Source of the DNA: an uncultured Bacteroidales bacterium
GTDB taxonomy: Bacteria > Bacteroidota > Bacteroidia > Bacteroidales > Bacteroidaceae
Length of the DNA stretch: 64,000 nt
Assembly: GCA_945833885.1 (NCBI GenBank)
Contig: CAMAFY010000001.1
Coordinates: forward strand, 124,001-188,000
Direction: 5' to 3'
Shown here: piece after piece, positions 1-64,000 of the stretch
Position numbering within the stretch: position 1 is the first letter of the stretch
Layout: each line of letters starts with the position of its first letter
Notes under the pieces: generated by a model
The model's input: only the letters and a program-made list of their open reading frames with translations
Database searches by the model: none
What the model was told of the DNA's origin: nothing
Position numbers and translations under genes: made by a program

Positions 1-772
1 CGGTGTTTTCATTGGAATCCTGGGAGGAATCATCCACAACATCCTCTTCTTCGATGTAAATATCCTGTACTTCCTCATCATTCGAGCCGAAGATAAGTCG
101 TCCAAGACGGTGGAATCCCTTGAAAATCCAAATGAAAATCTGTGTGAACCAATAACCAAGATATAGGATTGTTAGGCATCCGAGTATAACGGTTGCAATG
201 GTTGCACCTACGTAAGTGTTGAGGATTCCCACAATTTCCTCGCCACTCATACCCCCAAGACGGAAACTGAAATTGTCCGATATTGCGGCAGGGAGCCAGT
301 CGGAGATACAAGCCATGTCGAGGGTTATGATGATGATGATGGCTGTGCAGTGCGAAGTTAGTGCCCAGAACTGCAGTTGTCGTGCCGCTTGTCCGAGGAT
401 AAGTTTCATTGCAATGCAGATAAGGTATAATGGAACGATGATGGCAGAGATGCCGAAGAGCCGGTCCATGAAGAAGTGGGAACAGTATGCTCCAAGCATA
501 CCCGCCTTGTTTGACGCACGAAAACTCTCGTGTGCGAGTACGGATGCTTGGTCTTCTGGTCCTGTAAATATATTGCTGATGAAGGCGATTCCCAAGAAAA
601 GACCAAGTATCAGCAGAACGCTTGCCACAACGATGCGGATAATGTCACGACGGGCATCAATACCAGCCACACTCTTCAGTTCGGCTTTCAACTCGGATTG
701 TTTGTTTTTTGCGGGTTTCCTGGTCTTCTTTTTGTTGGAAGAATCTGCGGTTTCCGTTTTCTTTTTTGTCAT
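1..772 (-). CDS. ftsK: DNA translocase FtsK, N-terminal part (runs off the left edge)
   Basis: The first 257 residues of an FtsK/SpoIIIE-family translocase are present; the motor domain lies outside the window. A Lys-rich N-terminus (MTKKKTETADSSNKKK) is followed by four hydrophobic segments, beginning with IIRIVVASVLLILGLFLGIA and ending with VILGCLTILYLGYWF, and then by the start of an acidic linker (NDEEVQDIYIEEEDVVDD). This is the arrangement of the FtsK membrane anchor, which places the translocase at the division septum. In the family the C-terminal part pumps DNA and activates XerCD/dif resolution, but that cannot be checked here. The ATG at 772 is the first start after upstream stops. 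The identity comes from architecture and residue pattern, since the Walker motifs are not in view. Confidence 0.85.
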   Translation of the reverse strand, partial: MTKKKTETADSSNKKKTRKPAKNKQSELKAELKSVAGIDARRDIIRIVVASVLLILGLFLGIAFISNIFTGPEDQASVLAHESFRASNKAGMLGAYCSHFFMDRLFGISAIIVPLYLICIAMKLILGQAARQLQFWALTSHCTAIIIIITLDMACISDWLPAAISDNFSFRLGGMSGEEIVGILNTYVGATIATVILGCLTILYLGYWFTQIFIWIFKGFHRLGRLIFGSNDEEVQDIYIEEEDVVDDSSQDSNENT

Positions 773-923
773 TTCTTATTCTTTTGTGGTCTGTGTCGGC
801 GGATTCTATTCGGTTTGTTTCCTTGCAGACATTTTAGGTTTCTGGTGTTTGTCTCAGATGTTCCCTATGCCTTCCGCCTGTATTCCGCTGCAAATCGTCC
901 GTACATCAAGCACGGAAAAAAAG

Positions 924-2240
924 TTATTCTAATGGTTTCAGATGGTGTTCGATGACACGTTCGATGGCTCTTTCGCAAACGGAGCAGAAACTTTCAGTGT
1001 CGTTTGTCTTCATTCTGCAATTCATGAATGCCCGGAAAACACCCTTTGACTGGTAGCCTCCGCCTTCATAAACACCGATATGTTCCATGTCGTTTGCGTC
1101 AAGTCCGTCCGCAGAAGTCGGAACTGGGGTTCCCTCAGGAAGCATGTCTTGCCATTTATCTTCGAATGCTGTCAGCGTGGTAATGTTCTGTTCCCAGGGT
1201 TCAATTCCTGGGAAATAGAACTGCTCATATTGGTCATCGTAGTAATATTCGTCGGCAAGTCCTCCGAAACTGTGGCCGAATTCGTGGACGGTTACGGGAA
1301 GGCAGAGCGGATGGTGCGCTGCTGACAGGGTGTAACTGTTGTAGATTCCGCCTCCGCCATAGTTGTCGGTATTGGCAAGAATGATGATATGTTCGTAGGG
1401 GATTCCCGCCAATGCGTCGTGCAAGGTCTTAAGTCTGAGTGTCGTAAGGTAACGTTGGCTATAGAAAGTGTCGAACGATGCCGCCAACGCCGTCTCTTTC
1501 CACAGGTTGTCGTGCGGAATGCTTACCCCGCTTTCTCGGCTTTCAAGAGCAACGGCTGTGAAGTTGAAGTCGTTTTTATGGGCGGAAAATGGTGCGTATT
1601 TCAGAATTTCGCGGCATGCTTTTTCGGCATCTTCATAAAATACTGCCTGCTCCTCTGCTGTGTATCCCTCGGCAACGATGGCTATATCAATGCATTTTTT
1701 GCTGTCGCCGCCCTGATGCAGGATGCGATTTGCGGCAGGATGGGTGGAAGGTATCGGACGAATGAGAATGTCGTTGGGCTTTACAAGATGTTTATAACTG
1801 CTTGAAACGTTGTTATGTGTGTCAAAAAGTATCACTTCTACCCAAGCATTCTTACGGGGCATCGGCAGTTGGAAGATGTTTTCAAAGGACTTCCAGTTGC
1901 TGACAGCCTCTTCTGTTGTCTGCCATTCCTGGAACAGGGTGCTGAAAGATGTGCAGTATATGACTTCTCCCGTGGATTCATCGGTCATCTTTATCGTACC
2001 ATTTCCGCGCAAAGCAGGCTTGTTCAGGTTCACGCGACGTCCATACCATCCTGATGCACTGCGGAGTTCGTCAAGCGAAATGCGTTGGTTTTTGGCATTA
2101 CCCGTGAAGATATAGTCAACGCGGAGTGTGGAATCGCAGAACCATTTGTCGTAGTTGTCGTTGATGTTCGTGGACATTGCTGATGGCGTCATCCCAATGA
2201 ATGCTATGGCAGTAAGGAGATTCCGCAAATATTCTTTCAT
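924..2240 (-). CDS. Secreted M64-family (IgA peptidase type) metallopeptidase
   Basis: Secreted zinc peptidase of about 438 residues. The N-terminus MKEYLRNLLTAIAFIGMTPS is a signal peptide; the frame stays open upstream to 2360 but those residues do not resemble a signal, so I start at 2240 (ATG at 2246 is equally possible). The zinc motif HEFGHSFGGLADEYYY lies in the C-terminal third: the two His of HExxH plus the downstream Asp/Glu of ADEY are typical of peptidase family M64. An N-terminal M64 domain (RVDYIFTGNA..., GWYGRRVNLN) precedes it. The Cys-rich tail (MNCRMKTNDTESFCSVCERA) is usual for the family in Bacteroidetes. The gene stands alone between ftsK and a long intergenic region. The true substrate is unknown; IgA cleavage should not be assumed. 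Confidence 0.88.
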   Translation of the reverse strand: MKEYLRNLLTAIAFIGMTPSAMSTNINDNYDKWFCDSTLRVDYIFTGNAKNQRISLDELRSASGWYGRRVNLNKPALRGNGTIKMTDESTGEVIYCTSFSTLFQEWQTTEEAVSNWKSFENIFQLPMPRKNAWVEVILFDTHNNVSSSYKHLVKPNDILIRPIPSTHPAANRILHQGGDSKKCIDIAIVAEGYTAEEQAVFYEDAEKACREILKYAPFSAHKNDFNFTAVALESRESGVSIPHDNLWKETALAASFDTFYSQRYLTTLRLKTLHDALAGIPYEHIIILANTDNYGGGGIYNSYTLSAAHHPLCLPVTVHEFGHSFGGLADEYYYDDQYEQFYFPGIEPWEQNITTLTAFEDKWQDMLPEGTPVPTSADGLDANDMEHIGVYEGGGYQSKGVFRAFMNCRMKTNDTESFCSVCERAIERVIEHHLKPLE

Positions 2241-2446
2241 GGTCATGTGTTTTGAAAATTTGTATGTTGCAGGTTTGTTGCGCATCCTTTTGCTGCATAA
2301 TGTTGATGTTTTCATTTTGATGCTGCGACAATTGAGGAATGATGCGTTGTGCCCGCACATGGTTTAGTCCGCGAATTTAGTGTTTTTTTCTTGTTTATCG
2401 CATCCTTTGAGCGAGGAATTTGAGGATTTTGTGCCGTTTTTGTAAA

Positions 2447-2493
2447 AAAAAGTCTTGTTTTGTGTTTTGTAATTACGTAGTAAAAGACTTTTT
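2447..2493. terminator. Inverted repeat with A/T flanks, possible terminator
   Basis: AAAAAGTCTT (2447-2456) and AAGACTTTTT (2484-2493) form a perfect 10-bp stem around a 27-nt loop. The T-rich arm would serve either strand. It lies 200 nt upstream of the M64 peptidase start and just before the 22-bp array that begins near 2516, so it may end transcripts entering from the alcohol dehydrogenase side. The long loop makes it a weak candidate. Confidence 0.4.
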
Positions 2494-2515
2494 AATCATG
2501 GAATTTTGAATGAAC

Positions 2516-2713
2516 ATCTTCCGCACTTTAAGTTTTGTAAGTTCTGCAAATTTGCATTTCCTGCTTGTGGATATGTATCAGGTGCCAAATTCTTGTCCTT
2601 CGAAAGTGCGGCACTTTGTTTTACAAACATCGGAACTTTCCATCACAAACATCGGAACTTTCCCTCACAAAGTGCGGCACTTTCTGATGCAAACCTTGGA
2701 GGTCTGTCATTGT
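2516..2713. repeat. 22-bp degenerate tandem array, about 9 units (family A)
   Basis: Four clear 22-bp units start at 2604, 2626, 2648 and 2670. Their cores are AAGTGCGGCACTTT, AACATCGGAACTTT, AACATCGGAACTTT and AAGTGCGGCACTTT, each followed by eight variable bases ending in CA or ACA. The same register can be followed back to 2516 (ATCTTCCGCACTTT...) and forward to 2713 with weaker copies. AAAGTGCGGCACTTT is itself nearly palindromic. The same unit recurs at 9534, 21110, 35107 and 53920. It lies between the M64 peptidase start and the terminator at 2880. Confidence 0.85.
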
Positions 2714-2879
2714 GTAAACGGAGGTGCTCGGATTGAAACTTTTTGGAATGATAATGGTATCATCCTTTTCTCCAGTTCTTTCTTCTCAACTTACGGAACT
2801 TGGGTTTTTATGTTTCATACATGAATGTTCAATCCTTTTCGTTTTATATGACGAGAGGCGTATGACAGAGGTTGTGAAG

Positions 2880-2954
2880 AAAAGAAAAAGAAATCCGGCA
2901 GAATGCAAGAATGAATGCCCGTGTTTACGGACAGACTATGCATACTGCCGGATT
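2880..2954 (-). terminator. Nested hairpin with T-run on the minus strand
   Basis: AATCCGGCAG (2892-2901) pairs with CTGCCGGATT (2945-2954). After one A-A mismatch the stem continues as ATGCA/TGCAT, and a small CCGT-GTTT-ACGG hairpin caps it. Read on the minus strand the stem is followed by a T/C-rich run (plus strand AAAGAAAAAGAA, 2881-2892). It is therefore a good intrinsic terminator for the alcohol dehydrogenase and TIGR04076 genes, 208 nt beyond the TIGR04076 stop. Confidence 0.7.
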
Positions 2955-3161
2955 CCTATATCGGAGTTTCCCTGTGAAACCACAATGTTATACAGTACAT
3001 TTAATGGAATTCTGCGTAGGTTTTGTTGAAAATTATTGCATAAACGATGTGAATTCCTATGGCTGAATTTTGATGTTTACATATCGTTTTGTGTAGAGAT
3101 TTGCATATCGGTATTGACTTCGTGAAAATACACTCCGATATGTCCTGATGATTTTTGCTTT

Positions 3162-3464
3162 CTATTCTATCGTTTCAATATAGAAACTTACAGGTCGAAA
3201 ACCGTCGTTGCAACTGAGCATTGCGCTATATGGGTTTTTCATCCACCCATCATAAAAGTTCCCTTTGCCGCATGCCAGGTCTTCAACAAACGGTTTTAGG
3301 GTCTTCCATGCCTCAGGACAGAAGTTGTCAGGGCGCTGCCCTCCGACGGAAATCCAAGTGTCTCCCTCCTGAACATCGCAGGTATGCTCAATCGGGTTCT
3401 CATATTTTTCCATGAGGTCGTTGTGCTGTATCTTGCGGACAACGGTGATTCTAATGTCTTTCAT
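3162..3464 (-). CDS. TIGR04076 family small protein
   Basis: A 100-residue protein, MKDIRITVVRKIQHNDLMEK... to ...PVSFYIETIE, that matches the conserved pattern of the uncharacterised TIGR04076 family. The N-terminal KDIRITVVRK strand, the single Cys in HTCDVQEGD, the central FCPEAWKTLKPFVEDLACG and the terminal RPVSFYIE are all present. The family is common in anaerobes and has no established biochemical role. It begins 43 nt after the iron alcohol dehydrogenase stop on the same strand, so the two are probably cotranscribed and this protein may assist or follow that oxidoreductase. Length is normal for the family. Confidence 0.8.
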   Translation of the reverse strand: MKDIRITVVRKIQHNDLMEKYENPIEHTCDVQEGDTWISVGGQRPDNFCPEAWKTLKPFVEDLACGKGNFYDGWMKNPYSAMLSCNDGFRPVSFYIETIE

Positions 3465-3507
3465 AAGTAATTCTGATGTCTTGCATGCTTGTTGTTTCTG
3501 TCGTTTC

Positions 3508-4716
3508 TTAGAGGCTTGCCTTGAAAATGTCGAGGATGTCCTGTTCCAAAAGCGGCACCCACGCCTGGTTCAGGCCTTCAGTGTCGGCCACATGTTTGGC
3601 CATTTCGCCCAGACGTACCTCATCAATGCCAACCTCTTTCAGCGTCATGGGGATGCCTATCTCGCGGAAAAAGTTGTGAAGTGCTGTAATGGAGGCCTCG
3701 CAACCTTCAACTCCGAAAACATTTTTGCCGAACTTTTCAATCCGTTCCACCACCTGTTCGTGTAGAATACCCGTAGAATGGGTGAGGATATGCCGCATCC
3801 ATCGGGGAGCAATGATGGCAAGTCCTTCGCCGTGGGTGATGTCATAGTAGGCGGAAAGTGCGTGTTCCATGGAGTGCATCGGCCATCCGCTTCGACTGTT
3901 TCCTAAGCAATATATGCCGTTGCATCCGAGTGTTGTAGCATAGAATATCTCTGCCCGTGCGTTGTAATCCTCGGGGTTTTCCAAAACAATCCTCACGTTT
4001 TTGATGAGCGATTTCTGCGCACCTTCCATGAAAGCGTCGTTCATGTCGATATGTTCTGCGCAGAAGTATGATTCCATGATATGGTTCATACAGTCCGAAA
4101 CTCCCGCTAAAGTCTGTTTTACCGGCAAGGAGAAGGTATAGGTAGGGTCGATAAAACTTACCGCAGGGAACACGAATTGAGAACGATAGGGCAACTTGTC
4201 GTTGGTTTCGGTGCGGGAAATCACAGCCCCCATGTCGTATTCGCTGCCAGTAGCCGCCAAGGTTATGATGTCGACAATTGGAATTGCGGCCGTCGTTGGC
4301 TTGCGTCCGCAGACAATATCCCAGGCTTCCTCTATGTTTTCGTAGACCTTTCCGCCGAGGGTTCCGGCAACTCCGGCAATGGCCTTTGTACAATCGAGCA
4401 CAGACCCGCCACCTACGGAGAGAATTACGTCGATTTTTTCTTCCTGGCAAATGCGAACTCCTTCCAGAACACTGGGATTGAATTTGGGATTGGGCTGAAT
4501 TCCTGGGAGTTCAAACAAGTCCTTGTCGTGAAGAATGTCCTTCACCTCGTCATACAGACTGATGCTTTCCCCTTTGGCAATGCGTTTAATGCTGCCACCT
4601 CCATAGGTGATGAGTACTCGCTGTCCAAAAAGTTTCATTACATTTCCCAGTTTTTCCTTGACAACACCTTTGCCAAAAATAAGTCGGGTTGGGGTCTGAT
4701 AATCAAAGTTCTTCAT
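3508..4716 (-). CDS. Iron-containing alcohol dehydrogenase (butanol dehydrogenase type)
   Basis: A 402-residue member of the iron-dependent alcohol dehydrogenases, close to the NADPH-linked BDH/YqhD branch. MKNFDYQTPTRLIFGKG opens the protein and YGGGSIKR and VGGGSVLDCTKA (residues about 101-112) form the nucleotide-binding region. Metal ligands sit in DCMNHIMESYF (Asp, His), MHSMEHALSA (His) and DITHGEGLA (His). The enzyme would reduce aldehydes to alcohols during fermentation or aldehyde detoxification in the cytoplasm. Residues 46-51 (IAKGES) are extra compared with the usual SIKRxGLYDEV of this branch, so a short surface insertion is present. The downstream TIGR04076 gene probably shares its transcript. 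Physiological substrate unknown. Confidence 0.92.
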   Translation of the reverse strand: MKNFDYQTPTRLIFGKGVVKEKLGNVMKLFGQRVLITYGGGSIKRIAKGESISLYDEVKDILHDKDLFELPGIQPNPKFNPSVLEGVRICQEEKIDVILSVGGGSVLDCTKAIAGVAGTLGGKVYENIEEAWDIVCGRKPTTAAIPIVDIITLAATGSEYDMGAVISRTETNDKLPYRSQFVFPAVSFIDPTYTFSLPVKQTLAGVSDCMNHIMESYFCAEHIDMNDAFMEGAQKSLIKNVRIVLENPEDYNARAEIFYATTLGCNGIYCLGNSRSGWPMHSMEHALSAYYDITHGEGLAIIAPRWMRHILTHSTGILHEQVVERIEKFGKNVFGVEGCEASITALHNFFREIGIPMTLKEVGIDEVRLGEMAKHVADTEGLNQAWVPLLEQDILDIFKASL

Positions 4717-4787
4717 GGTTCTTATGTGTTTTTGTTCTGCATCATGGCGTCTTTATCCGATAATGCCACGAATTTTGTTTGAAATTA

Positions 4788-4884
4788 TTCGAGGAAGGCA
4801 CTATCAATTTCCATTCCTACAAGGCGATTCAGGCATTGCGCTTGTGCCATTTTGGGTATGGAAATCCAATAGTCCTTCCTCGAA
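4788..4884. other. 97-nt nested inverted repeat (structured RNA element or terminator)
   Basis: The outer arms TTCGAGGAAGG (4788-4798) and CCTTCCTCGAA (4874-4884) match over 11 bp. The pairing continues as ACTAT/ATAGT after one unpaired base on one arm. Inside, ATTTCCAT (4807-4814) pairs with ATGGAAAT (4858-4865), and GGCA/TGCC (4832-4835, 4845-4848) closes a central loop. It lies 29 nt beyond the M6 peptidase stop and 71 nt before the alcohol dehydrogenase start, both on the minus strand. No T-run follows, so it may stabilise the M6 mRNA 3' end or act in the dehydrogenase leader. Confidence 0.65.
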
Positions 4885-4913
4885 GAATGCGCATAATGAT
4901 AATGCGGATATGG

Positions 4914-7900
4914 TTATTCCGCCTTCAATGTGTGGATGTATTTCCGTCCGTTTTTGATGTACAGACGTCCGGTTTGCGGATTTTGTATGCGACGTCCGCT
5001 GAGGTCATAGATGACATCATTGTCCGATACGGTGTCAATGATGATGTTTTGGATGCCGTCGGTCGGAAGAACAACAGGGATGAATGAGGACTCGCTTTCC
5101 AAATAGGCGGTGTTGGCGGGCAGGGCGATGTTGGTTTTATGTGAGAATCCCAGTTTACCTCTCACGGAAGCAAGGATGGCTCCTGTGAATTCCTCGGAGG
5201 AAATTTCTTGAAGTGAGCCTTTCAGGCATGTCTCTATGGGGGAAACTTCGGCGTCAACTATCTCAAATGTAAAGTTTGAATCCCCATTTTCGCTTTCTTT
5301 CTTCGAGCAAATGAATCCGGTTTGAGCGGGTATGCAATCCACGGCGCTCAGTACAACGGAGGTGGCTTCAGCGTCAATCGCTGCGGCATACAGGGTCTCC
5401 GTCTGGCAATTAGCAGGGACTTTCACCGCAAAAGGCAGGCATGGTGTCACGTAGTCTACGCTGGATGATGAGCAGACCTTCTCCGCAATGCACATCGTTT
5501 TGGCGGGGATGAGATACCAGTATCCGGCGACATCTCCATCGTTTACCGTCGAAAGTCCGCCTTTTCCATCACTGATGCTTCCGGCTAATACGTCCTCTCC
5601 ATTGATACTTACGAAGTGACGGGCATACAGATATGCGTCATTGTTGTCGTTGACTGGGCTGATTTCCACAGTTTCTGGCAGACTTCCTCCCTGACCTGTC
5701 GCAGTTGTCAGGTACGAAGCGTTGTTGGGGGTAAAGACAGTATAAGCGTTTTCAGCGGTTTGGGTGGCATCAATGCGTAATACCTGATTGACGTTTTTGT
5801 CCCAAAGCGTCCAATTAAAGTCGCCGTTGTTCGTGGTGAGCGCACCGAAATTATCCTGTATGTCAACTACAAGATAGTACAATCCGTTGGTTTTTTCTAT
5901 CCGTTTGCTGTTGGCGATTCGGTCACAGAGGTCGGAATATTCGCAGGCTTTATCGAGATTGTCCATGTTTTCTTCCTCCATGAGCAATGACAGCGCCTCT
6001 ACAATTTCCTGCTGTGTGCTTTCTTCGTCAATGATTTCAGGTTTTCCTACTGCGCCTTCGGGAATGCGGTTGCAGGCCTTCAGGAACATGTTGCTGGCGT
6101 AACCGACCGGTTGATAGGTGAAAGAGGTGTAGTCGTCAGGGACATCGGTGTAGTAAACGCGGTTTTCCTCGGCATTGTATGCCATGTATTTTCCTTCATC
6201 CTCGGCTTTAAGGCTGTAAGATTCGCTTTCTTCATTGGAAATTCCCTTGACGAGTTCCCATTTTTTGTTGTTGTAGGCAAGGGTAGCATCGGTGCCTTTG
6301 TGACGTAGTTCAAATCCTTCGTCAAGACTTCCGGAGATATTCCAGAGGTTGTCGTTGTCCTTTACCGCTTTCCAGTCGTTGATGTTGTCGCAGGGAGTGG
6401 CAGTATCGCTGTTGCCAATCCGCATAAGGCGGTCGCCCGAACGCTGAAGCATCCATGTTTCTTTGGGGAAGGGGAGTGCTTCTTCACCATTCACTTCAAT
6501 CGAAATCTTGGTATCTGTACCGACAGATTCTGCACTTTGGCTGAGGACTTTGTAGAAATCCGGTGAAAAGCCCTTCACATTCAGGTTACGTTCCAAATAA
6601 TTGTCGAATTCCTTATAAGGCTTTTTGTTGAGAAGATATGTCCAGTGGACGGTGGAAAGCGTCATTTCGAGTGGAACACTTTCGAATGTCATCATGTTTC
6701 CATCGTCAGGTGTGCTCCAGCCGCTCACCGTAATCTGGTTGTCTCCTCCGATGTTGATGTAGTGGGTTTCGTCAAATCTCACCACATTCGTTCCGTTGTC
6801 AAGTTTTGTTATGCTGACAGGATTGCGTGGAGTGCTTGAAAGCGTACAGGTGGAATTCACGAATTTGTGTGCGTGTACGCTGTAAAGATAGGTGCTGCCA
6901 TCAATGTTTACCAGACGGAATTGCAGTTGGGTTCTGAAGGCATTCACCATAGTTCCCAGTCCGGCTTCTGAAGAAGATACAAGGCGTGTTCCGTTAGCGT
7001 TGACTGCCCATCCGCCACGTTCTGCCGTCCAAGCCGTGAAAACATCCGATGGTGCTTCGGATATTGTCACCTTATTGCCGGCATCAGGCGTGTTGGAGGT
7101 GTCGATTTCCAACTTGCCACTTTCATTGATGTTGATGTAATGTTCTGAATCGAAGGCGATGATTTTCGTACCATCGGTCTGTTCTTCCAGCGTAATCGGG
7201 TGCTTCGGTTCAAGAGAAAGGCTATAGTCCGGGTTGACAAATTTCTGTGCGGATACGCTGTAAAGATAAGTGGCATCCTGCTGTTCGGAGAGCACGAACT
7301 GCATTTGCGCGCTGGTTGCACCGTCGCCTGTGGCGTCGATACCGGCATCCTTTGATGACATGAAGCGGACTCCCTCGGCATCAACAGCCCAGTTGCCGCG
7401 TGATGTTGTGCCGATGTTGTAGACTTTCGGCAGTTCAAACTTCGTGTCCTTGCTGAAGGTGAACGAAATCAGACCGTTGTTTTCGGTGATTTTCTCAATG
7501 GAACAATGCATCTTGTACTCACCATCCATATTTGGATTGTAGAGGGTTGCGGCAGGATGACTGTAGTCTGTCAGTTCCGTAACTTTGGCCGTTCCCGGGA
7601 AAGGACTTGATGCTGCGTTCTGATAATCCCCACCTGCGGGTATGTGAACGTAGCGTGGATGGTCTATATCATCGTTGGGCTGGTTCCAATCCCACACCGT
7701 TTTGTCGAAATCAATATGGAAAACCATAAGTCCATGTCCGCCTTGTGCGCTGTCGAATCCCGTCTTCTGACGGTTCTCAAGTACGAAGAACTCGCTGCGG
7801 TATGCGGGGTTGTAGATGACGTAAGCCTCCTGATCGGAACTTAAACTCTGCATGTCCGTCACGGTTGTGTCCTCAGTCAGTTCCTTCAACTCCAGCCATC

Positions 7901-9026
7901 CCAGTTGTACACGTTCGTAGGCGGTGAGATTTGAAGGGATTTGTCCGTTGCTGAGGTGGCCTCCTCCCGACATCAACGACCAACTTTCAGGGTGGTTTGC
8001 TCCGCTGTAATCCACATCATAGAGGTCGGAAAGGCCAAGCGTATGCCCCATTTCATGGCAGGCAGTTCCGATGCCGCAGAGTTTTGTGTCGCCCATTTGC
8101 TCCCAACCGAACATTTCCGATGCGCAGGCATACTGCTGTGCGTAGACGCCATCACAGAGGACAGGCTGGTTGGTTGCCCATTGATGGGCCCAGATGTAGT
8201 CCTCGCTGTTACCCGAATAACTCTCATCGTAGCCGGCATATACAACGAAAACGTTGTCGACATACCCGTTGTTGTCCCAATCGTATTTGCTGAAATCGGC
8301 ATATTGGTCGGCTTGCCGGAAGGCTTCTTCCACCATTTCCTGGACGTGGGCGCTCTTGCTGCCGTTGGAATTGCCGCCATAGTAGGCCAATTCCTTGGGC
8401 ATGGTCACTGGACCTACAACGTCCATGTTCAGTTCAAACTGGTTTTTCGACTGTGCGCAATAGTAGTCGTAGACACTACCTTTGGCATCTTCAAAGTCGA
8501 ATCCCGCCTCATTGAACATACGGTCAAAGACCTCTTGGGTATGATTGCTGCGGAATTTCAGGTCGGAGAACTGGACAAGGATTACAAGACCTGTCTTCTT
8601 TCCCTTCCAATTATATATTTTTCCGGTTCTGGAAATCGCCTTTTTGGGCATTGATTCCATGGCGCTGAAATGCTCGTTCCGCGCTTCTTTTGCTATGGTG
8701 TTGAACTGTTGGCGGATGCCAATCGCACTGTTTGCCATAACCTTTTCCTGTGATGTACGCAAGGATGCTTGGTGTGCCAGCATGCCGGTTGACGCAAGTT
8801 GTTTGTCCTGAAGGCGTGCATAGTAGTAGGCTCCTGCGGCGTTTCGCACCAAAGGCACGCCATCAAGGGTTTCGTAAAAGTGGAAAAACTCATCTCCACG
8901 AAGGCGTACGGTTAGCGTTGTCCCGTCAGGTTGTGTCACGGTGATTGGGGTCGGGTCAGCAGGAACGCCCATTGCTGTGAAACACCAACCTGCTATCAGG
9001 AAAAGTGTAAGCAGAAGTTTCTTCAT
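4914..9026 (-). CDS. Large secreted M6-family metallopeptidase, 1370 aa
   Basis: The signal peptide MKKLLLTLFLIAGWCFTAMG is followed by a propeptide-like region and an M6 (immune inhibitor A-like) catalytic domain, about residues 140-530. The zinc motif is HEMGHTLGLSDLYD, with HExxH at residues 324-328 and the third-ligand Asp in SDLYD. Downstream are two similar beta domains (VYNIGTTSRGNWAVDAEGVR and WTAERGGWAVNANGTR, followed in each by QFxL...YLYSV...KFVN), then further beta-rich regions. It ends in YDLSGRRIQNPQTGRLYIKNG, the short C-terminal module typical of Prevotella and Bacteroides secreted proteins, possibly a secretion or anchoring tail. The repeated domain may bind protein or glycan substrates. 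The gene is monocistronic in appearance, with a nested hairpin just past its stop. Confidence 0.92.
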   Translation of the reverse strand: MKKLLLTLFLIAGWCFTAMGVPADPTPITVTQPDGTTLTVRLRGDEFFHFYETLDGVPLVRNAAGAYYYARLQDKQLASTGMLAHQASLRTSQEKVMANSAIGIRQQFNTIAKEARNEHFSAMESMPKKAISRTGKIYNWKGKKTGLVILVQFSDLKFRSNHTQEVFDRMFNEAGFDFEDAKGSVYDYYCAQSKNQFELNMDVVGPVTMPKELAYYGGNSNGSKSAHVQEMVEEAFRQADQYADFSKYDWDNNGYVDNVFVVYAGYDESYSGNSEDYIWAHQWATNQPVLCDGVYAQQYACASEMFGWEQMGDTKLCGIGTACHEMGHTLGLSDLYDVDYSGANHPESWSLMSGGGHLSNGQIPSNLTAYERVQLGWLELKELTEDTTVTDMQSLSSDQEAYVIYNPAYRSEFFVLENRQKTGFDSAQGGHGLMVFHIDFDKTVWDWNQPNDDIDHPRYVHIPAGGDYQNAASSPFPGTAKVTELTDYSHPAATLYNPNMDGEYKMHCSIEKITENNGLISFTFSKDTKFELPKVYNIGTTSRGNWAVDAEGVRFMSSKDAGIDATGDGATSAQMQFVLSEQQDATYLYSVSAQKFVNPDYSLSLEPKHPITLEEQTDGTKIIAFDSEHYININESGKLEIDTSNTPDAGNKVTISEAPSDVFTAWTAERGGWAVNANGTRLVSSSEAGLGTMVNAFRTQLQFRLVNIDGSTYLYSVHAHKFVNSTCTLSSTPRNPVSITKLDNGTNVVRFDETHYINIGGDNQITVSGWSTPDDGNMMTFESVPLEMTLSTVHWTYLLNKKPYKEFDNYLERNLNVKGFSPDFYKVLSQSAESVGTDTKISIEVNGEEALPFPKETWMLQRSGDRLMRIGNSDTATPCDNINDWKAVKDNDNLWNISGSLDEGFELRHKGTDATLAYNNKKWELVKGISNEESESYSLKAEDEGKYMAYNAEENRVYYTDVPDDYTSFTYQPVGYASNMFLKACNRIPEGAVGKPEIIDEESTQQEIVEALSLLMEEENMDNLDKACEYSDLCDRIANSKRIEKTNGLYYLVVDIQDNFGALTTNNGDFNWTLWDKNVNQVLRIDATQTAENAYTVFTPNNASYLTTATGQGGSLPETVEISPVNDNNDAYLYARHFVSINGEDVLAGSISDGKGGLSTVNDGDVAGYWYLIPAKTMCIAEKVCSSSSVDYVTPCLPFAVKVPANCQTETLYAAAIDAEATSVVLSAVDCIPAQTGFICSKKESENGDSNFTFEIVDAEVSPIETCLKGSLQEISSEEFTGAILASVRGKLGFSHKTNIALPANTAYLESESSFIPVVLPTDGIQNIIIDTVSDNDVIYDLSGRRIQNPQTGRLYIKNGRKYIHTLKAE

Positions 9027-9150
9027 AATTATTTGGATTTAAGATTTATACAGGGTTGGAATTGCCTTTCAAAAGATGGAATATAACGACAGAAAATGTT
9101 ATCGTTCACTTGGTGATATATTGATGGAAATGCCTTGAATGTCAGGTGTG

Positions 9151-9336
9151 TTAGCGTTTCAGGTTGTATCTTTTTCTCAATTCTTCCTGCTCTTCATCGC
9201 TTAAAGATTGGAAATACGCCTTCCAACCTGGGCAGAAACCTATGTGCCAGCGCCAGAAACGTCCGATCAATGATTTTGGAGAATTGTCGTATTTCTTCCT
9301 CATGGGGCATTGAGGACAATTATGCTTCTTTTCCAT
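9151..9336 (-). CDS. Small conserved CxxC protein of Bacteroidetes, 61 aa
   Basis: A 61-residue protein with CPQCPMRKKYDNSPKS, then RFWRWHIGFCPGWKAYFQSL and an acidic-basic tail ending in RKRYNLKR. Cys7, Cys10, His31 and Cys35 could form a zinc or iron site, though this is inference. I recognise the pattern from small uncharacterised proteins found widely in Bacteroidetes; no function is known to me. The ATG at 9336 fits, and a TAnnTTTG box lies about 175 nt upstream at 9511-9518. It is transcribed away from the sugar kinase gene. Despite its size the unusual Cys/Trp-rich composition supports it as a real gene. Confidence 0.75.
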   Translation of the reverse strand: MEKKHNCPQCPMRKKYDNSPKSLIGRFWRWHIGFCPGWKAYFQSLSDEEQEELRKRYNLKR

Positions 9337-9510
9337 TTTTGCGTGAAGGGTGTTGATGGATGATGGGAATTTTCAGAAAAAAATGCGGATAGGGTGGTGC
9401 AGGTCCTCAAAATCATGGGGGGACATTTCTCACCGTCCTTTTCCCGTTCTATTTCTGTCTTCCGTAAGTTTCATTGTTGTCTTTTGCGTGTGATTGTGCA
9501 AGATTCTGTG

Positions 9511-9518
9511 CAAAAATA
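9511..9518 (-). promoter_or_regulatory. Bacteroidetes -7 box candidate for the 61-aa gene
   Basis: On the minus strand the sequence is TATTTTTG, which fits the Bacteroidetes -7 consensus TAnnTTTG. It would leave a leader of about 165 nt. No clear -33 TTTG is visible at the right distance. Confidence 0.4.
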
Positions 9519-9533
9519 CGAAAAAATCAAAAT

Positions 9534-9665
9534 ACATTTCCGCCATTCTGTGGAAAACATGGACATTCTTGATAAAAAAGTACGGAACTTTGCTGTAAAA
9601 AGTGCTGAACTTTTGACTTGAAAGTGCGGAACTTTATTTACTAAACCTCCGATGTTTTCATAGGG
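9534..9665. repeat. 22-bp degenerate tandem array, 6 units (family A)
   Basis: Units start at 9578, 9600, 9622 and 9644 with cores AAGTACGGAACTTT, AAGTGCTGAACTTT, AAGTGCGGAACTTT and AACCTCCGATGTTT. Two weaker units (AACATGGACATTCT at 9556 and CATTTCCGCCATTC at 9534) keep the same register. The array lies between the divergent 61-aa and sugar kinase genes, upstream of both predicted promoters. Confidence 0.85.
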
Positions 9666-9799
9666 CATGTTGCAGGCTACCTGCCGTATGTCTGCACAAT
9701 TCCAACATCATCCATTGTGCTTACGTTGAGTTAAATGGCGGAAACGTTATGTCAATCGCAAGGAAATTGTGTGAAATACATACATTTTTTCAGGAAACC

Positions 9800-9833
9800 T
9801 TGCATTCCTTTTCGTTAAATATCTGTACTTTTG
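9800..9833 (+). promoter_or_regulatory. Promoter of the sugar kinase gene
   Basis: TACTTTTG at 9826-9833 matches TAnnTTTG, and TTG at 9800-9802 can serve as the -33 element with a 23-nt spacer, slightly long. The ATG follows 25 nt later, a short leader as expected. Confidence 0.6.
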
Positions 9834-9858
9834 CTATCGTTTCTCAAAAAACATTCCC

Positions 9859-10716
9859 ATGAATATTCTTATTGCCGATAGCGGATCAACGAAGACTGAA
9901 TGGCTGATAGCGGTGGTTGACGAAGTGTCCGACGCTTTCGAAAGCCGCAGTTTCCGGACTTCCGGACTCAATCCTTGCCTGATGGGTGATGATGAGATTC
10001 GGAAAATCCTGCTCGAAGAGGTGGCACCGCGACTCGAAGACCTGCATTTTGCCCGCCTTTCCTTCTATGGCGCCGGCTGTACGCCCGCACAAACGGAGCG
10101 GATGTCTGGCCTTTTGCGCCAATATGTTGCGACAAACGACGTGGATGTTGCGAGCGACTTATATGGCGCCGCCCGTTTGCTCTGCCGGAATACTGAGGGA
10201 ATTGTGGCTATTTTAGGCACAGGAAGCGGAAGCGGACTCTTTGATGGCGAACGTTTTGTTCGGCAGACTCCCAGCATGGGATTCATACTCGGTGACGAGG
10301 GAAGCGGAGCCGTGCTGGGCAAAAACTTCCTTGGCAACCTTTATAAGGGGCAGTTTCCGGAGGACGTTACGGCAAAGGCGATGGCGATTCTCGGCCACGA
10401 TTTACCGACAATCATAGAACATGTCTACCGAAAGCCCTGCCCTAACCGTTATCTGGCATCGTATACCCATTGCATCAAACGCTTGGAACAGGAGGAAAGC
10501 GTCCGTGTTTTTCTAAGGAATAACTTCGAGTCTTTCTTCCGACGCAACATACTTTCTTATGGCCGCCCTGAATTGCCGGTACATTTTGTCGGTAGTGTCG
10601 CTGCCGTATTTGAGCAACCTTTGCGTGAAGCCGCCGCTCTCTGCAACTGCAGGATTGGCGATATTGTACAGTCGCCTTTGAGCCGTGTGGACCGTAGTAT
10701 GTTCGTCAAGAGATAA
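9859..10716 (+). CDS. BadF/BadG/BcrA/BcrD-type ATPase, likely N-acetylglucosamine kinase
   Basis: A 285-residue ASKHA-fold protein. The N-terminus MNILIADSGSTKTEW carries the phosphate-1 loop (DSGSTKT), and VAILGTGSGSGLF and GFILGDEGSGAVLGK are the phosphate-2 and adjoining motifs. This pattern and length are typical of the Bacteroidetes BadF/BcrA-like proteins annotated as N-acetylglucosamine kinase-like, which phosphorylate amino sugars released from glycans or peptidoglycan in the cytoplasm. The late segment VHFVGSVAAVFEQPL is the adenosine-side motif. The sugar specificity is inferred from family only. It appears to be transcribed alone from the promoter at 9826. No intrinsic terminator was seen in the 209 nt that follow. 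Confidence 0.85.
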   Translation: MNILIADSGSTKTEWLIAVVDEVSDAFESRSFRTSGLNPCLMGDDEIRKILLEEVAPRLEDLHFARLSFYGAGCTPAQTERMSGLLRQYVATNDVDVASDLYGAARLLCRNTEGIVAILGTGSGSGLFDGERFVRQTPSMGFILGDEGSGAVLGKNFLGNLYKGQFPEDVTAKAMAILGHDLPTIIEHVYRKPCPNRYLASYTHCIKRLEQEESVRVFLRNNFESFFRRNILSYGRPELPVHFVGSVAAVFEQPLREAAALCNCRIGDIVQSPLSRVDRSMFVKR

Positions 10717-10925
10717 TCCGTCGCAGTTTTCACGGGAAAGTTACGGAAGTTATAGGGGAGAAATTCGTCAGGTTCATTCTCCTTTATCCGGAGTATCATC
10801 TTTGTTTTCTCCGTGAAGAACATAGGTTTTACTTTTCTTTTTCCATAAAGATACGGAGCAAAATACATTTATTACCAACACATTAGATTCGGCAAAACAC
10901 AAACTTTGAGATAAAACCACACTAT

Positions 10926-12101
10926 ATGCAAAAACAGACTAAGGCTATTCATTTCGATTATCAGCGTCCGGATGCTTATGGAGCATTGAGCATGCCGGTA
11001 TATCATTGCGCAGCCTATGAGTTCGAGAACGCGGCAGACATGGTGGAATCCTTTTGCGGACGTTCGGACATGCCCGACTATTCGCGTGTAACCAACCCTA
11101 CAGTAACCTATTTTGAGCGGAAGATCCAGGCGCTGACCAAGGCGCAGGATGTGGTCGCTTTCAGTTCTGGCATGGCGGCCATTTCGAACACTTTGTTTTG
11201 TCTTGCCGCATCGGGTCGCACCATCCTCACATCGCGCCATCTTTTCGGCAACACCCTTGCTTTGATAAACGGGACGATGAGGCGTTTTGGTGTGGAGGTC
11301 GTTTTCTGCGACCTCACGGATTTGAATGCGGTAGAGGCGGCCATAAGCGAGAAAACGTGCTGCATTTTTATGGAAATCATGACAAATCCTCAGTTGGAGG
11401 TCGTGGATATTCCTGCCCTTTCATCGTTGGCGCATAAGCATCGTCTGCCCCTTATCGCCGATACCACCATGGTTCCCTTCACCGTTTTCGATGGTAAGGC
11501 GCTCGGCATTGACGTTGAGGTGGTGTCAAGTACGAAGTACATCTCCGGAGGTGCAACATCGATTGGCGGAATTGTCATAGAACATAGCGTGAACCCCGAA
11601 TTCAAGCAGCGCATGCGTCAGGAGATGCTGATGAATTTCGGCGCATACATGACGCCACATGTCGCTTATATGCAGACACTTGGCCTTGAAACCCTTGCTG
11701 TTCGCTATGAAAAACAGACTCAGAATGCACTCTTACTGGCGGAAGCCTTGGAGAAAATGCCAGGAGTAAAGGCTGTTCGCTATCCCGGACTTCCGAACGA
11801 TGCCTTTCATCATGTTGCAACACGTCAATTCGGAGCGCGTCCGGGTGCCATGATTACCATGGAATTGGCAGACAAGGAGTCGTGCTTTGCATTCCTTGAC
11901 CGCCTGAATCTTATCCGCCGTGCCACGAATCTCTTTGACAATCGTTCGCTTGCTATACATCCGGCAAGCACGATTTTCGGAAATTTCACAGAGGAACAGC
12001 GTCGCTCGATAGACATCAGTGACCGAATTATACGCCTCTCCGTAGGTCTTGAAGCCGTCGAGGACCTTATCGAGGACGTACGTCAGGCGCTGGAAGCATA
12101 G
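10926..12101 (+). CDS. Cys/Met metabolism PLP-dependent enzyme (O-acetylhomoserine sulfhydrylase / methionine gamma-lyase type)
   Basis: A 391-residue fold-type I PLP enzyme of the trans-sulfuration family. PVYHCAAYEFENAADM and YSRVTNPTVTYFERKI supply the N-terminal active-site Tyr/Arg. FSSGMAAISNTLF binds the PLP phosphate, IADTTMVPF carries the Asp that pairs with the pyridine nitrogen, and SSTKYISGGATSIGG carries the Schiff-base Lys. The SLAIHPASTIFGNF segment near the C-terminus resembles substrate-binding regions of O-acetylhomoserine sulfhydrylases and methionine gamma-lyases. Which of these reactions it performs cannot be decided from sequence alone. The next gene is a MalY/PatB C-S lyase on the same strand, consistent with sulfur amino acid metabolism. 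A 22-bp repeat array begins directly at its TAG. Confidence 0.85.
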   Translation: MQKQTKAIHFDYQRPDAYGALSMPVYHCAAYEFENAADMVESFCGRSDMPDYSRVTNPTVTYFERKIQALTKAQDVVAFSSGMAAISNTLFCLAASGRTILTSRHLFGNTLALINGTMRRFGVEVVFCDLTDLNAVEAAISEKTCCIFMEIMTNPQLEVVDIPALSSLAHKHRLPLIADTTMVPFTVFDGKALGIDVEVVSSTKYISGGATSIGGIVIEHSVNPEFKQRMRQEMLMNFGAYMTPHVAYMQTLGLETLAVRYEKQTQNALLLAEALEKMPGVKAVRYPGLPNDAFHHVATRQFGARPGAMITMELADKESCFAFLDRLNLIRRATNLFDNRSLAIHPASTIFGNFTEEQRRSIDISDRIIRLSVGLEAVEDLIEDVRQALEA

Positions 12102-12207
12102 ACGTCTTGCCTGAAAAGCATAAGCATCTTTCATGAAAGTATAGACGTCTTGTATGAAAAGCATGGACGTCTTGTGTGAAAAGCATAGAGGTTTTGTGTG
12201 AAAAAAT
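12099..12207. repeat. 22-bp tandem array, 5 units, starting at a stop codon (family E)
   Basis: Units start at 12099, 12121 (21 bp), 12142, 12164 and 12186. Each has the form TAGACGTCTTG, then two or three variable bases, then TGAAAAGCA. The first unit begins with the TAG stop codon of the preceding PLP enzyme gene, and even its last codons (GGAAGCATAG) resemble a unit end. The array fills about half of the gap before the MalY gene. Confidence 0.85.
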
Positions 12208-12312
12208 ATCGGAAAATTTGCGTGTATGCACGACACACAGTTATTGGTATGCCTGTTTTTTAATGTTTCTTTCCAAAGATTTTTCCAACTGTCTTTATCT
12301 CATCTTTAAGAA

Positions 12313-13494
12313 ATGCAATACAATTTTGATAAAATCATTGAACGTCGTGGTTCCGGTGCCTTGAAATACGATGCGTTATACGAACGTTATGGCCACGCGG
12401 ATTTGACTCCGCTGTGGGTGGCGGACATGGATTTCGAGACACCTTCCTTCATTACTGACGCCCTGAAACGGAGGCTTGAGCATTCAATCTTCGGTTATAC
12501 AGTCGAGCCTGCCGATTATTGGCCCACAGTGATGGAGTGGATTGACACACATCATGGATGGAAGACACGGAAAGAATGGTTCACTTATATTCCCGGTATT
12601 GTAAAAGGGATAGGAATGGCCATCAATGTCTTTGTGAAACCTGAAGAGAAGGTCATCATCCAGCCCCCGGTTTACCATCCTTTTCGCCTGACTCCCGAGG
12701 GTAATGGTCGGGAGGTTGTCTACAATCCCCTGCGCGAAACCGAGGGCACATATCAGATGGATTTTGAAAATCTTGCCGCTGTGGCTGATGAAAAGTGCCG
12801 GATGCTGATACTTTCCAATCCACACAATCCGGCAGGAGTGTCGTGGGATTCGGAAACTTTGCGGCGTCTTGCCACCTTTTGTCGCGAGAGAAACATCATC
12901 GTCATCAGTGATGAGATCCACTGTGATATGACACTTTGGGGAAATTCTCACGTACCTTTTGCCTCTGTCAGCGATGATGCCGCACAATGTAGCATCACTT
13001 TTGGTGCGCCTTCCAAGACCTTTAACATCGCAGGTATCGTCAGTTCTTATGCGATTGTCCCTAATCCTGAAATCCGTGACCGCTTTTATGGTTGGCTTAT
13101 TGCGAATGAACTGAACGAACCTACGCTGTTTGCGCCCATTGCCACCATTGCCGCTTTCAAGGAAGGCGAGGAATGGCGCCGGCAGATGTTGCGCTATGTT
13201 GAGAAAAACTTTGAATTCCTTGATGATTTCTGTGCCCGTCACATTCCCCAGATACGGCCGTGGCGGCCCCAGGCCTCGTTTCTTGTCTGGCTCGACTGTC
13301 GCAATCTGCACTTGTCTCATGAGGCGCTTGTCAGTCTTTTTGTGGATGATGCCCGCCTTGCGCTCAATGATGGCGAAATGTTTGGCAAAGGTGGAGAGGG
13401 ATTTATGCGGCTCAATATCGCCGCCCCGCAAAGCATCCTTGCCCGTTCTCTTGAACAACTGGCGGATGCCGTGGGAAAACTTGCAGGAAAATAA
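12313..13494 (+). CDS. MalY/PatB family C-S lyase (cystathionine beta-lyase type)
   Basis: A 393-residue class I/II aminotransferase-fold PLP enzyme of the MalY/PatB branch. It opens MQYNFDKIIERRGSGALKYD; LWVADMDFETPSFI and FGYTVEP are signature segments of this branch. LILSNPHNPAGVSW and ISDEIHCDM carry the Asn and Asp that hold PLP, and FGAPSKTFNIAGI contains the Schiff-base Lys. Members split cystathionine or cysteine conjugates into thiol, pyruvate and ammonia in the cytoplasm. The preceding trans-sulfuration enzyme suggests a shared role in homocysteine, cysteine or methionine turnover and in H2S or methanethiol release. A strong hairpin terminator follows at 13551. The upstream gap is taken up by the family E repeat array, so a separate promoter is not evident. 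Confidence 0.88.
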   Translation: MQYNFDKIIERRGSGALKYDALYERYGHADLTPLWVADMDFETPSFITDALKRRLEHSIFGYTVEPADYWPTVMEWIDTHHGWKTRKEWFTYIPGIVKGIGMAINVFVKPEEKVIIQPPVYHPFRLTPEGNGREVVYNPLRETEGTYQMDFENLAAVADEKCRMLILSNPHNPAGVSWDSETLRRLATFCRERNIIVISDEIHCDMTLWGNSHVPFASVSDDAAQCSITFGAPSKTFNIAGIVSSYAIVPNPEIRDRFYGWLIANELNEPTLFAPIATIAAFKEGEEWRRQMLRYVEKNFEFLDDFCARHIPQIRPWRPQASFLVWLDCRNLHLSHEALVSLFVDDARLALNDGEMFGKGGEGFMRLNIAAPQSILARSLEQLADAVGKLAGK

Positions 13495-13550
13495 TGTTGT
13501 TTCACCTCAATAATCCCTGTATACAAATCTCATTGCATGGATAATGAAAT

Positions 13551-13585
13551 AGGGCGGACATCCTTTTTTCGAGGATGTCCGCCCT
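13551..13585. terminator. Intrinsic terminator between convergent genes
   Basis: AGGGCGGACATCC (13551-13563) and GGATGTCCGCCCT (13573-13585) form a perfect 13-bp stem with a 9-nt loop, followed by TGTCTTCT. It sits between the converging MalY and htrA genes and could stop both. Confidence 0.85.
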
Positions 13586-13634
13586 TGTCTTCTACTGCTC
13601 ATTCCGTAGTTGTCTTATACGGAAATGGGAGTGT

Positions 13635-15134
13635 TTATTTGTTTTCTTTGGGGTCGGCGAGTTCAACTGTGAAACTTCTGTTGAGACCTGACTGTGTTTT
13701 TGCGCGGATCCACAGCACACGGTCGGTACTCATGTTGGCAGCCTTCACGGCATTTTCAAAGTCTTCGACGGTATTCATCGGCACATCGTTGACCTGAGTG
13801 ATGATGATGCCCTTTGAAATGCCAGCATCCATCATCTTTCCACGGCGGATATTGTTGACGACAATGCCGTATTTGAGTCCGAGTTCCTTCTTCTCCTGGT
13901 CGGTAAGTGCCCGTAGTGAGGCGCCAAGAGCATCAGTGTCGAGGCTTTCAAGTTGCGAGGTCGTTCCCTGCGCGTTGCGGAGAGTCAGTGTGGTGGTGTA
14001 TTGCTTTTTGTTGCGGAGATACGTTACCTTCACCTTGTCGCCGGGACGATGGGCAACGATAGCCTCCTGAAGTTCGCCGAATTTCTCAACACTCCGGCCG
14101 TCGACACTCGTAATGACGTCACCGCTTTGTATGCCTCCTTCGTCAGCGGCACCGTCAGATGTCACCTCATTTACGTATATTCCGGATACCGTTCCAAGGT
14201 CAACTTCCTTGCCTTTCTCCTTTTGCATGTCGATATAGGTGCTGACATCTGTACCAGCAATTCCAAGCAATGCACGCTGAACAAAGCCGAAATCGCGGAT
14301 ATCCTTCACCACTTTGTTCATGATGGTTGTGGGGATTGCGAAGCCATATCCTGAATATGATCCGGTCTGGGAGTAGAGCATGGCATTGATTCCTACGAGT
14401 TTTCCTTCGGAATTCACCAAAGCGCCGCCGGAATTTCCGGGATTTATGGCAGCATCGGTCTGAATGAAACTCTCGATAGAATTGGAAGCGTTGAGGCTAC
14501 GTGCTTTGGCGCTGACGATACCTGCCGTAACAGTTGAGGTTAAACCATAGGGGTTTCCGATGGCAAGTACCCATTCGCCCACTTTAAGGTCGTCGCTTGA
14601 TGCGATTTCTATCGGAGAAAGGTTCTCGGCTTCAATCTTGATTACGGCTAAATCCGTGTCTTTATCCGTACCGATGATGCGGCCTTTGAACTCACGATTG
14701 TCGTTAAGTTTAACAAGAATCTCGTCTGCTTCGCCGACAACATGGTTGTTTGTGACGATATATCCGTCGGTTGAGAGGATAACTCCCGATCCTGACCCCT
14801 GACGCTTCGGCGTTTCTATCTGGCGGCGCTGCTGTCCCTGTCCGCGATTGCCGAAGAAGTCTCCGAAGAAGTCGGAGAACGGGTCATAGTACTGAACCTC
14901 TTCCTTCTTGCTGTTGGTGGTCACTTTGATGAAGACCACGGAGTTTGTGGCACGTTCCGCAGCGTATGTGAGGTCAATCGGTTGTGCAGCCGATGGAGCG
15001 CGCTGGGTAACGGCTTCTGTTTTATTGTTCAAAGAGTTTTTTTCTGAGGAGTCTACCGCTTTAACTGCAACGGCTGTCATGCTGCTGCTCAGGATGGCGC
15101 ATAATGAAAGTGTGCCAATCATTTTCTTGTTCAT
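13635..15134 (-). CDS. htrA: Periplasmic serine protease of the Do/HtrA family
   Basis: A protease of 499 residues counted from MNKKMIGTLSLCAILSSSMT, a signal peptide; the frame extends nine codons upstream but the start at 15134 gives the expected leader. The trypsin-like domain has its triad in TNNHVVGEADE (His), DTDLAVIKIE (Asp) and NPGNSGGALV (Ser). RQIETPKRQGSGSGVILS is the usual lead-in. Two PDZ domains follow, marked by GGIQSGDVITSVDGR and GISKGIIITQVNDVP. The enzyme would degrade or refold damaged envelope proteins. A -7 box at 15479 would give a leader of about 340 nt containing the 22-bp repeat array. A shared terminator lies past the stop. Confidence 0.95.
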   Translation of the reverse strand: MNKKMIGTLSLCAILSSSMTAVAVKAVDSSEKNSLNNKTEAVTQRAPSAAQPIDLTYAAERATNSVVFIKVTTNSKKEEVQYYDPFSDFFGDFFGNRGQGQQRRQIETPKRQGSGSGVILSTDGYIVTNNHVVGEADEILVKLNDNREFKGRIIGTDKDTDLAVIKIEAENLSPIEIASSDDLKVGEWVLAIGNPYGLTSTVTAGIVSAKARSLNASNSIESFIQTDAAINPGNSGGALVNSEGKLVGINAMLYSQTGSYSGYGFAIPTTIMNKVVKDIRDFGFVQRALLGIAGTDVSTYIDMQKEKGKEVDLGTVSGIYVNEVTSDGAADEGGIQSGDVITSVDGRSVEKFGELQEAIVAHRPGDKVKVTYLRNKKQYTTTLTLRNAQGTTSQLESLDTDALGASLRALTDQEKKELGLKYGIVVNNIRRGKMMDAGISKGIIITQVNDVPMNTVEDFENAVKAANMSTDRVLWIRAKTQSGLNRSFTVELADPKENK

Positions 15135-15195
15135 ATATTCTGATGTTTTCAATGTCTTCATTTTTTATGATGTTGGACAGATGTTTGTGTAAGGT

Positions 15196-15391
15196 TTCTT
15201 GGAATGTCGCTACAGACTGTTCCGGATGTTCCATGGAAACCTCTGGATGTTTCATGGAAACCACAGGATATTCCACGGAAACGCTCAGGATATCCAACGG
15301 AAATGTTCCAGATGTTCCACGGGGATGCTCCGGCTATGTCACGGAAAAGTTCTGTATTGGACATGAGAATGATTCGATGTCTGTGATAATA
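15196..15391. repeat. 21/22-bp tandem array, about 9 units, in the htrA leader region (family A reversed)
   Basis: Units start at 15218, 15240 (21 bp), 15261 (21 bp), 15282, 15304, 15326, 15348 and 15370, with a weak one at 15196. The consensus reads GTTCCGGATGTTCCACGGAA. Turned round, the family A unit reads GGAAAGTTCCGATGTT, and this array reads GGAAATGTTCCAGATGTT, so the two are probably homologous in opposite orientation. The array lies between the htrA start and its predicted promoter. Confidence 0.85.
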
Positions 15392-15478
15392 AGTTTCGAT
15401 GTTTTTGTAGAAACTTACGTTGTAGTTATGTCCTTAACATGGCGGAAACCGGCTGCTTTGTGCGCGTGATTTCGTCTG

Positions 15479-15486
15479 CAAAATTA
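15479..15486 (-). promoter_or_regulatory. -7 box candidate for htrA
   Basis: TAATTTTG on the minus strand fits TAnnTTTG. The -33 region is a T-run without a G. If used, the 5' leader contains the whole repeat array at 15196-15391. Confidence 0.45.
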
Positions 15487-15571
15487 GAGACGAATGTAAA
15501 AAAATGGAAGTTATGTTGCTGTTTTTTTTTGGAAATTGAAATCCTTTAACACACGCATACGCAGAAAATTG

Positions 15572-16726
15572 TCAGAGTATCAAGTTCGAATCCCACATAA
15601 GTTCTGCCATAATCGCATCGGAAATAAAGATGCCTTTTCGCGTCAATCTTATTCTTTTCCCGTCATTTTGAAGGTCACCGCTTTGGATATATGGTTGTGC
15701 TGTCCGTAGCAAATAACGTTGTTCTTCGTATGTCAGTTCCTCCAATGCCAGTCCCTCGCGACAGCGCAGGCGGGTCATTATCTTCTCATCGTAAAGTTCC
15801 ATCGTGTTAAGTTCCTCAATTTCGTAAGGCTTTCCGTTGTCCGTTTGTCGGGAAGATGTCCAGAATCTGTTGTAGAATTGCAGGTTACAGTCGTTGCTGC
15901 GCCGTGTTCTTACTCCGTCATAGGAGTGTGCTCCTGGTCCAAGACCAACATATTGCCTTCCGTTCCAATATCCTCCGTTGTGGTACGATTCGTATCCGGG
16001 ACGACAGAAATTGGAGATTTCATAGTGTAGGAAGCCGGCTGCATCCAATTTGTCGCAGAGCATGCTGTACATTTTCACAAAGGTTTCTTCCGAGGCCTCG
16101 CGTATTTTGCCCTTCTGTTTGCGTAAGAACAATGGGGTCCCTTCCTCAATACTCAGCGCATAAGACGATAAATGCCTGATGGGTAATGTGATGGCCTTAT
16201 CAATATCCGCCTCAAAAATCGCCAGGTTTTGTTGTGGAAGTCCGTAAATCAGGTCGATACTGATATTCCCGATACCGGCGTTGTAGAGGTTCTCGACAGC
16301 GGAAACTGCCTCCGAAGCATTGTGGCGGCGGTTGATGGATGCAAGCACTTCATCGTGGAAACTCTGTACTCCCATACTCACTCTGTTGATGCCAACAGAG
16401 CGAAGTGCGGCGGCGAAGGCAGGGGAAACGTCGTCGGGATTTGCTTCAAGCGTGATTTCCGCATCGTGATGTACGGAAAAATTCATAAATATGCTTTCAA
16501 GAATCCGTGCAATGTCGTTGACCGGCAGTTGCGAAGGTGTCCCGCCACCGAAGTAAATGCTCCGTACTGTCCGCCCCTGGGCTTCGGATGCCCGGCATGC
16601 CGCTTCAGCCATCACCGCATGGGTGTAGGCTGTTTTCAACTCGTTTCCGCTGACTGTGCTGTAAAAACTGCAGTAGTCGCAACGACGGGCGCAAAAGGGA
16701 ACGTGGACATATACGCTGCTGTTCAT
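15572..16726 (-). CDS. hemW: HemW, radical SAM heme chaperone
   Basis: A 384-residue radical SAM protein. The N-terminus VYVHVPFCARRCDYCSFYS has the CxxxCxxC cluster ligands, with the extra Phe-Cys seen in HemW-type members, and IYFGGGTPSQLP is the SAM-binding GGTP motif. The segment GPGAHSYDGVRTRRSND and the C-terminal winged-helix region (MTRLRCREGLALEEL) are typical of HemW rather than the HemN oxidase. HemW binds heme and delivers it to respiratory proteins; older annotations call it oxygen-independent coproporphyrinogen III oxidase. No close operon partner is seen: a terminator-like hairpin separates it from the upstream 111-aa gene. Confidence 0.92.
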   Translation of the reverse strand: MNSSVYVHVPFCARRCDYCSFYSTVSGNELKTAYTHAVMAEAACRASEAQGRTVRSIYFGGGTPSQLPVNDIARILESIFMNFSVHHDAEITLEANPDDVSPAFAAALRSVGINRVSMGVQSFHDEVLASINRRHNASEAVSAVENLYNAGIGNISIDLIYGLPQQNLAIFEADIDKAITLPIRHLSSYALSIEEGTPLFLRKQKGKIREASEETFVKMYSMLCDKLDAAGFLHYEISNFCRPGYESYHNGGYWNGRQYVGLGPGAHSYDGVRTRRSNDCNLQFYNRFWTSSRQTDNGKPYEIEELNTMELYDEKIMTRLRCREGLALEELTYEEQRYLLRTAQPYIQSGDLQNDGKRIRLTRKGIFISDAIMAELMWDSNLIL

Positions 16727-16808
16727 CTTGTTTTTCTCGGCTGTCTATAAGGTTTCTACAGAATGTTGGGATATGTTTGCAGGATTTGCGTTGCGAAAGC
16801 ACAAAAAC

Positions 16809-16857
16809 ACAGGAACATCTTGTCATATATATAGATATATGTGTCAGATGTTCCTGT
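16809..16857 (-). terminator. Hairpin after the thioredoxin/111-aa gene unit
   Basis: ACAGGAACATCT (16809-16820) pairs with AGATGTTCCTGT (16846-16857) and an inner CATATAT/ATATATG stem extends it. On the minus strand GTGTTTTTGTG follows. It probably ends the transcript of trxA and the 111-aa gene before hemW. Confidence 0.7.
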
Positions 16858-16910
16858 AATTTGATTTTGAGGATTGTTGGTTGAATTACGGATGTCCAAG
16901 TTCGTTTGTC

Positions 16911-17246
16911 TTAGTCATCCTCAAAGTCGTCGCCGAAAGAGAGTTCGGTTTCCACGACTATTGCCACGTCATCCTCGTTAAAGTTTCCTTGCTTTTCGCT
17001 GACAGCCTTTCCGATGATGTAGGCAACGATGGCGTCAATCTCGATGTTTACGAAACCATCCTCATCAGGTTCTGCTTCGAGAGCATCGCTTTCAGCGAGG
17101 TATTCCTCGATGAGGTCATGGAAATAATAGAGGTCGTCGTCAGAAAAACGTTGCGAAACCTCTTCGGGAAGATTGGCGCGCACGAAGTCGATCACTTCGG
17201 TGTCGAAGGCGGCGTCTTTGAGCAGTTCTTCGTCAAGTACAGCCAT
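16911..17246 (-). CDS. Acidic conserved hypothetical protein, 111 aa
   Basis: A 111-residue, strongly acidic soluble protein, MAVLDEELLKDAAFDTEVID... ending in ELSFGDDFEDD. No signal peptide, membrane segment, Cys or catalytic motif is evident. It is predicted to be mainly helical, and I recognise no named domain. It begins 46 nt after the thioredoxin stop on the same strand, so it is probably cotranscribed with trxA and could be a partner or client of redox control. Function unknown. Confidence 0.75.
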   Translation of the reverse strand: MAVLDEELLKDAAFDTEVIDFVRANLPEEVSQRFSDDDLYYFHDLIEEYLAESDALEAEPDEDGFVNIEIDAIVAYIIGKAVSEKQGNFNEDDVAIVVETELSFGDDFEDD

Positions 17247-17292
17247 AGTGTATGTAGGGTTTTAGGGTTGTAATGTTGACGATAGGAATAGT

Positions 17293-17613
17293 TTACTCGC
17301 CGAGAAGGGCCTTTACTTTCTCCGTAAAGACACTTTTTGAGGCGGCACCCGTCTGTTTGTCAACAATTTCACCGTTCTTGATGAAGAGAACAGTGGGAAC
17401 ATTGCGTACCTTGAAGTCTATTGCAAGGTCTTCACATTCGTCTACATCGGCCTTTGCTACAACAACACGTCCTTCAAACTCCTCTGCAAGTTCGTCCATA
17501 ATGGGGGACACTTTGCGACAGGGGCCGCACCAGGTTGCGCTGAAGTCAAGCACGATGGGAAGTTCCTGCTCGAGCAGGGACTGTGCATTCTCGGGGGTTA
17601 CAGTTACAGACAT
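17293..17613 (-). CDS. trxA: Thioredoxin
   Basis: A 106-residue single-domain thioredoxin. The active site is WCGPCRKVSP and the conserved cis-Pro lies in VRNVPTVLFIKNG. DFSATWCGPCRK and the KADVDECEDLA segment give the standard fold. It reduces disulfides in cytoplasmic proteins such as ribonucleotide reductase and peroxiredoxins. The Lys after the second active-site Cys is replaced by Arg-Lys (CRKV), a common variant. A well-formed promoter lies about 160 nt upstream at 17772-17805, and the 111-aa gene follows closely in the same direction. Confidence 0.96.
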   Translation of the reverse strand: MSVTVTPENAQSLLEQELPIVLDFSATWCGPCRKVSPIMDELAEEFEGRVVVAKADVDECEDLAIDFKVRNVPTVLFIKNGEIVDKQTGAASKSVFTEKVKALLGE

Positions 17614-17771
17614 AGTCGTTTTATGGTTATTTGGTGTGTAAAATCTGTTGAATGGTCAAGCGGTCAGGGCATCTTGTGTGGCACTCCGGGTGTATGGTCG
17701 TCATTGGTTTTGAGTGGATGTCCGGAATGTCCGTGTATTCAAACGGATGCCTTTCTTTCGCTTGCATTGTG

Positions 17772-17805
17772 CAAAAATACGCAAAAATTCGCTGATTTGT
17801 CCAAA
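17772..17805 (-). promoter_or_regulatory. Promoter of trxA
   Basis: On the minus strand TTTG (17802-17805) is followed after 22 nt by TATTTTTG (17772-17779), matching the Bacteroidetes -33/-7 pair. The leader would be about 150 nt. Confidence 0.7.
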
Positions 17806-18149
17806 TAATCCGGAAAATATTTATATTATTACGCTACTTTTCTTTTTTAAGGTGGGTTCTACAAATATGATTTGTTGGATTTCGAGTCTTTTTTTCGTGA
17901 TGAAAATTCTCTGTTTATGGAGGAGTATGCCGGGCTATAGGTAAATGAACAGCCTAAAAGATTCTATATTAGATATGTGTTTGAAGAATCTTTTATGCTT
18001 CAAAATGTGTATCTTTTATGTTTCAAACCATGTAGCCCACCATCCTTCCGCTCAGCATAAGAACCAGTTTCCTCCGCACTCGCTTTGCCGAATGGAGTCG
18101 TTTCATCACAAAACTATGGGAACTGTTTACGCTCGCGATCTGTAGAATC
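17806..18149. other. Intergenic stretch between the symporter stop and trxA promoter
   Basis: No gene is supported here. Two direct copies of ATCTTTTATG(C/T)TTCAAA start near 17979 and 18002, 23 bp apart, which may be a decayed version of the short-period arrays seen elsewhere. No hairpin terminator for the symporter gene was found. Confidence 0.4.
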
Positions 18150-20765
18150 CTACTTTAATGTCTTCCATGTGAGTCCATCCTGCGGTTTCCTGTTGGTGAA
18201 AACGAAGGAGAAGAGGTATCCGACCGCGGTACTCACGCACATGCCGATGGCTCCATAAAGGAGGAACGTCGCCGGTGTGAAGTATTTTACCGCGAATACT
18301 GCGGCAACACCGCTGAGGAATCCCACCATGGCAGCCCTTCCGTCGATGCGGGGGAAGAAGATTCCCATGAGGAAAAGTCCGCCAAGTCCGCTGGAAAGCA
18401 GGCCAAGAATCTCCTGGAAGAAGTCCAAAAGCGAGAGGATGTTCCATGTTGCCATAAGGATAGCGATGCCCATTCCGAGCAGACCGCTGACAATGCAGGT
18501 GGTTCGTGCGCAACGTAGGATGGCGTGTTGAGAGGCTTGTGGGCGGAAACGCTGGTAGAAGTCGACGCTGAACGCCGTGGCCACGGAGTTGATGTTGCTG
18601 GAAATCGTACTCATTGTGGCGGCGAATATGGCGGCAATCAGCAATCCTGCAAGGGCTTGCGGCAGTTGGCTCATCATGAAGAACGGGAAGATGATGTCGT
18701 TCTTCGCCATCGTTATGTCCATGGCTGCGGGATGCGTCTTGAAGAATGTGTAAAGTCCGGCTCCGATAGCGAAGAATGCGATGCTGACAACAACGCTCAT
18801 CACACCGTTAAGCATGATGGAACGGCGTGCCTCTCCCTCGTCTTTCGTTGTAAGATAGCGCTGGATGACGGTCTGGTCGGACGTATAACTGATGAGGTTG
18901 TTCGCCATTCCACCGATGATGATGACCCAGAATGTCGCGCTCTTGTAGGACAGACTCCAATCGAAAAGGCGCATCTTTCCATCGGATAATGCCATGTCGA
19001 TGCAACCGGAAATGCCGCCTTCCGTACCTACGGCAAGCCATACGACCGCAAAGATGGCGCCGCCGACGAGGATGAAACCTTGGATGACGTCGCCCCAGAC
19101 TACGGCCTCGACGCCTCCCATGGTGCAGTAAAGAATGGTGATGATCGCCATGAGGACAATGCAGATGTAGATGTCAATGCCCGTCACCGCGGTAAGTGCC
19201 AACGAGGGAAGGTAAAGGACGAGTGCCATTCGTGCGACCATGAAGATGATGAACAGGGCACTTGCCATCAGCCGTGTGGCGGCATTGAAGCGTTGTTCCA
19301 GATATTCGTACGCCGTAGTGACGTTGAGACGGCGGAAGAAGGGGAGATAATAGCGGATGACAGGGAAGGAAACGAGCAGGATGGTCACGAGCATGGGATA
19401 GTAAGTCCAGTCCGTGGCAAAGGCTTTTGCGGGATACGCCATGTAGGTGATGGCGCTGAGCATGGTGGCATAGATGGATATTCCTGCCGCCCACCATGGT
19501 ATTCGTCCGCCGCCTTTGAAGAAGTCGTCGGCACCGCTTTCGCGTTTCATGAAGTAATATCCCAGGGCTGTCATGCCCAGAAGGTAGAGGCTGATGACGA
19601 GCCATCCCGCCCAACCGAAGTGACGTGTGGCGGAAATCTCCACGCGACTGACGCTGTTGCTGCGGATTCCCGGCATGGTTTCGCCTCCGATGATTGTCCA
19701 TCCGCCGTTGTTCGCCACAACTGCTGCCCCCGCACGTGCCATGTTCTCGGCGTCGCCAGCCGTACTCCACGCTCCGGTGATGGTGTTATAGACCAGGATA
19801 TGACGGTTGAAGCGGTACCAATCTGGCGTATGTCGCAGATAATCATCGCCATATTCGCCGCGGACGGCTTTGGTGAACACCTCGCGGTTTGTGCCACCGA
19901 ATATGAGGATATGCTGCGAACCCGATGCTACGGCTGTGGCACCAACGATGGCCGCAGGCTCGTCTTTCGACGGTCCCTCCGCGATGTTCCAGGTACCGTT
20001 TGCAGGGGAATAGCGCAGGACGCTTTGGGCAACCACCTCTCCGGTGGCGTCGGTTGCTGACGGAACACGATAACCTCCGAAGACATAGAGGCATGGTCCT
20101 GCGTTGTTGTTCTGGATAACGGCTGCGGGTTGTATGCGTACTCCGTCGGGCATTGGCGGAAGTTCTTCCCAGACACCGGCTTTTGGCCACGCCATACGCC
20201 ATACTTTGTCTACCGCCTCGCCGTTGCTCGTTCCACCAACAACGTAGATGTAGCCGCCAACCTTGTCGTATGCGGCGGAAAGGTTGTCAAGTGGAAGCGG
20301 AAGTGGTGTGCTTTCCGTCACTTTCACGGCATCTTTCCCTGATGGCGTAAGAAGATATACCCCGTTTAGCGAATGTTCACCGTTGTTTCCTCCGATGCAG
20401 AGCATGCCTTCATCTGTGGAAAGGGTGGCGCCATAGGCGGTTGGCTGGGGCAAATGGCCGACGGCGGCCCAATTTTCATTGTCGCGAAGCATAAAAATGC
20501 TGTCGTACATCACCTTTTTTCCGCCATCGGCAGCAGGGAGAAGTGGGAAGTTGCAGCCACCGGCCACGCAGATTTCACCACCGAGCATGGCGGCGAAGGG
20601 GGCGGAAACACCCTGTTCGCAACCAACGGAAAGCGGAGGAAGACTGCTGATATTGACGGTGTTGTAATGTGGCTTTTCCGCATCTGACGCCGTGTTTTGG
20701 GCATGGCAGAGCGTCATGGCAGGGAACAATACGCCCAGAAGTAGGAGGAGAAGTGTGCGTTTCAT
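18150..20765 (-). CDS. Fusion of kelch-type mutarotase (sialic acid epimerase-like) and sodium:solute symporter
   Basis: An 871-residue protein counted from the signal-like MKRTLLLLLLGVLFPAMTLC at 20765; residues encoded upstream of that do not look genuine. Residues about 25-378 form a kelch beta-propeller (ICVAGGCNFP, YIYVVGGTSNG, LYVFGGYRV, ILIFGGTNRE, WTIIGGE), as in cyclically permuted mutarotases and N-acetylneuraminate epimerases. From about 383 a sodium:solute symporter begins (WLVISLYLLGMTALGYYFMK, DDFFKGGGRIPWWAAG, SISTNI-type helices) and runs to the end with many membrane helices. The periplasmic propeller would convert the sugar anomer and the symporter import it, probably sialic acid. 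Nearby fucosidase and sugar kinase genes support host-glycan use. The substrate is inferred. Confidence 0.88.
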   Translation of the reverse strand: MKRTLLLLLLGVLFPAMTLCHAQNTASDAEKPHYNTVNISSLPPLSVGCEQGVSAPFAAMLGGEICVAGGCNFPLLPAADGGKKVMYDSIFMLRDNENWAAVGHLPQPTAYGATLSTDEGMLCIGGNNGEHSLNGVYLLTPSGKDAVKVTESTPLPLPLDNLSAAYDKVGGYIYVVGGTSNGEAVDKVWRMAWPKAGVWEELPPMPDGVRIQPAAVIQNNNAGPCLYVFGGYRVPSATDATGEVVAQSVLRYSPANGTWNIAEGPSKDEPAAIVGATAVASGSQHILIFGGTNREVFTKAVRGEYGDDYLRHTPDWYRFNRHILVYNTITGAWSTAGDAENMARAGAAVVANNGGWTIIGGETMPGIRSNSVSRVEISATRHFGWAGWLVISLYLLGMTALGYYFMKRESGADDFFKGGGRIPWWAAGISIYATMLSAITYMAYPAKAFATDWTYYPMLVTILLVSFPVIRYYLPFFRRLNVTTAYEYLEQRFNAATRLMASALFIIFMVARMALVLYLPSLALTAVTGIDIYICIVLMAIITILYCTMGGVEAVVWGDVIQGFILVGGAIFAVVWLAVGTEGGISGCIDMALSDGKMRLFDWSLSYKSATFWVIIIGGMANNLISYTSDQTVIQRYLTTKDEGEARRSIMLNGVMSVVVSIAFFAIGAGLYTFFKTHPAAMDITMAKNDIIFPFFMMSQLPQALAGLLIAAIFAATMSTISSNINSVATAFSVDFYQRFRPQASQHAILRCARTTCIVSGLLGMGIAILMATWNILSLLDFFQEILGLLSSGLGGLFLMGIFFPRIDGRAAMVGFLSGVAAVFAVKYFTPATFLLYGAIGMCVSTAVGYLFSFVFTNRKPQDGLTWKTLK

Positions 20766-20825
20766 CAGAAGATTTAAGGTATTGTGAAGATTTTTTTGAC
20801 AATATCGTCGGATAAAAATATGCTG

Positions 20826-20833
20826 CAAATTTA
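20826..20833 (-). promoter_or_regulatory. -7 box candidate for the kelch-symporter gene
   Basis: TAAATTTG on the minus strand fits TAnnTTTG and lies 61 nt upstream of the start at 20765. No clear -33 TTTG is seen in the A/T-rich upstream sequence. Confidence 0.45.
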
Positions 20834-21109
20834 ATAAAATATATCTTAATGTTCCATCTTCTTTTCCGCTTTTTCGATATTTTAGGCGGTTTTTCCACCG
20901 CTTCGAATGCAATTTTGCAGATTTTAAAAATGATGTCGGTGCGTTTCCTGAATTTTCATGCCGCCCTTCCATTGTCCGTTCCTGTGAGCACGTTGCATCG
21001 GATAGCGTTTTTCATGGCCTGTCTTGCCGTCGTTTCTCCGTCGGTATTTTGCCGTTTCTGTCCAAGGGCTATTTCCTTGGATTTCGCGTTTTCTGAAAAT
21101 GCTATGAAA

Positions 21110-21219
21110 AAGTACGGCACTTTGATGGGAAAACATCGGAACTTTGATGCTTGAACTTCCGCACTTTCTACAGTAAACATCCGCACTTTTTTCCGAAATC
21201 CTCCGCACTGTTTCTGGTG
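21110..21219. repeat. 22-bp degenerate tandem array, 5 units (family A)
   Basis: Units start at 21110, 21132, 21154, 21176 and 21198. Cores are AAGTACGGCACTTT, AACATCGGAACTTT, AACTTCCGCACTTT, AACATCCGCACTTT and ATCCTCCGCACTGT. The register is exact, with no indels. It lies about 280 nt upstream of the kelch-symporter promoter and past the terminator at 21365. Confidence 0.88.
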
Positions 21220-21364
21220 CCTGTCTGCACACCGTTTCTTTTGGGCTGGCGGATTGTGCGGAATTCCCTGAATCTTGTCTTGCGGATGATATGCCGGTGA
21301 ATTGCGGTGCTTCCGGTTTTTGTGAGGACAACGCCAAGTGTTCAATGTCCGTTCATCAATAAAG

Positions 21365-21407
21365 CAAAAAAAAGTACGGCAAATTCCGTGCTGGAAAGTG
21401 CCGTACT
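21365..21407 (-). terminator. Intrinsic terminator of the 724-aa gene
   Basis: AGTACGGCA (21373-21381) and TGCCGTACT (21399-21407) form the stem, and the minus strand continues into an eight-base T-run (plus strand A-run at 21366-21373). It lies 33 nt beyond the stop of the secreted-protein gene. The stem sequence resembles the family A repeat core. Confidence 0.88.
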
Positions 21408-21440
21408 ATGGATTGACCTCGAATGAAGTCTTAAGGTCGG

Positions 21441-23615
21441 TTATCGGATGGTTTTGCCTTCGGAAGTGATGGTTATGCCTTTACCGGGCAGGGCAAGGCG
21501 GCGTCCGTGAAGATCGTAGTATGTGGTTGCCTCGGTGTTTTTGATCTGGACTTCATCGATGTTTACGATAAGATTCTCAATCTCGTAGAAGGTGAAGCGG
21601 CTACCATTGTCCGATGAGAAGGCGTCGCTGGCATTCCAAAGTGCAAGATATTGGTTGCGGCTGTTGAAGCAATTATGCTGCGTACCATGGAGACGAAAGG
21701 AGTATCCTGCGCCGTTTTCGTTGTAGTCGAAGCGGGTTGTCACGTCCTCTTTCGTGTTGATGTCGTAGAGTTTCGTGCGTGCGGAGGCCTCGCTTCCCGT
21801 GATGCCGAGAACGTAATTCGGGCCGGCGGCGACATTGAAGAACTGATATCCGTCCTCATCGTTGCCGCATACCACCCAAGCACCTTCCTCATCGGTGGGC
21901 TCAGTGCCGTTGTCCAACATCAGGTATCCCGAAGCATCGGTATATTTTGTGCTGACCCATCCTTGCTCAACCGCGCCGTTCTGGATGTGCCATGCGGTGG
22001 AACCTTCAGCCCACTTCCCGTCTACGGGCATCGGGCTGGCGCAGGGAAAGGTGGCTTCCTTGTCACCGGGCTCCGGTTCATCGGGATCGGGAACGAGCGA
22101 TTCCTCGACAAAGAGACCTTCGATGCTGACCTCCTCACCAATCATCATGTTGGCGGGAATGGTGAAACAATCGTTTTCGTCGAAGAGCGTGTAGGGATAT
22201 TCGGTAATGATGTACTGCGGATTGCCGTTTTTGTCGAACTGTTCGCCGGCGACATTGTAGCCGCACTTCACGCGGACACCGAGATGTCCGAATCCGGGAG
22301 CCGGTGACATCTTGATGGTAAACGCCTCGCCATAGGGAGCGGTGCGGTTGTCCAATGAGAGACCTTCGGCATCAAGCACCTCGCCGTTCAAAGCACCCTG
22401 GCTGACACGCAACTGATCGGCATGGACATCAAGCATCACATCGACGATACCACCGCCATTATTCAGGATGAGGTTGCCGGGTTGTGAGTTGCCGGCAGGG
22501 TCGGTGCTTGCCCAGTCTACCTTATAACGCATACGATAGAATCCGTATGCCATGTCGGCAGGCAGGGAGAATGCGGGTGAGGGATTGCCAATCTGGTTGC
22601 CGTTTGCAACGGTTTGTCCCAGACTGTTCGTGTTGGAGCCGGTTTCATCGGTGAACTGATAACTTACGATGTCCGAACCTTCGGCAGGTGTTCCGTCGGA
22701 ATTGATGTCGTAAGAGAACTTACCGTCGTTGCCAAAGTCGAGATAAGTGAAGGTGCTCATCCAAGCGCCGGTATATTTATAAGTGGGAGTCAGCGTGTCG
22801 CCGGCCTTAGCACTGAACACCGTTGATGCGGTAAGGTCGTAGTAGTTGCGGTCAAGTGTCAGGTTCTTGCTCTGAGTTGTGAAACTGCCACCTTCGAGTC
22901 CGACGGCAGACATGAAGCGGTCGGTACGGGCAAGTGTGCTTTCACGGTCGAAACTTACGGCATATTTCTCGGTGGTGAATCGGGGTTGCGAATCATCGTT
23001 GACGAGAATCTCGTCGACATAGCAGACAAAATCGCTGGCATCGTTGTGGGGAGAGCGCACGTCGGGCACGATGACGAGGGAATAGATGTCGATACCGTCC
23101 TTCTCGGGGTCGGCATAACTGAATCCGTTGAACGATACTACGGCATCCACCCATGCGTCAGCCTGCACGCTTTGTACGGTGACGGCGTTGAACTGTTCGC
23201 ATTCGCCGTCCTGCCAACTCCAGGCTTCTTCTGTGCGTTTTCCGAGTCCGATGACCATAACACGGCTTTCTACCGGCTTGTTGACCATAACATGGAGGTA
23301 GCGACGCTCCTTGGTCAGACGGAAAGGTTCTTTAAGATCAACGCGTACGCCGAAGCAGTTGCTGCCATAACGGCTGCGCTGTACGGCAAGCATGTTGGAG
23401 GTTTCATTGGGGGCTTTGCCGAGAACTTCGTCAACCTGGTTGAGATGGTTGGTGACAACTGCGGCGTTTCCGGTCAGCGCACCTGTGCGGAAGGGCGACT
23501 CCTCCCAGGAATCGTATACGCTGATGGCCTTGTAGTCGTCGGTATCAAAGGTGATGTTTTGCGCTGCCATGGGGAGTGCCATCGTCGTCAGCGCGAGGAG
23601 AATATGTTTTTTCAT
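21441..23615 (-). CDS. Large secreted protein with beta domains, unknown function (724 aa)
   Basis: The signal peptide MKKHILLALTTMALPMAAQ is followed by a jelly-roll-like domain (VDLKEPFRLTKERRYLHVMV, about residues 20-210) that recalls carbohydrate-binding modules. A middle region contains TYLDFGNDGKFSYDINSDGTP and MAYGFYRMRYKVDW, which resembles GEVED-type domains. A lectin-like C-terminal part (YLMLDNGTEPTDEEGAWVVC, FNSRNQYLALWNASDAF) and the tail TTYYDLHGRRLALPGKGIT close the protein. The tail matches that of the M6 peptidase, suggesting the same export or anchoring route. It ends just upstream of its terminator and begins 15 nt after the fucosidase stop, so the two are an operon and this protein probably helps bind or process fucosylated glycans. 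No catalytic motif recognised. Confidence 0.8.
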   Translation of the reverse strand: MKKHILLALTTMALPMAAQNITFDTDDYKAISVYDSWEESPFRTGALTGNAAVVTNHLNQVDEVLGKAPNETSNMLAVQRSRYGSNCFGVRVDLKEPFRLTKERRYLHVMVNKPVESRVMVIGLGKRTEEAWSWQDGECEQFNAVTVQSVQADAWVDAVVSFNGFSYADPEKDGIDIYSLVIVPDVRSPHNDASDFVCYVDEILVNDDSQPRFTTEKYAVSFDRESTLARTDRFMSAVGLEGGSFTTQSKNLTLDRNYYDLTASTVFSAKAGDTLTPTYKYTGAWMSTFTYLDFGNDGKFSYDINSDGTPAEGSDIVSYQFTDETGSNTNSLGQTVANGNQIGNPSPAFSLPADMAYGFYRMRYKVDWASTDPAGNSQPGNLILNNGGGIVDVMLDVHADQLRVSQGALNGEVLDAEGLSLDNRTAPYGEAFTIKMSPAPGFGHLGVRVKCGYNVAGEQFDKNGNPQYIITEYPYTLFDENDCFTIPANMMIGEEVSIEGLFVEESLVPDPDEPEPGDKEATFPCASPMPVDGKWAEGSTAWHIQNGAVEQGWVSTKYTDASGYLMLDNGTEPTDEEGAWVVCGNDEDGYQFFNVAAGPNYVLGITGSEASARTKLYDINTKEDVTTRFDYNENGAGYSFRLHGTQHNCFNSRNQYLALWNASDAFSSDNGSRFTFYEIENLIVNIDEVQIKNTEATTYYDLHGRRLALPGKGITITSEGKTIR

Positions 23616-23630
23616 AGGGCGTTGAAGGCG

Positions 23631-25145
23631 TTAGAATACACTAATGTTGGAAAGAGTGGGGCATGCGCGGGCGCTGTCGATTGTAATGCGCAGGGATTTT
23701 GCTTTGTATCCGCTGCCACTGTAACTGGAAGCCGTCTTGCCGTTAAGGGGAATGATGCGCTTGTAACCCACGGTGGTTGTCTGGATGTTCTTTGCAAGTT
23801 CCTTCCAGTTTTCTCCATCTTCGGTATATTCAACCTTGAAGTCCTGGATGCGTTGTCCGAGACGGACGTATTCCATCATCTGCAGATAGCGTACTGTTGT
23901 CGGCTCATCCCAGGTAAGAGTGATGGTGGCGGAGGTGGTGCCATCGTTGGTTGCCCAATAGGTTTCCTTGTCGCCATCGGTCATGTTTCCAACCTTGTAG
24001 TCGCGGTTGGCGCCGGAAGTGCGTACTTCGCTGGCGGTAATGGTGGCTGAGGGTGCGAGGTCAGTGCCCAAACGTGTGGTCATCATCTCGCCCAACTCCT
24101 CAAGTCGGCTGACGGTGGCTGCGGGAAGCGAGCCGGTCTTGTCGGGCGGGCAGTTCAGGATGAGGGTGGAATTGCGGCCGACGGTCTCAAGATACATCTG
24201 GAAAAGACGCTCGGCGGTGAGCACAGTTTCGCCTGCGTGCCAGAACCATCCGGCACTTGTGGCCTTGGCGTCGCTCTCTCCGGGCAGCCATTGCCAACCG
24301 TTTTCCTCGCCGGTCTGGCGGATGGCGTTGCTTTCTGTTGTAGGATTGAAGGTCGCCCAGTTTGTTTCGCCGGCATAACCCTGCTCATTTCCAATCCATC
24401 GGGCCTCGCCTCCGACACCCCACATCACGCAATTCTTGCAGATACGGTGGACTCTGTCGCGGAGATTGGGGACATCGTAGTAGTAACTGGCGTCGATACT
24501 GATGGTGGTGTTCTGGCCTCCATAGTATCCGTCGCCGCCATTGGCGCCGTCGAACCACATTTCGAACTGGTCATCACCGTACAATGCCAACTCTTCGCAC
24601 TGCTTGAGGAAGACGTCGGTAACGTAGTTGTCCTTGCCATAGTAGGCACTGTTGCGGTCCCAGGGCGACACATAGAAACCGTATTTCATGTCGAGTTTCC
24701 GTGCGGCGTCGGCAAAAAGTTCAGGGATGTTCGCCTGTGGGCCGTAGCCGGAGGAGCGGGTCATGTTGTGATCTGTCGTGGCTGTTGGCCAAAGACAGAA
24801 ACCATCGTGGTGCTTCACCACGGCGATTCCGCCCTTCATTCCCGCTTTCTTGCAGGCTGTGAGCCATTGTTTGGGGTTAGGCATCTGTGTCGGGGCGTAT
24901 ATACTTTCGCTTTCATCACCCTTTCCCCATTCCTTGTTGGTGAAAGTGTTCATGCCATAGTGGAAGAAAGCGTAGAATTCCGTTTCATTCCACAACAGTT
25001 GTCTCTCACTTGGCACGGGATGCACGGCCAAAGGTTGGTTGTCGGCATCGGTCAGAGTCTGCTCTACCAACTGAAACTCGCCCTGGGCGTACAGTTGTGC
25101 GCAACAAATGACTGAAATTCCGAGGAGGAAAACTACTTTTTTCAT
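23631..25145 (-). CDS. Secreted alpha-L-fucosidase (GH29) with C-terminal F5/8-type domain
   Basis: A 504-residue GH29 enzyme. The signal peptide MKKVVFLLGISVICCAQLYA directs export. The catalytic barrel has FYAFFHYGMNTFTNKEWG, the family HHDGFCLWPT segment and GDDQFEMWFDGANGG, whose Asp (near residue 200) is the expected nucleophile. STLILNCPPDKTGSLP ends the barrel. The remaining C-terminal part (ATNDGTTSATITLTWDEPTT to the end) is an F5/8 type C or CBM32-like sandwich that could bind galactose-type sugars. It would release fucose from host or plant glycans in the periplasm or at the cell surface. It is the first gene of a two-gene unit with the 724-aa protein. Confidence 0.93.
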   Translation of the reverse strand: MKKVVFLLGISVICCAQLYAQGEFQLVEQTLTDADNQPLAVHPVPSERQLLWNETEFYAFFHYGMNTFTNKEWGKGDESESIYAPTQMPNPKQWLTACKKAGMKGGIAVVKHHDGFCLWPTATTDHNMTRSSGYGPQANIPELFADAARKLDMKYGFYVSPWDRNSAYYGKDNYVTDVFLKQCEELALYGDDQFEMWFDGANGGDGYYGGQNTTISIDASYYYDVPNLRDRVHRICKNCVMWGVGGEARWIGNEQGYAGETNWATFNPTTESNAIRQTGEENGWQWLPGESDAKATSAGWFWHAGETVLTAERLFQMYLETVGRNSTLILNCPPDKTGSLPAATVSRLEELGEMMTTRLGTDLAPSATITASEVRTSGANRDYKVGNMTDGDKETYWATNDGTTSATITLTWDEPTTVRYLQMMEYVRLGQRIQDFKVEYTEDGENWKELAKNIQTTTVGYKRIIPLNGKTASSYSGSGYKAKSLRITIDSARACPTLSNISVF

Positions 25146-25162
25146 AGATTTTTATTTAGATA

Positions 25163-25783
25163 TTAAGTGTGTATCCGATCTTTATTCTGGTTAACAAAGT
25201 CTGTCCACGACGTGGATTTCCGCCTTTCCACCCTTGAAGGTTTGAGCAAAGCGTTGATGCCACCGCGAACTCCCACCTTTGATGTGTGTAGGTAATGGCA
25301 GTAGGCTGCCGCAAGAGCATCGGTGGCGTCGAGGAAGGGCAGCATGTCGGCATCGGCAATCTTCAGAGTTCTCTGCATGATGGACGCCACTTGCTCTTTG
25401 GAAGCCGCACCACGTCCGGTGATGGACTGCTTGATTTCAGAGGGGGAATACTCGCGGATGGGAATCTGCCGGCAGATGGCTGCACTGATAACCACGCCTT
25501 GGGCACGTCCGATCTTCAGGGTCGTCTGAATGTTTTTGCCGAGAAACGGGGCTTCAATGGCAAGTTCGTCAGGCTTATAGGTGTCAATTATGCCGGTGAT
25601 ACGTTCGAATATTCGGCCTAATTTAAGGTAGATGTCGCCCACTTTCCGCAGGTCGATGACTCCCATGGCGAGCATTTTCAAAGCCTTTCCTTCGTCCTCA
25701 ATAAGTCCGTAACCAAGGATGTTCGTTCCTGGGTCTATACCAAGGATAATGCGACTGTTGTTCTCTTTTTTTGGGGGTTCCAT
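25163..25783 (-). CDS. ruvC: Holliday junction resolvase RuvC
   Basis: A 206-residue resolvase starting MEPPKKENNSRIILGIDPGT. Catalytic acidic residues lie in GIDPGT (first Asp), DELAIEAPF (Glu) and ATDALAAAYCH (Asp). NIQTTLKIGRAQG and EYSPSEIKQSITGRGAASKEQV are conserved RuvC segments. It cuts Holliday junctions together with RuvAB during recombinational repair. The family usually ends near residue 180, so a short extra tail (RKSTSWTDFVNQNKDRIHT) is present. The frame is open six codons further upstream, but no other good start exists. The -7-like box ends only five bases before the ATG, raising the possibility of a leaderless mRNA. Confidence 0.95.
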   Translation of the reverse strand: MEPPKKENNSRIILGIDPGTNILGYGLIEDEGKALKMLAMGVIDLRKVGDIYLKLGRIFERITGIIDTYKPDELAIEAPFLGKNIQTTLKIGRAQGVVISAAICRQIPIREYSPSEIKQSITGRGAASKEQVASIMQRTLKIADADMLPFLDATDALAAAYCHYLHTSKVGVRGGINALLKPSRVERRKSTSWTDFVNQNKDRIHT

Positions 25784-25787
25784 ACGG

Positions 25788-25795
25788 CAAAAATA
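25788..25795 (-). promoter_or_regulatory. -7 box candidate directly before ruvC
   Basis: TATTTTTG on the minus strand fits TAnnTTTG. It ends five bases before the ruvC ATG (25783), so transcription would begin at or next to the start codon. Confidence 0.4.
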
Positions 25796-25859
25796 GTACA
25801 TTTGCCGATAAGGATGAAAAAAAACGCGTGTTTTTCGGTCAAATCAAAGAAAAACGCCG

Positions 25860-25867
25860 TATATTTG
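25860..25867 (+). promoter_or_regulatory. -7 box of the DUF1573 gene
   Basis: TATATTTG matches TAnnTTTG and lies 30 nt before the ATG at 25897. A T-rich stretch at about 25828-25834 is a loose -33 match. Confidence 0.55.
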
Positions 25868-25896
25868 CTAACAAATTACATAAAATCAGCACAAAG

Positions 25897-26274
25897 ATGA
25901 AAAAAATACTTATGTTGTCTATCTGCCTGTTCGCAGGTTTTTCAACGTCAGCCCTTGCCCAGGCAGTGATAAAGTTCGAAAAGACAAGCCATGATTATGG
26001 CGAATTCAAGCAGGAAGAGGTTCAGACCTGTGTATTCAAGTTCAAGAATACGGGTGACCAGCCTCTTGTAATCCATCAGGCATTCGCATCATGCGGGTGT
26101 ACCGTTCCTTCGTATTCCCGCGAACCAATCGCCCCGGGAAAATCGGGAGAAATCAAGGTGGAGTACAACGGAAAGAACAAGGTTCCGGGACATTTTAAGA
26201 AAAGTGTCAGCGTACGCTCCAATGCTTCGAACGCTCTCGTGCGCCTTTACATTGAGGGTGAAATGACCAAATAA
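25897..26274 (+). CDS. Exported DUF1573 protein, 125 aa
   Basis: A signal peptide (MKKILMLSICLFAGFSTSAL, cut near AQA) is followed by one DUF1573 domain: DYGEFKQEEVQTCVFKFKNT, the conserved ASCGCTVPSYSREPIAPGKS and the closing FKKSVSVRSNAS. The fold is an immunoglobulin-like ASH/PapD type sandwich. These proteins are abundant in Bacteroidetes and of unknown role, probably periplasmic binding modules. I start at 25897 because the upstream in-frame residues are Lys/Arg-rich and not signal-like. It is divergent from ruvC and followed, after 180 nt, by the guanylyltransferase gene. Confidence 0.88.
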   Translation: MKKILMLSICLFAGFSTSALAQAVIKFEKTSHDYGEFKQEEVQTCVFKFKNTGDQPLVIHQAFASCGCTVPSYSREPIAPGKSGEIKVEYNGKNKVPGHFKKSVSVRSNASNALVRLYIEGEMTK

Positions 26275-26453
26275 GTATAAAGTTGCAACAGGAAGGGAAA
26301 ACGGTTCCCTTCCTTTTCCGCTTTATACACCGTTTTTCCGCTTTGTACATACATTGTTTATATGAATGTAGTACAACTCATTCAACAGTATACTCCCTTT
26401 TTTTCATACTCTGGTTTCAGAGCATTCATTCTTTTTCACCCTTTTTTGTTCCA

Positions 26454-27506
26454 ATGACAGACAATCATCTCGTCGTAATGGCCGGTGGCGTAGGTAGCCG
26501 TTTTTGGCCCATGAGTACGATAGAACGTCCCAAACAGTTTCTCGACATCATGGGTGTCGGGCGGACAATGTTGCAACTTACCGTAGACCGTTTTGAAGGT
26601 ATTATCCCGAAAGAGAATGTTTGGGTGGTAACAGGTGAGCGCTTTGCCGGAATGGTAAGGGAACAATTACCGGAAATCCCTGCCGACCATATTCTTCTGG
26701 AGCCTTGTGGAAGGGGTACGGCACCCTGCATCTGCTATGTGTCATGGCGCATAAAGATGCGGAATCCGCGTGCGAATGTTGTGGTGTCACCTGCTGACCA
26801 CGACATCAAGAACGTTGAGGAGTTCCGCAGGATAGTGAACGATGCGCTGGATTTTTCAGCAGAAACCGACAGCATCGTTACGCTTGGCATAAAGCCTTCA
26901 CGGCCTGCTACGGGATATGGTTACATACGTGCGGACCTCAGTTACCCTGCTTTGCGGCATAAAAGTATGTTCCGTGTGGATGCTTTCAAGGAGAAACCTG
27001 ATCTGGAGACGGCGAAAGGTTATATCAAGCAGAACAATTACTATTGGAATTCCGGCATTTTCGTATGGAATGTCTCGACCATCATCAATGCTTTCAGGGT
27101 GTATGCCAGGGAGATCTCCGAAATTTTCGAGAATTTGCAGCCTGTATACGGTACAGAACACGAGCAGGAGAGGATAAATGTAGTGTTCCCCACCTGCCCG
27201 AACATATCGGTTGACTATGCGATTATGGAGAAAGCGGAGGAAGTGTTCGTATCTCCCGCAGACTTTGGTTGGAGCGATCTGGGTACATGGGGCTCATTAC
27301 GTGACCAAATCCCCCATGACGAGTATGGAAATGCTATCGTCGGTCAGGGTGTAAGGGCCGTTGAAACACACAACTGCATTATACATTCCTCAACGGACAA
27401 GAAGATAGTTGTACAGGGACTTGACGATTGCATAGTGGTCGAGAGCAATGGCAATATACTGATTTGCCGGCTTTCCGAGGAGCAACGTATAAAGTCGTTT
27501 ATGTAA
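26454..27506 (+). CDS. Mannose-1-phosphate guanylyltransferase
   Basis: A nucleotidyltransferase of 350 residues starting MTDNHLVVMAGGVGSRFWPM at 26454; the open frame upstream is low-complexity and unlikely to be coding. The signature GGVGSRFWPMS...RPKQFLDIMG is the GTP-binding loop. Further segments are LEPCGRGTAPCICY, VVSPADHDI, RPATGYGYI, FKEKPD and NYYWNSGIFVWN. It makes GDP-mannose from GTP and mannose-1-phosphate in the cytoplasm, feeding surface polysaccharide or GDP-fucose synthesis. Length fits the short form without the isomerase domain. mutY follows 25 nt later, and the two may be cotranscribed. Confidence 0.92.
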   Translation: MTDNHLVVMAGGVGSRFWPMSTIERPKQFLDIMGVGRTMLQLTVDRFEGIIPKENVWVVTGERFAGMVREQLPEIPADHILLEPCGRGTAPCICYVSWRIKMRNPRANVVVSPADHDIKNVEEFRRIVNDALDFSAETDSIVTLGIKPSRPATGYGYIRADLSYPALRHKSMFRVDAFKEKPDLETAKGYIKQNNYYWNSGIFVWNVSTIINAFRVYAREISEIFENLQPVYGTEHEQERINVVFPTCPNISVDYAIMEKAEEVFVSPADFGWSDLGTWGSLRDQIPHDEYGNAIVGQGVRAVETHNCIIHSSTDKKIVVQGLDDCIVVESNGNILICRLSEEQRIKSFM

Positions 27507-27531
27507 ACTTCCGACATTCCCTTCCTTTTTC

Positions 27532-28602
27532 ATGGTATTTTCTGAGACGCTTGAAGCCTGGTACAATGAGAATGGTCGCATTCTTCCGTGGCGAGAGACG
27601 CAGAATCCCTATAATGTTTGGGTAAGTGAGATTATTTTGCAGCAGACTCGGGTAGAACAGGGTAGGGCTTATTATGAACGTTTCCTAAACAATTTCCCCG
27701 ATGTCGCCCATCTTGCCGCCGCGCCTCTTGACCATGTTATGCGCGTTTGGGAAGGTTTGGGCTATTATAGTCGGGCGCGGAACATGCATTGCGCGGCACA
27801 ACAGATTGTGGAACGCGGAGGTTTCCCCACAACATTTGAGGATTTGCGAAAGTTGAAGGGCGTTGGTGAATATACGGCTGCGGCATTGGCATCATTCTGT
27901 TTCGGTGAAGCGAAGGCCGTTGTCGATGGAAATGTATACCGGGTCCTTGCACGTTATTATGGCATTGACACACCAATTGATACGACCGTCGGGAAACGTG
28001 AGTTTGCAGAACTTGCGCAAACGGTGATGGACAAGCGCAATCCTGCTCTTTACAATCAGGCGATAATGGATTTCGGTGCCATGCAATGCACACCAAAGGG
28101 TTGCAACTGCTCCGCTTGTCCTTTTGTTGACAGTTGCAGAGCATACGCCGAGAAGAGAGTGGAAGATCTGCCACAAAAGAGTAAACGTACGACTGTTTCC
28201 GTAAGACACCTTATATATATAATATTAGAAAATACGGAAGGGAAGATATTGATTCATCGTCGTACGGACAAAGATATTTGGCAAGGATTATACGAACCGT
28301 TGTTGTTTGAGCCGGAATCTTCTTCCGAAGAATTCCAAATCATACCGAATTTATTGCACTGGCTGACAGATTATGGGTGCAAAATGTCAGCACGTTCGCT
28401 TCGAATTGATCGGCATCTTGAAGGCTTACGTCATCAGTTAACTCACCGTACACTTGTTGCCCAAGCCTACCGTATCAGAATCTTAAACGCAAACGACCTG
28501 CCTCCGATGGAAGATTATCAATGGGTGAAGCCAGAGGATATGGAACAATATGGTTTTCCGAAACTTGTTAACAATATATTTTCCTTGATGAATATCCGTT
28601 AG
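27532..28602 (+). CDS. mutY: A/G-specific adenine DNA glycosylase MutY
   Basis: A 356-residue glycosylase. The catalytic Glu lies in SEIILQQTRV, the helix-hairpin-helix is LKGVGEYTAAALASF and the catalytic Asp lies in AVVDGNVYRVLARY. The four cluster Cys follow the C-x6-C-x2-C-x5-C pattern in CTPKGCNCSACPFVDSC. From about residue 230 a NUDIX-like C-terminal domain (HLIYIILENTEGKILIHRR) recognises 8-oxoG. It removes A mispaired with 8-oxoguanine. The gene ends 9 nt before a 22-bp repeat array that runs into a terminator hairpin. Confidence 0.96.
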   Translation: MVFSETLEAWYNENGRILPWRETQNPYNVWVSEIILQQTRVEQGRAYYERFLNNFPDVAHLAAAPLDHVMRVWEGLGYYSRARNMHCAAQQIVERGGFPTTFEDLRKLKGVGEYTAAALASFCFGEAKAVVDGNVYRVLARYYGIDTPIDTTVGKREFAELAQTVMDKRNPALYNQAIMDFGAMQCTPKGCNCSACPFVDSCRAYAEKRVEDLPQKSKRTTVSVRHLIYIILENTEGKILIHRRTDKDIWQGLYEPLLFEPESSSEEFQIIPNLLHWLTDYGCKMSARSLRIDRHLEGLRHQLTHRTLVAQAYRIRILNANDLPPMEDYQWVKPEDMEQYGFPKLVNNIFSLMNIR

Positions 28603-28611
28603 AGAGCCGTG

Positions 28612-28765
28612 TTTTGTATAAAATGTTGCAAAACAGGTTAAGGGATAATACAAAACAGATGATGTGATAGGACAAATCAAGTGAGGAGATTTCACAAGGC
28701 AAGTAAGGAATTTACACAATGTAAGTGAGGAAATTCTAAAAGGCAAGTGTAGAATTATTACAAAA
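28612..28765. repeat. 22-bp degenerate tandem array, 7 units (family C)
   Basis: Units start at 28678, 28700, 28722 and 28744 with the pattern (C/T)AAGT(G/A)AGGAAATT, then four to six variable bases, then AAGG or similar. Weaker units at 28656, 28634 and 28612 keep the register. The array starts 9 nt after the mutY stop and ends at the first base of the hairpin at 28766. Confidence 0.8.
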
Positions 28766-28808
28766 AAGCGTTGGTTTCAAACCGATAAATGGAATGAAAC
28801 CAACGCTT
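28766..28808. terminator. Terminator hairpin between convergent mutY and dnaJ
   Basis: AAGCGTTGGTTTCA (28766-28779) and TGAAACCAACGCTT (28795-28808) form a perfect 14-bp stem, followed on the plus strand by AATTTTATG and preceded by AAAAAA for the minus strand. It sits exactly between two repeat arrays. Confidence 0.85.
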
Positions 28809-28825
28809 AATTTTATGACGTTTTC

Positions 28826-29000
28826 TGAATGATATTGCTTGTTTCCTCGAACAGCGTTGCTTATTAGTCGAACAGTGTTGATCGTTTCTTTGAACAATGC
28901 AGTTCGTTTCTTTGAACAATACAGTTCGTTTCTTTGAACAATACAGTTCGTTTCTTTGAACAATGCAGTTCGTTTCTTTGAACAATGTTGTTTGTAAAGT
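28826..29000. repeat. 22-bp tandem array, 8 units, four nearly identical (family B)
   Basis: Units start at 28826, 28848 (21 bp), 28869, 28891, 28913, 28935, 28957 and 28979. The consensus is TGAACAATGCAGTTCGTTTC followed by TT. Units 28891-28978 differ only at one or two positions, unlike most other arrays, so they look recently copied. The array ends at the first base of the hairpin at 29001. Confidence 0.92.
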
Positions 29001-29032
29001 GGAATGCTGAGCAATGAATTGCTGAGCATTCC
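29001..29032 (-). terminator. Hairpin after dnaJ
   Basis: GGAATGCT/AGCATTCC (29001-29008, 29025-29032) continues, after a G-G mismatch, into AGCAAT/ATTGCT with a 2-nt loop. It lies 22 nt beyond the dnaJ stop. The T-run is weak, so it may be a terminator or an mRNA-stabilising end. Confidence 0.65.
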
Positions 29033-29054
29033 TGCAATGTCATCCGTTTTTCAA

Positions 29055-30215
29055 TTATTGGAAATAAGTACGGAAACTATCAAAGATCTTCTTTTTCACC
29101 TTGTCACTTGCCATCATATTAGGACTATCCTTCATATTCTGGAAGGCAGAGTTCTCTTCTTTTGAAAGATTCTCGGGAATATAGACACTGATGTTGATGA
29201 TGATGTCACCCTTTCCATAACTATATCCGTTGCCGTTTACTTGAGGAAGTCCCTTGCCTTTAAGGCGCATACGGGTTCCAGGTTGCGTTCCAGGCTTGAT
29301 GTTTACGCGCACCGGGCCTTCCAATGTCGGGATTTCTATGGTGTCACCCAACGAAGCCTGACTTACGGTAAGCAGAAGATTGTATATCAAATCGTTGGCA
29401 TCACGGATAAAGACATCGGATTGTTCTTCCTCAATCAGCACTTGAATGTCACCGGGAATACCGTTATGACGTGCGGCATGACCGCGATTAGGAACGGTAA
29501 GTACCATACCTTCCTGTACGCCGGCAGGGATTTTTATCTCAACGATGTCCTCACCGTTGATGACACCTTCCCCCTTACATTTGGGGCAAACGTGGTCGAT
29601 GATGGTTCCTTCTCCGTGACAACGTTGGCAAGGCACCTGTTGTTGCATGATGCCAAAGATGCTTTGTGCCTGCTTGATTGTGAAGCCTTGCCCGTGACAG
29701 TCCGGACATGTCTTGGGTGATTCTCCGTTAGCGCATCCGTTTCCGTGGCAGTCCGGGCAGGTAATCTTCTTCTTAATCTTGAACTTCTTCGTTGTTCCGT
29801 TAAGAATGTCTTTGAGGTTCAGACGTACTTTTACGCGAAGATCACCGCCCTGATAGCGCTGTGGACCACGCGAACGTCCACCGCCAAAGCCAAAACCTCC
29901 GCCTCCGCCAAAGATATCTCCGAATGCTGAGAAAATATCATTGATGTCTTGGAAGCCACCGAACCCGCCTCCTCCAAAGCCACCTTGGCCGTTTACGCCC
30001 TGTTTTCCAAACTGATCATAGCGGGAACGCTTGTCTGGGTCACGGAGAACATCGTAAGCCTCGGCGGCTTCTTTGAACTTTTCCTCGGCTTCCTTGTTAC
30101 CGGGATTGCGGTCAGGGTGGTTTTTCATGGCCACCCTCTTGTATGCTTTCTTGATTTCTTCGGCACTTGCATCCTTGCTGACGCCGAGAATATCATAATA
30201 ACTCTTTTCTGCCAT
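29055..30215 (-). CDS. dnaJ: Chaperone protein DnaJ
   Basis: A 386-residue type I DnaJ. The J domain (residues 1-70) has HPD at 33-35 ([10 protein letters not shown]). A Gly/Phe-rich linker ([27 protein letters not shown]) follows. The zinc domain has four CxxCxGxG-type repeats: [25 protein letters not shown] and CPKCKGEG. Two C-terminal beta domains end the protein. With DnaK and GrpE it folds proteins in the cytoplasm. grpE lies 35 nt upstream in the same direction, so they form an operon. dnaK is not in the window. Confidence 0.98.
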
Positions 30216-30250
30216 ATCTTTTCTTTTGTTAAAAAAGGAGAGAAATGCTG

Positions 30251-30868
30251 TTATTGACCTACCACAACTTTGGCGTGGCGGAGAACTTTGTCGTTCATCA
30301 TGTATCCAGCCTGCACAGTATCAATGATCTTTCCCTTCTTTTCTTCGCCCATTGGTAGGATGGCGACAGCCTCATGATAGTCAGTGTCGAATTCCTTTTC
30401 TGCAGTATCCATCTTTGATAGACCGTGCTTTCCGAGTGTAGACTGGAGTTTGGAGAATATCATTTCCAAGCCTTCCCGGGCAACATCTATGTTGTCGTCT
30501 GATGCGATGTTCTGCTGTGCGCGTTCCATATCATCGAGAATGGGAAGAATACTTTCAATCACTTTGGCTCCACCATTAAGAATTAGGTCTGCAATATTCT
30601 TCTGTTGCTGCCGACGATAGTTGGTGAAATCCGCTACTTGACGCAGCAATTTATCGTTAAGTTCTGCAATTTTGTCATTAAGTTCGGAGATTTGTTGCTC
30701 AGCCTCTGCCAATTTGTCAGCCTCAGTCTTTTCCTTCTCTTCCTGAACTTCGGACGTCTCGGTGTCTTTTACAGTATCTTCTGCCTGCTCCTTTACGGTG
30801 CCTTCAGTCTGTCCCTTTACCTCTTCCGGGTTGTTCTGCTGAGTTTCTTCGTTCATTTTATTGCTCAT
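30251..30868 (-). CDS. grpE: Nucleotide exchange factor GrpE
   Basis: A 205-residue GrpE. An acidic, Gln/Glu-rich N-terminal arm (about 60 residues) precedes a long coiled coil ([20 protein letters not shown]) and the conserved core [35 protein letters not shown] and the closing [17 protein letters not shown] beta wing. It releases ADP from DnaK. A second ATG four codons in (MNEETQQ) is an alternative start. It is upstream of dnaJ and downstream of an intrinsic terminator, so it heads its own unit. No clear -7 box was found. Confidence 0.97.
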
Positions 30869-30972
30869 TTTAGATGATTTTTTAGGATGGTGCTTCCTTT
30901 CTTCCGGTTGATTTCCGGAGAATCACCGTGTTTTCTGATTCGTTTTACGGCAAATGTTGTGCCAAAGCACGG

Positions 30973-31002
30973 AAAAAGGAAGTCTTTTTGAACTTCCTTT
31001 CC
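30973..31002 (-). terminator. Intrinsic terminator of the ABC-F gene
   Basis: AAAGGAAGT (30975-30983) pairs with ACTTCCTTT (30992-31000), loop CTTTTTGA. On the minus strand the stem is followed by TTTTTCC. It lies 140 nt beyond the ABC-F stop, with a repeat array between the two. Confidence 0.8.
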
Positions 31003-31011
31003 AATAATATA

Positions 31012-31142
31012 TTATGTACTTATATACAGGATGTCATGTGTTTTGTTGCATTAAATCCTGTTCTTTGATATATCAATTCTTATACTTTAGTACATCTATT
31101 CTTGTACTTTTGTATATCAATTCCTGTTCTTTGGCCAACAGT

Positions 31143-31143
<1 letters not shown>
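31012..31143. repeat. 22-bp degenerate tandem array, 6 units (family D)
   Basis: Units start at 31056, 31078, 31100 and 31122 with the form TC(C/T)TGTTCTTTGATATATC or TCTTGTACTTTTGTATATC, followed by AAT or similar. Weaker units at 31034 and 31012 stay in register. One end coincides with the last base of the ABC-F stop codon; the other lies 9 nt from the terminator at 31002, so the array fills the 3' untranslated region. Confidence 0.85.
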
Positions 31144-32771
<1,628 letters not shown>

Positions 32772-32948
32772 TTATCTTTTGTTCCTATATGCTTGCGGTT
32801 GATGTCTTGACCGGCCGAATCTGTTTCATGGCATTGAAAGACTGCGATGTCCGAATTTTTTCCTTCACAACACGGTTAACGTTCTTGATAAAAGGAGGGA
32901 AAATGTATAAATTGGTCCGTGGTCTTTCGGCGGTTATCCAAAACGCGT

Positions 32949-32978
32949 GCAAAATTACTCCTTTTTTTTCACACAACA
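32949..32978 (-). promoter_or_regulatory. Promoter of the ABC-F gene
   Basis: On the minus strand TTG (32976-32978) is followed after 19 nt by TAATTTTG (32949-32956), a good -33/-7 pair for Bacteroidetes. The leader would be about 180 nt. Confidence 0.6.
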
Positions 32979-33118
32979 ACTTCCCATATCCGAAAAAGGT
33001 TTTACGGCACTCATCTATATAATATTGTTGGTAAGTGGAGTTACCAAGACTGATGAATCTGTTTCTGTTTTTCTGTAATATGATGTGATGGAATGTGTCT
33101 TGTATACAGAAAAAAGCG

Positions 33119-33126
33119 TATTTTTG
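33119..33126 (+). promoter_or_regulatory. -7 box of panB
   Basis: TATTTTTG fits TAnnTTTG, with CTTGTA about 18 nt upstream as a loose -33. The ATG follows after 61 nt. The 425-nt gap 32763-33187 holds this box and the divergent ABC-F promoter, and nothing else that I could identify. Confidence 0.55.
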
Positions 33127-33187
33127 CAGTGTTGTTCTCATCCGGAAAGCCCTTATTCTCCGTTCTTTTTTCATTAACAATCAGATT

Positions 33188-34009
33188 ATGCCAGCATATT
33201 TAGTTGAAGATACCCGCAAAGTCACCACCAAACGTCTTGCGGAAATGAAGGAACAAGGCAAGAAGATTGCCATGCTTACCTCATACGATTACACCACAGC
33301 CACCATCGTTGACGCGGCAGGTGTTGATATAATACTTGTCGGCGATTCGGCATCCAACGTTATGGCGGGCAACAAGACCACACTTCCCATAACGCTCGAC
33401 CAGATGATTTACCATGCAAGTTCCGTTGCACGTGGCGTCAACCGCGCGCTTGTAATCTGCGACATGCCGTTCGGAACCTATCAGGTTGACGAGGTCAATG
33501 CCGTAAGAAACGCCATCCGTATCATGCAGGAGTCGGGTGCTGATGCTGTAAAACTTGAAGGTGGTAGCGAAATCATCGGTGCCGTACGCAGAATCCTCGA
33601 GGCTGGCATCCCCGTATGCGGACATCTTGGCCTTACACCTCAAAGCATTTGTAAATTTGGTACGTATGCTGTGCGTGCAAAGGAGGAAGATGAGGCTGAA
33701 AAACTTGTCTCCGACGCCAAACTTCTTGAAGAAGTCGGCTGCTTTGCCATCGTTCTCGAAAAGATTCCTTCGGCCTTGACGCGGCGGGTTGTTGAATCCG
33801 TCAAGATTCCTGTCATTGGAATCGGTGCCGGACCGTCCGACGGACAGGTTCTGGTGATTGATGATATGCTGGGTAAGAACAAAGGTTTTTCTCCCAAATT
33901 CCTGCGTCGCTATGCCGATCTTCACACCATTATGACCGATGCCATCGGCCAATATGTCAGTGATGTCAAGGATGGCAGTTTCCCTGATGCGGTCACCGAG
34001 AGTTATTGA
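33188..34009 (+). CDS. panB: 3-methyl-2-oxobutanoate hydroxymethyltransferase
   Basis: A 273-residue PanB starting [20 protein letters not shown]. The frame is open 31 codons upstream, across the predicted promoter, so that part is excluded. Conserved segments are [31 protein letters not shown] (metal-binding Asp), [30 protein letters not shown] and [15 protein letters not shown]. It adds a hydroxymethyl group from methylenetetrahydrofolate to ketoisovalerate, the first committed step of pantothenate synthesis. Length is normal. panC and panD are not nearby. Confidence 0.96.
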
Positions 34010-34280
34010 TGCGTTTTATAGGTCGCCTCTCTCTCCCAATTCTTAGCAGTTTTTTTCGTGTTTGTAACGTTGTTTTTCAAAGGAAGGCAAGAACCTATGT
34101 GTGGGATTCCCCCCCAAAGCACAGCGTTACTCCACTTTCACAACAATACAATGCCGCTGATACCATAAGGGATTTACGGTAAAGATTCTACTGTGCCTTA
34201 TCTCCGATGCAAGGCATAACCGTTTATTTGTCAGAGTTTTATTGTTGTGTCATCCCTAATGCCCTCATAGAAGTTTCCGA

Positions 34281-35099
34281 ATGCGTTTACCCCATATCTG
34301 TTTCCTTCTTCTCTTTTTTCTGAGCAATGTCAGTATCCGTGCCGTAGTTACAGACCACGATGCCGATAAGCGGCGTGTGGTCCGTAAGGTGCTGCCCGTT
34401 CCTGATGTCATGCCTTCGCAGGCTATGAAGGAAACAATTGTGCGTATTTCTTTGCCCAAACTCCCATCAAATGCGGGGAATGGTCATGAAAAGGGCCTTG
34501 AAGGCATTGACGTCAGCCACTATCAGGGGCGTATTGATTGGCAACGTGTGGCAAAGGAGGGCGGTGCGCGCTATGCCTATATCAAGGCAACTGAGGGTGA
34601 AAAACTTGTGGACGAATACTATTCCTACAACATTTCCGAAGCCCGGAAGGCGGGTCTTGCCGTGGGAGCATACCATTTCTATCGTCCACAACGCGGAGTT
34701 GAATCAAATTTCCGCAACATGACGTCTGTCATCAAGCGCCAGGACATTGACCTTTTGCCCATTATTGACGTTGAAAGCACCGGTGGTGTGAATTCAAAAC
34801 GCTTTTTGGAGGACCTGAAAAAGTTTGTGAAAATGGTCGAGAAACACTATGGTTGTCAGCCCATGTTGTACACAGGTCAGAATTTTTATAACAAGCATTT
34901 CCAGAATTTCCTTACGGACTATTGCTGGATGATTGCAAAATATCAGGAGGAATCGCCCATACTTCTTGACGGCAATTCCCCATGTATGTGGCAATATACT
35001 CAGCATGGTCGCATCCCCGGTGTCAAGGGCAATGTTGACCGTTCACGGTTGATGAGTGACAATTTGCGCCATCTCTACATCGAAAGCCATCGGCGTTGA
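34281..35099 (+). CDS. Exported GH25 lysozyme-like muramidase
   Basis: A 272-residue protein. The signal peptide MRLPHICFLLLFFLSNVSIR is followed by a basic linker and a GH25 domain from about residue 73: GIDVSHYQGRIDWQRVA (first catalytic Asp region), YAYIKATEGE, VGAYHFYRP, LPIIDVEST (Asp/Glu pair) and MWQYTQHGRIPG. The enzyme cleaves peptidoglycan between MurNAc and GlcNAc, in the periplasm for self-remodelling or outside against competitors. No cell-wall-binding repeats are attached. It stands alone, and a 22-bp array begins 8 nt after its stop. Confidence 0.93.
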   Translation: MRLPHICFLLLFFLSNVSIRAVVTDHDADKRRVVRKVLPVPDVMPSQAMKETIVRISLPKLPSNAGNGHEKGLEGIDVSHYQGRIDWQRVAKEGGARYAYIKATEGEKLVDEYYSYNISEARKAGLAVGAYHFYRPQRGVESNFRNMTSVIKRQDIDLLPIIDVESTGGVNSKRFLEDLKKFVKMVEKHYGCQPMLYTGQNFYNKHFQNFLTDYCWMIAKYQEESPILLDGNSPCMWQYTQHGRIPGVKGNVDRSRLMSDNLRHLYIESHRR

Positions 35100-35106
35100 C
35101 ATCCCG

Positions 35107-35283
35107 AACGTCAGATCTACTCGTTTGAAACATCCGTAATTCCCGTTATAAAGTGCGGCACTTTCCACATCGAAGTGCCGCACTTTTTATTGTAAACATC
35201 CGCATTTTTTTATTGTAAACATCCGCACTTTTTATTGTGAAGTTCCGAACATCCTGTCAGAAAAGTCCGAACCTTCTTTTTAT
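35107..35283. repeat. 22-bp degenerate tandem array, 8 units (family A)
   Basis: Units start at 35107, 35129, 35151, 35173, 35195 (23 bp), 35218, 35240 and 35262. Cores include AACATCCGTAATTC, AAGTGCGGCACTTT, AAGTGCCGCACTTT, AACATCCGCATTTT, AACATCCGCACTTT and AAGTTCCGAACATC. TTATTGTA or TTATTGTG ends three of them. It starts 8 nt after the GH25 stop. Confidence 0.9.
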
Positions 35284-35563
35284 CCTATAAAAACATTTGC
35301 CATAGGAGTCTCATGAATTGTGAGAACGTCTTCAATTATATGGTGCTCCGATGCTGGAATACAACGCCTTTATTTTGCTTTTTTTTGTGGAAAACAAAGC
35401 GATGCGAATTGCGTGAATTTCGGTCTATCTATATTCTTTTTGCGGATTCTTTCTTTGCGGATTACAGGAATTGAGAAGTCCGTCCTCTATGCTTTGGAGA
35501 AAGAATTGTTGCGTCTTTTTAGAAAAATATGGCGTTTTTCTGCTGAAAATAAAAATAAATATC

Positions 35564-35571
35564 TAAATTTG
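35564..35571 (+). promoter_or_regulatory. -7 box of the polysaccharide locus
   Basis: TAAATTTG fits TAnnTTTG. It lies about 230 nt before the UpxY-type antiterminator gene, giving a long leader. No flanking inverted repeats typical of invertible capsule promoters were seen. Confidence 0.55.
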
Positions 35572-35608
35572 CAGTATAAATACCTGCTTCAACGTGGGAA
35601 TTTTTGAA

Positions 35609-35637
35609 TGTCAGGTTTGGCACTTTACACCCTGACA
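35609..35637 (+). promoter_or_regulatory. Leader hairpin upstream of the antiterminator gene
   Basis: TGTCAGG (35609-35615) pairs with CCTGACA (35631-35637) around a 15-nt loop, about 38 nt after the predicted -7 box. It lies early in the leader, where UpxY-type proteins are thought to act on RNA polymerase. The role is inferred. Confidence 0.45.
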
Positions 35638-35800
35638 CTCATATACATTGATAAAAGGAATGTCGCAAAAAAATCGGGAATTCCGGATGTGTTTTCCGCA
35701 ATTCTTTGATAATCAGCCTTGTACGCGTGCTGGGCTGAACTAAGATTATGCGCATGTGGTAATTGGAATCACCAAAAACATATAGTCGAACAACCGTTAA

Positions 35801-36349
35801 ATGCCCAGTCAAGGTCGAGCAGAAGGCGCCGAATGGTACGTCATGCGCGTTTACAAAAACGAGCGAAAAGCGGAGGAGATGCTTTCCTCTGCCGAAGGAT
35901 TGTCGTACTATTTGCCCAAACAGCAGGCCATCCGCACCCGGCATGGACGGAAGGTCCTCTGTTGGGTTCCCGTCATTCCAAGCATGGTGTTCGTGTATGC
36001 TACCCATCAGGAAATCGTAAATTTCAAGAAGAAAGTCTATAACGACCTGCAATTTATCACTACAAATCGCGGAGGAAATGCCCGGTATCTGATCGTCCCT
36101 ACCGCACAAATGGAGAGTTTTATCCGCATGTGCGACCAGAAACAGCAGACGATAGCCTTCTATCAACCCTCGGATCTTCATCTTGATAAGGGTACAAAGG
36201 TCAGGATTCACGGCGGCATCTTTGATGAAATGGAGGGAACATACCTGAAAATGTCTGGAAAACGACGGAAACAGTTCGTCGTCATTCTCTTGGACATTAT
36301 CGCCGTTTCTGTGGAAATCCAGCCGGAATTTGTGGAGATTATCGAATGA
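35801..36349 (+). CDS. UpxY-family transcription antiterminator (NusG-like)
   Basis: A 182-residue NusG paralogue. The N-terminal NGN-type domain is seen in EWYVMRVYKNERKAEEML and VPVIPSMVFVYATHQEI, and a KOW-like domain in LDKGTKVRIHGGIFDEMEGT near residues 128-150. In Bacteroides such proteins head capsule or exopolysaccharide operons and let RNA polymerase pass leader terminators of their own operon. Here it heads a run of eight polysaccharide genes on the same strand, preceded by a long leader with a hairpin. No UpxZ-type partner is found in the window. Confidence 0.9.
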   Translation: MPSQGRAEGAEWYVMRVYKNERKAEEMLSSAEGLSYYLPKQQAIRTRHGRKVLCWVPVIPSMVFVYATHQEIVNFKKKVYNDLQFITTNRGGNARYLIVPTAQMESFIRMCDQKQQTIAFYQPSDLHLDKGTKVRIHGGIFDEMEGTYLKMSGKRRKQFVVILLDIIAVSVEIQPEFVEIIE

Positions 36350-36665
36350 TATTTATGTTTGTGCGGATGTCCGAACTTGAAATCTCAAATTTATAACGTG
36401 TTTTTGCGGCATTCACTCCTGCCAAAACTGCAGATTTCGATTCTTTTGTCCGGAAAACGCCGGTTTTTCTTTTGATGAAAAAAAGTTTTTCTTTCATAAT
36501 TCTATCCTTGCCCAGCCTTATTTCTTCCTGTTTTCACGTAGCATCACATCCTTATTCTTCAAAATTCTAACAACGTAAGGATTAGGAATCGGATGTGTTT
36601 TACTGGAAATATGTGATGGACCGCCCTTGCAGGAGAGCATTCTTCCTCCATCGTTACCGATAACA
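36350..36665 (+). other. Intergenic stretch between the antiterminator and the first glycosyltransferase
   Basis: No gene, clear terminator or -7 box was identified. The sequence is moderately A/T-rich, with a T-rich part near 36460-36500. Confidence 0.4.
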
Positions 36666-37880
36666 ATGTCAACTGGAAAATACTATCTTTGCGTAACTCC
36701 ATTCTTCCCTTCACCGAATAATTGGCGGGGATCTTACGTTTTAGACCAGGTAAAGGCCATAAAACGCAACTCCGATTTTGAGGTCTTGGTCTTCATGGAA
36801 GGCGGGAAGAACGATGCGGACTACGTGATTGATGGTATTAAAGTCTATCGATATACGGTAAAATCATTACCTTCAAACATTCTTAATGGCTTTTTTAACG
36901 ACTATAACTCACGTTCTTTTTTGAAGAAAGTCCGGTCGTTAGGCATTGATGTCGAGGATATCCGTGTTGTACATTGCCATGTCTCCATGCGCGCCGCTTG
37001 TGGTTTGACGTTGAAAAGGTTGAACCCTGAGATAAAGGTTCTGTTACAACACCATGATTTAGACCCGTTTAATTTGAGAAGTGGCGTTATCGGGCGCTAC
37101 AACCGTTGGAACATCCGTTATCGTGCTTCAAAGGCTATCGCCCTATACAACCAGGTGGATGTCCACGTTTGTGTCAGTAAAGCATGCGCAGACTCCCTGA
37201 AATCCTTTCCCAATGCACGCCCCGAAGAATGCTATGATGCTTATATACGCTCATTGAACCTCTGCAAAGGCTTACCTTCCATACAGCCCAAGTCCGTTCA
37301 AATACTTTATAATGGAGTGGATTGCAACCTGTTTCATAAGCGGGAAGACGCTCTGAAATGCAGAAAAAGTCCGGAACTGTTTAGAATAGGTGCCGTAGCA
37401 AACTTCAATGATCTTAAGGGGCATCTTACGCTAATCAAGGCTTTCGAGGAGTTGCATAAAGGGCATGACAACATCGTATTGTCGCTGCTTGGTACGGGAG
37501 AGACGCGACGGATTTGTGAGGAGTATTTGAGGAATCATGGATTGATCTCCTATGTTGAATGGCCGAACGAAGTCACACACAATAAACTTCCGGAGTACTT
37601 CCATACGCTGGATCTGTTTGTTTTACCATCGTATTTCGAAGGTTTCGGATGTGTATTTACCGAGGCTGCCGCATGCGGAATCCCCTTTATAGGATGCGTT
37701 CATCAAGGCTATTCCGAGTATATCACGGATAAGGACAAATGGCTGATCCAGCCTCACGACTATAAACGTTTGGCGGAACTTATTGAAAGTTATATGAAAT
37801 CGCCCGTCAAACAGCAATATAACCACTCATTCAATATCGATGATTTGGTAAAGGATTTCCTGTCTGAATTAAATTATTAG
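36666..37880 (+). CDS. Glycosyltransferase, GT4 family
   Basis: A 404-residue GT-B enzyme starting MSTGKYYLCVTPFFPSPNNW at 36666; a TTG 13 codons upstream is a less likely start. The N-terminal half has the acceptor-side segment (VVHCHVSMRAACGL). The C-terminal donor domain has RIGAVANFNDLKGHLTLIKA, LSLLGTGETRRICEE, and FVLPSYFEGFGCVFTEAAAC, which carries the ExxxxxxxE-type motif of GT4. It transfers a sugar, probably from a nucleotide donor, during cell-surface polysaccharide assembly on the inner face of the membrane. Sugar and linkage cannot be predicted. The next gene follows after a 168-nt gap with an inverted repeat. Confidence 0.88.
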   Translation: MSTGKYYLCVTPFFPSPNNWRGSYVLDQVKAIKRNSDFEVLVFMEGGKNDADYVIDGIKVYRYTVKSLPSNILNGFFNDYNSRSFLKKVRSLGIDVEDIRVVHCHVSMRAACGLTLKRLNPEIKVLLQHHDLDPFNLRSGVIGRYNRWNIRYRASKAIALYNQVDVHVCVSKACADSLKSFPNARPEECYDAYIRSLNLCKGLPSIQPKSVQILYNGVDCNLFHKREDALKCRKSPELFRIGAVANFNDLKGHLTLIKAFEELHKGHDNIVLSLLGTGETRRICEEYLRNHGLISYVEWPNEVTHNKLPEYFHTLDLFVLPSYFEGFGCVFTEAAACGIPFIGCVHQGYSEYITDKDKWLIQPHDYKRLAELIESYMKSPVKQQYNHSFNIDDLVKDFLSELNY

Positions 37881-37890
37881 TGAAAATAAA

Positions 37891-37930
37891 TGTCGGAAAT
37901 ACGGGAATGAAAGGTTTGTTGTTTCCGACA
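37891..37930 (+). terminator. Inverted repeat after the first glycosyltransferase
   Basis: TGTCGGAAA (37891-37899) and TTTCCGACA (37922-37930) form a perfect 9-bp stem with a 22-nt loop, 11 nt beyond the stop codon. No T-run follows, so it may be an attenuator or an mRNA end rather than a full terminator. Confidence 0.45.
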
Positions 37931-38048
37931 ATCAGAAATACAAAAACGCCAATTCGACATTATGACCTCCTTGCAGAGGAGTTAAAGATTCTATCCATTC
38001 TTTCCGGTTTTCCGTAATCGGTGAAAAGACTTATTGTGAAACTTCGCC

Positions 38049-39233
38049 ATGAAATTGATACAATCATTAATGCAATTCTATAAAACGAGCAGGATGTCAT
38101 TCCTCTTTGGAGTGATAACCGTCTGTTCCGTAGTAGGTTTCGTTCCGCACATCCCGCAGAAGTTTACCTATGTTTTACTGATTGTGTTCGCCCTTTACAA
38201 TTTTTGGAAGCCGCATAAGACCAGTCGATGGCTCCTTTTTTTCCTATTGTATATCCCTACCGAATTGCTGATATCACAGCCTGATCCGCTTTTCAAACCG
38301 TGGCCGCGCTATGCAATGTTTGTGCTGTTGCTGATGTGTGTCTCCCCATTATTTCAGGGCGAATACCACAGAAACAGCCGGCATCATTTGATGCAAATGC
38401 TTTTATGGTCATGTGTTTTTCTTGGCGTTGGCTCCTTTTTCTGCTGGTTTTTAGGAATTAACTACATGAGAATCCGGAACATCGACTTCATAAACAACGT
38501 AGGTATGTTCGGAGGTCTCACGCCTCATTCCATGTTGCTCGGACCAATCTCAGGTATAGGCGCCATCTTTTTGTCGTATCTTGCGATGAGCAGCCGGAAA
38601 AAATGGGTTTGGTTGCTTGTCATCCTCTGTCTTTTCTCGGTCATGTTTTCAAGTTCGAGAATTGCTCTTGCGGCATCCTTGGCCGGCATAGCCGTAACCT
38701 TTTATAAACTTTCCGGAAGTTTCGATAAATTTTTCCGAATTTCCGTCATCACCCTGTTGCTTGCAGGCTCCACATTGTCGTTTTGGGGGCGTGCAATGGA
38801 CGGAATGATGAAAAAAAACTCCGACGCCATTTCTACGATAGACATGTCTTCCCGATCGGACAAATGGGGTATGCGCATAGAGGAATTCAAAAGTAGCCCG
38901 ATGTTTGGCATAGGTTTTTCTTCGGTTGATAAGGTGAAAGCGGTGGAAGAATACGATGCCAGCACCGGAATCATTGAGCCTGGAACCTCATGGCTGACGA
39001 TATTTTCGATGCTCGGACTTGCGGGTGCGGTGATAATCCTCCCGTTTTTCTATCGCTGCTATAAGATATTGTGGCATCAAACTGACGCCTATCATGCCAC
39101 AATACTTGGCATCCTGACCTTGCTCTATGTACACATGCTTGCCGAAGGTTACGTCTTGTCTGGCGGTAGTTTCATGTGTTTTGTCCTGTGGTTGACGGTA
39201 GGCGTGGCGTATGACAGCAGAAATCCTTCCTGA
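38049..39233 (+). CDS. O-antigen polymerase/ligase-like membrane protein
   Basis: A 394-residue polytopic protein with about ten hydrophobic segments (SFLFGVITVCSVVGFVPHIP, YVLLIVFALYNFW, LLGPISGIGAIFLSYLA, WVWLLVILCLFSVMFSSSRI, and others). The SSSRIALAASLAGIAVTFY segment and the periplasmic loop with GIGFSSVDKVK and EPGTSWLTIFSMLGLAG match the Wzy_C/O-antigen ligase family pattern. It would polymerise or ligate polysaccharide repeat units in the periplasm. No Wzx flippase or initiating phosphoglycosyltransferase is in the window. It ends 6 nt before the next glycosyltransferase. Confidence 0.85.
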   Translation: MKLIQSLMQFYKTSRMSFLFGVITVCSVVGFVPHIPQKFTYVLLIVFALYNFWKPHKTSRWLLFFLLYIPTELLISQPDPLFKPWPRYAMFVLLLMCVSPLFQGEYHRNSRHHLMQMLLWSCVFLGVGSFFCWFLGINYMRIRNIDFINNVGMFGGLTPHSMLLGPISGIGAIFLSYLAMSSRKKWVWLLVILCLFSVMFSSSRIALAASLAGIAVTFYKLSGSFDKFFRISVITLLLAGSTLSFWGRAMDGMMKKNSDAISTIDMSSRSDKWGMRIEEFKSSPMFGIGFSSVDKVKAVEEYDASTGIIEPGTSWLTIFSMLGLAGAVIILPFFYRCYKILWHQTDAYHATILGILTLLYVHMLAEGYVLSGGSFMCFVLWLTVGVAYDSRNPS

Positions 39234-39239
39234 TAGCCA

Positions 39240-40466
39240 ATGAAACTCGTCATATACTCCGTCGTTCTTAACCAGCATCAGGCTCCTTTGGCTGATGAAT
39301 TATGGAACTTGACGCACCATGACTTTGTATTCGTCGAACTGAGTCGCGTAAAAGAGTATAAAGGGGGTGCGGAAAACTACACCAATCGTCCGTATCTTTT
39401 GCAGGCATGGTCGACCTCCGAGGCCTATTCTCAGGCTTTGCTTCTTGCAAGAACGGCAGAGTGCTGCATTTTCAGTGGTGTTGACGCACTGCCTTTTCAA
39501 AAGGAACGAATGCGTCTGCGGTTGTTATCCTTCGATATGAGCGAACGTTGGCTGAAGCATGGTTGGAAAAACCTTCTCTCCCCCCGGTTGTTAAGGTGGT
39601 TATCCGCTTATTACCTCGGTGGCTGGTACAACAAACCGCTTTATAAATTATCGATAAGTAAGTTTTCTGCGCTTGATCATTATCGTTTAGGAACGTTCAG
39701 AGGCAAATGTTATAAGTGGGGCTATTTTACGCGAATTGAGGACATTCCGTTTCCCGAGCATCGTGTTCTGAATACATTTTCGGGCGATTTCCAGCAGGAA
39801 AATGCCGAGGACGTCTCCTTTGTCCCACGCTCTTCCTCTCCTACACAACTGATGTGGTGCGGACGTTTTATAAATTTGAAGCATCCAGAACTCGCCATTT
39901 TATTGGCGCATAGGTTGAAGAAGCAGGGCGTTTCATTCCAGTTGCACATGTATGGCGACGGGGAAAAGCGCTCGGAAGTGGAGGATGCTGTAAAGGAATT
40001 TCGCCTCATGGATGTTGTAAACTTCCATGGTAATGTCTCGAATGTGCAGGTCCGCGAGGCGATGAAAGCCAGCGACATCTTCCTTTTTACCTCAGATAGA
40101 AAAGAAGGGTGGGGGGCTGTTGCCAACGAATCGCTGTCCTGTGGTTGCGTTCTTGTGGCAAGTGATGTCATTGGCAGTTCGTCTTATATTATAAAAGATA
40201 AGTATAACGGATTTCAATTTCTTGCACCATCAACAAAATCTTCTGTAAAGCATCCCGATTTTCATGCGCTCGACGATATGGAAAAGAAAGTGTTTAAGGT
40301 GTTGGAGGATAAAGGGAAAATGTGCATCATGCAAAAGAATGCGGTCGAACATATAAATAGACTGTGGAGTCCGCGCCGCGCTGCCGAAAACCTTTTGCAA
40401 CTCATCGAGGAATTAAAGAACGGTCATGGGTCATCCATTACAGAAGGTCCTTGCAGTAAAGCGTAA
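39240..40466 (+). CDS. Glycosyltransferase, GT4-like
   Basis: A 408-residue GT-B protein: MKLVIYSVVLNQHQAPLADE begins a Rossmann strand. The C-terminal half has LMWCGRFINLKHPELAILLA, LHMYGDGEKRSEVEDAV, VNFHGNVSNVQVREAMKASD and FLFTSDRKEGWGAVANESLS, the donor-site motif with two Glu residues. It begins 6 nt after the polymerase gene and 7 nt before the next glycosyltransferase, so translation is likely coupled. It should add one sugar of the repeat unit. The N-terminal domain is less typical than in its neighbours, but the C-terminal motif is clear. Confidence 0.87.
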   Translation: MKLVIYSVVLNQHQAPLADELWNLTHHDFVFVELSRVKEYKGGAENYTNRPYLLQAWSTSEAYSQALLLARTAECCIFSGVDALPFQKERMRLRLLSFDMSERWLKHGWKNLLSPRLLRWLSAYYLGGWYNKPLYKLSISKFSALDHYRLGTFRGKCYKWGYFTRIEDIPFPEHRVLNTFSGDFQQENAEDVSFVPRSSSPTQLMWCGRFINLKHPELAILLAHRLKKQGVSFQLHMYGDGEKRSEVEDAVKEFRLMDVVNFHGNVSNVQVREAMKASDIFLFTSDRKEGWGAVANESLSCGCVLVASDVIGSSSYIIKDKYNGFQFLAPSTKSSVKHPDFHALDDMEKKVFKVLEDKGKMCIMQKNAVEHINRLWSPRRAAENLLQLIEELKNGHGSSITEGPCSKA

Positions 40467-40473
40467 AAAAGAG

Positions 40474-41640
40474 ATGAAGATTTTACAGACTATTCCTGGA
40501 CTGAGTGCGCAATCCGGCGGGCCTTCCACCTCAACTCTCAACTTATTGGACGGACTATCGGCATTGGATGTTCAGGTAGATTTACTGACAATAAAGACAG
40601 ATGATATGTTAGGGTGTGGGAAACCCTGGCTGAAGGTCGTGCCTGACGATTATAAGACACCTTTTGCTTTTTCTCGGAATATCTGCAATTTTCTTAACGA
40701 AACAGAATATGACTTATACCATGCCAATGCTCTTTGGATGGGTGTTTCGCACATAACATGTAAAACAGCCCGAAGAAAAGGAAAACCATATATCGTATCT
40801 CCACATGGAATGCTCTATCCTACGGCACTTGAGCATCATGCCCTGAGAAAGAAATTGCTGCTGAATTTGTGGTATTATAAGGATGTACACCATGCTTCTT
40901 GCCTGCATGTCACCTGCGAACAAGAGGCTGTTCATTGCCGTAGGTTTGGATACAAGGGACCTATAGCCATCATTCCCAATGCCATTTTTTTGCCAAAAGA
41001 TGTGAAATGCAAGACATTCATTAGTAGGAATCATGGAGACAAATTAGAAATAGGCTTTCTCGGTCGTCTTCATCCTATCAAGAAAATTGAAAGGGTTTTC
41101 CATGCTTTGGCATTGCTGAAAGAGGAAAATCCGAGCAATTCGCAGTTCTTTCACTTTCAGATAATGGGAAAGGGCGATGAAAACTATGAAAAAAAACTTC
41201 GGGATGACGTGAAAAAGTTATCGCTTGAAGGGAATGTTGAGTTCGTTGGTTTTGTATCTGGAAGGGAGAAGTACGACAGATTGTCTCAGATTACAGCGTT
41301 GATGGTTCCCTCGGAACAAGAGAATTTCGGTATGATTGTCCCCGAAGCCTTGATTTGTGGTACGCCTGTTTATGCAAGTCATGGAACACCTTGGAATGAA
41401 TTGAACGAATGTCAGGCTGGATGGTGGACGGATAATGAACCGGAAACCATTGCACAACTCCTAAAAGAGATTCTTTCCCTCTCTGATGAATCTCTATTAA
41501 GAATGGGTAAAAACGGACGGATTTTGGTTGAGAACAAGTATGAACAACATAAGGTTGCCGGAATGATGAAAGAACTATATCAGTGGATTATAGTTGATAG
41601 AATGGATATAACCTGTAAACCGTCTTTTGTTTATTATTGA
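40474..41640 (+). CDS. Glycosyltransferase, GT4 family
   Basis: A 388-residue enzyme starting MKILQTIPGLSAQSGGPSTS at 40474. An upstream ATG at 40426 would overlap the previous gene and add a Lys-rich stretch, so I prefer 40474. The glycine-rich N-terminal SGGPSTSTLNLLDGL binds the acceptor side. IVSPHGMLYPTALEHHALRK is characteristic of a GT4 branch found in colanic acid and similar loci. The donor domain has IGFLGRLHPIKKIERVFHAL, VEFVGFVSGREKYD and VPSEQENFGMIVPEALICG. The acetyltransferase gene follows with almost no gap, so they act in one operon. Confidence 0.9.
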   Translation: MKILQTIPGLSAQSGGPSTSTLNLLDGLSALDVQVDLLTIKTDDMLGCGKPWLKVVPDDYKTPFAFSRNICNFLNETEYDLYHANALWMGVSHITCKTARRKGKPYIVSPHGMLYPTALEHHALRKKLLLNLWYYKDVHHASCLHVTCEQEAVHCRRFGYKGPIAIIPNAIFLPKDVKCKTFISRNHGDKLEIGFLGRLHPIKKIERVFHALALLKEENPSNSQFFHFQIMGKGDENYEKKLRDDVKKLSLEGNVEFVGFVSGREKYDRLSQITALMVPSEQENFGMIVPEALICGTPVYASHGTPWNELNECQAGWWTDNEPETIAQLLKEILSLSDESLLRMGKNGRILVENKYEQHKVAGMMKELYQWIIVDRMDITCKPSFVYY

Positions 41641-41642
41641 AT

Positions 41643-42209
41643 ATGACTGATATTAAGGTTGATTTATCAAAATATCATAATGGTTTGTCGCGAAGACATC
41701 AGATGATTCGTTTGCTTTGGAGCATCGTTTGGCCATTAGGAACATGGTTCCTGCCCCGATCATTAGGTATGCCATGGAAGCGTTTTCTGCTTCGATTATT
41801 TGGTGCCAGGATATCAGGCACAGCAAATGTATATTCCTCAGCACGGATATTCTATCCCGCAAACCTTGTCATGGAGGAGTATAGTTGCATAGCATCAGAT
41901 GTTGAATGCTACAATGTCGATAAGGTGTTTGTCGGTGCTCATGCTACAGTTTCGCAGGGAGCGTTTCTGTGTACTGCCAGTCATGACATATCGCACCCCC
42001 GTAATCCATTGGTTACAGCCCCAATCTTCATACGCGAACAAGCCTGGATTGCAGCAAGAGCCTATGTAGGTTTAGGCGTCACGATTGGGGAAGGTGCCGT
42101 TGTTGGTGCAACAGCAAGCGTCTATAAAGACGTCGAGCCCTGGACAATAGTGGGCGGAAATCCTGCAAGATTTATAAAAAAGCGAGAAGTGAAGGAGGAT
42201 GGCTTCTAA
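41643..42209 (+). CDS. Sugar O-acetyltransferase, left-handed beta-helix (WcaF-like)
   Basis: A 188-residue protein. After an N-terminal helix region (LLWSIVWPLGTWFLPRSLGM, RFLLRLFGARI), hexapeptide repeats form a left-handed beta-helix: ISGTANVYSSARIFYPANLV, AHATVSQGAFLCTASHDISH (catalytic His) and VGLGVTIGEGAVVGATASVY. The pattern and length resemble colanic acid acetyltransferases WcaF/WcaB. It would acetylate a sugar of the surface polysaccharide, using acetyl-CoA. The ATG at 41643 is preferred to a TTG overlapping the preceding stop. Confidence 0.9.
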   Translation: MTDIKVDLSKYHNGLSRRHQMIRLLWSIVWPLGTWFLPRSLGMPWKRFLLRLFGARISGTANVYSSARIFYPANLVMEEYSCIASDVECYNVDKVFVGAHATVSQGAFLCTASHDISHPRNPLVTAPIFIREQAWIAARAYVGLGVTIGEGAVVGATASVYKDVEPWTIVGGNPARFIKKREVKEDGF

Positions 42210-42377
42210 CGGAATGTAAAGGCGTTTGGCACAAAATCATGCGATAAATAAAATGTTGTACATCATTTTCCTCGCATCGCAATCCTGATTGTTGCGTAGG
42301 AAATGACGGTAACTCTGGAAAATGTTACCCCATGATTTTGCGTTTTCCTCTATGTGCTTACTCTTTGAATATTGTTT

Positions 42378-43310
42378 ATGCTTGACGTAACGACCATTAT
42401 TCTCACATACAACGAAGAACTTCACATACGTAGATGTTTGGAAAACGTATGCTCTTTTTCAAAAAAAGTGTATGTGATAGACTCGCCTTCTACGGACAAT
42501 ACGGTGGAAATCTGTAAGGAGTTTCCGCAGGTTGAGGTGGTAGTACACCCATATCCAGGTAACCAAGCCCAGCAATTCAACTGGGCGATAGACCATCTCT
42601 TGATAGAGACAGGTTGGGTCTTGCGTGTAGATGCTGACGAATATCTTCTGCCGGAACTCGTGGACGAACTTATGGAAAAGTTGCCGGTTCTGTCCGAAGA
42701 CATTGCAGGATTGGAATTCAAACGCCGGCACATTTTTATGGGAAAATGGGTGAAATCAGGTGTATATCCCGTTGCCATCATGCGAATGTTCCGCTATGGA
42801 AAGGCACGATATGACAATAGATTGATGGACGAACATCTTGTATTGTCAGAGGGACAATCCGTGGTCTTTGACCATGATTTCTGCGATCATTCCCTAATAA
42901 ACATCTCAGATTATTGTCGCAAACATATTCAATATGCACATCGTGAAGCGGCACAATTAGTGTCGGAAACCTACCATTTTTATTCCGGTATTCAGCATCC
43001 GGATGCAATGAAGTATGGATGCCAGACAATGGAAACGCGGAAGAAAAAGAGCCGGTATCTAAAACTCCCGATGTTTTGGCGCTGCTTTGCCTACTTCCTT
43101 TATCGTTATATCTTGAAAGGAGGTTTCCGTGATGGTAAGGAAGGATTCCTGTTTGCTTTCATCCAAGGATGGTGGTATCGGACCTTAGTTGACGCCAAAT
43201 TGCTTGAGTGTAAGCGCTATATCAATTCCACAAACATTTGCACAAACACCCCAGAAGGACAGTCTGAAATCAAAAAATACATTGCAGAGCATTGGAACAT
43301 CTTCCTATAA
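42378..43310 (+). CDS. Glycosyltransferase family 2 (WaaE/KdtX-like)
   Basis: A 310-residue GT-A enzyme starting MLDVTTIILTYNEELHIRRC. The donor-binding Asp lies in VYVIDSPSTDNTVEI and the metal-binding DxD in WVLRVDADEYLLPEL. The later ISDYCRKHIQYAHREA segment and the Lys-rich C-terminal helix are typical of the WaaE-like branch (LPS core beta-glucosyltransferases and relatives), which often acts on undecaprenyl-linked chains. Acceptor and donor remain unknown. The next gene appears to start inside its last codons. Confidence 0.9.
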   Translation: MLDVTTIILTYNEELHIRRCLENVCSFSKKVYVIDSPSTDNTVEICKEFPQVEVVVHPYPGNQAQQFNWAIDHLLIETGWVLRVDADEYLLPELVDELMEKLPVLSEDIAGLEFKRRHIFMGKWVKSGVYPVAIMRMFRYGKARYDNRLMDEHLVLSEGQSVVFDHDFCDHSLINISDYCRKHIQYAHREAAQLVSETYHFYSGIQHPDAMKYGCQTMETRKKKSRYLKLPMFWRCFAYFLYRYILKGGFRDGKEGFLFAFIQGWWYRTLVDAKLLECKRYINSTNICTNTPEGQSEIKKYIAEHWNIFL

Positions 43311-44404
43311 AATACAGACACTTCCTTGGCCTTTTGCGCTTGGGTATCGGTGCGGAATGCGACATTTTCCAGTCTTCGGAGCAGATAGACTGGCCTATCA
43401 TACACCGACTTGCGGAGGAACATTGCGTCATCGGTCTGTGTTATGCCGGCATAGAGCGGTTGCACAGGGAGATGAGACCACCGCTTCCGGTGCTGATGAA
43501 TTGGTTTCAGCAGACGGAGGAACTGACCCGACAATATGCTTCCTTCGAATCATCTTTGGCAGAACTCGCACATCTGTTACACGCTCAGCAGATACCCTAT
43601 GTTGTTTTCAAGGGATTGGCTGTGGCGAATCTTTATCCCAAGCCATCGGTTCGCCAAAATGGGGATATTGATTTCTACGTTCCTCCATCATATTTTCGCA
43701 AGGCTTTGGAGGTCATAGAACAATCTTTCAATGTTAAAATCAACAAGAATTGTGTAGATAAACACCATGCTTTTAATTTCCAGAGTGTACGTTTTGAGAT
43801 TCATTTTCAATTGGAAACATTCGGAAATTCAAAGCATCAGCAACGTTTTGACGCGATGTTGGATTCAGACATCAACACGATTCTCCCAAATTTTGAAATA
43901 CGCGGAGAGAAAATACCCATGCTTCCGCCGACAACAGACTTGATTTTACTGTTCAAACATTGGTTTAACCACCTGTTGGGAGAGGGTATTGGAATCCGGC
44001 AGACAACAGATATAGCCCAAGCCATTAAATGCTATCGTGATAAGATCGATGTAAAGACTCTCCAACATCGGCTTCGTGACATTGGATACATTAAGGCTTT
44101 TGATGCCGTTATTGCATTAGTGGAGGAATACTACGGAATATCTTGGGAGGAATATTGGAAAGAGTCTCCTTCATTACCCAGGTTCCGAGCAAAACCCTTT
44201 GCGGAAAAACTGATGAGCGATGTGTTCCGGAATGGTAATTTCGGACGTTCTGATTACAAACACCATCGTGGACTCTTAAAGCGCCTTGAAACTTTCTTTC
44301 GTTTCACGGCACATTCTTGCCGCTACTTCCCACTGGCAGCAAATGACATTCTGTTTTTGGTTCCTCGAAGAATCCTTATAGCCCTCAAATCCTTTTATAT
44401 ATAA
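43292..44404 (+). CDS. Nucleotidyltransferase-fold protein of polysaccharide loci (NTP_transf_5 type)
   Basis: A 370-residue protein. VVFKGLAVANLYPKPSVRQNGDIDFYV holds the nucleotidyltransferase GDxD-like motif (QNGDIDFYV), preceded by an N-terminal helical region (KYRHFLGLLRLGIG) and followed by FNFQSVRFEIHFQLE and a helical C-terminus. The pattern matches an uncharacterised family frequent in exopolysaccharide clusters of Bacteroidetes. No role is proven; sugar or protein modification is possible. No in-frame ATG exists near the beginning, so I take TTG at 43292, which overlaps the preceding gene by 19 nt and suggests translational coupling. Confidence 0.8.
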   Translation: MEHLPIKYRHFLGLLRLGIGAECDIFQSSEQIDWPIIHRLAEEHCVIGLCYAGIERLHREMRPPLPVLMNWFQQTEELTRQYASFESSLAELAHLLHAQQIPYVVFKGLAVANLYPKPSVRQNGDIDFYVPPSYFRKALEVIEQSFNVKINKNCVDKHHAFNFQSVRFEIHFQLETFGNSKHQQRFDAMLDSDINTILPNFEIRGEKIPMLPPTTDLILLFKHWFNHLLGEGIGIRQTTDIAQAIKCYRDKIDVKTLQHRLRDIGYIKAFDAVIALVEEYYGISWEEYWKESPSLPRFRAKPFAEKLMSDVFRNGNFGRSDYKHHRGLLKRLETFFRFTAHSCRYFPLAANDILFLVPRRILIALKSFYI

Positions 44405-44520
44405 ATACCGGAAGTCGCAGACATTCGCATTAAACTATCAATGGATACCCTCAAGGTCTGTTAATCTTTTTGTGGAAAACCGCGATAGTGAAAGTCCGTT
44501 CAACCGGTTTATTTTGTAAG

Positions 44521-45345
44521 ATGATAAAGATTTCTATCATTACCGCTACCCTGAATAGTGCCTCAACCCTCCGTGATACCTTTGACTCGATACTGCGTCA
44601 GAATTATACAAACTACGAGTTGATAGTCAAAGACGGCGGCAGTACTGACGCGACATTGGAGATATGTCAGGAATATGAAACGAGGTTCAAGGGTCGAATG
44701 CGTGTCATTTCTGATAAAGACACAGGCATTTACGACGCGATGAACAAAGGTATCTCCGCCGCAAGCGGAGATATCGTCGGCCTATTGAACTCAGATGACT
44801 TCTATACTGCGGATGATATCCTGCATACCGTTGTAGAGAATTTCAATCAACATCCGGACATTGATGCCCTATATGCCGATATTCATTATGTGAAAGACTC
44901 GGATATCACCCGTACGACGCGATACTATTCAAGTCGTCTTTTCCGTCGTTCATGGATGCGTATGGGCTTTATGCCTGCACATCCTTCGTTCTATTGCCGA
45001 AAAACGACGTATGAAAAGTTCAAACTTGGTGAACTTTCCCAATGTGATGCTTTGGGAAATCCATATAAAATATTCTTTAATCCATCCTATAAGGTTGCAG
45101 GTGATTTTGAGAATCTCCTGCGTATGATTTTCAACGGACGGATAAAGACCCACTACATATCCCGTGATTTCGTCACTATGCGTACGAGTGGCGCATCATC
45201 ATCCGGGCTGATTTCCCATAAAAACATCCACAGGGAGCAATTGAGAGCGTTTAAGGAAAATGGCGTATACTCCAATCATTTTCTGATTATGCTCCGATAT
45301 GTTTATAAGATAGCAGAGAAATCATGGAGTAAAATCCGCTTGTAG
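44521..45345 (+). CDS. Glycosyltransferase family 2 (WcaA/WcaE-like)
   Basis: A 274-residue GT-A enzyme starting MIKISIITATLNSASTLRDT at 44521; residues encoded upstream lack conservation. YELIVKDGGSTDATLEICQE and ISDKDTGIYDAMNKGISAAS are characteristic of the colanic acid-type GT2 group, and GLLNSDDFY supplies the DxD-like metal site. FMPAHPSFYCRK and YKVAGDFENLLRM in the second half are likewise typical. It is the last gene of the polysaccharide operon, before a strong bidirectional terminator. Confidence 0.92.
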   Translation: MIKISIITATLNSASTLRDTFDSILRQNYTNYELIVKDGGSTDATLEICQEYETRFKGRMRVISDKDTGIYDAMNKGISAASGDIVGLLNSDDFYTADDILHTVVENFNQHPDIDALYADIHYVKDSDITRTTRYYSSRLFRRSWMRMGFMPAHPSFYCRKTTYEKFKLGELSQCDALGNPYKIFFNPSYKVAGDFENLLRMIFNGRIKTHYISRDFVTMRTSGASSSGLISHKNIHREQLRAFKENGVYSNHFLIMLRYVYKIAEKSWSKIRL

Positions 45346-45435
45346 CGCCTGTTGTTATCCGATAAGATTTATGGGAATGTAAGTGTATACTGTAGAAAAA
45401 GCGCCTGTTTCCTAACAACGTTTATTCGGACAACA

Positions 45436-45510
45436 ATTACAAAAAAGGCTCCAGTCATATCTAATCTACCGGATGTCGGAGGATGATATGGCTGGGGCCT
45501 TTTTTGTAAT
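45436..45510. terminator. Strong bidirectional terminator
   Basis: A 25-bp stem with two G-U type mismatches joins 45436-45460 and 45486-45510. The arms run from ATTACAAAAAAGGC to GCCTTTTTTGTAAT, giving A-run and T-run on both strands. It separates the polysaccharide operon from the converging rubrerythrin gene. Confidence 0.93.
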
Positions 45511-45568
45511 GTGACGTCGTTTTCGTTAGAAAGTGTTGTTCTTCAGACGACCTTTAGTGGTGTGAAAA

Positions 45569-46108
45569 TCAATAGTTTTCTGCATGAACCTCGAAGTAAG
45601 CCTGAGGATGGGCGCAGGTGGGGCAGATTTCAGGAGCCTCTGTGCCAACAACAATGTGTCCGCAGTTGCGGCATTCCCATACCTTAACCTCACTCTTTGC
45701 GAAAACAGCAGCGGTCTCTACGTTCTTCAACAGGGCACGATAACGCTCTTCGTGCTGACGTTCGATGGCTGCAACAAGGCGGAATTTCTCTGCAAGTTCG
45801 GGAAATCCTTCCTCTTCTGCGGTCTTTGCAAAGCCATCATACATGTCTGTCCATTCATAGTTCTCACCTTCTGCTGCAGAAGCAAGGTTCTCTGCGGTGT
45901 TACCAATGCCGTTTAATTCCTTAAACCACATCTTTGCGTGTTCCTTTTCGTTGTCAGCAGTCTTGAGGAAAAGGGCTGCAATCTGCTCAAAGCCTTCCTT
46001 TTTGGCTTTGGAAGCGAAGTAGGTGTACTTGTTGCGAGCCTGAGATTCGCCGGCAAAAGCGGCTTCCAAGTTCTTCTCAGTTTGGGTTCCTGTGTACTTT
46101 GTCTTCAT
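45569..46108 (-). CDS. Rubrerythrin
   Basis: A 179-residue rubrerythrin. The N-terminal ferritin-like domain has [32 protein letters not shown] and [14 protein letters not shown], supplying the Glu/His ligands of the diiron site. The C-terminal rubredoxin-like domain has [13 protein letters not shown] and [12 protein letters not shown], two CxxC pairs for one iron. It reduces hydrogen peroxide to water in anaerobes and so protects the cytoplasm. A clear promoter sits at 46152-46183, giving a short leader. It is monocistronic. Confidence 0.97.
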
Positions 46109-46151
46109 GTTTTTGTATAGAATATGAATAATTTGGAATTGATTTCTTCTG

Positions 46152-46183
46152 CAAAATTACAATATAACTTTGTATTCTTTCAA
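46152..46183 (-). promoter_or_regulatory. Promoter of the rubrerythrin gene
   Basis: On the minus strand TTG (46181-46183) is followed after 21 nt by TAATTTTG (46152-46159). Spacing and sequence fit the Bacteroidetes -33/-7 consensus. Confidence 0.7.
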
Positions 46184-46250
46184 CTTTGCAGGGAAAAAAA
46201 TCACAGAAATGACGAAAAAAACGGATTCTGCTCCCAAATATTTGATGCTG

Positions 46251-47090
46251 TTATTGCGTCTTCGACTGTATGGTACGTTCGAGGAAGTACTTCTGTAACG
46301 CCTCTTTGTAGGCGTCAGATATCGGTACACGCTTCTCGCCAAACACTAATTGCCCACGTTCGTAAGCCTCAATTTTGTCGAGATTTACAATGTATGAGCG
46401 ATGAATGCGCATGAATTGCTGTGCGGGAAGTACGTTCTCAAGGTAGCGGATGGCCATAAGTGAAACAACGGAGTTTTGGCGTCCTTCCACATAAATGCGG
46501 ACATAATCGCGCAGTCCTTCAATGAAAAGGATATTTTTGAGGCGTATGCGTACCAGGCGATAATCGCTTTTTACAAAGAAACTGTCCTCAAGAATCGTGT
46601 CGTGTGACGATCCTTGTTCCATGTTGATGTCATCGATTGCTGCAGAGGTTGCGGGAGTTTCAGTCTGAATGGCTTGGTTCTGGAGTTCAAACCATTGGAA
46701 AGCCTTTGCCACACCCTTCATGAAACTGCTGTAATCAATGGGCTTCAGCAAGTAGTACAAGGCATTTGTGTCCCAACTTTGTACGGCATATTGGTCAAAG
46801 GCTGTTGTGAAAATGATGCGGCTCTTCATATGATTGATGATCTGAGCAAACTGAAGTCCGTTCAAATCAGGCATTTGAATGTCGCAGAATATCAGATCAA
46901 CATCCTCACGTGTCAGGAAGTCAAGTGCCTGCATAGCGCTGTTATGCGTGCTCTTTAACGAGAGTCCGGGTGTCTTTTCTACGTAAGATTGCAGAAGTTT
47001 TACGGCAAGAGGCTCGTCATCGATAATCATACACGACAAAGTTGTTCCTTTTGCATTGTGCTGGAGATTGGGGACTGTGGTGTGTGACAT
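46251..47090 (-). CDS. LytTR-family response regulator
   Basis: A 279-residue regulator. The receiver domain has MIIDDEPLAVKLL (acidic pocket), DLIFCDIQMPDLNGLQF with the phosphorylated Asp at residue 70, FTTAFDQYAVQSW and the Lys of YLLKPIDYSSF. The C-terminal LytTR DNA-binding domain runs from about residue 170 (FFVKSDYRLVRIRLKNILFI, YVRIYVEGRQ, FMRIHRSYIVNL). It should bind direct repeats upstream of its target genes, probably its own operon. It lies 102 nt after the histidine kinase stop, and both follow the efflux genes on one strand. Confidence 0.94.
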   Translation of the reverse strand: MSHTTVPNLQHNAKGTTLSCMIIDDEPLAVKLLQSYVEKTPGLSLKSTHNSAMQALDFLTREDVDLIFCDIQMPDLNGLQFAQIINHMKSRIIFTTAFDQYAVQSWDTNALYYLLKPIDYSSFMKGVAKAFQWFELQNQAIQTETPATSAAIDDINMEQGSSHDTILEDSFFVKSDYRLVRIRLKNILFIEGLRDYVRIYVEGRQNSVVSLMAIRYLENVLPAQQFMRIHRSYIVNLDKIEAYERGQLVFGEKRVPISDAYKEALQKYFLERTIQSKTQ

Positions 47091-47192
47091 GGACAGAAAG
47101 TTTATGTTTTTGCGGTTGATGTTCTAAAGAATGTCGGGTGATTTCTTGCTTTTACAAGGCAAAATATACGGAGAATTCCCTATGACATTTTA

Positions 47193-48305
47193 TTATAGTT
47201 CAATTTTCAGGAACGATTGATAGTGCTCTCCATCGGGACAAAGGCCGTACGTCCAGAGATGACGTTGCTTATAATAGATATTCAACATCCGTTCTACCTG
47301 TTGGAGTCCGAGGCCAGCCGTGTTGGTAGTGTTTGAGTTATTGTTGTCTTGTACGGTTTGTCTGCAGATGGAATTTGTACAAAGGAAGGTCAGTTGGCGT
47401 TCCTTGACAACCAGTTTCATTGTAATCGCAGCCTTACCCGTCGGTTGTAAACCATATTTGAAGGCGTTCTCTACGAGATATATGAGGATATTAGGTGCCA
47501 CCAACAGGTTCTCATCGTCATAGTCGAAACTGGTGTTTACGACGATTGTATCCGAAATCCGAATGCGCATTAGCGAAATATAGTTTTTCAGAAAGTCCAC
47601 TTCCTTCTTCAAAGGTACGAATTCCGCGTTGCTTTCATAGAGTTGGTAACGTAGCATCTTCGACAATTCCACGATGGCATTTTGGGCTTTGGACTGGTCG
47701 AAGGCAACGAGCGAATATATGTTGTTCAGCGAATTCAGCAGGAAATGTGGGGATAATTGATGACGCAATACCTGTAATTCAGCCTCAGCCCGCGCTGTTT
47801 CCGCCTTCTGGCGCTCGTTTTCGCTACGTTGCCACCGCAATGACAATTGAAGAATTATGGCAACTCCCGCTGTGGTAATGAAAGTTGTGAAGTTGCGGAC
47901 CATACCTTCAAGGAAGATTTTGATGTGTCCTATAGTAAAACTATTTGGTGGAAAGGGGTTATCAGGCAAACCAAAAAAGTCAGGAAACCGCTTATTGATA
48001 TACGGAATCAGGTAATTATACAGCACTTCAAACATCGTTGTCATGATGATTGCCGTGAGTATGACAATGAGAAAGAGCAACTTGTAATGCTTTTTTTCCT
48101 TGTAAATCAGTTTAGGGACAAGGAAAAAGTATATGGCATAGAAGAACAAACAGGAAAAGAATGTGGTTATTATATGGGGAATGTGCCGATAATAATCACT
48201 GTGCATGGGCTCTCGGGCAAAGAGAATCGGGGAGGTGAATATGTATGTCCATGCGATAATGTGGATGGCATTTATGGTTATCTGCAATCGTTTGTCCTGA
48301 GGCAT
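47193..48305 (-). CDS. LytS-type sensor histidine kinase
   Basis: A 370-residue membrane kinase. Four hydrophobic segments at the N-terminus (IIAWTYIFTSPILFA, ITTFFSCLFFYAIYFFLVP, LLFLIVILTAIIMTTMFEV, NFTTFITTAGVAIILQL) are followed by a helix and the His_kinase domain: LRHQLSPHFLLNSLNNIYSL contains the phosphorylated His, and ILIYLVENAFKYGLQP is the ATP-binding N box. GLGLQQVERML is the G box. There is no large periplasmic sensor, so it may sense the membrane or the exporter. It pairs with the LytTR regulator immediately downstream. The preceding genes encode a MacAB-like exporter. Confidence 0.93.
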   Translation of the reverse strand: MPQDKRLQITINAIHIIAWTYIFTSPILFAREPMHSDYYRHIPHIITTFFSCLFFYAIYFFLVPKLIYKEKKHYKLLFLIVILTAIIMTTMFEVLYNYLIPYINKRFPDFFGLPDNPFPPNSFTIGHIKIFLEGMVRNFTTFITTAGVAIILQLSLRWQRSENERQKAETARAEAELQVLRHQLSPHFLLNSLNNIYSLVAFDQSKAQNAIVELSKMLRYQLYESNAEFVPLKKEVDFLKNYISLMRIRISDTIVVNTSFDYDDENLLVAPNILIYLVENAFKYGLQPTGKAAITMKLVVKERQLTFLCTNSICRQTVQDNNNSNTTNTAGLGLQQVERMLNIYYKQRHLWTYGLCPDGEHYQSFLKIEL

Positions 48306-48434
48306 ATTGAGAGATGTTTGTATGAAAATTACGTCAGGTTAAGGCTTCTTCATTCCGTACTATGGTATAATATGGATGAAGTTCCTGAAATCCAAATCCC
48401 CGTGGCAGGCTTTTGGTGGAGCCTGCCTCGGGGG

Positions 48435-49661
48435 TTATTCATGGCGTATGGCCTCGATGGGGTCAAGATTTGCGGCACGTCGTGCTGGAAGGTATCCAAA
48501 AAGTACACCGATACATGTGCAGACAGCAAAACTTACGCAGACAGACCATAGTGGAATGGTGGCGGGGAAATGGAAAATCATTGTCGTCAGGCAGGAGATT
48601 CCCCATCCTGTAACGATGCCGATGAGGCCTCCGGTAAGGCTGATGAGCACGGCTTCGATGAGGAATTGCAGAAGAATATCCATGCCACGTGCGCCGACAG
48701 CCATGCGGAGACCAATTTCCCGGGTGCGTTCCGTCACGCTTACCAGCATGATATTCATGATACCTATACCCGCGACGAGCAATGAAAAGGCCGCCGCCAC
48801 TACGAGGATGATGGTCACAGTATCCATGGTTGACGTCATGGTTTCCATCATTTCCTGTTGTGAACGTATGGTAAAGTTGTCTTCAGCGTCGTCTTTCAGT
48901 TTATGATTTGCGCGCAACAGGGCGGTAATCTCGCTAATTGCATCGTCGCTGAGTTCTTCTGTAAGTGCCGAACATACAATGCTCGAAAGGAAAGTCTGGG
49001 CTTGAATACGTTTCATCACCGTAGTATAGGGTGCGATAATGACGTTGTCCTGGTCCATTCCCCAGTTGTTATAGCCCTTCGACTCCAAAACTCCGATGAT
49101 GCGGAACGGAATGTTCTTGAAGCGAATGTTCTTGCCTATAGGGTCGACATGACTGTCTTCTCCAAAGAGTTCCTTGACGATTGTCGTACCGACGACGCAT
49201 ACTTTTGCGCTTTTTCTTACGTCTTCTTCGGTGAAACATGTGCCGCGTTCCACCGTCCATTGCTTGATGTCGAGGTAGTCACGTGTCTCACCATAGATGG
49301 TAGTTGACGTGTTTTTGCTTCCGAAAATCACCTGTCCTGATGCACTGACCTCAGGACTTGTCTTTGCCACAAGCCGTGCTTTATCGCGGATGGTGATGTA
49401 GTCTTCAATCTTCAGCGTCTGCATTTCCGACGGGTCTCGCCGCACTCCGCCTCGCATATCTCCGCCGGGACGCACGGTAAGCAGGTTGGTTCCCATCTTG
49501 GATATCTCGCTCCGTATGCTCTCTTTCGAACCTTGTCCGATGGCCATCATGACAATCACGGCGGCAACACCGATGATGATTCCCAGCATTGACAGGAATG
49601 TTCGGCTCTTATGGGAGAGGATGGCTTTTAGAGCGACTTTGAAAAGATTGCTGTAATTCAT
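48435..49661 (-). CDS. ABC transporter permease, MacB/FtsX type
   Basis: A 408-residue permease. The first membrane helix (SHKSRTFLSMLGIIIGVAAV) precedes a large periplasmic MacB_PCD domain (about residues 45-270), and three further helices near the C-terminus (TVTIILVVAAAFSLLVAGIG, FLIEAVLISLTGGLIGIVTG, SVCVSFAVCTCIGVLFGYLP) form the FtsX domain with ARRAANLDPIEAIRHE at the end. It works with the ATPase encoded upstream, the adaptor and the outer membrane channel to push substrates out of the periplasm. The gap to the ATPase gene is 219 nt, longer than usual. Confidence 0.93.
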   Translation of the reverse strand: MNYSNLFKVALKAILSHKSRTFLSMLGIIIGVAAVIVMMAIGQGSKESIRSEISKMGTNLLTVRPGGDMRGGVRRDPSEMQTLKIEDYITIRDKARLVAKTSPEVSASGQVIFGSKNTSTTIYGETRDYLDIKQWTVERGTCFTEEDVRKSAKVCVVGTTIVKELFGEDSHVDPIGKNIRFKNIPFRIIGVLESKGYNNWGMDQDNVIIAPYTTVMKRIQAQTFLSSIVCSALTEELSDDAISEITALLRANHKLKDDAEDNFTIRSQQEMMETMTSTMDTVTIILVVAAAFSLLVAGIGIMNIMLVSVTERTREIGLRMAVGARGMDILLQFLIEAVLISLTGGLIGIVTGWGISCLTTMIFHFPATIPLWSVCVSFAVCTCIGVLFGYLPARRAANLDPIEAIRHE

Positions 49662-49880
49662 TGAAATGGGATGATAATAGGAGTTTTGTCAGGTGTGTTT
49701 AATGGGGATTTGATTTTCCGGATGCGCCATATTTTGGTAATTGTTCAGCCTTTTCCGGCAAAGAGTACGGACATTCGGTTCTGTCCCGTTTTCAGTTTAG
49801 GATAGAGACATTCGAAGGGGTGGTCTCCCATCGCCTCCTGACAAAATGTAAACTTTTGTGGAATGATGTTTGAACATCCG

Positions 49881-50642
49881 TCAGTCGTCCTGCGGAGCAG
49901 GGAGCGCTTCGAGGGCTTTACGAGCCGAAAGGATGTTGGTGTTCTCCACATCTTCACGGATTTTACCGTCTCTCAGCGTGATGTTTCGGCTCGAATAGCG
50001 TGCGATTTCGGGATTGTGGGTAACGAAGATGATGGTTCGGCCCTCCATGTGCAGACGTTGGAAGAGGACAAGCATCTCGTATGAGGTGCGGGTGTCCAGA
50101 TTTCCCGTAGCCTCATCGGCGAGAATTACGGCCGGATCGTTGACCAAGGCTCTTGCAATGGCCACACGCTGCATCTGTCCTCCCGACATTTGGTTGCTCT
50201 TGTGGTAGAGACGGTCCTTCAGTCCTACGGTGGTCAGGGCTGCAATGGCCGCTTCACGCCGTTGCTGGGCGTTGTATTTCTTGTTGTACATCAACGGCAA
50301 TTCCACGTTTTCTACGGCTGTTGTGTTGGGCAGCAGGTTGTAGTTCTGGAACACGAATCCGATTTTCGTGTTCCGAAGTCTTGCACGTTGTGAACGTCGC
50401 ATCTTTCTTACGGGGGTACCATCCAGGATATATTCGCCGGAAGTGGGGGTGTCGAGGCAACCAAGTTGGTTGAGAAGGGTTGATTTTCCCGAACCTGATG
50501 TTCCCATTATGGTGACAAATTCTCCCTCATATATCTTGAAACTTACTCCCCGAAGGGCGTGAACGACCTCATCACCCATGATGAAATTGCGCCGTACGTC
50601 CTGTAATTCGATGACAACCTTTTGTTTTTCAGATGTTGGCAT
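49881..50642 (-). CDS. ABC transporter ATP-binding protein, MacB/LolD type
   Basis: A 253-residue ATPase. Walker A TIMGTSGSGKSTLLNQLG, Q-loop VFQNYNLLPN, signature MSGGQMQRVAIARALV, Walker B VILADEATGNLD and switch His FVTHNPE are all intact. The Glu of the usual Walker B DEPTG is followed by Ala (DEATG), a small change from DEPTGNLD. It powers the MacB-type permease encoded next. It begins 12 nt after the adaptor gene. Confidence 0.95.
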   Translation of the reverse strand: MPTSEKQKVVIELQDVRRNFIMGDEVVHALRGVSFKIYEGEFVTIMGTSGSGKSTLLNQLGCLDTPTSGEYILDGTPVRKMRRSQRARLRNTKIGFVFQNYNLLPNTTAVENVELPLMYNKKYNAQQRREAAIAALTTVGLKDRLYHKSNQMSGGQMQRVAIARALVNDPAVILADEATGNLDTRTSYEMLVLFQRLHMEGRTIIFVTHNPEIARYSSRNITLRDGKIREDVENTNILSARKALEALPAPQDD

Positions 50643-50654
50643 AGGGATGTTGTT

Positions 50655-51809
50655 TTACTTCTTTTTGTTACGTCCCGGCTGGGGCATGAAGGGATTTTTG
50701 CTCTCATTCTCGTTTTCCGTCATGGCATTGTCAATGCGGAATTCGGTAATCACCTGTTCTCCACCTTTAAGACCACTCTTGATTTCCGTGAGAATGCCGT
50801 TGGTCTCGCCGGTTTCTACGGCAATCGCCTTGTAGACATTACCCTCGCGGACCCAAACCTTTGAATTTCCCTCGCAGTCGACAATGGTTTCATCGTCTTT
50901 CATCAAGTTTTCGTTCGGAGTAAAGGTGAGTGCGGCTATGGGAACTGCAAGAACATCCTTCACTTCCTTGGTGATGATGGTTACGTTTGCGGTCAATCCG
51001 GGTTTAAGTTTCAAATCCGGGTTGGGTGCGCTGATGACCACTTCGTAGGTAACGACGTTGCTTTCCGTGGTGGCTTCCTGACGAACTTGAGTGACGTTTC
51101 CTTCAAAGACATCATCGGGATAGGCGTCAACCGTGAAGTTTACACGTTGTCCTTCTCTAACACCGCCGATGTCCGCTTCATCGATATCGGCAATCACGCG
51201 CATATCCGTGAGGTCTTTGGCTATGGTAAACAATGTTGGGGTGCTGAAACTCGAAGCAACGGTCTGTCCTTCCTCGACTGCGCGTGTAAGAATGATGCCA
51301 TCGATGGGTGATGTGATGGTAGCATAACCAAGATTTGTGCGTGCTGTCTTCACGCTTTGTATGCGTTGGTTGTATGTAGCGCTGGCCTGCTGGTACGACA
51401 ATCGCGCCAGTTCAAAATCGTTGTCACTGATGTGCCCCTTCTCATGAAGCACTTTCTGACGGTTATAGTTTTGCAGTTGGTAGTCAAGATCGCTCTTTGC
51501 CGATGTCAGTTGTGCCTGCGCTGTCTCCAACTGAGAGTTGAGGTTCTCGCGGTCAAGTTCAGCAATAACCTCTCCTTTCTTGACAACGGAATTGTAGTCA
51601 ACGTAGATATGGCTGATGATACCGCTTACCTGTGTACCCACTTCTACGAGGGTTACCGGTTCAATGGTTCCTGTTGCGGTCACGCTGCTCTTGATTTCCT
51701 GACGTTCTACATTGACGGTGGTGTATTGAACACTGGTTTTTTCTTTGCAGCCGGTCAGCAACAATGCTGTTCCGACGAGCAGTGCTTTTGCTGTAATCTG
51801 GAATTTCAT
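50655..51809 (-). CDS. Periplasmic adaptor (membrane fusion) lipoprotein, MacA/HlyD type
   Basis: A 384-residue protein starting MKFQITAKALLVGTALLLTG at 51809, with a lipobox LLLTGCKE, so it is probably a lipoprotein. Upstream in-frame residues are discounted. A barrel-sandwich domain (VTLVEVGTQVSGIISHIYVD, KKGEVIAELD), a coiled-coil hairpin (QLETAQAQLTSAKSDLDYQL to SVKTARTNLGYA), the second lipoyl half (ITSPIDGIILTRAVEEGQTV) and beta-barrel regions follow in MacA order. It links the MacB-like pump to the TolC-like channel. It ends 12 nt before the ATPase gene. Confidence 0.94.
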   Translation of the reverse strand: MKFQITAKALLVGTALLLTGCKEKTSVQYTTVNVERQEIKSSVTATGTIEPVTLVEVGTQVSGIISHIYVDYNSVVKKGEVIAELDRENLNSQLETAQAQLTSAKSDLDYQLQNYNRQKVLHEKGHISDNDFELARLSYQQASATYNQRIQSVKTARTNLGYATITSPIDGIILTRAVEEGQTVASSFSTPTLFTIAKDLTDMRVIADIDEADIGGVREGQRVNFTVDAYPDDVFEGNVTQVRQEATTESNVVTYEVVISAPNPDLKLKPGLTANVTIITKEVKDVLAVPIAALTFTPNENLMKDDETIVDCEGNSKVWVREGNVYKAIAVETGETNGILTEIKSGLKGGEQVITEFRIDNAMTENENESKNPFMPQPGRNKKK

Positions 51810-52048
51810 ATCTGAAAATGGGAATGTTTTTGATGTGATGAATAACAAAAAAGATGTTTTTATGGGAAATCAGCCACAACGATGTCCGACTGTTTTCAGT
51901 GCGTTTTCGGATGTTTTGATGCGCTTGTTCCGTAATCGGCAGACATTCATTGGATTATGTATGTGGATTATATACATACTTGATGTTGTAAATGCCGTTT
52001 CCGTTGTCTGTATTGTCGGTCGTCATCATAGGGATTTCCCCGAAGATA

Positions 52049-53383
52049 TTAGAGTTTGATGGGCTTTCCCTGATAGAAATCCAGGAGGAGCAGGTTCAAA
52101 ACTGTGGTGTATTTATCCTGCAACAACGTTTGTCGTGCGTTCAGCAGGTTGTCGCGTCCTTGCAGAAGGTTGGTGATGTCGGTCATTCCCAGACGGAATT
52201 GTTCGTCAAGAAGTTCGTAAGTGGTGGTCATACTCTTGAAGTTAGTCCTCGAAGCCACGAACTTTTGTTGGTTGTTGTTTGCGTTGAGCCAGTAGGTTTC
52301 GATGGTCTGGTAGAGCGTCTTCTGCGCGTCTGCGAGGTCGAGTTGCGCGATGGTTTCATTCACTTTTGCGCGCTGTATGGCGGTGGAAGTTTGTCGTTGG
52401 TCGAAGATGGGTATGGAAAGTCCAAGACTGAGTTGCCCGGAAAAATTGTTTTTCATCTGTTGTCCGGCATCATTTCCTCCGCTGACATGTGAGTCGCTCA
52501 CTCCGGCTCCGAGTGAGATTGACGGCAACCGTTGTGCCTTTGCTATGCGTGTTGAGATCTGACTCTGCTGTAAAGACTTTTCGCTATTTTTGATTTCCGG
52601 ACGGTTTTCGAGGGCATAATTGTAGACATCCTCCTTACTTGGAATCAGTTGCAACGCGTCGTTGTCGTCGATTTCCACCGTGGCTACGGAGAGTTCGTCG
52701 CCTGCACCGAGTTCCATAAGTTGCTTCAATGCCAGAGTTTGTTCGGCAATCATGGTTCGCGTGTTCACCACATCATATTCGCCGTTCGCCACCTGAGCCT
52801 CCAGTTGTGCCAGTTCCGAACGTGCCATCTGCCCTTGTTCCACCATGTCGCGTCCGCGTTCGCAGATGATTTTATCGTGTTCCAACAGTTGTTCGTTCAC
52901 TTTCAGCGCCTCTTTCATATATATAATCTGTACGTAGCGCTGCGTAATCTGTTCGATAATGCTGTTGGTGCTTGTCTCGACATTGAGTTTCGCCATGTCA
53001 CATGTGAGTTCGGCGTTCTCAATGTTCATCATTCTTCTGCCGCCGTTCCAAACGGTCCATTGCGCATTTACGCCATAGTTACCACTGTAATTGGCTTTAT
53101 TGGAGGACGATGACGCGATACTTCCATTGACGATGTTGCTTGCGCTTTCTGAAAGTGGGCGCCAGATGAGGCCTTGTTGCACACTTGCTGACACCGAAGG
53201 CAACAGACTACCGCGCTGTTCGTTGATATTGATTTCGCTCGTTTCCACATTGGCTTGCGCTTTCTGCAATGTGATGTTGTTCTTCACAGCGTATTCTATA
53301 CATTCTTCCAGCGTCCATGTGTGTTGGGCACTGGCGCTAAGCATGCCGAAGAACATCGCTGCGAGCATGAAGTTTTTTCTCAT
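52049..53383 (-). CDS. TolC-family outer membrane efflux protein
   Basis: A 444-residue protein. The signal peptide MRKNFMLAAMFFGMLSASAQ is followed by two OEP repeats rich in long amphipathic helices: WTLEECIEYAVKNNITLQKA begins repeat 1 and NRPEIKNSEKSLQQSQISTR repeat 2. Beta segments such as SASVQQGLIW and GNYGVNAQWTVWNGG would span the outer membrane. It forms the trimeric exit duct for the adjacent MacAB-like pump. It is the first gene of the operon, with a -7 box at 53473. Confidence 0.95.
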   Translation of the reverse strand: MRKNFMLAAMFFGMLSASAQHTWTLEECIEYAVKNNITLQKAQANVETSEININEQRGSLLPSVSASVQQGLIWRPLSESASNIVNGSIASSSSNKANYSGNYGVNAQWTVWNGGRRMMNIENAELTCDMAKLNVETSTNSIIEQITQRYVQIIYMKEALKVNEQLLEHDKIICERGRDMVEQGQMARSELAQLEAQVANGEYDVVNTRTMIAEQTLALKQLMELGAGDELSVATVEIDDNDALQLIPSKEDVYNYALENRPEIKNSEKSLQQSQISTRIAKAQRLPSISLGAGVSDSHVSGGNDAGQQMKNNFSGQLSLGLSIPIFDQRQTSTAIQRAKVNETIAQLDLADAQKTLYQTIETYWLNANNNQQKFVASRTNFKSMTTTYELLDEQFRLGMTDITNLLQGRDNLLNARQTLLQDKYTTVLNLLLLDFYQGKPIKL

Positions 53384-53472
53384 ATATCGGTTGGAATTTA
53401 GGAACTTTGTGGAATGTTTTACGGAAATAATGTATAAAGATATTAAAGTTTTGCTCTTCCGATTGTTGTATG

Positions 53473-53480
53473 CAAAATTA
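53473..53480 (-). promoter_or_regulatory. -7 box of the efflux operon
   Basis: TAATTTTG on the minus strand fits TAnnTTTG, about 90 nt upstream of the TolC-family start. A -33 match is not obvious, which would suit an activator-dependent promoter. Confidence 0.5.
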
Positions 53481-53919
53481 CGGAAATGGCATGAGACCGA
53501 TGAACATTTGGAAACCTAAATCAATTACTATTCGACAAAATGCACATTTTCATCGTTTTTGAGCGACAAGGAGATTGCTTTTCCTTTTTTTAAGAATTTA
53601 TAAATATGCCATATTCTTCCATTATATACATCGAAAAGCCCCGTAAACTGTAATTTTAATACCATTTTCGTTATCGTAGAGGTTGATTTTCGTCGTCAGA
53701 AATGCTTACGCTGGGATGTGAAGTGCTACGCTCATGGTGTCGGCAAGCATTGCACACCTACTCGTTTATCGCATTGGAGAAAGTCGGAATGATAAGCATT
53801 TTCATATCGAAAATCTTAAAAGATTTTGACAGCGATGCGTTGCTCTTTTAGAGCGGTTTCAAGCGATATTCTCATGATTTCTTTCTCATTTACACCTGTT
53901 TTTCAGACATGGAATATGG
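53481..53919. other. Intergenic stretch between efflux operon and ribE
   Basis: No gene is supported. It is A/T-rich with a GTGCTACGCTCATGGTGTC stretch near 53728 of unknown nature. LytTR binding sites would be expected here if the operon is autoregulated, but I could not identify a pair of repeats with confidence. Confidence 0.35.
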
Positions 53920-54051
53920 AAAATACGGAGGTTCCTGTAAAAAAGTACGGAAAAACCATCCCCAAACCTCGGAACTTTGCACTGGAAACTGCCGCATTTT
54001 CAATCCAAAAGTACGGAGAAATTTTCAAAAACTACAGCATACTGTTGCAGG
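53920..54051. repeat. 22-bp degenerate tandem array, 6 units (family A)
   Basis: Units start at 53920, 53942, 53964, 53986, 54008 and 54030. Cores are AAATACGGAGGTTC, AAGTACGGAAAAAC, AACCTCGGAACTTT, AACTGCCGCATTTT, AAGTACGGAGAAAT and ACTACAGCATACTG. Sequence identity is low, but the 22-nt register is exact over 132 nt. Confidence 0.8.
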
Positions 54052-54408
54052 AATTAACGTAAATGCGCGGCAAACCCGTGCTTTTTGCTGTAAAACTATC
54101 GGTTTTTAATTTTCGAATATTTCCAGTTGTTGAAGGGTTTGATGGCTTTCGCGCCCCTTCTTGAGGCGTTTAGAAGGCTTCAAACCAGATGTCATTTAAT
54201 CAGAAAATACGGCTTAAAAATATTGCACACCTTTTGGTTTCCGATGTTTTTTCCGCATGTTAGTAGAAGAAGACGGAGGATTAAACTCCGCTTTTATCCG
54301 CTGTCGCAATACACGACCTACGGTATTTCGGGCGCGAAAAATGCGGTGCAGGGTATCGTTGGCTTCATCTTTCGCGCGATTGATGACTGATGTTTCGCAA
54401 AAACTTCG

Positions 54409-54416
54409 TACTTTTG
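54409..54416 (+). promoter_or_regulatory. -7 box of ribE
   Basis: TACTTTTG fits TAnnTTTG. The ribE ATG is 136 nt downstream. No -33 element is convincing. No FMN riboswitch-like pattern was recognised in the leader. Confidence 0.45.
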
Positions 54417-54551
54417 CCACCGCCTTGTCGCGTGGTTCTTCTGCGGGATATAGGTCTGCGGATGTCATGACATCCCCGTTCTTTCACCGTAAATACGAAT
54501 ATCGTGTGCATTTTTTGCGCGAGATACCACCTTTAATCTTTCAATTTCAAT

Positions 54552-55196
54552 ATGTTTTCCGGAATAGTAGAGGGCACAGCCCGCGTAGTAAAAGTAGATA
54601 AAGAGCGTGAAAACGTACACTTCACACTCACCTGTTCTTTTGCCCATGAATTGGGAATCGACCAAAGTCTTGCCCATAATGGCGTATGCCTTACCGTTGT
54701 AGCGGTTGGCAACAAGGGTATAAATCCTACCCATGCTCCGTTGGGCGAACAGGAATATGTGGTCACCGCCATGAGTGAGACCTTGGAACGTTCGAACCTC
54801 GGACTGTTGAAGCCGGGTGACGAAGTGAACCTTGAGCGCTCAATGATGATGAACGGACGCCTTGATGGTCACATTGTTCAGGGTCATGTTGACCAGACCG
54901 CTGTATGCATTTCCCGTGAAGACGAGGATGGAAGTTTCCGTTATACCTTCCGATATGCAACATCTGCCGACATGGTACGCCGTGGTTATTTCTGCGTTGA
55001 CAAAGGAAGTGTCACGGTCAACGGCGTTAGCCTTACGGTTTGCAACCCTTCTGATGACACATTTCAGGTATGTATCATCCCATATACCTATGAAGTGACG
55101 AACTTCCACAACATCATGCCCGGCACGGTGGTGAACCTCGAGTTCGACATCATCGGCAAATACATCAGCCGTTACAACGAAATTCTGGGGAAATAG
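54552..55196 (+). CDS. ribE: Riboflavin synthase, alpha subunit
   Basis: A 214-residue riboflavin synthase with two lumazine-binding barrels. MFSGIVEGTARVVKVDKE opens barrel 1, with AHNGVCLTVVAV and LERSNLGLLKPGDEVNLERS. Barrel 2 starts near MNGRLDGHIVQGHVDQTAVC and repeats the pattern in SVTVNGVSLTVCN. It converts two molecules of 6,7-dimethyl-8-ribityllumazine to riboflavin. nth follows after 121 nt on the same strand. Length is normal. Confidence 0.96.
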   Translation: MFSGIVEGTARVVKVDKERENVHFTLTCSFAHELGIDQSLAHNGVCLTVVAVGNKGINPTHAPLGEQEYVVTAMSETLERSNLGLLKPGDEVNLERSMMMNGRLDGHIVQGHVDQTAVCISREDEDGSFRYTFRYATSADMVRRGYFCVDKGSVTVNGVSLTVCNPSDDTFQVCIIPYTYEVTNFHNIMPGTVVNLEFDIIGKYISRYNEILGK

Positions 55197-55317
55197 CCTT
55201 TCCTTACATGAGAAGGCCTGGAGGTGGCACACAGGGGAAACCTGCTTCCATACCGAGAATACGCTGCAATCATTCCGCGGGCGGCGGCATTCCTTATTGA
55301 AAACGTCAAAGGATCTT

Positions 55318-56019
55318 ATGCGAAAAAAAGAACTTTTTGAGCACGTACTTGAGTATTTCAGGCGCGAACACATAGAGGAAACCGGTAAGGCTCCGGAGTC
55401 TGACCGTGAAAGCATCGACACCGAACTGCATTATGGCAGCACTTTTCAATTACTCGTAGCGGTGATGCTGAGCGCACAATGCACCGATCGACGCATCAAT
55501 ACGGTGACTCCTGCACTGTTTGCCGATTATCCCGATGCTGAAACTTTGGCGGTGGCGCAGGAAGATGTAATCTATGAGTACATCAAAAGCGTGAGTTATC
55601 CCAACAACAAGGCCAAGCATCTCGTCGCTATGGCCCGTGCATTGGTGGAGCGTTTTCAGGGCGAGGTTCCGCAAACGTTGCAGGAACTCACACAGTTGCC
55701 GGGTGTGGGGCGCAAGACAGCCAATGTAATCCTTGCCATAGCCTTCGGGCAGCCGGCATTGGCAGTCGATACCCATGTGTTCAGGGTCAGCCATCGTCTG
55801 GGACTTGTTCCGAAGTCCGCAGCCACACCTTTTGCTGTGGAGTCGGCTTTACGCCGCTACATTCCTGACATTCTCGTGGGACATGCCCACCGTTGGCTCT
55901 TGCTTCATGGCAGATACGTCTGCACAGCGCGTAGTCCGAAGTGTGCCTCCTGTGGACTGTCTTCCGTATGTTCTGCTACGGGAATTGCAGCGCGCCCTGT
56001 CCCCAAGCCGAAGGTATAG
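55318..56019 (+). CDS. nth: Endonuclease III
   Basis: A 233-residue DNA glycosylase/AP lyase starting MRKKELFEHVLEYFRREHIE at 55318; a TTG seven codons upstream is possible. FQLLVAVMLSAQCTDRRINT, the helix-hairpin-helix LPGVGRKTANVIL with the catalytic Lys, and LAVDTHVFRVSHRLG with the catalytic Asp are present. The cluster Cys follow C-x6-C-x2-C-x5-C in CTARSPKCASCGLSSVC. It removes oxidised pyrimidines. A terminator hairpin shared with menCE lies 170 nt downstream. Confidence 0.97.
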   Translation: MRKKELFEHVLEYFRREHIEETGKAPESDRESIDTELHYGSTFQLLVAVMLSAQCTDRRINTVTPALFADYPDAETLAVAQEDVIYEYIKSVSYPNNKAKHLVAMARALVERFQGEVPQTLQELTQLPGVGRKTANVILAIAFGQPALAVDTHVFRVSHRLGLVPKSAATPFAVESALRRYIPDILVGHAHRWLLLHGRYVCTARSPKCASCGLSSVCSATGIAARPVPKPKV

Positions 56020-56191
56020 GTGGATGATGAGAACGTTTATGTCCTTTTCATGGAAGGCTGGAACAACCACAGGCGGAGTAATGAAACTCTGTTGTCCGCA
56101 CTGCTGTTGATCATACCCGTAATACACATTTCATAGCCTCGAAAGAAAGTATCGGCGACAGCCGCAGATAGCGTCGTCGATAGTAAAAAGA

Positions 56192-56229
56192 AATTCCGCA
56201 ATGTCCTGTATGGAAGGCATTGCGGAATT
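56192..56229. terminator. Bidirectional terminator between nth and menCE
   Basis: AATTCCGCAATG (56192-56203) and CATTGCGGAATT (56218-56229) form a 12-bp perfect stem. The minus strand then reads TCTTTTTACT, so the hairpin mainly serves the menCE transcript, 126 nt beyond its stop. The rest of the 335-nt gap shows no gene. Confidence 0.8.
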
Positions 56230-56354
56230 GTTGTTATGTGAAGTTTTAAGGGATGCTTAGGGGATAGATGATGGTATTGCTGTAAAAGGAATATCGTGCT
56301 GCGATGTGCAAAATGTGGATAACATCGGTTGATTGTATGGTGATGGCTGTAATA

Positions 56355-58463
56355 TCATCCTTGTGTTTTTATAATGTTTTCCGCCATTTCCCGTGCTTTT
56401 GCCCGCGCCGGTTTCCCGGTTTCTGTAAGGGGTATTTCGTCAACGGGCAGGATATTCCGCGGACGTTCATGGCGTTCTGTACGGCCAACAAGGCGTTGTG
56501 CTACGACTTCGGGCAGCGTTTCCGGTGTGTCGGGCACGTACATTAGTGTCAGCGCCTCGCCAAGAATGGGGTCTTTGACGGCAGTAAGCAGATAGGGAAC
56601 TCCGAGCGTACCGATGCTTTGTTCAAGTTTTTCAAGGGAAATCTTGATGCCTCCGGAAGAGATGATGTTGTCGGTGCGTCCGAGAATGCGGAATCTACCC
56701 TGTTCGTCTACCTCAGTTATGTCATGGGTGACAATGGTTTCGGCGCAGACGGCTGGGGCATGGATGTTCAGACATCCGAATTTATCGCGGGAAACCTCGA
56801 CATCCGGCAGGGGGGTGTACCATTCACTCTGTTCCTGACCATTGAGTCGCCGCATGGCAATGTGCGATAGTGTCTCGGTCATTCCATAGGTGCTGTATAC
56901 CTCGCCTTCGCAACATTGTAGGGCATCAAGCAGTTCAGGACTGACAGCACCTCCGCCGATGATGATGCGGGGAATGCGTGAAAACACCATGCGCTCGTGG
57001 ACATCCTGAAGGGAATTCCAGGCTTGCATGGGGGTGAGGGCAAGGAAATGTGGCAGAAGTGGGTGCCCTTCGGCAGGGATTTCGGGGAATAAGCGAAATA
57101 TCTGGGCAATGTCTTGCAGAGGATGTGACGATGGGGGGACTGCAGACAGCCGGAGATTTCCGACAATGGAGCGCACCACCATCATCTTTCCTGCAATGTA
57201 TTTCAGGGGCATGCAGAGCAATGCGTGGTCACCGGAACGGAGGCGGAGGAAACGGAGTGTCATTCGTGCGCTGGCTTCCATCCGTGATTTCTCAACGGTG
57301 ATAGGGCGCGGCTCCCCGGTGCTTCCGCTGGTGTAGACCTGAAGCGTTGGGCTTTCATCAGACCAATTGCGGCGAAAGTCCTCGACTTCATTCTCAAACA
57401 TCTCGCGCGTTTTCCCACCTGTATGCCATAATTGTTGACCGATGATGTCGAGTTGCGGGGCGGATGTGTTGTCGGTAAAGAGTTGTCCCGTACCCAGACC
57501 CTGGGGGAGTGTGGGATGTTGTTCGGCACACCATTGTGCAATGGCGTTAAGACCGATATTGCTTTCCAAAGCCGAGGTCGCCCAATATCCGATGTTTCGC
57601 TCGCGAGCAAGGGACATCCACTCCTCGCTTCCAGAGATTCCACCATGAAGTGAGGGCTTAAGGATGATATATTGCGGTTTGATGGTGTCAAGAAGACGTA
57701 TCTTTTCTGCCTTTTCATTGACACCTATGAGTTCTTCGTCAAGGGCAATTGGGATTGGACTTCTGCGACAAATGTCGGCCATTTCCTGCCATTGTCGTTG
57801 GGCAATGGGCTGCTCAATGCTGTGGATGCCGAAGGGTGCAAGTTCGCAAAGCCGTTCAAGGGCATTGGTATTGCTGAATCCTCCGTTGGCATCCAGGCGA
57901 AGTTCTATGACATCTGGCGGAAAATGCTCTCGTAAAACACGGATAAGTTGCAATTCTCGTTCCCAATCGATGGCGCCGACCTTTATCTTTACGCAGCGGA
58001 ATCCTTGGTCAACCTTTTGATGCATACGCCGTAACATCTCGTCGAAAGTCCCCATCCACACCAGGCCATTGATGGTGATTCCCTGCTCGCCACGGCTGAA
58101 ATTGTTGTCGTAAAGACAAAGGGGCGAGCGTCCGGCCTGCGATGCCTGGAAGGAAAGCATCGCGGTTTCCATTCCAAAAAGGATGCTCGGATAGTGCTGT
58201 AAATCGGCATAAGGGATGCTGCCGCTCTGGGAAAGCAGGTGACAAGCCTTGGCAAGGATTTCCTGATAGTCGGGGGTGTCATCACAACTGAGACGCGGAA
58301 GGGGGGCGCATTCACCGATGCCGAAGTACGGTGTCCCCTCTTCACGGATGGTAATATACCATACTTTACGCTCGCGATAGACGCCTCTTGAGGTGCCTGC
58401 CGGCTCTTTGAAATGAAGAATGTATGGACTGTAACTGACCGTCATGGCGAACTTCTTCAACAT
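56355..58463 (-). CDS. MenC-MenE fusion: o-succinylbenzoate synthase and o-succinylbenzoate-CoA ligase
   Basis: A 702-residue bifunctional protein. Residues about 8-345 are an enolase-superfamily OSB synthase: KIKVG (Lys159 and Lys161), LRLDANGG (Asp191), SIEQP (Glu218), LDEEL (Asp242) and ILKPS (Lys269). From about 375 an adenylate-forming ligase follows: YTSGSTGEPRPI (P-loop), CMPLKYIAGKMMVV, YSTYGMTETLSHIAMR, GRTDNIISSGGIKISLEKLE and the C-terminal catalytic Lys in LTETGKPARAKA. Together they convert SHCHC to OSB and then OSB-CoA in menaquinone synthesis. An ATG at 58445 is an alternative start. It begins 27 nt after menB, whose product acts next but one in the same pathway. Confidence 0.93.
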   Translation of the reverse strand: MLKKFAMTVSYSPYILHFKEPAGTSRGVYRERKVWYITIREEGTPYFGIGECAPLPRLSCDDTPDYQEILAKACHLLSQSGSIPYADLQHYPSILFGMETAMLSFQASQAGRSPLCLYDNNFSRGEQGITINGLVWMGTFDEMLRRMHQKVDQGFRCVKIKVGAIDWERELQLIRVLREHFPPDVIELRLDANGGFSNTNALERLCELAPFGIHSIEQPIAQRQWQEMADICRRSPIPIALDEELIGVNEKAEKIRLLDTIKPQYIILKPSLHGGISGSEEWMSLARERNIGYWATSALESNIGLNAIAQWCAEQHPTLPQGLGTGQLFTDNTSAPQLDIIGQQLWHTGGKTREMFENEVEDFRRNWSDESPTLQVYTSGSTGEPRPITVEKSRMEASARMTLRFLRLRSGDHALLCMPLKYIAGKMMVVRSIVGNLRLSAVPPSSHPLQDIAQIFRLFPEIPAEGHPLLPHFLALTPMQAWNSLQDVHERMVFSRIPRIIIGGGAVSPELLDALQCCEGEVYSTYGMTETLSHIAMRRLNGQEQSEWYTPLPDVEVSRDKFGCLNIHAPAVCAETIVTHDITEVDEQGRFRILGRTDNIISSGGIKISLEKLEQSIGTLGVPYLLTAVKDPILGEALTLMYVPDTPETLPEVVAQRLVGRTERHERPRNILPVDEIPLTETGKPARAKAREMAENIIKTQG

Positions 58464-58490
58464 TTGTTCTTAACGTCTGTGGAAATTATG

Positions 58491-59348
58491 TTAGGGAAGT
58501 TTGGGAAATTTGCTCCAGTCGGGTTTTCTCTTTTCCAGAAAAGCCTGCCCGCCTTCGTGCGCTTCATCGATGAGATAATAGAGCATTGTAGCGTCGCCTG
58601 CAAGTTCTTGGATGCCGGCCTGTCCGTCAAGTTCAGCATTCAGTCCGGCCTTTATCATACGCAATGCAAGGGGCGAGCGCTCCATCATTGTCTTTGCCCA
58701 CGAAACAACCTCATCTTCAAGGTCGTCAAACGGAACAACTTTATTGACCATTCCCATTTTTTCTGCCTCATCAGCGGTATAAAGACGGCACATGAACCAT
58801 ATTTCGCGTGCCTTCTTCTGACCTACGATACGCGCAAGGTAACTTGCACCGAAGCCAGCATCAAAGGATCCGACCTTAGGTCCCGTCTGTCCGAACATAG
58901 CATTCTGAGAAGCGATGGTAAGATCACAAATCAAATGCAGCACATGTCCGCCTCCGACAGCAAAACCATTGACCATTGCTATGACGGGTTTTGGAAGAGA
59001 ACGTATCTGTTTCTGAACATCGAGTACATTAAGACGGGGGACACCGTCGCCGCCAACGTATCCTCCGCGTCCTTTAACGTGCATATCACCGCCGGAACAA
59101 AAGGCTTCGGTGCGTAAACGTTCGGCTTCGCTCTGACCTTCTACGGCAGGACTGTGCGCTCCTGTGAGAACCACGACGCAGATATCGGGATTTTCACGGC
59201 AGATAACCAAAGCCTGACTGATTTCGCTCACGGTAAGCGGAGTGAAAGCGTTGCGATAACGGGGACGATTGATGGTAATTCGGGCGATGCCTTCAAAGAA
59301 ATCGAAAAGAATTTCCTGAAAAGGCTTGATGGTGGTCCAGTTTCTCAT
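58491..59348 (-). CDS. menB: 1,4-dihydroxy-2-naphthoyl-CoA synthase
   Basis: A 285-residue crotonase-fold enzyme. [58 protein letters not shown] (the long loop typical of MenB), [20 protein letters not shown] (oxyanion hole) and [20 protein letters not shown] match MenB. It closes the second ring of the naphthoquinone. It is the first gene of the men pair, directly followed by menCE. Confidence 0.97.
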
Positions 59349-59655
59349 GGCTTATTTCATTGTGTTTCGTGGTACGTTCTTTTATTTTTCTGGTGAATTC
59401 CTTGTGTCTAATTTGATGTATTGTTTGAATCCGGTTTCTCTATTCCTTGTCTTGCCTCTGTCGTGCTTCTTATGTTTTTATAAAATTATTCTGAACATCG
59501 TGGCTAAAACATTGGGACATACAATCAAATTCCTGGGACTTGTCGAGGTGTAATCCTGAAATCTGGGAAAGGACGTGTTGGAATTTCAACAAGAGAATAT
59601 GGAATACAGGATGTTGCAGATGGGCAGAATTCTTTGCAGAGAAGGCAGAACGAGG
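59349..59655. other. Intergenic stretch upstream of menB
   Basis: No gene and no convincing -7 box or hairpin were found in these 307 nt. The first 120 nt are T-rich on the plus strand. The menB promoter must lie here. Confidence 0.4.
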
Positions 59656-60129
59656 TTATTTCGTCACTGATTTTCCCTCAAGATATTTGCAATAGATGCG
59701 GATAGCACTCTCAACCATACGTGCACAAGGCCGCGTGGCGTAATAATGTTCGTTGCGCTCTGCGGGGGTGGGGACGGATGATGCCGTGCCGCCAAGGAGT
59801 TCGCGGCAAAGCAAACTTCCGTTATTTTTGCGGAATTCACCGGCAAGATGTTGTACGAGTTCGTAGTTTTCTTTCTTCAAAGCCGCAGAAGGGTAGGGAT
59901 TCTCCAAATCTTTACCCGTTTCAAGTCCGGCAAGAAGGAACATTCCACAGGCGCTTCCACAGGTTTCACGCATACGTCCGATGCCACCACCAAAGGAAGC
60001 GGCAAGGCGGGATAGAAGATTTTCATCAAGACCATAGACATCGGAGAATGCCATAGCGACAGATTGTGAGCAATTATATCCGTTCATGAACAGATCGACA
60101 CCTTTTCGAACACGTTCTTCAGTAGTCAT
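59656..60129 (-). CDS. C_GCAxxG_C_C family putative redox protein
   Basis: A 157-residue protein. MNGYNCSQSVAMAFSDVYGL, SFGGGIGRMRETCGSACGMF, LLCRELLGGT and RPCARMVESAIRIYCKYLE supply the spaced Cys residues that define the C_GCAxxG_C_C family. Members are thought to bind metal or take part in redox chemistry, though no activity is proven. The family is common next to transport or redox genes in anaerobes. It begins 29 nt after batE on the same strand, so it may be the last gene of the bat operon. Confidence 0.88.
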   Translation of the reverse strand: MTTEERVRKGVDLFMNGYNCSQSVAMAFSDVYGLDENLLSRLAASFGGGIGRMRETCGSACGMFLLAGLETGKDLENPYPSAALKKENYELVQHLAGEFRKNNGSLLCRELLGGTASSVPTPAERNEHYYATRPCARMVESAIRIYCKYLEGKSVTK

Positions 60130-60158
60130 TTCTTTTACGTTTTTTTGATGATTGGGGC

Positions 60159-60968
60159 TTATTTAGTTGTTCCTTCTTTTTGCGCTGGAGCATCTTCCAC
60201 CACTTTGATGAAGCCTTTCTCGGTCATCCATCCCTCAGTTTCGGTGCCGGGAATGGAGATATGAATCCAGTTTTTCTCACTTTCATCGTTAAGAATGGTG
60301 AAGATCTGTCCTTCTCGAAGCGTGATTACCTCCTTACTGTTGGGGGAAGGAGATGTCAGAACTTTGACTTCCGGTGAGGAAATGATGGCTTGCATGTTAT
60401 GGTTGTAGCGGTAACGCTGTATGGAAGCGTTGACAATACAGAATGCCATACCGAACAATGCGATGACGAATACCGTGAATCCGGCTTTCCGAAGGGCAAT
60501 GCGTTGGGGAAGAACATAGACAGCCAAGGCCAGAAAACCAAGCAAAAGGAAAAAGATGCTGAAGGTTGTCCATCCCTCTACGCCGTATGTGTTGACGAGC
60601 ATACGGAACCATTGGATAAAAAACATCTCATCGCTCTCGATATCTTGCAGACCCATGTGCAGTTGAGCCTTTTGAAGATTGTCGTGAGCATGGGTGAATC
60701 CGGGACGAATGCGCAGTGCACGGAGGTAATTGAGCGAGGCTTCAGTATACTGTTGTTGGCGGTAGTGGGCATTACCAAGGTTATAATAGATGTCGGCGGA
60801 CGGAGTTTCTCCAATCTGTTGCAGGGAATCCGCCACCTGAGAAAGAAGGGTCGCTGCAGCATTGTATTGCATACTGCTATAGGCCTCTTCTGCCTTCTGG
60901 ACTCGTTCATCGGCAATGGACAGAAACGGACATAGAAACAGCAGGGTAAGGATGAGGATATGTCGCAT
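60159..60968 (-). CDS. batE: BatE-like TPR/SH3 membrane protein
   Basis: A 269-residue protein. The signal-like MRHILILTLLFLCPFLSIAD is followed by TPR repeats (AEEAYSSMQYNAAATLLSQV, SADIYYNLGNAHYRQQQYTE, ASLNYLRALRIRPGFTHAHD), two membrane helices (TTFSIFFLLLGFLALAVYVL, AGFTVFVIALFGMAFCIV) and a C-terminal SH3-like domain (EVKVLTSPSPNSKEVITLRE, WIHISIPGTETEGWMTEKGF). This order is that of Bacteroides aerotolerance protein BatE. It is the fourth bat gene of the set. Its role, maintaining the envelope under oxygen stress, is known only in outline. Confidence 0.9.
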   Translation of the reverse strand: MRHILILTLLFLCPFLSIADERVQKAEEAYSSMQYNAAATLLSQVADSLQQIGETPSADIYYNLGNAHYRQQQYTEASLNYLRALRIRPGFTHAHDNLQKAQLHMGLQDIESDEMFFIQWFRMLVNTYGVEGWTTFSIFFLLLGFLALAVYVLPQRIALRKAGFTVFVIALFGMAFCIVNASIQRYRYNHNMQAIISSPEVKVLTSPSPNSKEVITLREGQIFTILNDESEKNWIHISIPGTETEGWMTEKGFIKVVEDAPAQKEGTTK

Positions 60969-61134
60969 GGTGATGATGGGTGCTTGGTGGAATAATTGTG
61001 CTTGTGAGAGAAAGGAAATCGGGAGAATTTAGCGTTTGAAAGCGATAATGAGTACGGATTCTTCCAATAGTTTTCTCCGAAAATTTTAATTGCATCTGCT
61101 GGTTTTCGTGGTGAAACCTTATCGAAGCACTTGT

Positions 61135-62988
61135 TTAGAGTTTGGTGTCGATGCGCGTGATGATGTCGGAGGCACTGTGGAGATGGGCCTGTTTTTTTGA
61201 CTTTTCCGCATCGGGAGCAAAGCGGGCATAATCGCAAGTCTCAAGCAATGTCTTTAATTGTTGGAGGATATCGTTTGGAATCTCCTTTTGTTCCAGTGCG
61301 TCAAGAAGACTTTGCGAGGTGAGGGTTGCGGCATTAAGTCTGAGTTTGTCGGTAAAATAATTGCGGAGAATGTTGGAAAGTTGTCCGTAGAAGTTGTTGT
61401 CCTCCTTACCTTCCGTGATTTTCTTCTCAATAGTCCTCAATGCTTTCATCGCATTTTTTTGCGCTTGTGAGGTGCGCCATCCGGCAATGTCGGCACGAAG
61501 TGAGGCACGTTTGTTGGCAAAGGTCAGGACAAAAAGGCCAGCAACAATGATGAAGATGTATAGAAGGACGTTCGAGATACTGCCAATCCATAACATTCCA
61601 CCGCTGAATGTGCCGTTGCTATGGGTGGAAGATGCCACGTGACGATAGGGCGAAATCTCCATTTCGCGGGACTTTGCGTCGTAATTTCCTTCGTGAGCGC
61701 TACGGGTTCCCTTTTTGATGTCCAAAGGAATTGCAGGGACGGATAGGGTAACGTAGCGGCCTGTCTCGGGATTGAAGAAAACGAAATCCTGTGGTTTTAG
61801 GGTGTATTGCCCGATGTTTCGGGGTACAAACGTGTAGTCGAAATACATTTCTCCGCTGATACCATCGGCATTTACCTTGGTATTGTCGGTAGTCTTCGGC
61901 TCAAAATGCTCAAAGTCTTTGGGAAACGGCATTTCAGGAGCCTTAATCAGTTTCATATTTCCCTTGCCGCTGACGGTGAGTCTGAGGGTTGCAACATCGT
62001 TGGTACGGGGTATGGGGGTGATAAGTTGGGACTTTATCTTGAAATTGCCGACACCTCCGGAGAAATTTGCAGGACGGGGAGTGGGAAGTGGCAGCACTTC
62101 GATGTTCAAGTCGGGACTTTTGCGCAGAACCTTGACGTTGATGTTCCCACCACCATTGAAGAATGCGTCTATGGCATCCATCTTTGTGTCGCGTTGCAGC
62201 ACGTCGCATTCAAAGGAAATGCCGGGAATGGTAATCTTTCCTGTTTGTTGTGGGAAGACAATGTATTTAAGATTGGTGGCCACACGGTAGAGTCCATTGT
62301 TCTGGCGTTCCGTATTTGGACTGAGATTGCGCGGAAGTTCGATTTCCTGTGTCCAAAATCCTTTGAGGTCAGGCTTCTGTTTCAGCATGACATTTGCCAA
62401 GGCTACGCCTACTTTTGCGTGAACATTGTAGGTAAGCATAATGGGTTCCTGCTCGTAAACACGGTGTTTTGTGGCATCAACAGTAAAGTACAGGTCGCGT
62501 TGTGTGATGGCAGAGCCTGCATTTTGCGGTTTGACGTAATAGTCTTCATCGTCTTCTTGCGGCTGGTTACCCGTTGATGCTTTGCCGTTTCCCTCCTGAA
62601 CGTTGATGGACAACGGCTTTGTGCGTAATGTTTTTCCGTTGACCCTGATGCTGGCTACGGGAATATTGAATGTTCCTTTCTTATCCGCTTGTAGTACAAA
62701 TGTGTATGTAGTATTGCTCGACTTGGAGGATTTACCGTTGATGTACTGATAACTTGAAAAATGGCTTTCGGAAGGGCCTACAAGTTTTTCAAATCCATTG
62801 AATGCCGGACACGAAAAATCCGTACCCTCAGCATTGGAGAGCACGAATTTTACTTTGAATGGCAAACCGGTTGTTACCGTCTTTGGTGCCTGGGCTACAA
62901 AGGAAACCTGTGCCAGGACCTCGGTAAAATGGAAGCCGGCACAGAGGATGGTAAGGGTAAACAGAATATATCTGAGAAATTTCGTCAT
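61135..62988 (-). CDS. batD: BatD-like protein (oxygen tolerance)
   Basis: A 617-residue protein counted from MTKFLRYILFTLTILCAGFH, a signal peptide; ATG at 62997 three codons upstream is an alternative. Several beta-sandwich repeats follow (PKTVTTGLPFKVKFVLSNAE, VDATKHRVYEQEPIMLTYNV, RTNDVATLRLTVSGKGNMKL), then the C-terminal membrane helix VLLYIFIIVAGLFVLTFANK and a cytoplasmic helical tail. This is the order of BatD. It follows batC with a 22-bp repeat array in the gap and precedes batE by 166 nt. It likely interacts with the von Willebrand-type BatA/BatB proteins in the periplasm. Confidence 0.93.
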   Translation of the reverse strand: MTKFLRYILFTLTILCAGFHFTEVLAQVSFVAQAPKTVTTGLPFKVKFVLSNAEGTDFSCPAFNGFEKLVGPSESHFSSYQYINGKSSKSSNTTYTFVLQADKKGTFNIPVASIRVNGKTLRTKPLSINVQEGNGKASTGNQPQEDDEDYYVKPQNAGSAITQRDLYFTVDATKHRVYEQEPIMLTYNVHAKVGVALANVMLKQKPDLKGFWTQEIELPRNLSPNTERQNNGLYRVATNLKYIVFPQQTGKITIPGISFECDVLQRDTKMDAIDAFFNGGGNINVKVLRKSPDLNIEVLPLPTPRPANFSGGVGNFKIKSQLITPIPRTNDVATLRLTVSGKGNMKLIKAPEMPFPKDFEHFEPKTTDNTKVNADGISGEMYFDYTFVPRNIGQYTLKPQDFVFFNPETGRYVTLSVPAIPLDIKKGTRSAHEGNYDAKSREMEISPYRHVASSTHSNGTFSGGMLWIGSISNVLLYIFIIVAGLFVLTFANKRASLRADIAGWRTSQAQKNAMKALRTIEKKITEGKEDNNFYGQLSNILRNYFTDKLRLNAATLTSQSLLDALEQKEIPNDILQQLKTLLETCDYARFAPDAEKSKKQAHLHSASDIITRIDTKL

Positions 62989-63043
62989 AATCGTCATCAG
63001 GAAAAATGGGAGAATGGACGGAGAGGCGTGGAGAATTGAGGAT

Positions 63044-63175
63044 GCAACATCGGATGTCCGTATTGGAAACTTCGGAACAATCGATATGAAACCTTTGGTC
63101 TTTCAATGCGAAAGTTCGGAACAATTGATGTAAAACCTTTGGTCTTTTAATACGAGAGTTCAGAAGGATTACGAT
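63044..63175. repeat. 22-bp degenerate tandem array, 6 units with alternating types
   Basis: Units start at 63044, 63066, 63088, 63110, 63132 and 63154. They alternate between GAAACTTCGGAACAATCGAT and GAAACCTTTGGTCTTTCAAT types, giving a 44-bp higher-order period. The TTCGGAAC core resembles family A. It lies between the batC stop (63212) and the batD start. Confidence 0.85.
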
Positions 63176-63211
63176 GGGTTGTCGTGGCTTGAAAAGGGAA
63201 GGACAGACTGA

Positions 63212-63868
63212 TTACCAACCTTTTTCAAGTTGCTTGCGTCGCGGTTGCCCGGCATTCTCCATTTTTTTTCGGGTTTGTTGTTCTGCCTGTCGGGTGAGAT
63301 TCAGTATTTGTTCGACATTGTCCTCCGACATTTGCTGCTCATTGTTTTGCTGTTGTTGTTTATCTTGTTGGTTTTGTTTGTCGTTTCCGTTTTCTTGGTT
63401 CTTGTTTTGGTCCTGTTGTTGTTGTTCCTCCTGCTGTTGTTGCTGTTGTTTTTGACAGAGGGCCAGGTTGTATCGGGTGTCATTATCGTAAGGATTGTTG
63501 CGTAAAGCCTCTTTATAAGCATCAATCGCGCGTGAATAATCCTTATTGTTCTGATGAATGAATCCGATATTGTGGTATGCCATGGCACGAACCATGCGGT
63601 TCTCTTCGTTTTTTGCGGCATTCGCGAAACATTGCAGGGCATCTTTTCCGTTTTTCTGTGCCAGATAAGTGTCGCCCAGGTTGAACATTGCACGGCTGTT
63701 ACGGGGATTTTTCTCCAAAGCCTTTCGGTAACACTTCTCAGCCTTCGTCCATTCGCCACGGCTAAAGGCGCGGTTTCCCTGGTGAATCATGCCCCATTCT
63801 GAATTTTGTGCCAGTGTCGGGATGGCAAAGATTGTGAATAAAAGGAAAATATGTAGTAACCGTTTCAT
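63212..63868 (-). CDS. batC: BatC-like TPR protein
   Basis: A 218-residue exported protein starting MKRLLHIFLLFTIFAIPTLA; the frame extends upstream over the batB tail but that part is out of context. TPR repeats follow (NRAFSRGEWTKAEKCYRKAL, SRAMFNLGDTYLAQKNGKDA, AYHNIGFIHQNNKDYSRAID, AYKEALRNNPYDNDTRYNLA). A Gln/Asn-rich segment (roughly residues 140-185) and a Glu/Lys-rich tail end the protein. In Bacteroides BatC acts with BatB and BatA. It overlaps no neighbour and lies 43 nt after the batB stop. Confidence 0.92.
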   Translation of the reverse strand: MKRLLHIFLLFTIFAIPTLAQNSEWGMIHQGNRAFSRGEWTKAEKCYRKALEKNPRNSRAMFNLGDTYLAQKNGKDALQCFANAAKNEENRMVRAMAYHNIGFIHQNNKDYSRAIDAYKEALRNNPYDNDTRYNLALCQKQQQQQQEEQQQQDQNKNQENGNDKQNQQDKQQQQNNEQQMSEDNVEQILNLTRQAEQQTRKKMENAGQPRRKQLEKGW

Positions 63869-63911
63869 AAGATGAATGGTATATGAGTTGTGGAAGATTG
63901 GATGTCGTGTT

Positions 63912-64000
63912 TTACTGCTGCTTCTGAAAAAGATGGAAACGGTTGTAGAAAGGATTCTTTTTGTCCAAGACAAACATCTCGATGAGGAGGATGATGAGGA
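63912..64000 (-). CDS. batB: BatB-like protein, C-terminal end (runs off the right edge)
   Basis: Only the last 29 residues are visible: a hydrophobic LIILLIEMFVLDKKNPFYN, then RFHLFQKQQ and a TAA. A membrane helix ending in LDKKNPxFxxxHLF is what I expect for the C-terminus of BatB, whose VWA domain would lie outside the window. Position directly before batC supports the call. Confidence 0.75.
   Translation of the reverse strand, partial: LIILLIEMFVLDKKNPFYNRFHLFQKQQ

What the first reader, a model, noticed from the sequence alone, without database searches (positions are those of the whole stretch)
2516..63175. Eleven intergenic arrays share a 22-bp period although their unit sequences differ
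I find degenerate tandem arrays at 2516, 9534, 12099, 15196, 21110, 28612, 28826, 31012, 35107, 53920 and 63044. All are confined to intergenic DNA, and all have 22-bp units with only rare 21- or 23-bp units, across 4-9 copies. The unit sequence falls into several families. A constant length with drifting sequence is hard to explain by chance slippage. It implies selection for spacing, such as two helical turns for a DNA- or RNA-binding protein or for chromosome architecture, or a copying mechanism with a fixed template length. Tandem repeats with units near this size have been noted in bacterial intergenic DNA, but a family-independent 22-bp rule at this density is, as far as I know, not explained.
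Basis: partly seen in the sequence, partly recalled or inferred. Interest (0 to 1): 0.85.

Follow-up and report, generated by a model that had tools for sequence, protein, structure and literature searches.

The report
Evenly spaced 22-bp-pitch intergenic site arrays
Between the genes of this gut Bacteroidales bacterium lie arrays built on an exact 22-bp step, and the commonest kind recurs about every 10,000 bases as if placed on purpose; some related species show similar arrays built from different sequences, so the spacing rather than the letters seems to be kept, and what the arrays do is not yet known.

Summary
All 11 window arrays show the 22-bp period (10 of 11 beat all 400 shuffles). 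Over 855 kb of this genome lag 22 dominates intergenic autocorrelation (z 41; z 26 with the commonest family masked); coding DNA has a small bump, E. coli none. Two layers exist. (1) A main family: a 15-bp dyad core AAAnnnCSGnnnTTT every 22 bp with a weakly conserved 7-bp spacer, most often 4 clear sites; 267 two-site places genome-wide against 2 for a control. These arrays are evenly spread, median 10.3 kb apart; contigs outside the motif-building set agree on the lack of close pairs. (2) Private arrays of unrelated sequence, not evenly spread. Congeners have other units at 21 or 22 bp, with dyads shown in four of them; even spread is significant in 3 of 7 tested; one congener has 9/18 bp. 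Best reading: platforms for a dimeric DNA-binding protein, two helical turns apart, probably organising the chromosome. Protein and function are inferred. REP/RAYT elements, slippage, RNA hairpins and curvature each meet contrary evidence; none is excluded outright.

The parts
12094..12204 (.). private array, about 5 units of AAGCATAGACGTCTTGTATGAA, overlapping the last bases of the Cys/Met-metabolism enzyme gene 10926-12101
15224..15347 (.). private array, 5-6 units around GGATATTCCACGGAAACGCTCA, with a 21-bp step
21109..21189 (.). main-family array, 4 cores in mixed orientation
28612..28760 (.). private array downstream of the HhH-GPD/NUDIX gene 27532-28602; weakly similar to the main profile
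28826..28990 (.). private array of another unit (TCGTTTCTTTGAACAATGCAGT), on the downstream side of dnaJ 29055-30215
31012..31140 (.). private array between a 205-aa ORF (GrpE by position, not tested) and the two-domain ABC ATPase gene 31143-32762; weakly similar to the main profile
35128..35275 (.). main-family array, 7 cores, one 23-bp step
53920..54000 (.). main-family array, 3 cores; weakest of the 11 (shuffle P 0.08 over 53914-54045)
63067..63165 (.). diverged main-family array (2 cores recognised), read by TRF as a 44-bp unit

Best explanation
The main-family arrays are platforms for a sequence-specific dimeric DNA-binding protein. SHOWN: a 15-bp dyad core, exact 22-bp pitch, weakly conserved 7-bp spacer, most often four clear sites, placement outside confident genes, even spread at about 10 kb. 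INFERRED: each core binds one homodimer; two helical turns put neighbouring dimers on one face so that they bind cooperatively; one platform per ~10 kb acts in chromosome organisation at the scale of supercoil domains (anchor, bridge or boundary). In at least four congeners (G008, G059, G060, G073) arrays of other dyad sequences keep the 21/22 pitch, which suggests that recognition sequences change while geometry stays. The private arrays are most simply old platforms that lost their protein and whose units were homogenised locally and drifted, so that 22 is inherited rather than newly measured; this last step is the weakest.
For: Neighbouring cores lie 22 bp apart in 212 cases, 23 in 5, 21 in none. 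In arrays of 3 or more sites the 15 core columns hold 17.3 bits and the 7 spacer columns 1.0 (205 units). Neighbouring spacers agree at 40% against 28% for unrelated ones, cores at 79% against 70% (138 pairs). Two-site pattern: 267 places in the whole genome against 2 for the reversed control; in held DNA 0 of 78 matches lie in 571 kb of ORFs of 250 aa or more. Dyads in arrays picked by period alone: 29 of 83 in congeners p<0.05 against 16 of 229 coding repeats and 9 of 57 arrays of other periods. Even spread, arrays of 3 or more sites: 55 intervals, median 10.3 kb, CV 0.41 against 0.84, 0 under 3 kb against 8.8 expected; with 4 or more sites CV P 0.0035, with 2 or more 3 of 63 under 3 kb against 11.2. 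Six null models: CV reached by 0 of 2000 in each. Training-free regex: 0 of 43 intervals under 5 kb against 13 expected. Contigs C4, C6-C9, not used for the motif: 1 of 23 under 5 kb against 6.4, P 0.0007. G008 CV 0.36 against 0.83 (0 of 2000), G069 P 0.0025, G073 P 0.03. Supercoil domains of about 10 kbp: passages of PMC3820752.
Against: No binding protein identified. On contigs C4, C6-C9 the CV is not significant (0.79 against 0.93, P 0.15). Even spread not significant in 4 of 7 congeners (G060, G059, G057, G054; 9, 7, 7 and 2 arrays); no correction for seven tests. Dyads not shown in G069 (2 of 17), G057 (2 of 9) or G054 (0 of 4). The main family's own dyad score (36 of 50) is partly circular, because its seed pattern was dyadic. 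G004 has 9/18/27. Private arrays are neither dyadic (3 of 31) nor evenly spread, and 7 of 31 resemble the main profile at p<0.05, so the fossil idea is weak. Half-sites fall in discrete classes, which one protein need not produce. Congener arrays lean to convergent and away from divergent gaps (22 conv, 32 co, 5 div against 56/239/66), which also suits 3'-end functions.
Confidence: 0.38

Rival explanations
1. Neutral minisatellites: an early 22-bp unit multiplied by slippage or unequal exchange; the length is inherited and the sequence drifts.
For: Several private arrays have, by eye, homogeneous centres and decayed edges, e.g. C3 18665 and window 28826-28990; 44- and 66-bp higher-order units; 9 of 138 neighbouring main spacers are identical.
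Against: Main arrays keep cores and lose spacers; 14 of 31 private arrays also conserve columns unevenly; private arrays are nearly unrelated (12 of 465 pairs above the 99% null where about 5 are expected, 0 above 99.9%); drift does not explain the even spread.
Confidence: 0.25
2. REP/BIME-like palindromic repeats spread by a Y1 (RAYT) transposase.
For: Extragenic, palindromic, hundreds of sites, species-specific. Y1_Tnp match in 7 of 9 genomes, 6 over cut-off. In G008, which has a nearly full-length match, 9 of 17 anchor cores end in GTAG, the tag of one REP superfamily (the anchor pattern allowed only GTAG or GCAG).
Against: No Y1_Tnp match in G059 (87% complete) and G057 (99%), which have 21/22 arrays, and only a partial one in G000 (39-121 of 121); the G000 core profile shows no GTAG or CGTC end; exact 22-bp pitch and even spread are not REP features known to me.
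Confidence: 0.13
3. RNA elements: bidirectional terminators or mRNA-stabilising hairpins.
For: G008 three-site elements: at 8 of 17 anchors the first and third sites are reverse complements at 12-15 of 15 positions; three folded at z -6.4 to -10.3. One of two folded main arrays of the window reaches z -5.1, one of two private ones z -3.3. Congener arrays favour convergent gaps.
Against: In G000, 8 of the 50 arrays of 3 or more sites outside ORF calls lie in divergent gaps, near the share of such gaps (50 of 338); first and last units are not inverted (10.06 against 10.32 matches); the other main array folds at z -2.2 and the other private one at -1.0.
Confidence: 0.12
4. Intrinsically curved DNA or gyrase-wrapping sites: phased A-tracts, not a specific protein.
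For: A/T tracts of main arrays are phased at 11 bp in 50 of 52 against 31 of 173 random gap pieces, partly built in by the AAA...TTT pattern; ~11-bp periodicity is linked to negative supercoiling in bacteria (abstract starts of PMC4132750, contested by PMC7537859).
Against: Not consistent in other species: at 11 bp G008 1 of 15, G073 1 of 11, G060 2 of 7, G059 2 of 7, G057 0 of 7, G069 3 of 7; G008 at 10.5 bp 6 of 15.
Confidence: 0.12

Closest known systems
BrickBuilt minisatellite/MITE and the 22-, 23- and 41-nt tandem repeats of Porphyromonas gingivalis (PMC4596501: abstract and first part of section 7 read)
   Same: Bacteroidales; intergenic; tandem units of 22-23 nt
   Different: BrickBuilt repeats one 23-nt sequence between leader and tail with small inverted-repeat ends, 19 copies in ATCC 33277; here spacers vary, no leader or tail was found, there are hundreds of sites and many unrelated units
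REP/BIME elements (PMC2817692 and PMC3733652, passages)
   Same: dispersed extragenic palindromes, partly in arrays, proposed to act in chromosome organisation and to bind gyrase
   Different: G000 core without GTAG/CGTC tag, no consistent RAYT, exact 22-bp pitch, even spread; G008 cores do often end in GTAG
Dispersed nucleoid sites such as parS, Noc, SlmA and MatP sites (recalled, no call)
   Same: palindromic sites distributed over a chromosome and read by one dimeric protein
   Different: those are mostly single sites shared between species; these are arrays whose sequence differs between congeners
Genome-wide 10-11-bp A-tract periodicity of bacteria (abstract starts of PMC4132750, PMC3431218, PMC3940949)
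   Same: 22 is two turns of 11 bp; main arrays have phased A-tracts
   Different: that signal is a spread compositional bias; this is a sequence repeat, and other species' arrays lack consistent phasing

Membership tests
REP/BIME with RAYT | palindrome tagged with GTAG or CGTC at its base | tested here: inconclusive
   not in the G000 core profile; 9 of 17 G008 anchor cores end in GTAG
REP/BIME with RAYT | RAYT (Y1_Tnp) gene in the genome | tested here: not met
   no match in 2 of 9 genomes tested (G059 87% complete, G057 99%), both with arrays; partial in G000; present in others
REP/BIME with RAYT | alternating orientation of neighbours | tested here: not met
   neighbours at 22 bp: same orientation 138, opposite 74
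BrickBuilt-type MITE | conserved leader and tail segments | tested here: not met
   all-against-all of 65 array gaps with arrays masked, E 1e-3: 18 cross hits, the largest group six gaps
BrickBuilt-type MITE | short terminal inverted repeats | not tested
   ends of about 12 bp would be missed by the search
Minisatellite made by slippage | whole unit conserved between neighbours | tested here: not met
   main family: core 79%, spacer 40%; private arrays mixed
[quoted passage not shown]
   15-bp degenerate cores and 7-bp spacers; definition from a passage of PMC3733652
Known structured RNA | match to an Rfam family | tested here: not met
   0 matches in the window at gathering score
Supercoil-domain boundary element | one element per ~10 kb | tested here: met
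Supercoil-domain boundary element | blocks supercoil diffusion or bridges DNA | not testable with these tools
   needs bench work

The most novel reading that the evidence does not exclude
A chromosome-organising system in Bacteroidales whose DNA sites are conserved in geometry (dyads at a two-turn pitch, about four per array, one array per 6-10 kb) but not in sequence: protein specificity and sites are replaced together between species, as at eukaryotic centromeres, and private arrays are remains of earlier generations.
Probability: 0.25. Interest if true: 0.93.

Novelty: new variant of a known kind. Interest (0 to 1): 0.8.

Why it matters
Evenly placed, sequence-specific site arrays that could define ~10-kb domains are not known to me in any bacterium; supercoil-domain ends in Salmonella and E. 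coli are described as dynamic and stochastic (passage of PMC3820752). Here candidate sites can be listed by coordinate, so the question whether fixed sites organise a bacterial chromosome at that scale becomes directly testable. Change of sequence under constant geometry would give a bacterial case of site-protein co-evolution that can be followed over dozens of congeners.

Tried and rejected
Rfam and tRNA scans of the window: nothing. A dyad in every array: not in private arrays. Strong relations among private arrays: none. Curvature as the common principle. Whole-array inversion as in G008: not in G000. Conserved array position between species: 3 of 7 main-array gap-genome pairs with a syntenic counterpart hold a 20-23-lag segment against 11 of 101 other pairs; small, pairs not independent, not used. 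Searches of the held library for a printed account of a 22-bp intergenic period or evenly spread arrays in this group found none, apart from the mention of 22-nt tandem repeats in P. gingivalis W83; most subscription papers are not held.

Weak points of method: genes were called by my own simple ORF scorer. 16 ORFs under 250 aa that held main arrays were dropped from the gene set before the tests. The loose profile gave 801 hits, 393 outside ORF calls, so its flank profile is diluted; one search repeats it on array sites only, and regex tests were added. Arrays within 600 bp were merged for the spacing test. In one search 56 arrays were placed in gaps and 3 were not. Four kilobases of C1 were not fetched and read N. 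Congener samples are 60-400 kb for the nine and 11-40 kb for the others (too small to judge). For the contigs C4 and C6-C9, array positions were merged by hand from the place lists; some are single cores. One search had also counted C10, of which the first 20 kb had served for the motif and for which two lists were cut, so I repeated it without C10: 23 intervals instead of 28, P 0.0007 instead of 0.0001. That, the dyad test by species and the GTAG endings in G008 made me lower the best explanation from 0.40 to 0.38 and the novel case from 0.27 to 0.25, raise REP/RAYT from 0.10 to 0.13 and lower curvature from 0.13 to 0.12.
Full report
What it is in. The window is G000:C1:124001-188000 of a 3.11-Mb draft genome. 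Its genus is probably GTDB Prevotellamassilia: congener G054 has a contig of 1,231,770 bases, the length of NZ_LT629845.1 of P. timonensis; this is inferred from length alone. 58 genomes of the genus are held, this one included.

The observation. All 11 arrays are there (53914 is weak), and the 22-bp period is a property of intergenic DNA of this genome: z 41 at lag 22, 32 at 44, 24 at 66 over 855 kb, absent from shuffled gaps and from E. coli. ORFs of 250 aa or more show a small bump (0.2495 against about 0.242), which is significant because the sample is large. With the commonest family masked, lag 22 stands at z 26; lag segments outside that family number 65 at 22, 45 at 44, 23 at 21, 21 at 43, 20 at 23, and 15 or fewer at every other lag from 10 to 60.

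Main family. Cores AAAnnnCSGnnnTTT follow each other at exactly 22 bp (212 pairs; 23 bp: 5; 21 bp: 0). Core columns hold 17.3 bits, spacer columns 1.0. Of 83 arrays of two or more sites 37 have four; weaker sites continue in phase at 22, 44, 66 and 88 bp beyond the ends (z 7.0, 3.2, 4.5, 3.1). Half-sites come in discrete classes (GTGC, GTTC, CATC, GTAC, CCTC, ATGC, CTTC after AAA). The exact core AAAGTGCGGNACTTT occurs 108 times here and once in the 40 other genomes, which did not include the close congeners G059 and G069.

Placement. Arrays sit in long gaps (median 773 bp for 65 array gaps against 302 for 402 gaps of 100 bp or more) and are evenly spread: median 10.3 kb, CV 0.41 against 0.84, under six null models including length-matched gaps. 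A regex without training gives 0 of 43 intervals under 5 kb against 13 expected from an exponential. On contigs C4 and C6-C9, which did not contribute to the profile, 1 of 23 intervals is under 5 kb against 6.4 (P 0.0007) and 1 under 3 kb against 4.1 (P 0.04), but the CV is not significant (0.79 against 0.93, P 0.15). The independent data thus confirm the lack of close pairs more than strict evenness.

Private arrays. 31 arrays outside the main family keep the same period. They show no dyad excess (3 of 31) and no even spread, being if anything clustered (10th percentile of intervals below the null, P 0.002). Column conservation is uneven in 14 of 31; 7 of 31 are weakly like the main profile; among 465 pairs 12 exceed the 99% null and none the 99.9% null.

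Other species. Commonest lags in congeners: G008 21/42/63; G060 21 with 42/63 and 22; G057 21; G073 22/44/66 with some 21/42/63; G059 9 and 22; G069 22, 21 and 9; G041 and G054 nothing clear; G004 9/18/27 and no peak at 22. Dyad tests on arrays picked by period alone: 29 of 83 p<0.05 against 16 of 229 coding repeats and 9 of 57 arrays of other periods; by species G060 8 of 9, G008 7 of 17, G059 5 of 11, G073 4 of 12, G069 2 of 17, G057 2 of 9, G041 1 of 2, G054 0 of 4, G004 0 of 2; named loci 11 of 49. Even spread is significant in G008, G069 and G073 and not in G060, G059, G057 or G054. In 51 named Prevotellaceae/Bacteroidaceae-like loci 22 is the commonest intergenic period in Tandem Repeats Finder (24 arrays, next 7 bp with 12), with units that differ by eye; in 29 further loci it is weak (4 arrays, 7 bp has 5).

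Interpretation. Conserved cores with variable spacers at a fixed pitch are what sites for neighbouring protein dimers look like; recent tandem duplication would keep the spacers. Two turns suggest cooperative binding on one face. Spacing near 10 kb matches the size of supercoil domains (passages of PMC3820752), so I favour chromosome organisation, at 0.38. The protein, its binding and any effect on domains are inference. For the private arrays two readings stay open, remains of older platforms or slippage arrays with an inherited unit, and I cannot decide between them. In G008 an RNA hairpin or a GTAG-tagged REP is a live alternative.

Noticed in passing
G004:C1 (L144-L163): A congener with a single-contig genome has intergenic arrays of 9, 18 and 27 bp (CCGGAAAAA, TCGTTAACT, ATCCGGATA and others) instead of 21/22.
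   Followed up: partly
G008 (L245-L248): Three-site elements whose first and third sites are reverse complements and vary together (CAAGG/CCTTG, CTCGG/CCGAG, CACGG/CCGTG); three folded ones (L244, L246, L248) reach z -6.4 to -10.3.
   Followed up: partly
window 28760-28815 and 28996-29035: By eye, terminator-like inverted repeats lie between and beside the two private arrays in the convergent gap between the HhH-GPD/NUDIX gene and dnaJ.
   Followed up: no
G000 gaps C2 65237, C2 84824, C3 36505, C3 54716, C5 6414, L015 15928: Six array-bearing gaps share a stretch of about 35-300 bp at 68-86% identity outside the arrays, a dispersed repeat of unknown kind.
   Followed up: no
G000:C6:58678 and G000:C7:1039: The same 37-bp two-site sequence occurs on two contigs in opposite orientation, perhaps a duplicated or overlapping stretch of the draft assembly.
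   Followed up: no
L058, L059, L102 (other Prevotellaceae): Period-22 arrays recur at about 7-10 kb within single loci of 21 kb, like the spacing in G000.
   Followed up: no
G000:C1 about 62830-63220 (L005): By eye the long gap beside a main array resembles a tmRNA gene, but ARAGORN finds none in L005.
   Followed up: partly
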